Positions 1 to 64,000 of a stretch of 64,000 nt of DNA are shown here, one piece after another. A model generated the notes under the pieces. The model was not told where the DNA came from. It saw nothing but the letters and a program-made list of their open reading frames with translations, and searched no databases. A program made the position numbers and the translations under genes. Source of the stretch: Stichopus chloronotus (lineage: Eukaryota > Echinodermata > Holothuroidea > Aspidochirotida > Stichopodidae); assembly GCA_021234535.1 (NCBI GenBank), contig CM037838.1:26389969-26453968 (forward strand), in the 5' to 3' direction. The stretch's first letter is position 1; each line of letters opens with the position of its first letter.

Positions 1-432
1 CAAAATCATTCAACACAATTCCCGGCAAAATTGTTTCAAAGATCAACTGGATGTAATGCTGTGCTGACCAGTTTCAAGAGTGTTAGAACACACAGGATAA
101 AAAATTGCATGTAACAACATACACTTTTTACAATACAAAGTACACAGTTCACTTCAATGTGAAATTCATAGCTGTGACGGGTGTGAACACTCAGTCTACG
201 TACGTATGTCCAGTGAATCTTTCAAGTAAAAATACACTGAAAGGCTCCAAAAACAAAATCCAGTGCACAAGGTGCAATGCACAAAAAAAAACAAGGATTC
301 CATCAATTTGTAACATTCATTTCTTCCTTGCGTGATTTGGTGTATTCATGGATGCAGAGATACCATTAGTGGTGGGGAATGAATTCATCTAACACAATGA
401 CACAGATTTTGTTGCAATCTTGATAAACTCAC
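1..432. other. CDC73 intron 13 (partial)
   Basis: This stretch lies downstream of the last visible CDC73 donor (GTGAGT read on the minus strand at 432-427). I looked on the minus strand for a terminal exon ending in the usual KxHLRF-stop and found none, so it is probably intron up to the window edge. Confidence 0.6.
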
Positions 433-3400
433 TTTTCTAATGAGTTCCAGAATTTAAGTAGCACAGCTCTGTCGTTATGCCTCCTGGCCCTGTTGATGTC
501 CATTACTTGAACATTCCAGTTGGACACATTCTTGTCCAGGGGCAGTTCATCGTACTTCATGTGGAATGCTTTTACTGCGAAGGATACCAGATAATGACCA
601 AATCAATCGCTGGAAGAAGCACTTTTGAATTGAGAGAAATGCCTTGAAAGATATGACAACAAGGCAAGTTGCCACAGATGTACCATCAATGATAGAGAGG
701 ATACGACATACAGACAAGTTGCCAGAGATGTACCATCAATGATAGAGGAGATATGACATACAGACAAGTTGCCAGAGAGGATCTATCAATGCTTGTGAGG
801 ATATTACACCTACATTAATGTACATAGTAAATGTATCAATGCTTGTGATTAAAGAAGTGTGAATCCATCAAAACATGTAACATCCAGGGAAGTGGTCGGA
901 GAAAAAAAAGCTATCAATGTTTCAAAGGATATTTATGGATACAAAGCCAATTTGTTGGAAGACTGTAACATGCAGACTAATCCTAACAGAACCTAAAGCA
1001 TGAAAGGATACACACTATGGGCTAGTGTTCAAGGAAAAGCTGTCACTACATGAAAGGACATGCCATCTAATCCAAGTATCCCTAAGGAGAATTAGTCAAA
1101 AAAACAAACACATGACATCCAAGCTAAGGATAATGGCATATGGCATCTACTTGTAAGAAGGGAATATCAAACACATGGAAGCAGCAACAAACCTAAGGAT
1201 GGCCAACAACTGCTCTGCCCCCCCCCCCCCCCCCCCTTTGTTGGACAAAGATTTGTTTCAGACAAAGATTTGTTTCTGGAATGCTCCATGCCAACCAATG
1301 GTGCTGCGCCACTTTACACACAGTCTTCACAAAATTCTGGCTATCATGTATGTAATGGAGCTCTCCGCTGGGGTAGATGCACCCATGCCGCGACTCTCTG
1401 TGGGCATTCAGTTATAACAAAATCTTCCAAAGGGTGCGGACATTTTGATGCCTGGCAGTATGTGGCAGTTAGATGATTGCTAAGTGTCAATCAAAGGATG
1501 TGCATGACTACTAGGCTGTTGCAGGAGTCAATCTGCCAATTTGTGGAACAAAGCAATAAGAGGCTATATGAGAAGTATCAACACATAGAAGGATAAAATG
1601 CTAATTTTCACTCCATTCGCTTACTTCTAGCAAATATTTCTGTGGGTGATCCATCAGGCAAAACCCAAGGCCACCCTTTGAATTGCCAGGCAGGACCTTG
1701 GACAAATACTGCAACAACACGATCCCTGTAAAGACAAGGGAAGAAAAAAACATAAGAATAGCAAAGGGCACCCTGTCAGCCTGCTCCCATTTCCTTTCAG
1801 CATACAAACCTACACAAGGATAGTTAATACTCTCCCTTTAATATGCTCACATACAATGTACATCGCCTGCTGGATACATCAGCACAGCAAGGTAATCACA
1901 AATGTCTTTTTAAATCTCCAAGCTGATAGTCAGCCTGGTGAGCGAAATCAGGACAGTTTCCGGGATGGTTCAGGGGGTATGGAAATCCCCCCCACCCAAG
2001 ATCTGGCATTCCACTCAGCGCATGATAACAGGCCTACTTTAGCAACACATACGATGAGTTTTAATTTGTTGGTCACAATTGTCAGGTAAAATTTTCCACT
2101 TGTGATAAAATCAAGCCCCCTCACTGAAAAAGCTGCATACGGACCTGGCAAAATGACCTATAACGTCAAACAAATATCATCTCCTTTTACTTTTCTGATA
2201 GCTAACCTGCAGTAATTAACATTAAAATTCTGTTATCTAGTGCATCTCCTGCACAACATGCATTCAAGTGACCCTGGGAAAAATGGAAGGATGAAATGAT
2301 GGTTCTCAAAATAAAAATAGGGAGAAAATCAAGATTGTGCAAATCAAAAGTATAGTATGATAAAGGTACAGTTATCAATACCATCAATGCTGATAACATA
2401 TGACACTTTTCAATTTTTCTATAATCACAAACTTGATTCACCATCCCCCCCCCCCCCTCTCCATAGTTTTAACAGACAATAAGGTACTGCATGAAGAACA
2501 TCATATGCAATTGTTTTTTTCCTTTTTTTTTTCTTCTCTTCCATTAAATTGTCAGAAAAGTAGTATAACATAGGAATAACTTGAAAGCTTGGTTGTCAAT
2601 CAACTTGGAAAAAGTTTTTCACAGCAGAGAAAACACGACGTTCTCCCTAATTTCACCTGGTGACTATGTTTCTACTCCATTAATATCCCCTTTCTGGTTT
2701 CTACATGCCTCTTGTATCATATAAAACTAGCCAGCTTTGCCTCTGGACAGTGATGAGTTTTCAACAGAAAGAAAACTAAAACCAAAGTTTAATTTGCAGA
2801 TTTTCTTTCAAGTGCGAGACCTGCAAACTCAGACGTTTTTACATATAGGTCTATCAAAGGGGATCTAATGCAACCTATGATATCAGATGCAAGACAACAA
2901 TCAACAGATAATAATTACAATCAACAATATGATAACACAGTTTGACGACATCATCTTCTGTTTTGTGCTTCACCATTGTTTCTGAACATGTTGTTACTTG
3001 CGGGTACTTTTCAAAGCAATTTATGCCCTCCGTCAGAGCTCTGAGATGAAGTGTGGTATAAAGCGGAATCTAAAAGGTCTCACTGAAGGCGTACAACTAA
3101 TTCACTTGCAAATCTTGAGACACATGGATGACTAGTTTAACATGCATGTTTTTGATTTCCAGTTAGTTTTCATTAAAGAAATATGAACAGTGCCATTAAT
3201 AGGTGGTCTCCAGACTAGAATGTAAGACATCCACTGTGGGTGCACCACTAATTCACATAAAGATTACAAGACGTATGGATAGCCAAGCTCAAGGTGTGCA
3301 ATTAGTGCTGTAAAATTTGCACATTATGATAGACATGATAGTGCTTTTCCTCTTTGCTTCTTATTGGGTTGTCAGAGTAACAAAAACAAAAGGGGTAGGG

Positions 3401-6400
3401 GAAGAGTGGAAAACAAGTACCAACATCAACAAGGAGAAAACCCTGCATTGGTAAATTCAAGTGTACTATTATATTAACAATGCAATGGAGAGATCTAAAG
3501 AGCCTCACCAGTCCTGAGGAGTAAGTTTATTGATGGTATCGATGACACGGTAGGGGACGGTGCTGCCGTCTTCTTTCCTTCTTTGGATTAGTACCTCGTT
3601 CTCCTTTCTGGTTCCACTCATCTTTTTGGCCTCTGTAGTCACAAATCTACAAAGAGTAAAATAATTCCAGTCAGCATCACACTTCTGGTAACCTAAGGAG
3701 AAGCTGACTCTCAAACAACTCTGACCTTTCTCAATAATGGCAGCTCGAAATATGCTCACTTTTTCCCTGTTTTTTAAAAATACTTTGCTTTCTTTCATAT
3801 TAACTGTTCATTACTGAAGTAAATTTAACTTTTACGGTTTCGCTTCTTCAACCCGAGAGCATCAATATGTAGTGGCTCCAAACAGTAAGAAACAAGTGAC
3901 CTCTCTTTTAGACTTTTTTTTAAAGAAACCATGAAAAGGAAGAGAAAAAAAAAGGATAAACATATATCCAACTTAAAGCATGGATCTTGTAATGAGGAGA
4001 TAATATGGAATTCATTATTACCTCAAATCCTGGAGGAGATCTTTAACATTGTAAAGGGTAACCATGGAAGTGGTACCAGCAGGGACTATGATGATAGGGG
4101 TCCTGGATACCCTCTTTTGTGGCATGTGTTGTTTGGAAGCTGTCGCCTCAGGTCTGGGACGAGGGTCTGGTGTCGGGGTCTTCTTAGCTGCACCCTTCCT
4201 ACAGTGAGGAGTGACCACAATCAATTAAACAATGAGTTGGGAGGGAATACAGAAGTTGATATACTGTACAACAAACAGCAACATTGGCAATTTGGCAACG
4301 CAGCATAACCTGATTGTCATACAGAGGGCCGCACAGACAGCAAGAGTTTCCACAAGTAATACGCACGTAGTGTCATAAGTGATAAAGAACCAAACACATT
4401 CCAGGCAGATTCAGACCTAAAATCCCCTAGAAAGCCCTACGGGGCTCAAAAACACATAGGACATGAAATTTAACAAAGACCTCACCGTCACTGATTTCAG
4501 CGAGATACCGTGGTATGTCTTCATGGTGTCGATGTCAAAACCAGACGTTTCTGATCAATGGATTGGGAAAAAAGGACAATAACAAAGAGAGTTACACTTT
4601 TAAGATGACTGACCTTGTACAACAATATCATTTATTATTCATAGGGTTTGGATATCAATACTATCATAGAGCATAACAAAATACTGTTTTCATGGCATCT
4701 TCCTGACATTTTCTTCAACTATCATGGTGGCTTTGAAACAAAAGAAACCCTATACATGGCAAGGACTCAAGAATACTGTGTAGTTACTAAGTTGCAGCCC
4801 ACAATCAATTGTATACATTTAGCAAAAGGAATTTACAAGCAAGTGTCACAAACTCGCATACTACATACACACACACACCAATATGCACTGCAGAGGTTAC
4901 ATTTATCCTCGACAGGTAAAGGTCATGAATGTTTACTTGCAGAATTCAGGTAAAAACTGATGACCTTTGACCAAACAGTAGTTCTTTTCAAACTACGGAG
5001 AGAAATAAAAGACATACTCGAATACTATCTATGGGTTCTCAACATAAGAAAAATTGAAAAATTATAATGGTATTTTTATTCTCTCATCTTCCTGTTCCTG
5101 ACAGAATTTGTCACTGGCAGATTATTTTTACCACAGATTATGTTACCAAAAATATGCTTACACAAAAGTTATGTAAGATGTATTTCACAACTACCTACTA
5201 TCCTGATTTAAGAAGCCACTGAACAGCAACAAAATGGTATTAGTCACAAAAAAAACTGAAATGGTTCCATGGGAAGGGGAATATTACAAAATGACACAAT
5301 AGCAATACAAAGATCAACCCCAGCAAGAACAAACCACCTTTGCTCTTAAATCTTTCTTGATCATAACGGTTGTACTGTCCTTGGTTGACCTGTCTTCTTG
5401 CCTGAAACAGAAAGTGCAGAAATGCTTAGATCAACAACAGACCAGAAAGCAATGATACCCTTGCTCACATTCCAAACACAGCCCACTCCACTACCTCCTA
5501 ACTGATGAGAGTTTGGTAATGTGGTTTTAAGCCTCCTGGATCTTTGATCATCATTCAGTGGAGAATGGGAGATACCACAAGAATTATCTGAGAGCTTTCA
5601 CATTAAACACATGATGCAACATGTTGACACCATTCAAGTATATTCCAAACCTCTGTCATTCATTTCTGATTAAAATATAACATAATATACAAACATGTGT
5701 ATCAAAGAGGAGTTTCTAACAAGAATATGTAAGTGGCATGTAGGCAGGAAAAAAAAAAGAGACCACAAAAGCCAGGCCAAAGAAAAAGGCAGTCCAATGG
5801 GCTTGTTACAAGTCATTCCAGCTTGGCGAAAGAGATTGAGGTGAATGGGCAAGGAAGACACACAGAAAACTGACACATAGAGGGAGGGACTATACGTCAG
5901 TTGATATAACCAGGAGAGAGTAAGAGAAAACGTTACCATGTGACACTCTACATCCACAGGATTTACAAAAGGATGTGGGAGCAAGAGAGTGTTTTCAGAT
6001 TGATGCCAGCAGCATTGAATATTCAAGAGGATTAAAAGAGTAAGTCTGTACATGTGTGGTTGTCCTGAGCAGGAATAGTATATTGCTACAGTACACACGT
6101 CTAGGTGTAAGCATAAATTAGAAGAGTTTGAGGGACTAATATATAGCTTAAATAAATATTGTGCTTCCTTTTTTTTCTTTTTGGTTACCTGTTGAGATGG
6201 AGTCTGTTGTGGTTGGTGGTGGGAGCTGGAGGAGTGCCCGCCAGAAGATGTTTTGTCATCCTCTTGCATCTTCACTGACTGCAGGATAGCAAAAATGTTC
6301 TCTGAGAAAATCTGAAATGAAAAAAGGAAGAAACAACATGTTTTCACGAGAAGCACGAACCACAGTCATATAAAAAAATTGTGCAGCTGGTCAGCTGTCA

Positions 6401-9400
6401 TCCACTTCTATACATTCACTACCAAATTTGCAGTGCCAAAAACATGGGCATGAACACAAAAACAAACATGTAATGACAAAGCTTCAAATGATATGCTTTC
6501 ATCTTGAACTGAGCATTGAATTGGTAACTTTACTTTTAACATGGGGGGCTCCAGATTTTTTTTCTCAAAGATGGACATTTGAGGTACCTTTCCATTACTC
6601 CTCAATACAGAGGTTCTCGTCTTCCATAGTCTCTCCCTGCTCATGATATCTCTGGTAACATCAACCTCTGCATCGATGAAGCTCCTCTGCTCAAGGGTGG
6701 TAGTGCCAAGGTCATCTTCATCAGTCTTCACGGAACCCCTCTTCTTGGCTTTCCTCTTGGCTTTGATGGCTGCTATCCATTCCACTGACATAGTCTTAGA
6801 GAGGGACCTGTGTGGGAAAAACCACAGTGTGACTGTGATAAACCATTGGATCGATCCCCGCTGTGTTAAACAAATGTGGCATAAACACACAGGTATGGGT
6901 CTTGAATCAACGTGACTGCTGTCACATATCCTGTCTGGATGGACGTTAAACATCATGTGACAGTCACACGCCACATGTGAAGTTATTCACTTGCGGCTTC
7001 TCGCCCTCAATTACGATGTGTGGCAAATAACCAAAAACAATACAGCAATGATGTAGAAATTAAGTAAGGTTTGATCTGGCCACATGAAGCTTTCAAGGAG
7101 GGCCGATTTTGTATAACATCTCTTTATTTAAAGGTGATGACAATTCCTGAACTTCAGTTTGTGAATTAGCATTATAAGGACTAACTACATAATTACATCT
7201 TAGAGTACACTGACTGAGCTAGTGGGTTCAAATTTCAACAAAATTCATTGGTGCCCTTCAAGGGCCATCAATTTGCCATGGGTACAGTTCATGAACTACC
7301 AATTCAACGAACCGAGTAGACACAGATTGAAAACTTTGACATGACCAGTCCACAACTGTCACTCACCTCCCCACCACCAAAAAAAAAATAAAAGTTGGCA
7401 ATTAATTGACTACAGACTGGCTGATTAGTCATTCCACTTCAGACTAACCTGATACTACCAGTAGATGCAAGAGGTCTCTCTTTACGCTCCTCCAGCTTTT
7501 GAGCCATTAACTCCTATAAGAAATAATCCAATTAATATTGAGTAAATAAAACACGAAAAACAATGAGCATAGGCAACCATAAAGTTTTAGTATCAGCATG
7601 TAATATACGATAGCAGGGAAGCTTTTGTGCTGTCCGTTTTCTTCCTGTCACATGTACTGCCTGCTGAAAAACTTGTTTCCTAGCTTGAATGTGTGCATTT
7701 AGTTGCAAAGCAGACCAGAGGATTGACTTTCAAACTGATGGAAGAAGGAATCACAACATCACAACACCACTTCATTTATTTGGAGAGATTTTAAGTCTTT
7801 AAGTAATAGTTGGGTAAACACTTTCCGGTGAGAACTTTATCAGACATGAGGATATCTTTCTGACACTTCCAGCATGCTTTGGTGGTAGAGAGGTGATCAA
7901 TCAGGTCTTGAAAAGGAAACGTACCACCGCTGCCTGGGCAAAGTCGCTGTGGTACTGGAAATACTTTCATATTTTACTTGCAACATACATAAGATACTGC
8001 CTTGGGCATACATGACTGTTTATATCTAAAATACTGCAATGTGACAAAGCCTGTCAAGGAGATGAAGCGTTCAACTGACTTTCTTTTCGGCAACTTATGA
8101 CGTTATATTGACATTTTGACCTCTCATTACCATGCTTTTCTGAACTACCAAGTGTTGATTGTTTTTGAGTTTCGTCCAAAAAAAAACATTACTGTAAAAC
8201 CATTAGAGGCCATCGTTTTCAAAAACTGTTTCACAATTTGGTACTGTAAACTGTGAATGTGCAGGTACACAATATCTGAACTTGAATGAACAAGAAGTTG
8301 AGTGACTTTGAGATCCCTTGCCAATATTCATAGAAAACAAAGGACAATATATTCCAATTTTGGAAGTTCAAGCACTTTCCTCTTTGTGGAATAACATGTC
8401 TACAAGTTTAAAAACTTGACTGACTTAAAAATGACATTTGAACTCCATAACAAATGACAGAGCTCATTTGCTCATCAAGGTCTACCAATGTTAACAGCTT
8501 AAATATTCAGCAACATCCAGTGGCTGGGATAGGCTCCTTAATTGGTTGATGTAACAGTTGATGTACTTTCAGGTCACACAAACACACAGATAAATAGACG
8601 GACAGACATGCAAACCAACAAAGCACACAGTAACTGCATATTATGGGTAGCAATGACATTCTGAGGAGGCTCACCTTGCCATGACGTACTTCCTCGTCAA
8701 AGTGTACCTTCTTACCAGAGTCAAGCTGGGTGTCCTCCAGGGGTCTCTTAAACTGGGCTGGCCTTGGTAAAATCTCAAGAGGGGCACTCTTGTCTATGCT
8801 GGTGGATGTAGCTTTAAGGAGAAAATTCAACACAATACATATCATGCACTAAAAGCAGCATTAAGTAAGAGTGTGTGAAGCATCTCCAAGACTTCCTGGA
8901 TGGGATTATCAGATTTTTGCAATTGAAGATACAAGATCGTAACCTACAGTACCTTGATACAGTGGTATTAGTTGAATTAAAACACAGATACCTACAGCAA
9001 AAGATAAGACCAGTTACGAAATCAAAACATAACACCTTTAGAGCAGTAAAAAATTTCAAGAGAAATGTCAAACCTGACTCTCCATTCAGGTAAGCCAAGA
9101 GATCTTTTCTGTCTGGTCTACGAACCACGGGAATGTTGTCCGCCTGAGAAAAAGCAAAACGGAAAAGATACAGAGAGTTGGCGCACTGTCAACATATCTG
9201 CAGCTGATCCCAAAGACTTATAATGTCTTTGCCTGTTTGCTAAGGTACCCTACTGTAAACTTGATGCATATGAATGCAAATAGTTGTAAAAATACTCACA
9301 GCTGTTCTTCTGACATATTGAGAGTGGTTAAGCTGGACATTCTTTAGGAGAAAGAGAATTGAATCAAGCGTGTAGTACTCTTTTTGTGATACGCCATCAC

Positions 9401-11269
9401 GGCCGGTGCTGAAAATGTGAAAGGAATGGATGGCATTGTACATTACTTGTATGTATTTGAAGGTGCACAGTTTTCATTAAAAAAAAAAAATTGCAAGAAC
9501 TAGTACAGTAGATAATGCATATGGTAATTGCAGTGGGGATGCACTCTGATCCTGGGAAAAAGTTTTCCTAAAATTGTTGGCAAAGAAGATGACAAGTTTA
9601 AGGCAGTCTAGAGAATATGCTATGTATGTACAGCATGCTGAGCAAATTACTTTGCAAGTTATCGAGCATTATGTCAGCAGTCTGTGGGGCTGGCTATTAA
9701 CCTGCTTTTTGCTCCCCATGTTTAGGCGAGATAGTAACAGATAACAGCCAGCCACACAGACAGCTGACATCACACTCGACAACTAACACAATAATTTCTG
9801 CCTTGACACCTGTAAATGGCAAATTTGTTCTGTCTTAAAGTTATTTTATTAATATATTTGAGTCTGAAGCTGCACATAATGTGCTATTACATTGAAAGAT
9901 GTGATTAAGAGGGTTAAATAAGGTTGGTAGTTGGCATAAGAATGCAAAAATAGGCCAAGTTTCCTGTACTGTTAGAAGGAGCATCCGACCTTGTATTTTA
10001 TACATAGGGCCAAGACTAGTAGAACTAGAAGGACTCCATGGAAGACACCAGGGCTATAGAGTGGCCTACAACCTAAATAAAATTACCATATTTTTCTTTG
10101 AATTTCCTTCTGCCAGCAACCTGAATTTTCTACTAGTTACAAAAAGGCTCTAGTATATTTAATGGGTTCAGTTCAAAGTTCACATTATAGGAATACTTTT
10201 GGCATAGCAGGGCAATAATGCTGAAATCTTTTAAATCCAAACTTTTCAAATAAGATCATGCAAAGGGTGAAGGGACGTTAACTTCATCGTGGTCTCAAAC
10301 GCTTAGAATCGAGTAAAAGTTTCAACTCGAAATGGTAAGAAAAGCCGTCAAAAAAGTCATTTTGCATGAACTTCCTATATTCCACTAAGGAATTACAGTT
10401 AATTTCCCAAATCTGTTGCACAAAAGATACAGGCGTCCAGTAGCTAAATTGCTAATCGTCATGTTAGACCCCAACAGCATCCTTTGGCAGGCTACCTCTG
10501 ATGCATTCTGGGATATAAAAAGTAAAAAATGCTTCTTCCATCGTTTGGATATGTATGATACGTGCCTAGAAAATATGATCGAAAAAACAAGTTTCAGTAT
10601 GTTTACCATCCTTAATTGGTCAATGTTGTGCATCACAGTGTTCGTATCACAAAAGACTAGGCCTGAGTTGCAACACACTACACAGCTGTTCTTTATGCTC
10701 CGAAACATTCCATTTTTAACATTTTAGCCTGCACTTTGGGAGCATATTATGCAGCTGCTGTCGGCATTTTTCCTCACCATAATGGACTGCGCTGGCGATT
10801 AGGATTACGCTTATGCTACTTGCATTATCTCAATAAATGTGGGGCCAATCAAGGTTTAACAAAGAAATGACTTGGGCTGCTTGGGCAGTACCCAACTAAA
10901 ATTAATTCTTTGGTACTTCTGCAGGCCTTAATTAGCCTTCTATAATTAGACTAGGCCTCAGAATATTGTGTAAGTGGTACTGGTACTGTATAGCAAGCCT
11001 CAGGCATGCCATTATACTAGCTGCCTACAGTAACTCGGACCTAGCCTATATGGGCCTAAGTTAGAAATACTATACGTTCCACATAGGGTGATTCTGCACA
11101 CAAATGCAGGTACAGCAACTCAAGTCAACGTTACTAACCCGTATATGACGTAGTTTGTCTTTGCATCTTTCGGCCAAGCAAACTCTCCAAAAAGGACTTG
11201 ATCGTCCTTTTCAATTATCTTCTTCTTATTGATATTGTATTGCCGCAATATGCTGAGTACATCAGCCAT
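433..11269 (-). CDS. CDC73: CDC73/parafibromin, Paf1 complex subunit (13 exons, last exon outside window)
   Basis: Subunit of the nuclear Paf1 transcription-elongation complex, which travels with RNA polymerase II. Coding exons from 5' to 3' on the minus strand: 11269-11139, 9408-9300, 9143-9074, 8811-8675, 7513-7449, 6807-6588, 6311-6189, 5401-5338, 4550-4481, 4198-4022, 3646-3509, 1725-1625, 574-433. Acceptors are AG and donors GT throughout. The start [12 protein letters not shown] and [54 protein letters not shown] and [20 protein letters not shown] are hallmark CDC73 stretches. The Ras-like C-terminal domain begins near residue 335. A basic stretch around residue 185-195 (AKRKAKKR) suits nuclear localisation. 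The coding total is 1547 nt, 515 codons plus two bases; the family is about 531 residues, so one exon of about 15 codons should follow donor 432-431. Exon 9 needs a weak donor (see findings). No other gene is nested in the introns. Confidence 0.97.
651..801. repeat. 50-bp tandem repeat, three copies, in CDC73 intron 12
   Basis: Three consecutive units begin at 651, 701 and 751. Each contains GATAYGACA, CAAGTTGCCA and, in the first two, AGATGTACCATCAATGATAG. The third decays into flanking DNA. The period is exactly 50 bp. Confidence 0.8.
1950..2150. repeat. Dispersed repeat, copy 1 (pair with 51245-51365)
   Basis: The segment TTTTCCACTTGTGATAAAAT, a short C-rich run and then CACTGAAAAAGCTGCATACG recur almost unchanged at 51300-51360, where the C run is expanded to more than ten bases. 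The two copies are 49 kb apart, which identifies an interspersed element lying in CDC73 intron 11. Confidence 0.65.
4905..5215 (+). repeat. Dispersed repeat, copy 1 (pair with 58390-58740)
   Basis: It shares with 58390-58740 a series of ordered matches: TCAGGTAAA/TCCAGGTAAA, GACCAAACARTAGT, a GACATACTC/CACATACTC block, TTTTTACCA, ATATGCTT, and a closing GTTATGTAAGATGTATTTCACAA. The closing block is nearly identical in both. It lies in CDC73 intron 8 and has no recognisable coding content. Confidence 0.65.
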
Positions 11270-14200
11270 GATGATAAACTTTAGGTGGAATTTCTTTACT
11301 AATCTACGTCTGGTGCGAGTCGTTCCGCATGCATGTAGAACATGATAGCCTAAGGAATAAGGTTGTTGTGTTATCGTATTGTCGTGGAATACACCACATA
11401 GTATGTCAGAATTGTGCTGTCAACGAAGAAATAGATTTCTCCGTCTGTCCATCAGCTTAAAAAGTGAGCGGCGCCACCACTACTTGATAGAACTATCGTT
11501 AAAGGGAACACTTTATTTTATCGCCTCTTTCTCTGTCATTTGACTATCCAAGGACTGGCAGGAAGGTGTGATTTAGATCGCACCTCGATCTGGTCTATCT
11601 TATCACAGGTTCACTCATGAGAGGTAGAGATCATAAACTAGCTCTGATAAATTTACTACGCATTGACCAGAGAGACAAGGGAGGGGGTAGGGATGCCTTA
11701 AGGGGGCACACCTCTATTAGAGGTACGGCCTTCCTGAGAAGAGTGGTACTGAGAGTACACCGTCAATTTTAGGTCCATTCTAGGTGTAAATTACTCATGT
11801 TAAGATGATCAACTGTGGCAGATTTTTTATGGATATGAAAGGGGAGATGTCAATGCCTGAGTGACGGCAAATTAAGATGGATCGGAGGTGATTTAGGCTG
11901 TTTCAATAATTGGTGTTAAAAAAGGGTAATTTCCGTCACTTTGCGGATTAATATGAGCAGGTGTACACCCTATAAATTTCTTCCCCTTGTGTCTCAAAAT
12001 CTAAACGGTCATGCTATAGTAAATTTGTTGTGCCATAATAGGCCAACTTATTGGCTTTCATGTGAGGGGTAGCTTATGGGGGTTGTGAACTTTGACAAGG
12101 CTGTGGGGGGTAGGAAACAGAAGTAATTTAGTGTGTAAGTCAATGGAACAGCTAATGGAGGTGTGCCCCCTTAACCACGCCACCTTGAGTTGGCATTAAG
12201 TTGGGGGCATCATTACTTCGCAAACAATAAGATAGTCGGTAACACAACATTAATCATAAGATTGTTTAAGATAGATAGTTTGTTTATACCGACATTGTTA
12301 ATCCATGCAATAACACACATCATGAGACAATGACCTTAAAAAGATCACTGTTTCGTTCACTGATCGTTTTCTACAAGTACAAAGGTATGCCGTCCCCTGC
12401 TTGTATTGTCTACCAGCACCAGACCCAATGTGCAACAGGGCTGGATTAACCATCAGATAGACAAAGCACGTGCCAGCAAAAATTGGGGCCACAAAAATAT
12501 GCAAATGAAAAGATACCATATAAATTCATATTCTCCTTGATTTTCCTTAATGAAAGAATGAGGAAAACACTGACACAAAGTGGACCACTTTACTCGTTTA
12601 CTTTAAACCTTCCTGAGGATTTTTCCTTAATTGCCATGTTCGCTAGCAGCGAAAAATAAAGGTTTACAATTTTCATTTTCAGTGATTTAAAAATTCAGAA
12701 AACGAATTCCGACATTTGCCGCTGAGACGTCCTTTGAAACTCTCTCTCTCTGGATTATTCCGAAGGTTTACCGAAAAAGAAAATTGATAACTTAAGAAAA
12801 TGATAATAATTTCTCCAGATTTTATTAGGAGTCCAAAGGGGATAGATGATGAGAGGAAATGAACACAAAATAAATGCAAAAATAGGATGGAATAACATAA
12901 ATCGTCAAAACTCAGCTATGTTTTAGATGCCAACGTGCTATAGCATAGGAACAACTTGCACATAGGCTGTACTCATAATCGAGTAAGCAGATTTCAACAA
13001 TTTTCTCTAAGTGTAGGCCGAAATGTATAATGGCGGTTTAATAAGTGCTGCGTTTAATGGATATTACGTTTAATGGATTTATTACGATAGTCTTTTTTTT
13101 TTTACCAAGTAGGCTGTTTTGATGTTTTGACGATTAGCGCCCCTCTTCCCCCATCACCGCTCACTTTAACGTTCTCTAAGTCGTCTCTGCAAGCAAAATA
13201 AGTAACTGACATCTACTTGTGACGTCATAAAACATTCAATCGGGAACTCATCTCCCTCATTTACGCCAGTCATAGATACGAACAGACTTTGACAAGCAAG
13301 AGTCCACAGACTCGCTGAATGGCGATGGAGGACATAACATCATGTTTTAAAGGTCACGTTAATTTCGATCACTACATTCTAATTAGCTTCATCACTTTAT
13401 ATGTTAGTTTCATGGGAGGTTCAACGCTAGCAAGTACGCCTGTATGGAAGTATAATGAGGTTCGAAGTCAAGTATGGTGGGGGGCAGGGGAGTGGGCTTC
13501 GCCTAAAATTTTAAAGGATTGCAAAATATATCCCAAACCTACGTCCGAATATGCATTTAAGGGTACCTCATTGTTTCAAAGACTCGTGGTTAGAGGCTCG
13601 GCCACTCGCGCCCCCCCCCCCCCATACACATTCACTCCAGACATCTACAGAGACAAAATGAAAACTACACATCATATCACTAGTGGCGGTGCCTCCCTCC
13701 CATATAATCTTAAAGTCGTCCCCCCCCCCCCCCCACACACTCCATATAGCAATTTTACCTGAATACGGGTGTGATCATAAAACAAAACTTTGCGTGGAGT
13801 CAGATACGAAGGTTCAACATTGAGCAAAGACTTTCCATACATCTAAGTTTGGAGTTTTATAAGAGTTTCAGTTTTTTAGATTTTTCCTCTCTTTTCTTTC
13901 TTCTTTTTTGTTGTTGTTGTTGTTGTTGTACTTATTTACTCACAATCTTTGAGATTGAAATCAATTTTTTCGTGATTACTCATAACATTTCTAGTCTGTA
14001 ATTTAATTTAATCGCAAAAGTCCAACAAAACAAAGAACTGAATAAAAAATGAGACCGCCACCAAAATTTGTTCCCACCACCTTTGCAAATTTCCGCAGCC
14101 CTATTTCAAGACTGCATCATCACATTGAGCTTCAATGGTACACATCTTCAAATTCTTCTGTTGAGCATGTAGCCTACAGTTCATCTATACGTCTCCATGA

Positions 14201-15216
14201 TTCTGATTGGTTACTCTCTATCCTAATCAATGGCATGTAATTGATTCTTCATGGTAGCAGCCAATCCGCACATGATATCATACATGGTGAGGCTAGAATA
14301 GACAAATATGTAAATTTCCTGCGTCATTTAAAATGAAACGTATTACTCTTGAATGACATTACCCGTCTTACTTTACAAACGTGGATACGATACGTTTTAA
14401 GTCTAGCACACCAAATCAATCATGAACTTGAAAATTTGCAAATACTTTGGATAAAGAAGAGGGGGAGCTTCATGGAACAAACTCAGCATCCACATCCTCG
14501 GTAAAAGATGATGTGGCCGATTCTCTCATGCCCGTCTAGGCCCTCTTTTTGTACTATTAGTTCTGAAATTCGAACTTGCGCGTAAAAAACGCTTATGAAC
14601 ACGGATTTTGATATGAATACCACTGTTTCCGAACTATGAAAATGTAAATAAAGATAATGTTGATAGTCGAAATAATTTTGATAGTCCAATTCACTTAAGA
14701 AATATTTAGAAATAAATTTGTTGGAAGGGACTGCGTCATTGAAGATCCTCAGCGTCCACTCACTTGACAAGACAAGGCTATCCAGCCATCCCTAAAACAC
14801 CCCCCACTCCTTACGGCTCACCCCTGTATTTCCTCTATGATTGCCCTACTTCTGAGTAATTCCGGCATTCACCTTGAAGTATCTTCTTCGGGAGAGGTGT
14901 GTAGTTTGAAAATTCCATCTAAAACACAGAGTTTTAATCGATAGGTTCCTACTCCCCAATTGACAGCCCCTTCCTTCATCATTCCCAGCCTAAAGTTAAA
15001 TCTGTTCCAAAACTGAGGTATACGTTTTGCGTCCTAATGTAACAAAAGAAACCGCAATACTGATATAAGTATGTTTCAAAAGAGGAATACTTTTGTCGAT
15101 ATACGTTTAAATGGAAGAGTTGCATGAGAAATCTCAACAAGGCCCATCGTCCTCCTTCTTTTAGCCAAGAAGCGGAATTTCAAATGAGAATCGTCCGCCG
15201 TAGGCAGGTGCGATAC
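11270..15216. other. Intergenic region between CDC73 (5' end) and cytokine-like gene C (3' end)
   Basis: The CDC73 promoter must lie just above 11270; no TATA box was seen there. The region holds a TTAA-flanked MITE (11702-12169) and C tracts near 13610 and 13722. The open frames here (for example 13319-13762) run through poly-C tracts and show no protein-like pattern. No gene is supported. Confidence 0.6.
11702..12169. mobile_element. TTAA-flanked MITE (piggyBac-type target), family 1
   Basis: The element is flanked by TTAA at 11698-11701 and at 12170-12173. Its terminal inverted repeats are GGGGGCACACCTCTATTAG on the left and the complement of GGGGGCACACCTCCATTAG on the right, 18 of 19 bases matching. 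At 468 bp it has no coding potential, so it is non-autonomous. A diverged relative appears at about 63032-63508. Confidence 0.85.
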
Positions 15217-18200
15217 TCAGTCGTCGCACAATTGGTTAAAGTTCGAAATTGCTAACTGTAAATAGTACTTATATTCCTGGAGTAGGAAAAGACCACGTCG
15301 TTTCACACAAGTGACGTCACAAGATGCAAAAGTTACAGATGTCCCGGGTGATGACGGTGGGGTTATATTAAGCTGTTCGAACTGGAATACAAAGGAAGAA
15401 ATAAAAAGTATATATCATAAGCACAACATAAATGCTAGGAATCAAAGTAAAATCTGCAACGTTCGACAATGCTTTTGCTTTATATGCTATCAGTTATGAT
15501 CGTCATATTTAAGGTCGTCATGCCATTTCCTCAAAATGTCTCTCCTTTGTTAATGGAAAAGTTCATATTGTAGAATATGCCGACCACTATGTGGAATATG
15601 TGGGGGGTTTGGGGGGTTCTCAGTCGTGTTATGACTGCCCCAGCGACGGATTGTTGACACAGAGAGACGTCAGAACCGAGAATCCAGAGAAGGAGAGTTT
15701 CCTTTGATTTGATCAGAGTTCCATTTATTATTTGATGATTCGACTGGCACACATAAATCAATTTAAATTAGTTAACGATGATGATTGTAAGAGAGAAACG
15801 AAAGGACGGAGAAAGTTTACAATTACATTGGTAACACAGGCCTACATAATACACGGAGACGAACGATGTTCACACTTCGATACCCAGAGAGCCAGTGCCG
15901 GCGGCGTGGCGAGGTCGATGGATTGACCCACGCTAAACTGCTAAGGGTCACGGGATAGATTGCCGACACTGGCCAATCACAGGTCAAATGGTTTACCTAC
16001 GTAACTAAGTGAGGTGGTTGCCATCCGTGATTAACCAATCACGAAAGGATTGCGCAACCTTTCTGAGAACAGGGTCTAAGTTTAGTATTTTCTTGGTGTT
16101 TTGTCTAATCTGACTGTCTGAGGGAAATAAAGAAAAAGTTAAACAAATCTGGGGTAAACACCGGAAGACTGAACTTTGTACGACCTTTTGCGTACGGTGG
16201 GGTGGAATGACCATCTCTATACAACAATATGTTTCGAAAAACTGCAGTCCTCGTATGAAGAAAAAAATACAAGCTTGCTACTAATTGGTCATCTATGCAT
16301 ATACCGTACTCCATGGTCAATTACACCAATCGAGAAAGTGAATAGATTACCCAACGGTAGAGGTTACTACGGATAGAGGAGTAGAAAGGAGCCAGAGGAA
16401 AAGATTACGGGTACCCCATACCTGGAGCCTTTGATAAAAATTATCACTTCAAACTGTTGTGACTGAAGCCAAAAAGAGGCTCACAAGGGCTATTCTTGTA
16501 AAAGAAAAGTCTACCGTACCATCCCGTTTCCTCCCCTGACATCCTCTCCCATCCAAGTGAAAGTCACTGGTGTACCCCTGCACTGACCCTTGGAGAGAAG
16601 ATGTCGGAGGTTCGAGATGGCATTTCAACAATAAATGCTCCTTGTGTCAAGGGTGGGCAACCGTTTTGACTGAACGGGCCAGATACGACTGAGGAATGAA
16701 AAGATGTCCGGGGTTCACTTGACCAACGACCTGTTACTGATTTCAAACTTTTAACCCTGAGATCTTTCAAGCAATATAAACCTTAATTCACAAAATGTAA
16801 TCTCAATATAAAATTGTTGATAAGTAATTGGGAAATAATTGCCTACCTGCCAGCGTTCAATGAGAAGTTTGGCTCTAATGATTTTTTCTTTTTCTTGAGA
16901 AATCTCCCGCCCCCCCCCAAAAAAACGCTCCCCCCCCAAAAAAAAAGGAAGAAAAATTACTGACGGGCCTCAAGCTGCCCGCTGGCCGTAGGTTGCCCAC
17001 CGGTGTCTCATGAAATAGTCGGCATATTGAAGTCAAATTTGTTTTGATATTAGTTCACTTAAACTGTAACGAATACTTACAATAGTAGATAATTGGCGTT
17101 GCAAGAGATTAATCCCGTTGATCAAGTGTGAGTATCTGTTACTGTAGTTGGTGACCTCCCCCTGGCTGTGTAACCACGATTCGTCGTCGATTGCGAGAAG
17201 GAACGCTGCTGTGATCACCGTTAAGAATTGATGGTGCTTTAAAACCAAATCGTTAACATCGCTGATCTGACGAAAGACAGCATATTTATGACCGCATCGT
17301 GGTATACAACAACTATAGTATATCATAACTACATATCCTCTTCGTAAATATTATATAAATTTTTGCATTCTTCTTCCAATTACAACATATATTCTTCGGA
17401 CATATTGGGACGTACATTCGGACATATATATTCTGATATATATATTCGGACACATATTCTTCCAATTCGGACATATATTGGGACATGTATATTCGGACAT
17501 TTATATTCGGACATTGGTCTATGTTTATTCATGATATAATTTTAAAACAACAACTTGTATGTAAAATGGTCAATATTTGAGTGATCCTAATGAAAATTGT
17601 GGCAACTTTCATTTTTTTTTTCTAATGATCAATTCGGTCAATATTCCAATTTGTCGTGTCACTTCCCCTTTAAGAGATTGAAATAATTTCATCACTAGAT
17701 GACCGTCATCACTTTCACGTTCTGATTGCCAGATAACAACGACCAACAATGACAACAAGCTATTTGCAATGCAAGTTGAAACAAAACTTAAATATCTTTT
17801 AGATATCGTTCATTATAGGGTTTTCAACCATATCGTTGAAAACTTTCTATCCCCGGTGATTTTGTCATAATTTCTCATTTTATTTTATCAATGGTAAAAG
17901 TTATTATCATTCACATTAAGAGAGTTGATGATTAAATAAATAAATATATAAACAAACATACAAACCAGTATGAATTATGTGCTGGTTCACAGTAAGTGGA
18001 TCTTTTAACGAAAACACCCGAAGTATGTTAATGTCTTACCTCTGTTTCACGAAATGTCACGAAATAGTTTCCCACATCTAACCCGGACACAGACGTTACC
18101 GATGAGGGCAGTATGACGATGTCCTCGTTACCGAAACGACTAGATTTCTGAGATGAGACAAAGCGTGAACTTTACTTAAAGGGGTGGATGTAAGTTCAGT

Positions 18201-21200
18201 TTCGACCTACACTTAACATACATGTATTCACAAAACCGTCACGACCGTATAATTGTGTTGTGTTTGGCTTCTTTCCGAATGAAATTCGAGTTCCCACCCC
18301 CCCCCCCCCACCCTACCGATATTCGGAACGTATGAAACGTACAATAGGCTCTTTATGGCGTGGCACATGCGCGCACAAGATATACGTGAAATACAGTTCA
18401 TTGCCAAGTTAGGTTTGCTTTCTAAGTATATTTTCATTTGCTTAAACATTGTCAAGGACATTGTCAACCGTGATTTGTGATGTCTATCTATAGATTAATG
18501 GATAATAATGTCCGCATGAGCCACCAGAATGATTTGTAAAAGTAGTAAAAATTTTGTTGCTTTCAGAGATCATTTACAGAACGTTGTTTTGTGGGTTGAC
18601 CTCGACACGTCAAAGTTGAGGTGGCGCATATGTGACGTCACGGTTCTGTTGCATTGTGATGAATAACATGACAACTAGTGAGCGACTGAGTGTAAGAAGA
18701 TATTCTTGGAAACTTCATACTATCTGTTTTTGATTTGTATTTTATTTCAATTCTGAATGTTGTGTTAGTCTTGTTTGATAAATAATTAGCGAGAGTTGTT
18801 TTCATAGAAGTCACTTCAAAACAGAGTTAATATTATAACACACAATTGTCTGTGACATTCCACCAGCTTTTATCAAAATGATGGGTAGCACAATAGATAA
18901 TTTGGTCTGCGAATACTTTCTGTTAGGTAGCGTGGGTCGCAAACGGTTTTCGACTGGAGGAGCCGTCATAGTTGTGACTTATTTCCACAGACATTATATA
19001 CACCACGCAGTGTCAAAGCTAACAAAGAACGCCCGTCCGCTACGAATAGCCCTCCGTGGACTCCCTGGCTCCTGGTTTTACCATTGGACAGTTCCGACCG
19101 ACTGGACACACATATGTGCTTACACGTAAGTAACGAGAAGGAGGTTCAACTAACAAGAGGATAAACCACGTCTAATCCAACCTCCCGATCTCACTTCCTT
19201 GAAGTACGCAGTCTGTGTTAGTTAATTAATTAGCGGTTAACACGGTGCATGCTAGGAGAATTGGCTATCTGTGTAGGCATTTATGCCCCTTGAGATAGCC
19301 TATGCGGTTTTGTATGTGTGACGTGACAGCGGAGTCCACGGGGTGACAGTGGACGAATTATCAGACATGGGTCACAGAAAACGTGGAAGACGCGTCGCAT
19401 TACACCGACTTTAAGTTAGATACACACATCACATGAAGAACACGTAACCCAGTAGACCAGTTTCTGCTAAGAAGACCTAACAATAGCCTTTGTTATAATA
19501 AATCCGTCTTTGCACCAAGGAGCTGAAAGACAGTTATTGTTCTCATGCACAAGGGAGCCCTCTCAGTGAAAGTTGCATCGAAAGAAGAAAAATCAGTATT
19601 CCACCTTGCATGAATATATCTCACAATTAAGTTGCTGCATTTACCTAAGCATCAAACCCTTCGAAGTTTCAAAATGTTCAAGGTCAGTCAATATGTCTTA
19701 ATTCAAACTACCTCTTCCGTCGTATTAACTTGTCCCTCCTCTCCAACAAACGTCTTCAAATTAAGTGGTCTTAAAACTCTTAAAACCACCTATCCGCTTT
19801 CTCAAAACAGAATCTAACTGCATCCACCAAGAACTTCCCCCATCTATAATCAGGGCGTAGCCATAGGGGGTGTGCCCCCTCCCCCCCCCCCCGCATATGA
19901 CTGTCAGCAAATGAGTGATCCACTCGGTACATTTCGAAACTTTCAGTAATACATAGTGCATAATAAGGCCCCTAGGGTTTTCCATTCAACAAAATACTGA
20001 CAGTGACATTTCCAGGTACTTCAAGTTGCCGAGAATGGGAGGGGCGATTTCTCGCGAGCTGGGGGTATTCTTATTCAAACATTTTCTAGTAACGCTGCTT
20101 TTCTACTGATGGCGGTGCCCTGTTAAGTCTCTCCACAATTGTCCCATTGTCCAAAACCTAGGTGTACAACTGCAGTGCTACTCTGATCCTTTGTTTTAAA
20201 CGATCCGTCATGATTTCTTTTTGAGGCCACCGCCTTTATTTGCCACCCCCAGAACAAACTTTTAGCTACGCCTCTGCTTGAAAGTACTAAGTTGCAGTTT
20301 TTTGTTCGGAAGAACGTATAGGCCCCTCTTTTGGCGTACAGCATAAACTACATAAACATAACTACGTCCCCTGTCTACAATGTATATCAAACTCTCCAAA
20401 GTCCATCTCGAAAATATAAATTGTGAATTGCATAGTAACGTAGAGTATCCGTTGCCTTGCTGATTCTTCGGTCGGTGACTTAATCCTTTTTGATTGAATA
20501 ATTCAGTAAATGTTTATTTCACAATCGATGGATTTGATCATCTGTATCCGTTGGCAATTTCGAGAACGAGAGGGGAACCACCACTTCAGTGAGATCATTC
20601 GGCTATTGCAAATACAACATCAGACACAACGTGGGTATGACTTTCCCTGTCGCAATCGCTTTCTTACCTCCAATGTGAAAAGCCGTTTCCGAATCAGTGG
20701 CTGGAGAATAGCGTTTCCAACAGGAACTCATTCAAAAGGCAAATAGAGCGTTTTACAAAAATTAACATGGAATTCAAAGCCCCCACCTTTAATCATTGTT
20801 TAACCATTCAGGCCCATCAAGAAACGTGTACATTACTGAGCTTCATCAACTCAAAACATTTTCAAAAGATGAGTTATGAAATACGATGCCTTACTTGAAT
20901 CTTTGAAAGTTTTGGACGAACACATTACTTTTGAGCAACAATTATCAGTTGACTTTCTTGGTTGTGAGAAGCTTATCTCTTGAAGAGAAGGCGACAGTCC
21001 TTACTTATTTGAAATAAGTCACAATTTCATGTTCACAAGTATTGGGTATAAAAATACGATTTTTTTTCTGTGGTACAAACACCCCTCTTTCCTTTTAACA
21101 GAACAAAGAAATTCAAACGTTTGAATTGTCAAGATTTAAATAGTAATACCACAGCAATTGTTGTTTGCGCATGGTTTCTGCAAATTTTCCCCGAAATTCC

Positions 21201-24200
21201 CTTTGAGGCTAACTTCAGTTTTCCACGCCACCCTTTTTTGTTTTCATTGTTCCGCCTTCAACAAATTACGTAATACGTAGAAAAACGTTCTAAAGCAACT
21301 ATCTTATGGGAAATGATTGTTGGTCAATAAACTTACTGAGCTTGCCACAAGTGATTAAATAATTAAAAGGGCTCGTTTTAATTTTCTACATTCTTCCAAC
21401 AATTATAAGTTATAGTTTGTCTTGCATCGCGTTTCTTCTATTACTCATGAAGTTATTTGAAGTTCTGAATTGTAATCTTAAAAATAAGTATAACCTGTTC
21501 GTAGGAGTAGGTTGGAGGAAAAAATAGAAACGAAAAAATACAGGATGCGTTCATCTCCGACGAATTAATTACTAAAAGTAGTTAATCTTCCTAACATTGT
21601 TCATTAGTTTTTCAGGAACAAACTTGATTATTCTTTTAATTTAATTAGTTATCTAACTATGTGTACTACACAGATTTGCCTTATTGAAATAAAGGAAAAG
21701 AATATATACAACGGTACACGCTGAATGCAGTTTCACTGTGTTTCCGGTGAACAGGAACATATTGGGGAAAATAAAAATTATATCAGAAATAAAAAGGAGT
21801 CTTATTTGTGCGACTTTATTTTTAACACTTACCATATCTTGGTAAAATCGCGTTGTTGATAGATTGCTACCCTGGATCCTTATCAGGGCGTTGCAATAGG
21901 CTGTCTTCAGAGCATCAGATTCTGTGGCCCAGAGTGGTCTTGGATTAATGAATAACACCACCGACATAATCAGCTGATGGACTGAAGGAAAAATAGCCAC
22001 ATCCCGTTTGCTTATGAGTTATTAAAAGCTCCATTCCCTTGTATTTTCTTTGTCACTATACCATGCATGGATAAATAGATAATGGGGCTTCGATAGACCC
22101 TAAAATACAATCTATTCGCAAGCTTATGTTGCCATCTCCAAATATCGTTTGAAAAATATCGAATTGACTCATTAAATGAGTCAGATACTCGCAAAGTTTG
22201 AAGCCACTCTTTGATATCTGGGAAATAGCAGTTTCTTTGCGATTGTATTTGTTTTTAAATGTCGTGCATATACCTAAAAATCTTTCATTTCCAAAGAGGT
22301 GGAAGATCAAAGTGTCCACCTACCTTGCTATAACGGAAAAAAGAAAGCCTATATAATTTTACATTCAACAAAAAGTCGGCCATCACTTGTCAGTCTAGTT
22401 CTGCGACATGCCTTCGTTGAGACTTTCCGGTGTTAGGCGACAATGTAAGAGAATTGGTCACATGACCTAATTAACTATTAATGCTCCATTCCCTTGTATC
22501 TTCTTTGTCACTAAAACAAGCATGGATAATTGGACAGTGGGGCTTCTGTGAACCCTACAATAGCGCTTTATAGGAGATCTCTACACATATTGTACCTTGA
22601 GAGCCGGTTAGCCCATATATTGTCAGAAACTTACTGCAGCTTACGTGTACAAGGTAATATATTGCCGCAGATTCATTGCTCATTTGAATAATAACATATC
22701 AGTTTCATGATACTCAAATAAGATAAAAAAAAGACCAGTTTTGGTCAGAATTTCCCTCACTTACGACCCATCTTTCGGAATCTTTCAGCATCGTTTTAAT
22801 TAATTAATTAATGGCCACAATTACTTATACAACCAGCCCATTGCACTTTTAAAACCAGGTTTGCCGTTTTACTTGGTCGGTCCATGAAATAATGTAACCA
22901 TTTTCATTTTTTTTTTTGCATCAGTCAATATATTGACTGTGGCACTCCTCTACATTCTCGACTATTTCAAGCTTTTTTTGTACTTTTAGTTTTCGATTAA
23001 TATCGTGCAAGCGGTAAATTTTTCCTGTCCGTTACCCCATCTATGGGCACTTTCACCAATTCTCGGAAATTAAAAAAAAAAAGTGTACGGAAGTTCCCAC
23101 GACACTTTGCATTTTAAAGGAGAATGAAAGTCAGAACGTTTTACAATAAAACATCATTGTCAAATGAAAGACTAACATGTGGTGATCACCCTCACCAAAT
23201 TTCATGTGCATATGTTGTTCACTTTTCAAGATATTGCAATTTAAAAGTTCAGAAAAATCAATCAGGATGCTGCCATGCTGAGATTGTGATGTTATAACCT
23301 GACCACTTGTTATTGAAAAGCTTTTGTTTTTCTTTATAATTTATTGACAAATACTTTTAACAGGTATGTATCTATTTAAATCAAAGTATGAATAATTTGA
23401 TCATTGCATGATACACCTCAGTAATTCAACACAAAGTTGTGTACAGTGTACATGCATTCATGGAAATTACGAGAAACGAAAACAAAGAAATACATTAAAC
23501 TCCTGCCATCAGGGGTTATGTGACATCATAGTTTGACTTACACAAGTCTGTTCACATTCAACTGAGACAAAGATGGCAACACCCTTCTCTAGATTTCAAA
23601 AGTGCGTAACTTGGGAAGGGAAGAATATTTTTTAATGAAACTTTGACAAGTGTTTTGTCAAACCCTTCTGCTTCATATTTTATAAAGATATTCCCAGGGT
23701 TTCATTCTCCTTTAAGGTTGAAATGTAAATTGAATTGCCGGATCAGATCACCCCTTTGGCTTGCACTACTACCCTGATCATTTAACTGGCATGGAGATCA
23801 GATCTTCCTAGTATCGGTCAAGCACGATCAAACTAAACAGATCTGATCCTGCCTTCTTACCGTAGTTAGTTCTGGTCAACACATATGTTTCATGGTCAAC
23901 CACTTTGTGTCAGCCCTGTTTTTGCCTCTCGATCGTTATAACACAACCACTTGAAGAAACACGTGTCGCATATTAGCCTAGCCTAAATGAACCTCTCTTA
24001 TTTGTTCACTTTTTTGTAAAGAATATTTTGTCTATTGGCGTTTTCATTTTGCATAATGCATAAAAAATGTGTTAATGCATGCAGATGTCATATTAGGTCA
24101 TATCAAACGATCATAGCCAACAATCTGACTCTATCGGAGCTCAGCTAAAAATGGTATGTAATGTAGGTATGAGACATTCACCACTGAAGAAAATGGATAT

Positions 24201-25767
24201 TCGTTATATTTTAAAGGGAAATAGGGCGTTTGTTTTAGAAAAGACATCCATATGTTTGAAACCAATGTTTGTGGATGCAGAATGATAGATTATTCAAAAT
24301 ATGGAAGGACAGTAGCCCTTTCTTCAAGAAATAAGCTCCTCACAGATAGAAATTCAGTTATTTGTTGCTCAACACTAATTTGTTCACCCAAACTTTTCAA
24401 AATTCAAATGATGCATCTTCTATTGCTCATCACATGCATAATGTTTTGAGAAGATGAAGCTTTGGTAGATGTTTATTGATGAGACTGAATGGTTTAATAA
24501 TGATTACATTAGTTTCTTTTTTATGGCATGTTGGTGTATTCTAAACGCCCTATTTCCATTTAAGAACATTTTTCGTTCGTTATTGGTGCAATTTATATCT
24601 CAATAGCATGTTCCGTTTGGAAATTATGGATTTTTAAAGACATGTCTGTATCGAAGTTTGCAAAATGCATTGTGGGAAAAATGTGATGTCACACGGACAC
24701 GACTACCTGAACATCCATTGACTCTTTTTCATAATCTTGGCTGTCTTGAAAGAACCACTGCAATATTATAGGAGACGTAATCTATACCTTCTTCGATATT
24801 ATAAAGGTAAAGCTATACAATATAATAATCACGTGTTTTGCACTGGTGTCAAATTTCAAGGTTAAAATAGCCTCCATTGCAGAGAACAACAAAGAGTTCT
24901 TGCAAGAATTCGCCACTGTCACTTGACATTTTTGTAAAGTCGAGGTAAGTGGAAATCTTTTTTTTTTTTTTTTTTTTGACCACAGACGTCTTTCTTCAGT
25001 AATATCAGTAATATCTCGAAGTAGATATGGTGTTTGAAATGCCTGCAGCTGCTGCTGCATTTACGAAGTCCTCCTGGTGTTAGGAGAAAGGTGCTCTAGG
25101 CCATTTTGTGAGGGCGTATTCCATTTTCCCTTTTACAAGTTGTGGTCTGAAAATTTCACAAGGATGGACTAACACTGGCAACATGGCTAATGTTATGATG
25201 TTTTAGTCTACACATATTGTTTCTAATTACATCTAGCTGTATGTTACGTGGATAGCGTGTTCACACAATGGAGCTGTTTAGTGCTAAAAGTGCATTAGGA
25301 AGAAAAAGAACCTCTCCACAACCTTTTTCCTAACATTGCCCTTGGCGATTTTTCTATTGTTACTTATACGCTAAGCCCTACCATACATCTACATAAGATA
25401 AAACCGTTGCAATGAGATGCAGGACAGTTTACTATATGAACAAAGGGAGAGAAGACGCTCATTAAGACAAAAAAGAGAGAACGCCCTCACTTATATAAAG
25501 TCTACCGTACTTTCAATAGCTTTAATTTATTTTAATAATAATTACCTAGATAATACTCTGTGGTGTATTTCATATTCCACAACAGGACCGAACCAAATCT
25601 TGATTGAAGATAATAGTCACCTTCAAACGCTATCAGGATAAGATTAGGGCAGATTGATACATGTTTGTAATAACTTCTCATGTTAATAGGATTCTTCCAA
25701 AAGACACCTGTAAATTCTAAATAGTGTCAGAAATAATTAGTTGTAACTCACCATTTCGAAGTGACAT
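15217..25767 (-). CDS. Putative secreted four-helix cytokine-like protein, gene C
   Basis: Coding exons on the minus strand: 25767-25752, 21981-21833, 18147-18040, 17266-17081, 15372-15217 (stop TGA at 15219-15217), 615 nt, 204 residues. All splice sites are GT-AG; intron 1 is phase 1 and the rest phase 0. Exon 1 (MSLRN) plus exon 2 gives a signal peptide with core LIMSVVLFI and likely cleavage after PLWA. Exon 3 (KSSRFGNEDIVILPS) nearly matches gene B exon 3 (KSKRFANDDIVIHPS). Exon 4 runs from ISDVNDLV to LQRQLSTI. Exon 5, a mini-exon in A and B, was not found; skipping it keeps the frame. Exon 6 has SCDVTCVKRRGLFLLQE followed by an amphipathic helix. Possible N-glycosylation sites are NLS, NYS and NIT. 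The inferred role is a secreted signalling ligand; receptor unknown. Internal exons are strong; exon 1 is the weakest call. Confidence 0.73.
16648..17005. mobile_element. hAT-type MITE in the last intron of gene C
   Basis: The terminal inverted repeats are CAAGGGTGGGCAACC on the left and the complement of CACCGGTGGGCAACC on the right. Subterminal GGGCCAG and CTGGCC motifs also face each other. The 358-bp element carries no transposase. The flanking 8-mers differ (CCTTGTGT and TCTCATGA), so no target duplication survives. It includes C and A runs at 16910-16946. Confidence 0.75.
17397..17515. repeat. Irregular tandem array of CGGACATATATATT-like units
   Basis: Units of 13-25 bp containing TTCGGACATATATATT or GGGACATATATT recur about seven times in intron 3 of gene C, between exons at 17266 and 18040. 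The spacing is irregular, which suggests slippage of an AT-rich microsatellite. Confidence 0.7.
22023..22564. repeat. Pair of 85-bp direct repeats in intron 1 of gene C
   Basis: Copy 1 (about 22023-22108) and copy 2 (about 22480-22564) share GCTCCATTCCCTTGTAT, TTCTTTGTCACTA, GCATGGATAA and TGGGGCTTC in the same order with similar spacing. They are roughly 80 percent alike by eye and lie about 450 bp apart in the same orientation. Confidence 0.7.
23118..23711. mobile_element. TTAA-flanked MITE, family 2, in intron 1 of gene C
   Basis: TTAA copies flank the element at 23114-23117 and 23712-23715. The inverted termini are AGGAGAATGAAA and its complement, 12 bases. It is 594 bp long with no coding frame and is presumably moved by a piggyBac-like transposase. 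Confidence 0.75.
24215..24559. mobile_element. TTAA-flanked MITE, family 3, in intron 1 of gene C
   Basis: TTAA flanks at 24211-24214 and 24560-24563. Terminal inverted repeats are AGGGAAATAGGGCGTTT and the complement of ATGGAAATAGGGCGTTT, one mismatch. The 345-bp body has no coding potential. A more decayed relative may lie at about 29095-29297. Confidence 0.8.
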
Positions 25768-25870
25768 CTTTGATTTATCTCTTCAACTTAGTAATAGTCT
25801 GCAACGTCTTTGGGATTGAGCGATAAGATATCGAGGTATGGAGTGGTAGCCACCTTCTCACCTTCAGCCA

Positions 25871-25878
25871 TATTTATT
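25871..25878 (-). promoter_or_regulatory. Candidate TATA box for gene C
   Basis: AATAAATA on the minus strand lies about 104 bp upstream of the proposed ATG at 25767. Gene A has TATAAATA at nearly the same distance (137 bp) from its ATG. The motif is A-rich and could occur by chance, so this is a weak call supported mainly by the parallel. Confidence 0.35.
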
Positions 25879-28800
25879 AGCAGGGTTTTTTTGCTGAGCG
25901 CATCACTTTCCTCTTAAACAATTGATTTACTACAGCCGATACTGTGATCGATTGATGTGTATTTTTAAATTTCAAACAGAGCAAAATGGCATTTTTTTTT
26001 GCTTATAGCAGTTAAATTGAGATCGTGCCATTTTGGGTCACATCAATGAGGATTTTTCGGAAATGCAATCCAATCCACCCATTGTGGTTTGCGCGGTTAC
26101 CTATTTCCTTCGTTTAACAGTGCGGCATTCCCCCGTCTTCGATTACCTCACGTCGTTCAAACCAACGTGGATTGAGACAACTCCTCGTCCACACCGAAAC
26201 GTTTATATTTGTGAGAGGGTTAGTGGAAAGGCAAGAGTTGCCCATCCACTTCCATGGAACATTCCAAACCGTCTCATTTTAAAAAGTAAAACTTACAATA
26301 AAAGTATGGAAACATAGTTTTTACATGAACCACTCGTCACATTTTCTTAAGTTCACCATTTTATTGTCATATTCCCTTACAAGCTATAAACTGCTTCTAC
26401 AAACCTTCACATAATACGTTTTCTCTAAATGTAAAAGTATGACCACAGTGACCCCTCTTTTCAAGAGCGGAATTCGATTAAGATTTCACTTTGCTTGAAG
26501 TGGTTATTAACTCTAATTGAGTGAAAAATGTCACTCATAATATTATCAAACAATAATCACCCACTGACACATTAAAATAATTGCAAAAGTAAATTTCCAT
26601 TTTTAAAAAGATTTCTGCATGAAACTAACTTCAGACTGACAGAAATATACGACAGTCCAATATAGAACTCAAACATTCCATTCCTTTTTTTCCAGATCTG
26701 GCAAACCCCCTCCCCCACCACCACTATCACCTTAAAAAAGAAAACATCTCCAGTGAGCAAGTAAATAAGTTCACAATGTGCTCAATTACTATCTCTAACC
26801 AAGTAGGCAAAGGTACAATTTGTGTTCTGGTATGTGGCATAAGCAAACAACCCACGCATAGCGCAATAAAAGACCATTCACTTGATTTCATACGAACAAA
26901 GGAAAGATCTAAACAAATAAAACGAGCCAAAGCAAAATAGAATACTTGCATTTTAATACTGTTTATGACGTGAACGTCTAAATTCGTAAACCCTATAGAA
27001 AAGTATGTTGGAACGGCTGCGCCGACACCGTCATGCGAAACGGAACTGATTAGGCGTATTGAACGACTTTAAGAACAAGCATTCATCTAGAAATTTCTAC
27101 CAGGCTTTACAACAGGAATACAGTCACCTGGCCAATTTAGATTATTGAGGGGTGCACGGGGACAGACAAAGCGGCGTCTCCTGTCCTCCCCACCCCTACC
27201 CTTCCCGTTGATGGTTGACCTGCAGAGAGGAAGAAAGAAAGAAACGTTAACAGGACAGACAATGTTACGAGTAATTTCGTGATTTAATTTTCCAAGTCTG
27301 AACTTACTTTCAAATCATGTAGGCCTATTCACGTTACTCAGTTCTCATTTTTTTTTTATTGCAAGCAGTTCGAAGGTTCGGAATGCATGCCAAAATTTTT
27401 TACTAGATCTGTAAAATAGTGGACAATGAAACGATCGTTTGCTATCGTGCCTTGTACGGTAAAGCGTAGTACTTTGGTTGTAGCAGATTTTCCAAGTTTC
27501 AGTTTTTCATTTTGCCGCATTTTGATCCTCACAAGGAACCACGTGAATCACGCCCTCAACCACGAATGAGTTGTTACTCATTTCAACATATTTCCGCTTT
27601 TAGATAAATCATGTGTGCACCAGCTTGTATATTTGAATGATCTACGAATTACCTCACAAATGGCACTCTGTTTGTGGTCACGAAAATTAGACCACGTTGT
27701 ATTAATGAAAAGATTCTGTGAAAGACCTAAAAAATAATGACTTCAAATGATAGTTACTATTCATTTCCATTGTAATTGTGATCTTCATACACTCATCGAA
27801 TGAAGTCAGAATACGAACCTACGCTCTAGAACCTTTAGAGTGGAAAATCGCTCTGTTAGAATGACACTAGTGATGACTCTTTATTTGGAGTGAAAAATTC
27901 TAGTCATTATCACTCCTTTTAGCGTGAATATTCAGTTTTACTTCGGAGTCATCCATAATGTCACTTTTTGAAATTTAGACAATGCAATGTGCTTGACATG
28001 CCAGGTTATCACATAAAGGAGTTTTTTTTTTTTTTGTCCTGTCGTACATTGACTTTAAAGTGACCGTTAATCAGTATTCGAAACGATAGAAATAATGTAC
28101 TTAAAAAAGGGAGATTGCAAGTTTTTTTTTCTTCACTTCTGGAGTTGGTCTGGCTCAATAGTAAAATGGGGATACAGTTACATTGAAGATATCATTAGTA
28201 CAAATTGGGAAACATCTGTCAACCTTCTTGAGTCAAGGAGATACCATACCAGGAGATCGTCGACATGAAGACATCAGAGGCATAAGTCATGTTTGTCAGG
28301 CTTTATGATTTTTTTTTTCAACATCCACTGATAATGACCTTGAACAGGAGAACTTTTGTACTTGCACCACGTATTGTTGAACTATATGACTGTGGGTCTT
28401 GGAAATGAAACCCTCCCTCCAAGAAATATCGACAAAGGTGGTGGATTGATGAGTATGATGTTGTCTATACTACTCTAGCTAACGGTACAAAACATAGTAA
28501 AAGACTGTGCAATGTCAGGTCTAGAATTTGCATATATTCTTGGGATTTAATGTTACTCTTCTCCACTGAGAAGTCGGAGCACTTATTATTGCATTCTTCA
28601 TTTAGCACCCCTTAATAAAAGCATTATGCAGGTTTGGTCTTAAAACTGTTCATCAGAACTGCTGCATTTGTTTTCAGATAAGAAAAAAATCATACTTTTT
28701 AAGCAAATGTTTAAAGACACAGAATGATTGATTGTCCAAACTAGGACAGAGCAGTAGACTTTTTCCGTTTAAGGAAGCAGGTATCTCACAAAAATCAGTT

Positions 28801-29094
28801 GCTTGTTGTTTAAGAATACATGACGTCATAACTGGGCTAAAATATTCAACAGACCCCTCACATGCTCGATTTCGCATGCTTTGCCTATAGACATGAGACC
28901 CACTACACCCTGCCATGCAGCTCCAGAAAGAATACAAATTGGATTGGCACACCTGAACTGTAATTTACGAGATCGATGTTTAATTGACCATGTGAATTAT
29001 CACAGTATGAGGTCATAAAACTGACCCAAGGCGATGAGGTCTTGCAACAAGTTAAACCTCACTAAAACAATGAAGAGGTGAGGTAGGATGGACT

Positions 29095-29297
29095 CTCATT
29101 TAAAGGTACCAAATACGGCATGTATGTGTCCATTCAAACTTCCAAAATGTAATCAATGCAAGTCGTCTTATGCGTAATATTTTGATGAGATGAAGATATT
29201 ATCTGTGTTTATTGATTTAACGGTTTAATATTGATTTCAGACATTTTCTCTTTATTCCATGTTTGTGCATTTGAAACACAATATTTCTCTTAAAATG
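29095..29297. mobile_element. Decayed MITE related to 24215-24559
   Basis: The order of blocks matches the right half of the 24215-24559 element: a GATGAGATGAAG-like block, TGTTTATTGAT, GGTTTAATA, TTTATTCCATG/TTTATGGCATG and TGTGCAT/TGTGTAT. The termini are eroded and no TTAA pair is certain. Confidence 0.45.
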
Positions 29298-31214
29298 TTA
29301 TTACTTTCAAATTAACAGAACCAAATTTTCTTAGAGGTCTGCCCTCCGTTACTCTTGCTATGCATCATCATATCTGTCGAACCTTTTTTATTGGACGATG
29401 TATGCCTATATTTTGCACTCACAGCTTCAAACCCCTAAAATGTTGGCTACGGTCCTCCGTGTGTTGCATAATGCATAAGTTACATAATGATCACAATAAA
29501 TTAATGCATGCATTAATCATTAAATGCATTTATTAGCTATATTACGCAATCTACGTTGTAGGTACACAGATTACAATGACATGCAGCAGTTTACAAGATT
29601 CAACAAAAGTGCCCTTTACAGAGATCAATGACTTTGTATGCTTCAAATAATTTAGAATGGTTTCTGAACTCACGGGCAATCTATTTGTAGTGCAGAGTTA
29701 TGCCTCGTTCTATGCTTGGGGTCACTAACACAACAACAGGTATTGATACTTTATATCAAACTTAAATGCAATATTATTATCATAGACGTGGGCGGGCAAG
29801 AATGCGATACTCAACGCGTCTCGTTACCCCGAGTTGAATGAAACGTAAATACGGTTATGCGTCAAAAACTGCATGTTATCTTAAAATATGGGACTATCCA
29901 ATTTACGTGTATCGTGTAGGGTTCCAAACAGGGGTTACAATTTCAGGTTGTTCTAAAGAAAAAACTTGTGAGTCAGAAAATCTATATTTATCTGTATGTC
30001 TAATGGGTTCCAGGAATCGGCTAGTACCTGAAGCACGACCGGCTTAACAACTATGCAGGTTAGAACAGGAGGATATAAACCGGGAAGTTGAGTTTATGCT
30101 AATCCTATTAGATTTTCTCCTGTGTGTTACATTATTTGACGTAATCGAAACAAAACGTCTGATTTGTGGCGTCTACTGACTGAACTACAGTACGTCATGA
30201 AGCGAAGTAAAAAATTGCATGCGCAATAAATGTTTTGCTGTAGTCTAAAAAGCAAAAAAAAGGATGTGCACGTTATTCGCAATGAGAAAAATATGATTGA
30301 CATAAAACCTGACGTTCACATCTAGAAACATCTAGAATTAAGCAGGGAGCTGTTGTTAGAAGGAGATGCAATGCTTTGATGCTATGTGTACAGCAGGCAA
30401 GTCCAAACAGTAATCTGTCTTTTGCACTGTTCTAGACATTTCTATAGGTCCTTAAGGAGGTTGGAAAGAAAACACAATATAGTATGCGTCGTCTCCTTCC
30501 ACTACGGTTAGAGTTCGGGTTCTGGATCTGCACTGCAGCAACATTGCCACCAGTCGTCAAGAGAAAAGTGATTATTGTGCCTAGGCGTTGCTCCGTGTTG
30601 CGTGTAGCAAACTAACATTTATTTTGTACGTCAAAACACGTAAAAGAAACTTATGTCTTGTTATGTCAGGAAACTCCTCATCATGTTAACGAAATATTAA
30701 ACTTGTACCTCCTGAATTCATTTGCATGCGATCCCTTACCAACAACAAGGTTAGAAGTATTCACTTCGGTATTGCAAGTAAACAGTAGTTGTGTGACCAC
30801 CTTCCCTGAAAATGTTACAGGCTAAACACCTGGGATCAAATCAATGTTCTTGGTGAGCTAATTGTTAAGTGGTAAGTTGACTTAAATGATCTGCCTAAGT
30901 GAACTATATTGAACTGGATTGGACTTAGGAATTAAATACGTTTGAGCGACTTGAACAGCTTATCTTCACTCGATTTTGTGGATCTTAAAGTATTTAAAGT
31001 ATTAACAGCTTACATCTTTCATCGAATTTTTTAATAACAACCCCCTGAATTAAGTTAAATATATTTTCTATTTTATTTTATGGTAAAAGTCCCTCGATGA
31101 AATATCACCAACAATGCGCCCTGCTTGTTCATATCGGATCACTCTGGACTAGGTTTCATAGCCTTGCCAATGACTGAAGCCCATATACTGTGCTTCGAAA
31201 CTGACAAAGTACAC

Positions 31215-31508
31215 AATGATAGCAAACAGCTGATCTATGCAATGATAGCAAACAACTGATATATATATACAATGATAGCAAACAGCTGATCTATGCAATG
31301 ATAGCAAACAACTGATATATATATACAATGATAGCAAACAGCTGATCTATGCAATGATAGCAAACAGCTGATCTGTGCAATGATAGCAAACAGCTGATCT
31401 ATGCAATGATAGCAAACAGCTGATCTATGCAATGATAGCAAACAGCTGATCTATGCAATGATAGCAAACAACTGATCTATGCAATGATAGCAAACAGCTG
31501 ATCTATGC
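31215..31508. repeat. Minisatellite, 26-bp unit, 11 copies
   Basis: Nine 26-bp units begin AATGATAGCAAACAGCTGAT and end CTATGC or a one-base variant. Two 30-bp variants (units 2 and 4) carry a TATATATATA insertion. The total is exactly 294 bp. The even copies suggest recent expansion. Open frames on the minus strand here are products of the repeat. Confidence 0.95.
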
Positions 31509-34500
31509 AGTGTCGAGCACGCATGCCCATGACTGCCTTCTGTCAAACGTTACACAAAGCAAGAGTAATTGTTGTTTGGCCTGATAAGTTCAAAGGGACT
31601 TTTCTCCATCTTTTCTTACCTCCATAGTTTTGCAAAGACCACCTTAAGTCGATATTTGCTAGGGATTTGATTTATTGATGTACATTAACCGGGATTCCAC
31701 CAAGGGCTGTTGAGGTCTATTTTCAGTGACATTTCATAAACACCATACAAAACCGCTAAAAGAATAGTGTGAATATGTCCCTGCAGGAGCGATGGTATTT
31801 CAGAGGGAGAGGTTGCTGCGGATGCATTATAGGTATGGCTACCAAGAAGAGAGATGACTTGCCATGTATTCTTCCCATGAACCGCCAGGAAGTGATTTCC
31901 GACTCTGCTCTAAACGGTAGCGTAGGTAAGCTTCCTGCTAAACTGTTTTGCAAAAAGAAAAATGGTTACAAAGTACCCTCCACTGGGTAACGTTTAATCG
32001 AAGGAGGGTATTTGTGGACAAATTTTTCTGCTCTTTTACTCAATTCTTTATCAGGCTGAATGCGTAACCATGATAACAAGACGTAATCAGACAGCCTGCG
32101 GTACTCATCAGCAGTAAAAACACCCGAAAATCGGTTCTTGGAGTTGTTTACGTTAGTGTTGCAATCAGAAAGTCGCATATACACACATTTTTTTTTGCAC
32201 CGATTGATAGGACCCCCCCCCCCCCCCACTTAAGATCCTGTTTTCAAATTGCGATGCAGTGTGTAAATTGACAAATGCAAAACGTATATCCAGTCCAGTT
32301 CCGCTAAACAGTGTTCAGAAAGGACAAAGGGTATTATCGTGTAAGTTCCGTAACAAAAATGCCACACGGAACAATAACCAATCGGCATACCTCACTTCAG
32401 GAAACAATACTCACTCAAGTTTGTGTAACATTTGACATTTCGAACGAATACCTTGACAATCAATAGCAGGTTATAAGAATAAAAAGAACGCAATGACTTG
32501 CTTCCCAATTCAACTAGACTTCTTAAAAATAAATAGCATCAGCTTTTTTCATGCTTTTCAATCATATATGTCAGGACTGCAAACTACCGCACCTCAAATT
32601 CACTCTTTCCAACTTGACTTTTGGTAAACAAATTTTGTATCGTCCAGCCAGTTTTGACATCCTTGTCTTGTAGAAATGTGGAATACGTTTTTCCTTAAAA
32701 AATTCTCGACAAAATGACATCCCGGATTAATAGAACAGGCCATTTTATTACCTTCTGTTTCAAAAATTCTCGCCCGAAATTTGAAAAAAAAAACGTAAGA
32801 AAAAAACCTCTTAGCAACCAGTGTATATATATTTTTTTCGCTCCATATATTTTTTTCGCTCCATACAGGTGCAACATGGTACTCCCGAACGTTACTCTAA
32901 ATCTGTCCTTTGCGGACTAACTCTGCAAGTGATCGTTGGAATGAATGCTGAGACCCTCGTCTTCGCAAAGGACTTGACTGAGGACACGTTTACGAGAGTA
33001 CGGTACTTTAATAAAAAGAACCTTTTAAGTGAACTTTTGTTCTTTCTTTTCTTTTTGGTTTTGGTCTACATATGAGATTAGAATTGTAGAACCTTTAGAA
33101 TGTTTGTTGATGATACATCTGTCTTTGTTCGTGATAGAGGTCCTACAGGTCTTATATCTGGCGCGAAAGCTTAATTTTTGCATAATAAATTAATTTGCAC
33201 CTCAGTCAATAGACGTTTCACATTTTCACTATCAAAGGCGTATAGAACCAACCATTCAGTCCATGAACAGTTGTCCAATGATCGTTCATCGTTTGAAAAT
33301 CTGAGTAACAACTATGTCACACTAGTCTCAACGTCTCTCAAGTTACCTATCCTTTGCTCTAACCTCGGCATATAGAACACACAGAGACACAACCCAACCG
33401 TAGATAGGCTATGCAGCCATGGCTCCATTCTTATATTACCACAGTGGTTGCTCTGACTGTGTTTTATTGATTAAAATGGCTACGACAGTGACCAGTTATC
33501 CGATCTAAAGATCGTTGTTGGGATGCCTCTGTGTTACATGAAATGATTGTGTGTGTGTGGGGGGGGGGGGGGGGAGATCATCAGACGCTCAACGCGTGAA
33601 ATTCGGAGTAATGACAGTATGTTCCCTTATAGTTTTAACTCATCTATCCTTCACTCTATGACGGTCCCGACAATTTGGGGCCTAAAAAGCAGGTAAATCG
33701 GATTCATAAAATTCAAATCTGAGGTCTCCGTGACTCTTAGCTTTGACGTTCCCCGATCCTTATGTTTCGTATATCAAATGAACGGCACAAAAAATACTAT
33801 TTTCTGATAATTTTTTTCTTAGATTTTTTTATACCCCCAAAACGGGTAGCCCGACTAAACCAAGGCAGGAGAATTAGACCTGGTCTCATGAGGCTCCAAA
33901 TTTGTTTGGCGAACTGGTTACGGCAGGTTCATGAGGAGCCTGCCTCGTTTGATCAAGTTACAGTGGGCTCGATATTTTTGGTCGGACATTTGTTTTTATT
34001 TTATGACGTCTCCCGAGCCACCGAAGTTGGTGGAAAAATAGACTTGAGCGGTTTTTTACACCACGAATTCAACGGAGCAAGTTTAAGCATGAATTGACGG
34101 TTTTGCAACAATTTAGATTTTCATAACCACACAGAAGACACCCAAAATATATAAATCCTTCAGGTGTCGAGTACATCAGAGAAACTAAAGGGTCTAACTC
34201 CCAGTCAGACCTTGTGTGGTTAAGTAATGGCACTTTATAGATAATATGGCAGCGATCTTGGATTTTTTCAATCACCTTCTGATGTGAATCTTCACGTTCT
34301 TATAGTTTGGGAAGGAAGTTCTCGCATTTTGGACCACCTTTTGTTGTTGCATTTTAAGGAGAAAATGTCGCTACATTATTGGACCAAATTTCAGAGTTGT
34401 TGCATACAAAATACTGCTGCATACAGTAGAAAACAATGTAAATCGAGAGATGGGGAGAAAGTAACAATATAAGAGGAACCAACTTTAGATGCCAAAATTG

Positions 34501-34518
34501 TTACGTTGGTAGTGTGTG

Positions 34519-34600
34519 GTGCTGTGGCCGATTGGATAAAGGATATTAGCGTTTGAAGCTCACTAACGTCGAGGTTCTGTGTTCGATACCTGGCCTGGTT
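34519..34600 (+). repeat. tRNA-derived SINE-like segment
   Basis: TGGCCGATTGG (34525-34535) resembles a pol III A box and GTTCGATACC (34581-34590) a B box, spaced as in a tRNA with a long variable arm. The ends do not pair into an acceptor stem, so it is not a functional tRNA gene. A SINE head is the best reading. Confidence 0.5.
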
Positions 34601-37510
34601 TTCGTACGAGAGTAATGTAGGGTTTTCTGAACTGAAACTTGTGAAAAAAAGATGCCAATTTGATTCAAAATTGTTAAGTTGGGATAGTAACGCCTGTGTG
34701 CTCGCTTCATGATAGTATTTTAACTACCCTTCATGGACCGAATTATATAAATAAGGTGTATCACCCCAATCGCAGCTGTCTTGGTAACCGTGTAGCCGAA
34801 TGACTACTTATAAGCCTGAAATTTATCACATCAGGGTGCTCACCAAGTGCGCTTCTTACCCCCCCCCCCCCTACTGCCTGACTCCAAGGTCTCACAAAAC
34901 TGATGAACACCAAGTAGCGAGCTTGCACAAGGTCTAATTTCAAAAGACTCAAAAAGTCCGCCAATAGTAAGAAGCTTCTCTTTTGTAAACTCCTCACTTT
35001 TGTTTTTCGTTGATTCGTTGATGTAATTTAATACGGACAGGAAACTCGAAAGCAAGAGTCCAAAGAAGATTCCAGACTGTCAAAATGAGGTGGCATTATG
35101 GCATAGACCGGTACAACCCATATTTTTGTCATTTAAAACAATAAAACACAGACAAAAATACTGCTTTACTCAGAAAGCCTTCAAATCGCTTGCCATTCTT
35201 TGACAGTCACAAATAACAAGCGTCTGTTTCAAAAGAGCCGTTAAGTGCTGAGTTGGATTTTGGACAAAAGCAACGATGAAACTTCTGTGAAAACGTAGAA
35301 AAAGAAAATAAACAACTATTCCAAATTACGGGAATATTGGCTGTATTTGTCGTTAACAAAGTTCACCGTATGGGAAGAACAGGAACCGACCAATGTCGTA
35401 GCCTCCCCCACCCACGTGAAAAAAAAAAATCCCTCTCGTGTGAAAATAATAATACTTTACGGAGTATTGTTCATTGAGTTGTGTTATGGAGGGTAACCAC
35501 CTTTATTTTATTGGTTCATTTATATTTATTTTATATACCCTACTTGATATATGGTTAATTACGGTCGGATGTCGAGAATTGGAACATTCTGCACCTGTCC
35601 TTTCACTTTTCTTATGCAAAAAGACGAAAGTCCATACACCCCCCCCCCCCCCCAGCCCTCCTCTCCCCCTCTACACCCTAGAACGTAATCCACGCGATAC
35701 GCCAACATTGTCTTCAACCTAAAGGACATTATTAAAGTCACACCTAGTTAGCACCGCTTTAATTGACACAAGTTTTCTACGGCGGTGAATGTTACCGAAT
35801 GCATGTACTACATATAACACCGGATAAACGCACGGTCAGCCGACCGCATTCCACCAATGGGATTTGGATATATTACGTACGGAGCTTGTAAATAAAAACA
35901 ATGCATAACGAATACAGTCGGAGGCTTTTATAATCTCCTCTGTTATGCAAACACTGGGTAAAGAAACAAAAATCAGGTTGGCCTAGACAAGTACCCAATG
36001 TCATATCTCATAATCTTCTCATCTTCTCACATTGATAGTCACAATACGTCAGATTGACGTCACATTCACCACATCCACTAAGCAGCTAAACTGAAACGCC
36101 ACTCTGTGGATCCAATAAAATTGATCTGAGAAATATCTGAGGTAACTAGGGTGTATCTGTGGAATCATTCTACCAAGAAAAAAAGGAAACAAATTATGTG
36201 CCAATATTTCTTTCGAAACAGTGACTACCTTAGGTCTAGAAATTCCGGACGTCTTTGGCCGTACCTAGCCATCTATCGATGCGTATATTGACATGGTTTC
36301 TATAACATGTTAATATTCTCCGATCAATTCATCTGGCTACTTTATCAACTGAAAGAAAAATTTGTAACTCCAATTTGACACCTCGGCTAAAATCAATAAT
36401 ACAACGTAATAAAGCAACGCCCCAACTTTGTTATTTTTATTGTTTTACAATCAACAGTGATTTCAGGTTAAAGAAAGCAGATGTAGCCTGGATTCTCTGG
36501 TGATGCGACCTAAATGTAGACTGAGATTGACGGCACTCTGCTTGCAGGGTGCCAAAATAAGTGAATGTTACAACAACACCATTTCAGTTAGATTTATTGA
36601 ATGGCATTAGTATTTGGCACCAATTAAAGTTTCCTTTCTCCTAAGCTTGGCTATCAAAACCTGCTCCCACCCGGATTCACACCTTCTTTCCCACTTCTTA
36701 CACTCATTAACATACACACCAACTAATTACTTCCTCCCCTTCGGGGTAACTAAAAGTAAGAAGTATATATGTACCGTAACAATTAACATGGAAGTATTGG
36801 TTACAAGTAATGAGACATTAATAAAATAAAAAACACATAAAATTGCACCGATTGTAACATGTTGATAGTTTCATTTCTGACTTAACATTGAGAGAATGGA
36901 CTGTTGATAATCTACCCCCACCCCCCCCCCCACACACACACACACGCACATCCTCTTCACATTCTCTTCATCAGAAATCTATTATCTGCATTCTCAAACT
37001 CCAATTCCTTTGAACATGCGTATGTGATCTGTGAATTATCACAGAGAGATATCCAGCACCATTGTAAACATATGACAAGAACGCATACGACGGTCCATCC
37101 CCAATGGATGGAAGCTCCCACTACGGACACACCCCCCCCCCCTCCTTGCCCATTCCCACCCACCCATTCTCTTAAGGATGCCACTCGCATGGTCGCTAAC
37201 ATCGAATCGGTATCGTGACGAATTCTTATTCATCACGGATTTTGGGCGAACGAACACCTCGATTTCTTATAGTTGGAAATATTTGTTCGAAATATTGCAG
37301 GGAAACTTCCCTACAGAAATACCAAAAACAGTCGTTGTTTGTAGTAGCTTGAAGTTTCAATATTAAATTGGGTGGAGACCGTGATGATCCTGTATATTAT
37401 GGTATTGTTTTATATCTTCCGATTTGCACAAATTTGTGCTTATCTATAGAAAATAAATCATATATGGAAAAAGTGAGTCAAAAGTATAGGAAAGAGAAGT
37501 AGGGAAAACA

Positions 37511-37518
37511 TATAAATA
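37511..37518 (+). promoter_or_regulatory. TATA box of cytokine-like gene A
   Basis: TATAAATA lies 137 bp upstream of the proposed ATG at 37655. A start site 25-30 bp downstream (near the TCATTG at about 37540) would give a 5' leader of about 115 bases with no upstream ATG seen in the last 40 bases. The canonical sequence and position support the exon 1 call. Confidence 0.55.
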
Positions 37519-37654
37519 TAAGGTTGTAAGGCTGGTTTATCATTGACAAGTTCTCATCGTTCAGAACGTGACATTCAGTTGCCACCAGACCTCTACATAG
37601 GGCCTTCATGTTCACCTGAAGATAGCAATCTCCAATACAGCAAAAATTAGCGAA

Positions 37655-40600
37655 ATGGCATCTTACAATAACCGTAAGTACATTTTACCCCATTTTTTTC
37701 TCTTTCGTTATCTCATGCATTGGTGATTGATTTTACTATTTTAATTGACCAACAAAAGTTTAGCACCAACTCTCTAGCAGTCTCAATGAGATGACGAGCT
37801 GACCTGATTCGTTACGACAAAGGAATAACACCACTAGTTTCGCTCAGAATACACATGTCACTAGGACCTGTAGGCATGGACACGTCCACAGCGGCCCCCA
37901 CCAAAAGAAAACTATTAAGAGTGTATGTTACATGTTCCGGTGGGCATGCCTCTACACTTATTTCTATTTGAGATCCCCTCCCCAGAAATTTGACCTGGCC
38001 ACAGACCTGGCCTAATTTAAAGAGGACGCAAAGACTTCACTAGGGTGCTCCCACAATACAGTAGTCGAAAGTGAGAAAGCAATGCGTGGAAGCCCAATTT
38101 GTACAAGACGGCTATAGATTATGACCAAAATATGTATGCTACAGCATCGGGAAACTTGTCTCTAGCCTATACCGTACTCATTCATAGCTATTACATGCTG
38201 CCCATTAAGCTATTACGTGCTGCAAATTATTGCCAGTACAGCTGATATGTAACTTTCTACCACCTTTAATTCAAAGAAATCTTGTGAATGTGCAGAAATT
38301 TACTGATGTTCTTATCTTCTCAATTTCCTTCGATTTGGTAACTCTCAATGAAGTTTCACGATACGGTTATCAACTACCAAAGATTTCCAGTTTTATCTGT
38401 CAAATCGATAAAAAAAATAAATGGTCCCTGCTCATAATTTACAATTGAGCTACAAACTGCCCGTGTGTGGACCTCTCATTTTAGATTTTCATCGACACAC
38501 ACACACACACATATATATATGTATATTTATATCAAGTATAGGTTCGTACATGAGGGTGATATTTTGTCAAGGAACGCTAGTAGATGCATTTCTATGGCGT
38601 ATGGGTTGGATTCTTCAATGGCAACAGATATTTCTTAATATTACTTCCATCTCGGTATATCTATCTCTCTATAACTTGATACAGCTATTTGGTCTATAGC
38701 ACAATATTACCTATACGAAGTGTTTTCATTAGTTTGACTTTTGTTAGATTGTCGAATATCAGTAAATATAGTTAGTGTATACGTCGGGTTACCTTGGTAT
38801 CCGATCCAAGGTTCGTTCCACAAACTTATACTGTGCGTGTGACAAAATTCAGCACTTACTTAACTAAGAACAAGTTCATTTGGTATGTCGGTTACATACT
38901 ACAAGTTACATCATTTTACAAGTTTCATCAATGAACAAATCCAAAATCTCGTATTCGACAAAGAACTGGAAATTTAACCGAAATAATACTTTCGCAAACC
39001 GTGGTTACCCTACCGACAATGTACATCGGTTACCCGAGTCCGAATTTGTACCTGGTGCAAACTCTAATGTTGTATGAGTTGTTCTGAGCCCCTGTCTGCA
39101 TGAGACAGAGCAAAGTTCAGATTTGAGAGAAAAAAAATACACTTTTGTTTAAAAAAAAGGGAACTTTAACAGTTGCACCTTTCTCATTTGTCTATGGATG
39201 GGGCAACTACGATTATATACTAAACCAAAAGCTGCAATGCCCTTTAAAGAGGCTCATTGAGTTGTTTTGTGAAATTCACTCCTGTCAAGTTTCCTTCGAA
39301 TACTAACGGCAAATGGCCAAACTAAGAGGATGCCAATGTTTTACATACAATGGAACATTAAATGAGTGAGAATAATTAACGATTTATTTTTTTCCTTGAA
39401 AATTCGTGAACAGACACTTCATATTAGTACTGTGTTCACATGTTCATAACTAGTAACAAGTAACAATAAAAAAAATAATAAAAAATTCTGACAGCTATAA
39501 CTATTGCGTCCGAAACTTGACTAATTAAGCTGAAAGTGAAACTTTTTATGGTTATTGTAAGTATTGTCATGTATTTATACCCTTCAAAATCACTACAATC
39601 TTCATTGATATCAACTCAATGAGCCCCTTTAAGCCCTAAGTAACAAGTGGATGTATGCACTCTTCTCTAATTGGGCTTAAGGTGAGTGAAATGTAATCTA
39701 ACGGACAGATACTTTCATCAAAAGACAAAAGATTTAAATAGAGAGATTACAACTGACCAAGATTACAAATTAGCCATTTGTACAGTTGATACTCCCTCCC
39801 CCCCCCCCTCCCATGAATAAATAGCTAAAAGTGAGGGAAAACATCAACAAGAAAGTTATTGATTCAGAATTCCACAGTCATAGATATGCATGCTATTTGT
39901 TGTGGTAATATACATATTTTTTTATGTTATAGATAAACCGGCATTCTACTGTATTGGTGTTGTGTTGGCCCTGTTTTTGACTTTACCGGAGTGTATTTCT
40001 TCAACTCATGTAAGGTCTTATAGGATGATCCTTATTCGGTTCACATCACTACACTTAAAAATAGACGAACTGAGGAAGGAAGCAGTGAGTATATCTCCGG
40101 ATATTTACCATACCTGGATAGCTGTCTGTATCTCCACCAAAACACCCAATCGAAATGGTCGATTTTTGTATTTGTGTGTGTGTGTGGTTTCCTCCTTCTG
40201 TTCTTGATTTCATCGACTGCAGTGTTTGAGCATACACTTAATTTACTTTGATGATCCATGTAACTATTTCAGTCGTGACCGGACAATTTTCCCCAAACAA
40301 TTCCTCCCCTCCCCCCTTAAAAAAAAAAATACTCCTCGGAAAACCTCCCACGAGCAGATCCCAACCAAATAAATTCCACCTCAAACAACTCCAAATGGCA
40401 GTTCCTTCGGGAAATGGGTTATAGGTTTAAGGAAAGAGTTAGGAGATTTGTCGGGGGGGGGGGGGTATTGTCGGGAGAGGCGCAGTGGCAGCATCAAGTG
40501 GGGAGGGCACAAGGGTATCCCCCCGTCAGATCCCCTCGACAGCAGACTTTGCCTCTAGACCCCATAACGGGTCGTAAGCTTCATATTTGGAGTATACTAT

Positions 40601-43600
40601 CCTGAGACTTAATTTTTCACCCAGATATTTTGCAAAAAAAAAACCACTCCTCGGGGCTTTGCCCATGGATCCCATAATGGGGGGTCCGAAGTTCTCATCT
40701 TGTCAACTTAGAAGAGAGGACTAGCCGAAATAATTACAACCGTTTGGAATCTTTTGGTATAATGACGCACTTTGAACAAAAATATACCTATCCTGAAATT
40801 CAATTTTTGGCCCAGAGATATGTTAAAACCTCAGAGTTTCCAGGGGGACTTCGCCCCCTGGACCCCCACCGGGGATTTGCACTTTGACCCCTAAGATGGA
40901 CCTCTGGACTCTACTTGCTCAGCACGCACTTCGTGATCGATTTCGCGCTACTCGAGAAATTATTGCCCCCCCCCAGCTAACAATTTCTTTTGCTCTCCAT
41001 CCCCCCCCCCCACAATCTAAAGTTCTGATGCCGCCACTTGCGAGGAAGGGAATTGACACCATTTCAATAGCTCAGCGTCCGAAAAACATCTGACGGAGTA
41101 CTCGAAAATGGTATAGAGGGGTGTGAAAATGTACAGGCTTAATAACCAGGCTTGTAGCTACGCTGGGCGACCCATCAGACACACAAAGCAACTTTAAAAC
41201 TCCCTCTCTCTCACGAAAATTGAATAAAAACATATTTTAAGGGAAGCTTCTTATCTATCCTTGTACAATCGCAACAGCTAAGATGCTTTGGTTAGAGGAC
41301 AAGTACATGAATTTCTAAATTGTTAGACAATGACTATGGGCAATACATCCATTATGCATATATCCCAAATACCCGATTCACGTTTCAATCGTTACCAAAA
41401 GGTAAAATAAATTGCTCATTTTTACAGTTATGCCCGATATTTGTTTAGTTACGAAAAAAAAAATGTCAAATGTTTTGGAAGATTCCACATATGTCCGATC
41501 CCATATGTTCAGTTTGAAAATAGAAGGTTAGACGTGAATACGTGCAATCTGATCTGCGGCTAAGTGACAGTGGTTAGTAATTAATTCGGTAATTAAATTA
41601 TTAAATACCGACTATCATGGCATCCCGTTGAGATAGTTCGAAGGCATATGACATTATGACATTACTAGCTGTCTTCACGAAAACAATAGATTCAGACTCT
41701 TCGATGCGACGAAAGTTCGAGGCTTTTCGATTCGAAGCTAGTTGAAGGCAAGAACGTAATTCTAAGCACACCTTTCTAGAATAGACCTGATGTGCATATT
41801 CAAGTACCTTAACAATTATTTCATGATAGTATGTGACTTAAAATGTACCAAAGTGTGTAGCAGGCCACAACCAGAGAGGATAGGCTAATCACTACCCAGC
41901 TGCTTATAGTGATATTGTAGTGCTTGGCAACCACAACTGTTTCAAGGAGTCCGCCCTGTAGAACATTACCTTGTTCCCTGGGTTAGCATAATGTATCTAA
42001 TGTCAGGTTGTTTCAGGTTAGCGCCAGCGGCATGATGCATTTCATGTAGCAATAAAGGACAGATCCATGACTAATTTGGGACTGTAAACTTGCGGATACT
42101 TTGCCCAACGGAAATTAGCACAGAGACGACAAACCTGTTTCATTTGGATCTTTCATATTATATGATGGAAAAAAAAAATAAGTACCAGCTTTGGAGAAAA
42201 GTTTGACCACAAAATGCTTTCAGTCTGCCAACTAAAATCACTTGCTTTCTTTGAGATAATATAACAGCCTATAGATGAATACAGTGTCAGGAATTCATTC
42301 AAATTCCCATCATCAAAGTTCTTACATAGAAACAAAATATGTATAATCATCGCATAATTGGGGAGACATACCATTTTCTTCATCGCGATCGGTCGTTATT
42401 ACTACAGTATTGCTACTGTAGCTCTTTCAAAAGTAAAATATTTTCACTGTATCGATACAGTAAGCGTATCGATAAATCCACACCTGCATATAGAACAAAG
42501 GGCCCTCAAGTTGCAGGACATTTGGTGGCTCGCTCGTTTGTTTATTTTTTTGGAGGGGGGTGGGGTGGATACACAAGGCAACATTACAACATATATGTGC
42601 GATATCATTTTGTCAAAGGAACTGAGTATTTCGATGTAGTGTTACTTTGTCAGGCAAAGGTCACTCATCAAGCGGAGGTATAGAATGGACTGCTTCGTGA
42701 TTGAAGGTCGTCATTCCGAATATTGTTGAAAGCGAAGGAAACATTTCAACAGACCGCTAAATAAAAACTAAATGGGCTATTGAAGACTTTACTTTTGGCA
42801 CAATTTTTGTAAGAAATTAACGTTAATATAGTTCTATGGTCACAGGCAATCCACTGAGATCACAGTCGTCCGACTTCATCATGTTTGCTCTACCACCGTC
42901 TTAGGCTCTCCTGTTCTGTTCTGTTCTGTTTTTTTTTTTTTTTTCTCGGAGCAGTCTCTCGTGGTAACCGGTGATGAAGATTCAGTGAATCTCAGGTCAT
43001 CCATCTCGCCGATCGCTTGTATGAATGAAATCTTTGATGAGGTCAACAACGTTTTCAACATACAACAGGTAACTATGAAGCGCACATTGATTTGATAGCA
43101 ATGAAATTTGAGAGGGTTTGAAGTGTGCATCAGTATCGTTAAGTATTATATCCAATAGTTACGAATTTTCAAAAATCCAACGGCACCTCTTCTGCACCCC
43201 CCCCCCCCACCCTTCCTTGTAAATATAGCATACGTCAGTCAAACGTCCGTAGGCTGTTCATTTGTACATATATTTTGACGGGCGTTATTGGCGGGCACGG
43301 CAGCCTTGAAAAGTGCCACGCCCTTATGTATGGTCGTTGGATGCTTATTTTCAGGACACGTGATCCAATCTAACACCTAGCCTAGCCGCTAACTTTTAAC
43401 ATGGCCCACTTGGTTTAATTTTAAGCCAAACAATAATTTTAGCGCAACCGAGTCGTGTTTCGTATGAAAGGGACTACGGTGGGAATAACCACAGCGCACT
43501 TTAATCAACCAGCCGACACACCTACGCTTGCGTCCCTTCCAGATCGGTAACAAAACAGCACTACTGATTGGACATCTCCGATATCTTAACGCCTACAAGG

Positions 43601-44607
43601 ACGTTCTCACAATGATGTATGAAGCCACAGGGACCGCCTCTGGTGAAGACTCCGCCTTCCAGTCTGACTTCAAGGTCACGTTAACGGCGGTCATTCAAAG
43701 AACTACAGGGATAATATCTGGGATTTCTAATTTGGTAAATACGATTTTAGTCTTAACTCTCGAGGTAACAAACAAACAAACACCTTCTTCTCCACATAAT
43801 AAACCACTTCCTTAGATTTAAACCCTACCAAGAAGCCCTAACAGATCAATGGAGGTACTTCGTCCACCTTCATTCTATTGCTAGTTTCCCCGTTATTGTC
43901 AAAGTTTGATTGTATACTTCGAAGGCAATAACAATTAGAATTATTATACTATAAACGCAGTCGCCAGGCAACCACAAAAACAATCCTTAATGTGAATCGC
44001 CATGTTCTATTCGTTCATTGTTTCTTGTTCAAAAAGGAAGCTCGAGCTGTTTCCTCGAAATATGCCAGTGTTACATCAAATAACGTAATTGATGTTTGGT
44101 ACGGGAAATCTGTCAAGTTGAAATAATTTTACTTTAGAAGAAAGACTCTCAGTGTACAACAGTAAGTAAAGAAATCCTGTATGACGTCATAGATGGACCT
44201 ATTCCAAGATTGAGCCGTGCTAAGTAGGGGCCGCTACTGATGCGTCTGGTCTGGTTTTGTTTTACTTAACATTTAATGAAAAAAATTACCAAAACTTAAA
44301 TATGAATTTTGGAATTGAAAGTCTCTCTCGTGCAAAAACACACACCAATCCTAGAAAAGGGTAATATACTTGCAGATTTTCTATTTCCTTTTCTTTTCTT
44401 CTTTGTATTTTATGTCATTCTCATTTACAGATTGCTTCAATAGGAAAACCTGTACTGTCATCCTCTCTGGCACTGGTAAACCTCACAAATTGTGATGTCG
44501 AAACATTGATTAGTAGGCAAGGTCTCTTCCTTTTACAGGAGTTTGACTATTACACCAGATTGGCCCGCTTAAACTTTTTAAGACTAGCAGAAAGGGCCTC
44601 AGGGTGA
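37655..44607 (+). CDS. Putative secreted four-helix cytokine-like protein, gene A
   Basis: Coding exons: 37655-37673, 39933-40084, 42955-43068, 43543-43734, 44037-44084, 44431-44607 (stop TGA 44605-44607); 702 nt, 233 residues. Intron 1 is phase 1, the other four phase 0. Exon 1 encodes MASYNN plus one base; exon 2 completes a signal peptide (core CIGVVLALFLTLP) and starts a helix. Exon 3 (38 residues) holds ACMNEIFDEV. Exon 4 (64 residues) is helical and aligns with those of B and C. Exon 5 is a 16-residue mini-exon (EARAVSSKYASVTSNN) with a weak AAAAAG acceptor. Exon 6 carries NLTNCDV, then GLFLLQEFDYYTRLARL, the proposed last helix. Possible N-glycosylation at NKT and NLT. It is the most diverged of the three and lacks the second Cys of the CDVTC motif. 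Function as a cytokine is inferred. Confidence 0.72.
39248..39628. mobile_element. TTAA-flanked MITE, family 4, in intron 1 of gene A
   Basis: TTAA flanks at 39244-39247 and 39629-39632. Termini are AGAGGCTCATTGAGTTG and the complement of AGGGGCTCATTGAGTTG, 16 of 17 matching. The element is 381 bp long and non-coding. Confidence 0.8.
40430..41050. repeat. Repeat cluster with diverged 200-bp units and C/G tracts, intron 2 of gene A
   Basis: Three related segments carry CCTGAGACTTAATTTTTCACCC or CCTGAAATTCAATTTTTGGCCC-like starts (first 20 bases conserved in part), a stretch ending AAAACC, then CTCGGGGCTTTGCCC or GGGGGACTTCGCCCC and a CCCATAA- or CCCCCAC-type tail. Poly-G at 40454-40465 and poly-C at 40967 and 41001 sit inside it. 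The layout suggests nested or tandem copies of one element. Confidence 0.55.
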
Positions 44608-46560
44608 TCATTCAGAGAATAAAAACTACTTTTCGTCTTTCAAATGATGTTTTTTTATCCTTAACGTCGATTGTTGTACATAGATCAAAATGTAATTTTG
44701 GTTGAGGAAAGAAAACTGCTTGTGAGTCTGCAGTATGTATTTTGACAATATATATATATATATCTACATATGAGTTTATATCAACTTATAATGTAAGCAA
44801 CCAACAAGAGGCCAGATGCTACGACAAAAATACATCACACAGATGTAATTTATACTCATTGGTTTATAGTTATTAAGAAATTGTCAACTTTCCATCTTTG
44901 TGTTGACACACTATAAATTGAGCTATAAAGCCACGGTGCTGTATTCCTTGTTCACATCTCCGATACTTAGATTATGGTGAGCATCTATCATTTATGTATA
45001 TTTATATATACTTATATTATTTTACATATATGTTCAATATTTGAAGATATGTATGTGTATTTGCTGTGACATGTGGAAGCTTTATTTGAGGGGCCACAAA
45101 CGGACAGGTATCCTTGTCTGGCATTGTCGCGTATTGTCAGTTGAGACAAAGATCTTGCTAACTCGAAACTCCAACATTGACAACAGTAAATTAAGGACTA
45201 AAAATTGCATCAATAGATATCACTGTCAAGATATTTACAGGTACTGAAGTAAGAACAGTTATTATATTTGGAATAATGTGTGCGACGGGAAAATTGTCCT
45301 CAAAGCAGCTCTGTTATAAGAGAGAACGAAAACCAATGAATAGCAGTATGCAATATAAAGTAGAAGTATTTTAAAGACATCTTTTCATAGTTTCATATTA
45401 TTTCCTTTACTTACAATCTTGGCATTCAGAGAAGGTTACTAACCATTTTTGTCCCACTTGAATGTAAAGAGACTTGAGTAACCCACATGCCAACTGATAG
45501 TACGAATTGAATGTATTTCTTCTTGGTGTCTTTTATACCGTTAACTTCCATAAATGTACGTACGATTGTATGTAGTTCGTGCTGAATGACTCATGTAATG
45601 ATCAAATTATTTAGTTAGAATCTACAACTGTCAAACGTATGTGACAATAGATTTTGAAGAAACTGAAATGCTTCTTTAATCTTATGATTTAAGTGCTTTA
45701 AACTATATTGTCATCATTATGTCGGATGTGTGTGTCCGTTTATTGTTTTTTTTTTTTTTTTTTAAAGCGAACTATCTGAAACAAATTTAATGTTTGTCCA
45801 ATTGTCGCTCAATTTGATTGCCCAAGTAGTTCTTTCTAGGAAGACTAAAACAATGTAATGACTTAAAGTCCTTTGTTGCGAGCATGTTGCAAGACTTCTA
45901 GGGGATCAAAGCTTCTGTGAATATGGGATATCTTTATGCTTACGTCAACAGAAACTCCCCACCGTTCACTTTAAAAACTTCCTCTGAAGGAAAAGTATGT
46001 CGGCACCTCACGACGAATGTACACGACATTTGACATTTTCACAATTCTGTGCGAGAGCTATGAATAAAGGATATTATGCAACTCTGTCGGATTTTTTATT
46101 ATCACAAGCATCACAAGTATCAAAAGTTACGTCATAGTGAAGAGAAACTTCAAATTTCCCACGTAGTAAAAATTCGTCAGTTAAACGTTTAAATAAATCT
46201 GGGATTTTTTTTTTTCAGATCGACGGCAATTACGAATGCAAAAAAAATAATAATAAATAAAAATTAAAAAACGGGAGGGGGACATTGTGTGAACAAAAAG
46301 AAATATCCACAGTACATGCAATGCACATTCTAAACTTTATTACTATCATTAACAACAACCAAAATAATAACAAAAACTTATAATTAAAATGACAATCATT
46401 AAAGCTGTAGGAAAACATTATGATACGATTTTCGGCGTGTATGGACAGTGTTAGTGGATAGTAATTGGCTGAACCGCACACGTGATTAGACTGACCATGG
46501 ACGATGAATCTGTGACACGTTTTCAAGCCACTGTTGCTCAAAGTTTGACCTTTGATCCGT

Positions 46561-47327
46561 ATGGCAAGCCATTTTAACATTTACCCCCTATTTCCACCTA
46601 AGTGAAATACATCACACTTAAGTGGAATACAATTCCGCTTAAGTAAAATTCTATTACACTTAAGTGGAATGCAATTTCACTTAGGTGGAATTGTATTCCA
46701 CTTAAGTGTCGCCTATTTTACTCATGTGGAATACAATTCCACTTAAGTGAAATTGCCCACAAGGCGCGCCTGCTGCATGCACTATGTCGTTCGTATCGTG
46801 AAGGACGGCTGCCGTATGTTACACAAAGTGTGTTGAAAGGTGGCGGCATCATTTACCAGTTACGCTTCAGTAATTCCACTTATGTGAAAATGTACTCCAC
46901 TTAAGTGGAATTGTATTCCGCTTAAGTTGAATTAGGCCAATGGATGATGTATTTCACTTAAGTGAAATTGTATTTTACTTAAGTGGAATACAATTCTACA
47001 TAAGTAGAATTGTATTTTACTTAAGTGGAATTGTATTTCACTTCAGTAGAATACAATTTCACTTAAGCAGAATAGCTTGCCTATTCCACTTACGTAGAAT
47101 ACAATGCTACTTAAGTAAAATACGATTTCACTTAAGTGGAAATGCATTCCACTTACGTAGAATTGAATTTTTCTTAAGTGGAATACATTTCCACTTTAAG
47201 TAAAATACCGTACCTGCATTCTACTTAAGTGTAATGTAATTCCGCTCAAGTAAAATTGAATTCCACTTAAATGGAATGTATTACACTTAAGTGGAAATAG
47301 AGGGTAAATGTTACAATGGCTTGCCAT
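46561..47327. mobile_element. Foldback element of palindromic CACTTAAGTG units
   Basis: The ends are inverted copies of about 60 bases: both read ATGGCAAGCCATT, then TAACATTTACCC and CTATTTCCAC inward. Between them some 30 variants of TTCCACTTAAGTGGAATACAA repeat every 20-22 bp; each unit is itself a near palindrome. A unique patch (about 46750-46865) interrupts the array. The whole could fold into a long hairpin. No transposase is present. Confidence 0.85.
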
Positions 47328-49335
47328 AGATCCGATCACCTTTGGCTTAATTAGCACCGTCAGGCCCATTTGCTACGACTTCTGTTATATATGGAGATAG
47401 TAAAACAGTAGCTTACAGTACAACACATTTACTTGTTTTACTGTCAGTGCACTAGTGTAGACAAATGAAATTGGAGAACAACCAATGCTAAGTTAGAATT
47501 TCGGAAGATGTTCCCATTAGTCAGCGACCTGACTTAAATTAGATATATACCAACTATTGTGAGGGGAATTTAGAGCAACTTTTTGGACTAAGGATTCCAC
47601 GAATGCAAAGCAGACAGCCCTGTGCTCTCGAATTTTATGACACCTGCTTCAGTAAGAATTGGGTAGAGAAGCCTATTTGTCATCGTGAGTCTCACTACTT
47701 TAATGGCCAGACGTCCATTGTACAACATGTGTGCGTATCGATTAAAAATACACCTACTGCGCATGGGCAATGCGGACCAGTGCGCCAAACTGAAAGGTAA
47801 TGACGTCACATTAACACCCTCTGTAAATATGATATTTTAAAATCATTACGATTAGCAAAATCGCAGTGAAGGAAGCAAAAGATCGTTAATACAATTATCA
47901 AGGGTTGTAAAGTCGGCCTTTGGTCTTCATTTCAATTGATTAAAATCCAGGATAAATATTTAAAAATTAATATTTTACAACTATTTCTAATTTGATATTT
48001 TATAACTATTTAGAGAAAGGGAGGAGTAAGACAATCAAGTACAACAAAAACAACAAAAAAACATTAAAACATTAAAATCCGTAACAGGTACTTTGTAAAA
48101 TAAAATTCAAAAAAAAATCCTCAATAAGTAATCTAAAATTTCCGATTGAATAAATATTGCATCTTTATGCACAAAAAAAATCGTAAACAATTGTATGGCG
48201 TATTGGCAAAATGTTGGCTGAGGGTGTAACTTTCTGCTTGATTGCACATTCAGGCTCACTACTGAAGCATGCAATGAATCTTGCAGGTCATCAGAAATTT
48301 TTCTGGTCATTCTTACAAACCCAGTCCCAGAGGCATTTGCAGTCGCTTTCATGCACTCGGTTTAAGTGCATTATCTGTGAAGGTTATGGTAAAAACTTAA
48401 TTGGAAATTTTATCTTTGTTTGAAAAATGAAGTAATACATCTTGCATGTTGTAACTTTGTACTGTCTATGAGAATAAACAGCCGGCTCTGCCCAGAATGT
48501 TTCAGTCACGTGACATGTTTTTTTATCCATTTATCTCCAGCATCTACTGCATAATGTAAAGTCATTCTGTTTCTCAAAATAAACTGTATAGCAGTCCGAC
48601 TTTGAACGGACTTTTTCAGTCACATGACCTTTTTATCCAGTTCATCGTCAGTTAAACAGCATCTGTAAATCTGTTATTTTGACAAGTAATAGTCACATAC
48701 ATGGTATGGCATATGCATGCGTGGTAATGAAAACAATTTGTTTGCCAAGGTAAATTTTTTTACATGTTTTAAGTGTGAAACAGTGCTTTTGTTGCAAGAC
48801 TCGCAAAGTCTCGCCCAGCATACTGCAGCACAGCAGGGAAGCCTCGAAAATGCTATGTAGGTGTAGTAGTGGATACGAAGCATCACATACCAGAAGGTAT
48901 TTGGCACAAAGCATATGAGCATTCCTAAAGAATTCCACGTGACCAGCCTGAAGCTAGATAATGATTCCACCGCAACATTCGTTAAGTACAGAATTGGCAC
49001 ATGATTCTAGCACTGGATTCGCTCAAAGCCCATGTTCCTGCAAAGTCCTCTGTTGGAATCGCGTACGAGTTTCTGGCTGGTTTGCCCCCCCCCCCTCCCC
49101 TCCCCCTTAAAATTACCGGGATCCCCCGGATTGTGTCCTCACTTGTAGCATTTAGAATAGTAAGTGCATGCCTCCCGTAATGAAATGTTCCCATTATCCA
49201 GCAAAAATTTAATCGATTGCACCAGGCATTTAATTCTGTGGTAATTCTACTGTTTATCAAATTTTCTAAATGGAGTAACCGTCCGTCAAATTTCGCTGAA
49301 ATAATTCAAAACTGACTTAATCTGCATAGCTGTTA

Positions 49336-49727
49336 AAAGTGAACTTAGGTTATTAAGATCAACCTCAACTGCTGCCGTTTACTTCAACATCTGAAGCATG
49401 AGACAGTAGAACTACAAAGTTGAACCAATTTCCCCAAGTTCGGCATATTAGGGGCGCCCTTTGTACTGCACAGCTGCCTAACAGCTGAACCTATCACAGA
49501 TCATGGAAGAGCGAATTGATGATGAACCGTTGATATACGACTTCGTCTATTGAAAAATCAAATAGACAGGGCGGAAAAATTGCATTTTGTTCTCTTCATT
49601 TTATTCATTTTGAAAACCACCCTAAAATTTCAACCCTGCAGCAACCTGGAGATTTTCTGTTAATTTCATTTGGATACCTCCTACCAGGGAGCTGCTATTT
49701 AGCTCCAAAGTGTAGCTCACTTTTAAG
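49336..49727. mobile_element. Possible MITE with TTAAAAGTGA termini
   Basis: TTAAAAGTGAACTTAGG on the left faces the complement of TTAAAAGTGAGCT on the right about 390 bp away. The inverted match is only 10-12 bases, so chance is not excluded. Confidence 0.35.
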
Positions 49728-51244
49728 TTGAAATGAAATTGTCGACCACTACCTTATTACGTATATTATTATTTACATTATGTTTATATTACTATGTATT
49801 TTACACTATCTGTCGTGATGTTGGAAGAATTTGAAATCATGTGGCAGAATTTATTACCTGGAACGTAATTTTTTTCTTAATTGTCTGAATAATGCAATTA
49901 TAAATACATTCTAAATGTTTGAACATGAAATTTTAATGTTTTTACTTTTTTGCCTATATATACGCACACGATCACTGTAACACAAACTTAAAACATCAAG
50001 AAGTACATAAATTGCTGATCAGGGAGGAGGGGGAAGGAGAGGGGAGGGGAGCAGCACAAACCATTGAACCTCCAGGTTCCACCCAAACTTCGGCCTTACC
50101 CTTTCCAAGTTGATTAAAAAACAAAGTGCACAAGTTAATCGCATTCGAGTTAGGTAGTTCTCCTCCAATGCATGCAACGCCACACTAGGACTGCTGGCGT
50201 CTGCAAGAAAGCAGTACCAACAGCTACGTAGCCTAATGTCTGTAAACTAGAAAAGTTGTTCCACTTAAAGCTGCGCTTTAGTGCTGAAACTTGTCAAATG
50301 AAATAAAAAAAATGGAATTAAGCCGTGAAATGCTGTTTAAAATAGTTTCCTTTGGAATGTGTTTTCATAAACGGTTTTGTATCACCCTATGTTTTGCAAG
50401 GTGTGACCCCAGTGATTGTGTACGTACACAAATATGGGGGCAGGACAATAACTGTATGATTTTCTCACGTAGCATTATTTGTGCTCTTTTGTTTATTCTG
50501 TTAGTAATGTGGGCCCTCAAAAATAAGAATCTTGGTAAGATATACATTTATATACGTTCAAAGAAAACGACGTCACCTTCAATACGCTGACAGTAGCAAA
50601 AATACAACTTCAATATGATGGTAAAAGGTAACAATTTTCGTCAAGGCAATTTTTCATCGACCGAAATAAGCATCGTGCTTGTTTGTAGTCGTCCTCAAAT
50701 GAAATTAATTTTGTTATTACTTTGATTACATTTATGATTATTTTTTTAGGAAGTTTCGTCTTTCATTTGTAAAGGCTACTTCAAGTCGTCGATGCCTCAT
50801 TCCAATTGGCTGGTTTTAATGCTGTACGTATAGAGGCAGTGAGAATTAGAATTGTTAGATTATATAACAATGTCCCCGTTACTTCACTATAAAAACAACC
50901 GTTTCGAGACCATGATTTTGGACGTGGTTCAGAGGGGAAATGGTGATTGTTTATTCCAACAACGTTACATGAGGGAGCCCAGGAGGGTAGCGTTTGGGGG
51001 AGATAGGTCAGAGTTTCGTCCGATTTGCCGGAGATTTGTCACATACAGGGCTAAGCAAGCGGAAAGATCTGCTACAAACTCTGCAGAATCGAGGAATGGT
51101 TATCCAATGGTGGTGTAGTTACAATCAATTATGAGTCACACTACAGTTATACTGTGGAAAGAGGGGGTTCGGACGAACCCCCCCCCCCCCCCACACACAC
51201 ACACACACAAGACATGGAGTTCCTCTCAGCCTATGATAGTAGCA

Positions 51245-51365
51245 ACGTATAACCTTTCTTCGCATTTGTCTTCGGCACTAGTCGGTCATAATTTGATAAA
51301 ATGTTCCACTTGTGGTAAAATCGACCCCCCCCCCCCCCACTGAAAAAGCTGCATACGGGCCTGCA
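51245..51365. repeat. Dispersed repeat, copy 2 (pair with 1950-2150)
   Basis: TTCCACTTGTGGTAAAATCGA, a C tract, then CACTGAAAAAGCTGCATACG repeat the 2090-2145 sequence (first 20 bases compared). The C tract is longer here, showing where this genome's poly-C runs can arise. Confidence 0.65.
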
Positions 51366-52369
51366 TACGAAGAAACTACAGTTGATATCAGCTCTCTTAT
51401 TTGAGTTTGTTTTGTGACTGGAAAATCCCTTCTCTCTCTCGTATAAGATACAAATTAAAGGTTAGAACGTATGATACAAATCACCTGCATATCTTACCCC
51501 TCACTCGATCCTTTCCTCTATTTTCCCAAAAAGGGATCACCATGGAGGGAGCACCCTAGGGCCATTTTTATAAATATCAACCCCACCGGAAGTTAATTAT
51601 GTCACGGTGACCTTAAGAACAATTTGAAATGCAGAAAAAAAGAGAGAAATGCTTCTCGTCTATCAATGTTAGAAAATTATAATGGTTATGACCTGCTTAG
51701 TAACTAAGTAATCGATTCTTTTGTTCCCGGAACTTTTTTACAGCCACCTCCTACGTCATGTTTTCCTATCAAATGAATATTCATATCTTTCTATTTTTCG
51801 ACCAGTAGGTAATGCAAATATTCCCACCAAATTCCTGGCGATTTAAGGCACGAATTGACATACATTGTTTAGTGGATTTGTAATATAAACATTATATGCT
51901 GATGGTAGCAAATTACTGGCAGTTACCAAATTATCTTAATCAACCTACGCAAGATTTTTTTTTTTTTTTTTTGCATCTGGTTAAAATAAAAGTAGCTGCG
52001 AAAGATACAGAAAAAACAATTGCTTTAGTACACCCTCTCTCTCTTCATGTGCTTTTATTTTGAGTGTGTTTTTTTTTTCCTTACAGCATTTTCATCAGTT
52101 TTTCTAACATTTACTTTTTTATGGAAACATTGTGGAAAAAGTTACTGTTTACTTTGAAGTATGGTTCGATATTGATATGTCTCTATAAGGAGAGGAATCT
52201 TTATAAAGCACTTGGAATATGACTTTTATCACATCCAATCTTCGCAACTGACCGTGTAAGAAGTACTTGCAAACCAGACCCTGTTTCATCACCCCAAAGC
52301 TGGCCACAATACATCTTATACCGGTCGAACCGTCTATCCATCCCAATTCAAAATACTCAAACAAGAAAG

Positions 52370-55300
52370 ATGCAATTATTCAATCACGGTAAGGCAAATC
52401 TCCATTTTTTTGTTTCTAATGCCCTTATGACTTTGTGTTAATGTTCATCGTGACATATTTCTTGCATTTTTTGCTAAAACATCTGTGTTGTAGTTAAGCA
52501 CTATTATACGTCCCTACGCTTAAGCACTCCATAAATGCCCCCTCCCCTACTTCCATGTGTTAGCGTTGTTATCCACATTTTGCAAAGAACATTTTGAGAA
52601 CATTATGACTTTTCCTTCTGTTTACACGTAATTTTGTGTATTTTGCCCGAATCAAACAATTTGTTCAACATGTACATTTAAGTACTTATTTACTGTTCAC
52701 CGATACCCCGACCTCCACCCCAACAGTGGTTTAACGCTGTTTAGATGTCTGTATGGATTGATCGCTATTAAAGCATTAACACAGCTGTCTTGATGTTGTT
52801 TATCAAACATAGCAACTTCACACTATATGAAAAATTTCATTGATTTATCATTTTGTCGTATCGAAAATATCGATTTGTTGCAGATATATGCAAAAACTAT
52901 ATGATTGCCAATTAACCGAGTTGCGATTTTTCTCCACAAGTTGTTTGATTTACAAACTATTACCGATAAATCCGCAAATATTGACGTAAAGATCCTTGAG
53001 GTTTTTGCTGCAATTCAAATATAGATTATAGATAGAGAAGTTCTCACTTACGTCATCGTCTCCTTTTCTTGATCGGGGTTGTTGCCCCAGTTTTCGATTG
53101 AATATGATATTGTGCAATATCTGAAAAAGATATTCTCTCCTACTTGACCCCTTTCTTTCTCAACGGCCCTTTCCTCTCCCAACCCTTAACCACCCTTACC
53201 CCCCCCCCCCTTCTCTGCATGCATTAGGAATGACATCAGGCGGCTATTCGAATGAAGGTTGCGTTGTGCTTCAAAGTGTCCTGGCTGCAGTCATCTCATT
53301 AAAGTAAGTAAGAAAATGAGGTCCTCGAGAAAATAAAAAAATAACGCGAAGTTTTCGAACACCATGATTTTTTTTATCAGCAAAAGACATGGAAGGGGGA
53401 TGCAGAGGGCCATATTTTCATTGAACAAAATGCCCGGGAAGGTTGATAACACTTTTGTGGTTCTCAGTTTACAGCTGGTAAACTATAGCGTATTAGATGG
53501 AAGTGATTTCAAAATCACCCAATCCGTATAGTTTTTTTTTTTTTTTTTTGTGCTGGGATTTGTGTCTCAAGACTTGTATATCATATTTGACGTACAGACC
53601 TGACAACGTTAGGTGATGGGCAGAGGCATTAAGAAAGGGTAGAGGATATAAATCTTGAAGACTTGTCAAACTTCATCATATCATTATGGATTGGGTGCTT
53701 AAAATGGTTCAAAATAGTCAGGGCTTTGGTCTTTGGGCTTAGGGATTTGGTAGGAAAGCTGCCAACGTTGTGACCATAAAGTAGATAATAGAGAAGCACT
53801 TTCGGCGGTAGGATCGGGGACCGTTGCAATTGATGTAAGTCGGACCCTATCCGCAGAATCTAGTGCTTTGGATGATGCGTTTCATATATTGCAAGAGCCA
53901 AATCCCGTAATATGTCATCAATATGCGTAGTAACTTAAATGTCTATGAAAATGTTTCACTGTTTCATCAGTTTGACGAAAGGCAGTTTTGCAAACAAATT
54001 TTATTTTCTTCTCACGTATAACCCTTTTTGGCTGTGTATAAAATGTTTAGAGGAAAATGCTAAAGTAAGCCCATTTTTAGTGAACAATACCAGAAATACA
54101 TGTAAAGGTAAAGTGTGTATCATAAATGTATGGAAAATAGGGCTTGTTATTCCGATGTGCATACACACTTACACACGCACACCCGAACACCCATACACAT
54201 GAACACACACTGACCTTGTACGTACAGTCGTTTCTCTGTTTTGTGTCTCCATAAACTAATCTGATCGTCATTTAACAGTTAATCTTCCTAATCCTCAATA
54301 GGGTCTAAATTGTCCGGTTTCATTGGCGCGATGGTGTTAGCTGCAAGCATAACTCCAGATGCCCAAGTGCGAGCAGCAAATGTCAGAAACTCCTACGTCC
54401 AAGCTTTCCAAAGGGCAAGGATACTTCATCACATAGAAGCTAATCTTTACTACAGTGTGGTAAGTGAAATTGTTTTCATTATGGCCAACATTCCTAGTAT
54501 CGAGGACAAGCTGGCATACCCGGATTCAGGCTATACCGGAGATTACCACCTCTCTTAACTGTAAATCTGTTTTTTTTTTCTTTCTCTTTCTCTCTCTCAT
54601 GACCTACAAGAACCGTAAAAGTAAACTAGCAGATTTAGAGGTGGCACCACCCCATCCGTACCCATCCCTCTCTTACCTTAAACCAATTTACCTGTATAGG
54701 GCCTACATCTACCTACCTACACACTTATCTGCCTCTTTTTACCTACCGACTTATCTACTACAGTATCTGCCACATACTTTCCTACTTTTAAACCCACTTA
54801 CATACCCATCTACATATGATTCAACTACCTTTTTAAATACCTACCTACCCATATCTCCATGCATAGCAGCCACACCCAAGGAGTGATTACCCATGTTGAA
54901 CATTCTTCACAGCACATTTTTGGTAGAGAATAGTTGTAAACAGTCCAAAAACGTGGATTCAACTAAAACGTCACCTCACCCTGGTCTGACCTTTATAAAG
55001 TCAGCTGAAATTTTAAAATGAACCTATTCAACCACAATCTGTGAGTTTGCCCATCTTTATTAAGAGGACAGGAAGAACAAGGCTGAAGATTGTTTTTCGA
55101 AGAACAAATCCGTTCGTTCACGGTTCCCTAGTTTTGACAATTGTTATATCACCTCGTTGTCGTTTATTGATTTCACCAAGCCCGCTTCGTCAACTTGCCA
55201 CACGGTGTGTGCAAGTGCTGAGGTCAGGGTATTCCCCGGCTACGATTTCGGGGTCACTTGGATGTTTACAAACGGAATCCTATTGGTTCTGTTCAAATAT

Positions 55301-58300
55301 GGCTGAGTGGGAATAGCCGATGCGGTGACTAACGGCGTCTGCGGTTTGTTGTTCGCTGTTATTGACAAGCAACACCCACATTTCTAGGACACTCTACAGG
55401 TCTTGGTGTCGCGTTATTCTGACGATTCGGCAATTTTTGCGAGTAAGATCATGAAAAGACGATGAAAGGCGTGCACGCGCTTCTGTGGATGGTACCTCAA
55501 TAGCTTGACACTACAGTTCTAACAATTGCTTCAAACCGAACAGTAGTAACATGTTTGTTTACATTTTTCAGACCAGAAGTCGACAATTCTCTTCTGTGAT
55601 ATCGGCAGGCGTAACTTTTTAAACCCACTAAAAAAACAAAGCGGTCCAAAAAATAAGTTCCCCAGTATATTGATATGCGAGGGGGGGGGGGATGTAAACA
55701 ATTCACACGAACACGTTCGGGGGAAGAGACACTTCTTTTTACGATACCAAGCTTCCCATAGAATAAACACTAAACCGTACAATCAATGCTGAGATTGAAA
55801 CCTGCCATTTATCATAACATTTAATGAGGAAAAAATTGATCAAAATGGGAGAATGTGACGCAAATCCGTCTTCTTTCTTTTTTATTTCTTTCCCTCTTTT
55901 TCTTTTTCTTTGACTGTCCGTTTGCTTATATCAAGTGCCTTTCTTCCGGATGACTTCTAGCAGAAAACTGTTTTGTGTGTGTGTGTGTGTTTTTGTCTGT
56001 GTGTGTGTGTGTTTTTTTTTTTTTTTGTCGGATTGAACACTATGATATTTTTGGGCCCAATAATGAATTCCCAACAATGATGGAATCGAGTTCAACTGTA
56101 TGATGTAGGCTATGTGAACTAAATATGTATATAAACAAAAGTGGTGAGGACAGTGTGGACGAGTTTGGGGATGCTTCGTTGAGTAAGATGAATCTCTCGC
56201 CGTGGTCGTCTCTCTCCACATCTCTCTCCACCTTTCCTTCTCTCCCTTTTCCTTTTGATAATGAACTTGAAATGATGAACATGTCCGCTTCTCTTTTTTT
56301 TTCATTTGTGTTAACATAACACAGCAGCGGCTCTCAAACCTGTTTAGACTGCCGTAATTGTCATGGACCCCCAAAACCGTGCCACCACCCCTCAATTATT
56401 CGCTATGTACTCTGTACTCACCTGAGACTCCCGTGTCAGGGGAAGACGGTACAGCACTGAAGTACAACAATGTACTACAATGTACTTTTTTTTCTATCAC
56501 TTTATTTCCTCTCCCTTTTTTTTTTTGTCATTTGAATTTCCTCAGAAATCTAAACGTTTTGCAAATGACGATATTGTTATCCACCCCTCGGAGGTGACAA
56601 CTGTATCGGGGAAGGAACACTTCCCGGACTTTTACCGAACTTTCCGTAGAGCTAATGTAAGTATAGATCAAAGAATCTAGTTCTTTGGTATAGATGTAAT
56701 TGTCATGACGAAACCTAAGTCCGACTCCCCCCCCCAGACGTATCCCCTCCCTGTTCTCTTTTAGTTCTCCCAACAACGTCTTCCTTTCTATGTTACATTA
56801 TTTAAGTCTCTTTCTGAAAATGTGTAGGTTCATAAAATGTCTTTGATAGTAATACAACAGAGGATAGATGGTGCTTCATATTACTGTATCCACTGCATGG
56901 GCCTTTCCATCTCTTGCAATTCACAGCCTATCCACCTCTCTCCACCTCTCTCCACCTCTCGCTACCTCATTCTTTTTTCATTGCGGCCTCCTGATAACTT
57001 GATAGATTTATCTTGTGTCTGAAAATCATGAAGTGATGTGTTTTGATTAGGTAAAGAACCTGACATTAACTCAAACTTATAGTCCACTTGCATTTTTTGC
57101 CTTGCTTGAAAATTATATTTTTTGTAAACGAATTAGAAAAAGCAAATTGATGTAGCCATTAAAGACACTGACTCATCGTCTCAAAAAGTTTCAATTCAAC
57201 CAACCACTTACTTCTAACCCTCCCATAGCCTGTCTAAACTCCTACACATGTGTAATCAAAATAGCCGGCGCCTGTGCATGTTTTGTAATATTTGTTGTCA
57301 AAATAACAGCAGAACCAATTGAGACTTTTGCTTACCCCTTGCAAAAAATGTAGCTGAGAGGTGATGGGAGAGACTGCCTTTAAATAGGTGTGTAGCCTAA
57401 AAAGATAGTATTTACTGCATAACCCGGAACATGTATTACACATTGGCGTGTTATCCAAAATACTCAGACAATGTTTGGGTCTAATACAAACAGAAATTCA
57501 AGTGGTAACGAAAGATCCGATGTACGAGTTAGTAAAGTAATTCCAGGACCAAAATAATTTGACTTAGCCAAGTCACCATAATTTTATAGTTAAAATATAG
57601 GGGTAATGGTGAGACATACAAACAGAACGGAAGTAATTTCTTGTAGCCTAAACTGTTAAAAAGAACTTGAATGAAAGAAAATTCAAACAACGGAAAACCG
57701 ATAAGAATCTAAGGAAAAGGTGCAAAGAAAATCTCAGAACATTAATAGCCCCAAAATTATATTAATAGTTCAGTTAAAGATAAATGAAAATGGAACTGTA
57801 ATCTAACTCCAACTTACCATTTGTCAATCATTATCAGACACTTTTTGTTTCACTTTTCTTTTTTGTGATTGATTTATCATTCATGTTTTTTACTAATTTC
57901 GTTAATATTAAGGTATATATCCTTGCCAATTCATGCTAACGATTATAAAACAATGTATACTTTCAAGAATACCTTAAAAATATTTTATTGTGATGTGTCA
58001 ATGACAAAAGTCCTCTATTTTGTGTGTATCTGTTCACTTTCCGTCTTTTGGTTTTTACTAGATATAAATACGAATTTCTTGTTTTGTGGTGGGGTAGCAA
58101 CCTAAAAAAGCAGTTCTTGAAAAGCTTTTGTTATCACTGGCCAACTCTTTTATTTCGGCAGTTTCGTAACAATATTGAAATTCATTTGCATTCTCGAAAA
58201 GAGATTGAAATGAAACAACTCGACTGAGCGACCAACATGAAACATCGCCCCCAATTAGCGTACAAAGTGTCGGCCCGCACAAAGGACGTGTTTCTCAACT

Positions 58301-61300
58301 GTTTCTCAACTAACTGTGACTTTTCTGTGACAGTTGCAGTGGTTGATTGGGCGCGAGAGAGGGGCGGTGATGGCATGCCTCTCCTTAGCTTTGCAGCAGG
58401 AATGTTTTTCGTTAAAGACCATCAATGTCTACGTGCAGAGTCCAGGTAAACATTGAAAATCTTCGACCAAACAATAGTCAGTATTGAAGAAGTGGAAGGG
58501 GGGGGGGGGGTAAAACACATACTCATGAGTATTATCTAACGGGCATCAACATGACAAAAATTAAAAAACAAAATAACGGTTTTTCTCTCCATTGGGCACT
58601 TTCTAACATAATTAGTTATTGACAGAACATTTTTTTACCATAAATCTGTTAATAGATATGCTTCTATACACGATTTGGAGAAAGAAAGTGCAAAAAGTTA
58701 TGTAAGATGTATTTCACAAGTACCTATGCTCCTTCAATGTTATGACCAACTAACGTCCTCTCAAAAATGACCCCTCATAGCAACACCACCCTTCCTGGCA
58801 ACACCACCCTTCCTAAAGGGTAGTACTAATACTGTTTTTTTTTTTCAGTAGCCTTAATATTAAAAAAAATAAATACTTCTAACGAATTTAAATCATAAAG
58901 GAATACTGTTTCGTTAAATCAAGTGAATTATTCAATTTTTCATTCATTTCTGTCGAGTGGCAATGGCCGCGGCCATTTTCGTCCCTAATTACCCCTAGTC
59001 CAACGTGAAAGTGACGTCAGAGACAAACCTCTGTGCGAACAGTCCCTATGTGCACATCACACAAATTAACAGACGACTTGTTTTAAACCCCCTTTTTTAA
59101 AAAATTCTCACTGTTGATTTCTGCATTAAGCTGGGGAATGTGATGGAAAGTAATCAAGACATCAAGGCCTCTTACGAACCAAGTGCATATTGCTTTAAAC
59201 CTGCAAAATCGCGAAGAAATTCTGTGGGGGCCTATTCTTGGAATGTTGGGTGCAACAACCAGGGAGCTGCATTTCAGGAGGAGATAAATCAGAAAGTTTA
59301 AGCTAGAGTCTAACTATATTAGATTTTCGTGTGTGTTATGAGACTTTGAATTAACAATCGGAGATTAATGTTTAAGGGGCCATTGACCTTTGTGTGACAT
59401 GTCCAATTCCTAAGATTGGCTGTAGTCGGTATCAGAGTAATGTTTATTCATGGCTACTTTATACCCTATGAATAGGATTACGTAGACGAAGATTCGCCAT
59501 CAATCAACTGACGTTTGGTTTTCCTTCTGGAAGTGCGCCATCTTACACGGCGATAATAGCGGTGAATTTGAAATCTGTATCTCGTTTGAAAATTTCAATA
59601 TTCAAAGCAACACCGTGATAATAGTTTATGTATTTATGCGTTAATATGCATATTACCTGAGTCGAAATAGCAACTGCTGCTTCCCTTTATTGTAATGACC
59701 ACATCCCAACACCTCGTCACCATCGTTGTAATGTAACTACCGCCACGGTATCGTCTTTTTCATCACGAACCCATGCAGATATCGAATGTGTGTCAAACCA
59801 TTCTGAGGCATGCCGAATTCTCACTCATGATGAAAGAGGCGATTGAACTTGCTTACTACGACGAACTGTGGCTAAAAAGTCGCACAGACGACGCAACCAC
59901 TTTTCGTAGGCAATTTTTGGCGGTTCGGCGAGAACTGAATCTTCATCAAGCACGTCTGTCCACAATTGTAAGTAAATAATCGATATACAAACTAAACAAA
60001 CACAAAATCAAGATTTTCCAGGATGGGACATTGGTGGATCTGTGGGAGTTCTTGTTTAGTTTGTTATCGAGTTTTTTTTTTTCTTTTCTTTTCGTATTAT
60101 TATGACTTCATTTGTTTATTCCTTTTGTTATAACTAATTTGACAATCAATAGCCTATGTCAAATTCCACCACTTGTGACGATTAAAGCTAACAACCACAA
60201 TGGCTCTAGATATTCAATTAAAAATAAAACAAATCAATAAAAAAGTAAAATACCAGTGGTGAATCCAGGACTTGGCAGAAGTGGGGGAGGGGGGGGGGGC
60301 ATAAGGATGATGGCTGATCGCCCTCCTACGACAGGGCTCAAAGGTGTGTCAATTTCCCTTTGGAAAATTTTCGCTAACATAGGGTGGGCTATATTCAAAG
60401 AGGTGATACATTTTATTGATGCTAGATTTGCAATGAAGATATCTTCAGGAATTCTTACTTTTTAAGTAATGATTTTATTTCCTCCCATTTGGAAATTTAT
60501 TTCTAACATAGACATACATTTCATGCCAGATTTAAATTGCATATATCTCCAGGAATTCCTTTTCTCAGCGATGGTTTTATTTTTTCATCTTCCTTGGTGA
60601 TTCTAGCATTCTTAAACCCTCCCAGAGCATTACTTTGTCTTCTTCGTAATAGGACATTACTTTTTCTTTCTTTTTTTTTTCAACTGGCACATCCTCCGCA
60701 TCCCATCATACAATCCTGCCCAGGTCACATTGATATAGAGAGGGTCGCGATTTTAGCCCCCAGTTTGCCTCTTACTGCGCGAACGTCGTATGTATGAGCA
60801 TTCATGTAGGATACATGAACTGAATTTATTGAGTGAAAAACAAACTTGTAAACGGACTATATATTGCTTATCATGTATCAGAAGGGATCAATAAAGCCAT
60901 ACAGTTTGAGGCAAAATAGCGCCCCTGCATAACCAGTTGTCGTAACCCTTTCTGTACACGAACCATAAGGACTATCTATTCGAAGCGCCACCGTCGGTTT
61001 GCGGGGAGCGAACGAGAAAATTTGGTTTTTCAATCAGCGCTTTTGGGTGTTGCATCCATACAGTCTTGAAACATAGACCTCATGTTTGCAATTTCTTAAA
61101 TGAACGAGAGCAAAAGTTAGTCTATGAAAAGACTACTACCTATCATATGGGTTGAGATGATGCAAGAATCATAAACTATATAGCCTCTTTCAAATATTCT
61201 TGGAGCACATAGCAAATATTTGATTGGGGATAAGCATCTTTAAACCCACACTGTTTTCATTGATTAATGGAGTCACATTGATTGTTTGCAGATTGATTGA

Positions 61301-61881
61301 CTGTTTACATTGGTTATTTGCTGCAAAATTTAAATATTAAATTTCGTTAAGTGACTCGAAAATTTCCCACCTTGTACTTTCATAAAGTGGATATTAAAAG
61401 ATCCACTGAAGCGCTCATTTAAAGTTGTCAATGAACCCAATACCTAAGGTATGCAGGAGATGTGAAGTGAAGAATTAAGATAGAAAAACTGAAATAGCGT
61501 TCTCTTAGCCCCCCCCTCCCCACCCTCCTCAACTCAATTTGACAATACATTTGACCAATGTATTTTAAATATAAAATCTTGTATATGTGTCTCTACTTTA
61601 TTTGTTTGCATTGTATAGATATTACACACGAATTCGAACTTTGTATCTAACGCTGTAAGGTGAGTCTACTTGCCTTCAATTTTATCTTCTTTTCTCTCTG
61701 ACCACACCAGATGGATCAATTGGAAATTACATTCGACCCTGCTTCAGTGAATCACGTGACTTTTGCCATTTGTGACGTAACCTGCGTCCAGCGAAGAAGT
61801 TTGTTCATACTGCAGGAGCTACACCACTACACGCAACTGCTGCTTATCAATTTTTATATTTTGGTCAGTGTGGAATACTAA
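52370..61881 (+). CDS. Putative secreted four-helix cytokine-like protein, gene B
   Basis: Coding exons: 52370-52388, 54302-54459, 56546-56656, 59779-59967, 61619-61654, 61711-61881 (stop TAA 61879-61881); 684 nt, 227 residues. Phases are 1,0,0,0,0 as in gene A, and exon 1 is again 19 coding bases (MQLFNH plus one). Exon 2 supplies a signal peptide core GFIGAMVLAASI and a helix (AQVRAANVRNSYVQAFQRAR). Exon 3, 37 residues, begins KSKRFANDDIVIHPSEV. Exon 4, 63 residues, runs ISNVCQ to ARLSTI. Exon 5, 12 residues, is ILHTNSNFVSNA. Exon 6 has ICDVTCVQRRSLFILQE, then HHYTQLL. A glycosylation sequon NIS spans the exon 3/4 junction. It is clearly closer to gene C than to A although C is on the other strand. 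No TATA box was seen above exon 1. The cytokine role is inferred. Confidence 0.76.
54660..54860. repeat. Degenerate CTAC/TACC-rich microsatellite, intron 2 of gene B
   Basis: CTACCTACCTACA, CTTACATACCCATCTACAT and similar runs recur across about 200 bp on the plus strand. The open frame through it is a product of the tetranucleotide pattern. Confidence 0.6.
55970..56031. repeat. TG microsatellite followed by poly-T
   Basis: Two TG runs (about 55974-55990 and 55998-56011) are separated by TTTTTGTC and end in a run of T. It lies in intron 2 of gene B. Confidence 0.8.
58390..58740 (+). repeat. Dispersed repeat, copy 2 (pair with 4905-5215)
   Basis: It matches the CDC73 intron 8 copy in order, including GACCAAACAATAGT and GTTATGTAAGATGTATTTCACAA (20-base core compared). 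A G tract at 58498-58510 is inserted relative to the other copy. It lies in intron 3 of gene B. Confidence 0.65.
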
Positions 61882-64000
61882 AAAAAGGAAGTAAGATTTA
61901 CCACACACGGAGAATAATGGAACTTCATCGTATGCCGAGCTACCTTCGGTCTGTATTACGGGTCCTCGTGCGGCTAGCATTCTGAACGAGGTCGCACTTC
62001 CTTTTTACCACGATAGAGCCGTACATTTATTACATGCCATTATTTGAGAACTTCGGTTTACAAAATGACGGTTAGGAATTAGCTATCTCTGCTTAAAAGT
62101 TCAAGAAGAGTCCACATTTAGTGACATTGGAAATCTTTCTCTATTCTTAACCAAAAAAGTTATTTTATTATGAAGCAGGCTAGTTGAGTTAAAATGAGAT
62201 AAAATATGAAGTTAAAGTGCGGGGAATGTAAAGGTTTGATTACAATATCCCCTTTTGGACTGTGCAGACATTTGTAATTTCTCGACAAAAGACAAAGGCA
62301 AAGGAATGATGACGACAATGTCAAAAATGTGATTTTAAATGACTTTTGTGCATTCTATCGATTGTTAAATATTTTCGAGGGCGTTTTCTCTTCAGTCCAT
62401 GTGAATTGAATAACTTTGGAACACACCATCTTATTTCTGGTGAAAAAATCGTGAGGGAATGTTGCGGATAAAATCAACCACATATGAAATGACCTCATGA
62501 ACACCTTACATTAATTAAAGCTCTTCAGGAGACACTTAATTCATTCTCTGTGATAAATATAAAGTAATTTTGTACTTTAATATGTTCTCTTATAATTGAG
62601 ACAATGATAAACGTAATGTTAAAAAAGTGAAAAAAAAAGTTATCTTATAGAAATTTTGCAGTGACGACGCGTTGCGCATGGAGAGGCAACGCTTCGTGCA
62701 GATCCTTGCTCCTGGGAACCTGGGAGAACAAACAACTGCTCATACGCATAACGTATTGTGATGTACTTGATTCCCGAGTTGTCTGCTTGTTTTCGATCCA
62801 CTATGATGACGTAACAATAAGAATTGATGTCACGTGCAAAACCTCTTTAGGTAACTTTATTAATTTAACTTATTGTGAATAGTCTGAGCTATATTTCTTA
62901 TGTATTTTCTCTATTAATTATAGTTGAAATGTTCTCTCTGCTAAAGTATATCATCCCCCAACTGATTGATTAAACTATTTATAAAACGAAGGAATTTAAA
63001 CTTACGACATTGGGCTGACGACCGAGCTTACGGTAGTGTACCCTATCTAGAAGTTGGAGATTCCTGCGCATATTGTTCACCAGTGTCGGTGAAAGTCCCT
63101 ATCAGGGACATTTGGACAACTGTTTTGGTATTTTAACTTTTGAGATGGGTCCTTTTGTGGATTGAATATTGAAGTAGGCGAGTTGAGGTATACAAAGTGT
63201 GGAAATGGTACCAATTGAAGCAATTATGGAAAAGTTATGGACTTTGAGCTGGCGGAGCAGTATCATTCGAGGAGATGTGTGATTTGCCCCAGTGACAAGG
63301 TATGCTAACTTTGACGGCCTCTAGCAGAAAATATAACCACCTAAGGTACGGAAAATTGGAAAAGCCATGAATGGCCAATGTGTCAGCTTTCTGAAGAGTG
63401 GTAGCTTACATCTGTTGAAAACTTCTACAAGGCTTCAGAGACCACATTACTTTTGCAATTTAGTAATTTAGTGTGTAGGTCAATTGGGAAATAAATAGGG
63501 TATGCTACCTTACCAGTGGACTGTATGCCTACTGATATTTAAATCACGCCACCACTTAAAACTGCAATATGCCCTCCGCAAAAAGTTAACTAATTTGACT
63601 TGAAGTGAATTCCTTCTATTATAAATGATATGATTAAAATGGTTAGGGGCTCACAACTGTGCTGTTTGTTGACTGAATTCATGAAATACCTCCGTATGAC
63701 TTTGTTCATTAATGAAACAATGGTAAAAGAACAATAAAGATAAAGTCAATTAAATTTGAGTTAAATGACGTTATGATTCTGTCTGTTGCTACTCGTGTAA
63801 TTAAAACAACATTTAAAAAAAATAGCTGTTCGAGTCCTGTTATTAATCCATTACTAGCCAAACAATGATATTTCCTTTGCTCATTGTAAGAAAATCGTGA
63901 GGATAAATGGTAGAAAATGATGAGGATAAAGTAAACTAATTTTACTTTATATGACTTTATGAATTATGCCTGTTGTTAATGAAGTAATAAAAGTGTGTAT
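61882..64000. other. Intergenic region downstream of gene B
   Basis: It begins with the gene B 3' flank. ATTAAA at about 62514 is a possible but distant polyadenylation signal. A decayed MITE occupies about 63032-63508. The frame at 62661-62882 shows no splice or family support. No gene was recognised up to the window edge. Confidence 0.5.
63032..63508. mobile_element. Decayed MITE related to 11702-12169
   Basis: The ends GGTAGTGTACCCTATCTA and the complement of GGTAGCATACCCTATTTA face each other about 475 bp apart. AATTTAGTGTGTAGGTCAAT near the right end matches AATTTAGTGTGTAAGTCAAT at 12124-12143 in the family 1 element, at a similar distance from the end. Confidence 0.55.

Follow-up and report, generated by a model that had tools for sequence, protein, structure and literature searches.

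A sea cucumber gene cluster for small, probably secreted proteins, built like vertebrate interleukin-6/growth-hormone type signalling genes

The window is a stretch of 64,000 nucleotides from the sea cucumber Stichopus chloronotus. It contains three five-exon genes for small, probably secreted proteins, A and B on the plus strand and C on the minus strand, all found at the places given in the preliminary description. Gene A (37655-44607, +) encodes a conceptual protein of 217 residues, gene B (52370-61881, +) one of 215 residues and gene C (26315-15217, -) one of 208 residues. A fourth paralogue, gene D, lies outside the window, 5 kb beyond its end (68928-76338 in window numbering, minus strand). 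In the window and its flanking DNA, the order along the chromosome is CDC73(-), C(-), A(+), B(+), D(-).

CDC73 (parafibromin) serves as a landmark gene; its ORF pieces span 3505..11419 on the minus strand. The rough protein has 806 homologues at E<=0.001. Among the best 120 of these, the top match reaches 78% and Holothuria leucospilota is next (69%), followed by Amphiura, Asterias and Patiria (57-54%). Judged by its sequence, this CDC73 is that of an echinoderm, and among the named relatives it is nearest to that of the sea cucumber H. leucospilota; the cluster was earlier called invertebrate, and this echinoderm gene, most like that of a sea cucumber, supports it. A COX1 search aimed at typing the species returned nothing.

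The coding exons of gene A are 19/152/114/192/177 bases long, stop included, and all lie on the plus strand. Exon 1 is at 37655..37673. Exon 2 (39933..40084) holds the putative signal peptide, with the hydrophobic core IGVVLALFLTL, and the helix A region; exon 3 (42955..43068) encodes 38 residues in the AB-loop position; exon 4 (43543..43734) encodes the predicted helices B and C in 64 residues; exon 5 (44431..44607) encodes the CD loop, the predicted helix D and the stop. Gene B has the same plan on the plus strand, with lengths of 19/158/111/189/171, stop included: exon 1 at 52370..52388, exon 2 at 54302..54459 (putative signal peptide, helix A region), exon 3 at 56546..56656 (37 residues), exon 4 at 59779..59967 (63 residues) and exon 5 at 61711..61881, which includes the stop. 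An extra gene B exon near 58340 was examined by eye and ruled out on phase.

Gene C has exons of 19/149/108/186/165 coding bases, stop included, on the minus strand. Its exon 1 (26297..26315) is a putative ATG exon that ends in phase 1 and was picked among 40 candidate exons for its 19-base length and GTAAGT donor. Exon 2 (21833..21981) has AG/GT borders, runs from phase 1 to 0 and holds the rest of the putative signal peptide and the helix A region; exon 3 (18040..18147) encodes 36 residues in the AB-loop position, exon 4 (17081..17266) the predicted helices B and C in 62 residues, and exon 5 (15217..15381) the CD loop, CDVTC, the predicted helix D and the stop. Gene D has coding exons of 19/164/105/189/174 bases, located in window numbering at 76338-76320, 75133-74970, 70987-70883, 70030-69842 and 69101-68928 on the minus strand. 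Its exon 1 is one of two candidates; length played no part in the choice. Across both strands of the 120 kb there are four open ATG exons of 19 bases followed by GTAAGT; three of them belong to A, C and D.

All 16 modelled introns of A-D are GT-AG. Intron phases are 1-0-0-0 in the four gene models, where the starting exon was chosen from candidates in C and in D, and exon 1 has 19 coding bases in each gene, that of C having been partly selected for this length. Across the cluster, exon 3 encodes 35-38 residues, exon 4 62-64 and exon 5 54-58, and the proteins are 208-217 residues long. The common exon order and phases reported earlier for A, B and C are thus reproduced, as are the exons of 62-64 residues described as helical, which are the fourth exons of these genes.

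Relatedness within the cluster is clearest in exon 5. In tblastn comparisons over 120 kb, this exon links B/C (E 9e-11), A/C (1e-6), D/B (1e-5), D/C (2e-5), A/B (2e-4) and A/D (4e-4). Exons 3 and 4 of B and C are also linked (9e-6 and 4e-6), and exon 4 of A and D weakly (0.005). Exon 2 gives no tblastn match between paralogues within 120 kb, and for A the third and fourth exons give nothing better than E 1.6 against B or C; the likeness there therefore rests on position, length and phase. This is in keeping with the earlier statement that only short blocks align. The last-exon motifs reported for A, B and C, C-D-V and LF[LI]LQE, are present in all three. B and C are 37% identical and the remaining five pairs 22-26%, as expected for fast-evolving immune ligands. 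Synonymous divergence (dS) is saturated in five of the six pairs; hence a dN/dS ratio is left unclaimed.

That the genes are chance open reading frames or decayed gene copies is extremely improbable, given four collinear exon sets with matching splice sites and open frames. The D-helix pattern was composed after the genes had been seen. In a six-frame translation of the 120 kb it turns up at four sites, one in each gene, whereas 20 mononucleotide-shuffled versions contain 0.05 on average. Third codon positions are the most variable in 6/6 pairs. By sequence, A, B, C and D are four clustered paralogues.

The genome comprises 719 Mb, and the window lies on a contig of 32.3 Mb. Genome searches with B, A and D for additional copies returned the cluster on C10 alone, besides one match on C21 (E 0.19). 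The C21 match, of which 3.3 kb was read, was judged unrelated, short of proof: it has a stop within the aligned frame, the frame crosses the exon borders of D, and A, B and C give no match there.

Signal peptides had been assigned to A, B and C. A hydrophobic stretch is present near each N terminus, clear in A and D and weaker in B and C. The mean hydropathy of the N-terminal 11-mer, within the first 35 residues, is 2.87 in A, 2.35 in B, 2.16 in C and 3.36 in D; further on, both B and C have a stretch that is equally or more hydrophobic (2.36 and 2.54). The helical character given to these proteins holds piecewise, in single-exon AlphaFold2 models of exons 4 and 5. For exon 4 of A, with exon 4 of B and C as alignment, helices are predicted at 2-31 and 37-63, that is, 30 and 27 residues with a turn of 5 between; mean pLDDT is 82.7 in the best model and 62.6-67.9 in the other four. 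The exon 5 model of A has 22 loop residues followed by a single helix at 23-57 (mean pLDDT 76.0, with block means of 87-96 once past residue 30). Of 16 segments tested for helix amphipathicity, one falls below p 0.05 and four fall below 0.08.

With exons 4 and 5 predicted to be helical and exon 3 read as the AB loop, the AB loop would be long, the BC turn short and the CD loop long. In order, the predicted segments are a helix A candidate, a long loop, helix B, a short turn, helix C, another long loop and helix D. Taken from single-exon models and exon order, it would be the connectivity of a long-chain class I cytokine, with a putative packed fold.

Only one cysteine, that of C-D, is invariant in A-D. 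In B, C and D another cysteine follows 4-7 residues later; A has C79 in exon 3 instead. The cluster proteins lack the cysteine pairs of the PROSITE signature for IL6/G-CSF. An aromatic residue is found at exon 4 position 14 in all four sea cucumber proteins and also in IL6 and CSF3; EPO and GH lack it.

Sequence searches match the cluster proteins to no known cytokine. In a set of 5.8 billion proteins, neither gene A alone (1012 candidates) nor the A-B-C profile (4653 candidates) found a relative; candidates were gathered by shared 5-residue words, so that absence from other echinoderms is not implied. The same set contains echinoderm proteins, namely CDC73 homologues. The cluster proteins have no cytokine match in Pfam or PDB, and the Pfam IL6/G-CSF model PF00489 has none in A-D. 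Genome-wide, PF00489 gives nothing at E<=10; control genomes likewise lack a match, which makes this a weak test. When human CNTF is used as a test query, no further cytokine comes up in PDB at E<=10; homology searches therefore have weak power between cytokine families. Several stray matches were set aside as spurious. In Pfam these were Luteo_coat (0.048), Prefoldin (0.049) and GrpE (0.23), all below curated cut-offs; PDCD10 in PDB (0.43) and an isoleucine 2-epimerase (1.4) were treated likewise. Crov588, matched by the exon 5 profile at E 0.0044, was also rejected: its E-value sums 11 weak stretches in a repeat protein, each of which falls short individually.

As neither A nor the A-B-C profile finds a homologue, the genes could also form a family of secreted helical proteins peculiar to holothurians, unrelated to cytokines, which had reached a similar look with phase-0 introns independently. 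A Foldseek search with the exon 4 model, generic and uninformative (0/244 matches at E<=0.001), would fit this as well. Against this explanation, which is rather unlikely, exon count, phases, the assignment of helices to exons and loop lengths all agree with long-chain class I cytokines, although these features are partly dependent on one another.

Long-chain class I genes such as IL6, CSF3, EPO and GH typically have five exons with phases 1-0-0-0. In IL6 and CSF3 the exons after the first are divided in the way proposed for the cluster genes: signal peptide and helix A, AB loop, helices B and C, and CD loop with helix D. In IL6, as in gene A, exon 1 contributes 19 coding bases and exon 3 encodes 38 residues. 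Exon 4 encodes 49 residues in IL6 and CSF3, against the 62-64 found here. CNTF and CLCF1 have fewer exons than the five of the cluster genes. Human IL6, human EPO and carp G-CSF genes have five; EPO exon 3 comprises nucleotides 160-246 (87 bases), and both of its borders are in phase 0 if numbered from the ATG. An ungapped, exon-anchored test against IL6, CSF3, EPO and GH, comprising six comparisons at exon borders, gives p 0.013 for the end of exon 2 and 0.004 for the start of exon 5. Exon 4 is weak (start p 0.055, end 0.15), and a shift of 3 does better at its start. The test fails for exon 3 (start p 0.95, end 0.35).

IFNL2/3 likewise have a short first coding exon and a phase-1 intron followed by phase-zero introns, according to the part of PMC2654155 consulted, which could place the cluster among class II cytokines of IL-10/IFN-lambda type. 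The same part of that paper gives four phase-zero introns for IL-10 family and IFNL genes; the cluster genes have a phase-1 first intron and only three phase-0 introns after it, and thus depart from the class II pattern.

A profile-profile comparison, proposed in the preliminary description, set the four-member profile against a panel made up of 12 proteins of the long-chain class I and, as controls, 8 others. Compared one by one in hhalign, CLCF1 scores highest (22.8; probability 4.5%), followed by CNTF (18.4). IL-10 and IFNA2 score 15.6 each, more than the remaining 10 of the 12 class I proteins (10.7-14.9) and the non-cytokines (10.9-13.3); IL-2 and IL-4 score 11.7 and 12.9. Several class I alignments, e.g. 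those of IL6 and prolactin, pair non-equivalent helices. The highest score of the reversed-profile control is 20.2 (OSM). The observed scores against CLCF1 and CNTF are reached by none of 200 column permutations each.

Among combined profiles, CNTF+CLCF1+CTF1 scores 29.4 (reversed control 12.8; hhalign probability 22%), and CNTF+CLCF1 scores 27.8 (reversed 24.7; probability 16%), which exceeds all 200 column permutations (maximum 21.8). The CNTF+CLCF1 alignment pairs columns 107-184 with 104-181, almost without gaps, which would put the stretch between helices C and D, both included, in register. All twelve class I proteins together score 20.9 (reversed 13.1), IL6+GCSF 14.7 (13.1), LIF+OSM 13.1 (22.9) and GH+PRL 11.6 (12.7). 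IL-10, IFNA2, IL-2 and IL-4 together score 11.3 (13.2) and the non-cytokines 11.7 (10.8). The comparison favours CNTF/CLCF1, though at hhalign probabilities of only 16-22%. Low probabilities and a reversed profile that can come close in score also fit an unrelated helical family.

In an ungapped D-helix scan of the 20 panel proteins, the D helices of CLCF1 (17.0; p 0.012) and CNTF (15.8; p 0.018) rank first and second, which counts against such a family; the p-values come from column shuffles, are uncorrected over 20 proteins and concern two proteins that are relatives of each other. EPO is third (9.0), at a non-D site. The D helix is the top site in 5 of the 12 class I proteins (CNTF, CLCF1, G-CSF, OSM and IL-11, the last two with unremarkable scores) and lies elsewhere in 7. 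IL-10, IFNA2, IL-2 and IL-4 reach 3.2 or less. Membership in class II or among short-chain class I cytokines is thus improbable: IL-10 and IFNA2 do outscore most of the class I panel singly, but they stay below CNTF and CLCF1, score low in the D-helix scan with IL-2 and IL-4, and jointly with these resemble the non-cytokine set. Taken together, the profile, D-helix and anchored tests give moderate, not decisive, support for common descent with class I cytokines.

CNTF and CLCF1 share with the cluster proteins the pattern [LM][QK]E[LFY]..[YW], followed seven residues on by [ND][FL], in register, and are the best profile and D-helix matches of the panel. IL6 and CSF3 have no sequence-level match. 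CNTF, CLCF1, LIF and OSM contact LIFR at site 3 through the FXXK motif, as described in the consulted part of PMC10022904. This motif is absent from the start of helix D in A-D, where the register reads TLIS (A), TCVQ (B), TCVK (C) and TCAT (D): threonine takes the F position in all four, and only C has K three residues on. In contrast, CNTF and CLCF1 have FEKK and FLQK. Because FXXK is absent and only one cysteine is invariant, the cluster proteins would be placed outside the LIFR-ligand group and outside Pfam IL6.

The clustered sea cucumber paralogues A-D probably encode small secreted helical proteins that are divergent cytokines of a long-chain class I-like type. The long-chain class is favoured by the architecture of the genes, the lengths of the loops and the profile alignment with CNTF/CLCF1 from helix C to D. 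On these three counts the long-chain class I reading put forward earlier is partly supported, but sequence searches find no known cytokine. What is inferred for A-D is a helix A and its place in a packed bundle, descent shared with the class I cytokines of vertebrates, a receptor and a function.

Class I cytokines work as secreted four-helix ligands that join receptors and activate JAK/STAT. If A-D act in this way, the signal peptide would be cleaved from the secreted protein, and helix A (exon 2), the AB crossover (exon 3), B and C (exon 4) and the CD crossover with D (exon 5) would form an up-up-down-down bundle. The faces of the bundle would bring receptor chains together, and the JAK/STAT pathway would then signal, in coelomocytes or other tissue. 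It is conceivable, if doubtful, that these genes are true descendants of an ancestral long-chain class I gene, that a ligand gene of five exons and phases 1-0-0-0, together with the receptor system, is older than the echinoderm/chordate split, and that a related echinoderm gene lies behind the 1996 starfish IL-6-like activity. That activity is a factor of Asterias forbesi described as IL-6-like (Beck and Habicht 1996, cited in the consulted part of PMC8226699).

Receptor genes were sought in the genome, and none was identified. PF09240 gives four matches, all sub-threshold and all with stops. A gp130 segment gives 53 matches (best E 0.0016), which are only sub-threshold or fn3; 12 of them were taken as candidate loci. 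The sole WSXWS-like match among candidate loci lies in a 1315-residue frame with fn3 and a P-loop-like GATGAGKTT, and its reading as a receptor was rejected; of the other 11 gp130-segment loci, the 7 that were read are ordinary-looking fn3 domains. A STAT_bind genome search found nothing, by a method that is weak for intron-split genes.

Among invertebrates, the accessible portion of PMC8226699 states that IL6-superfamily members were not located, and names Drosophila Unpaired-3 as an IL6-like ligand of the JAK/STAT pathway. The Unpaired (Upd) proteins, ligands of Domeless, differ in being from an insect and are likened here by description only. In amphioxus, the GH-like protein (GHl) resembles the cluster proteins in coming from an invertebrate deuterostome, in its 208 residues, in its type-I helical class and in low identity to vertebrate proteins; it differs in being from a chordate and is likewise compared by description only. 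Type-I helical genes were reported in amphioxus and none were detected in acorn worms or sea squirts (PMC9010856, in part, for GHl and these genes).

Surveys have not found cytokine genes of this kind in echinoderms. As far as the consulted part of PMC13203501 goes, IL6 was found in vertebrates only, and a Strongylocentrotus IL6R was placed in the receptor tree; given this IL6R, echinoderms would possess receptors lacking known ligands. The survey required at least 30% identity; five of the six paralogue pairs here fall below that, so a BLAST survey would miss such genes. A paper on coelomocyte cytokines of H. leucospilota (PMC7161275) makes no mention of IL-6, gp130 or cytokine receptor. No report of an echinoderm class I cytokine gene was found in the listed titles and abstract openings, from literature mostly outside subscription journals. 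A cluster with the right gene plan provides named, testable ligand candidates for these animals.

Regulatory sequence was also considered. ATTTA counts, as a measure of 3' AU-rich elements, are no higher than expected in the four genes. Upstream NF-kB, STAT and AP-1 sites are few. Gene C has no TATA-like box upstream; D has one, as do A and B, 144 and 168 bases upstream of the ATG respectively.

The four helical cytokine-like paralogues A, B, C and D share only one invariant cysteine, which lies in exon 5, the last coding exon; its partner therefore differs among paralogues, or the cysteine may link two chains.

A genome search of the same sea cucumber with a gp130 segment detected densely spaced matches to fibronectin type III (fn3) domains on another contig (G000:C20:12759111-12808833; loci L027, L031 and L034-L036). 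This run probably represents ordinary fn3 tandem proteins. The contig that carries the cluster (G000:C10) contains a stop-free open frame of 1315 residues on the minus strand (L046:2814-6761), in which an fn3 pair with WSSWS is joined to a P-loop-like GATGAGKTT stretch.

Repeat arrays occur in the window. The first kilobase includes 3.2 repeats of a 50-base unit (650-808), and the gap separating C and A holds 11.1 tandem copies of a 26-base unit (31214-31509). Between A and B, diverged palindromic units based on TTCCACTTAAGTGGAA are densely arrayed with a 21-base period (46592-47206); this array looks like a small satellite or foldback element.
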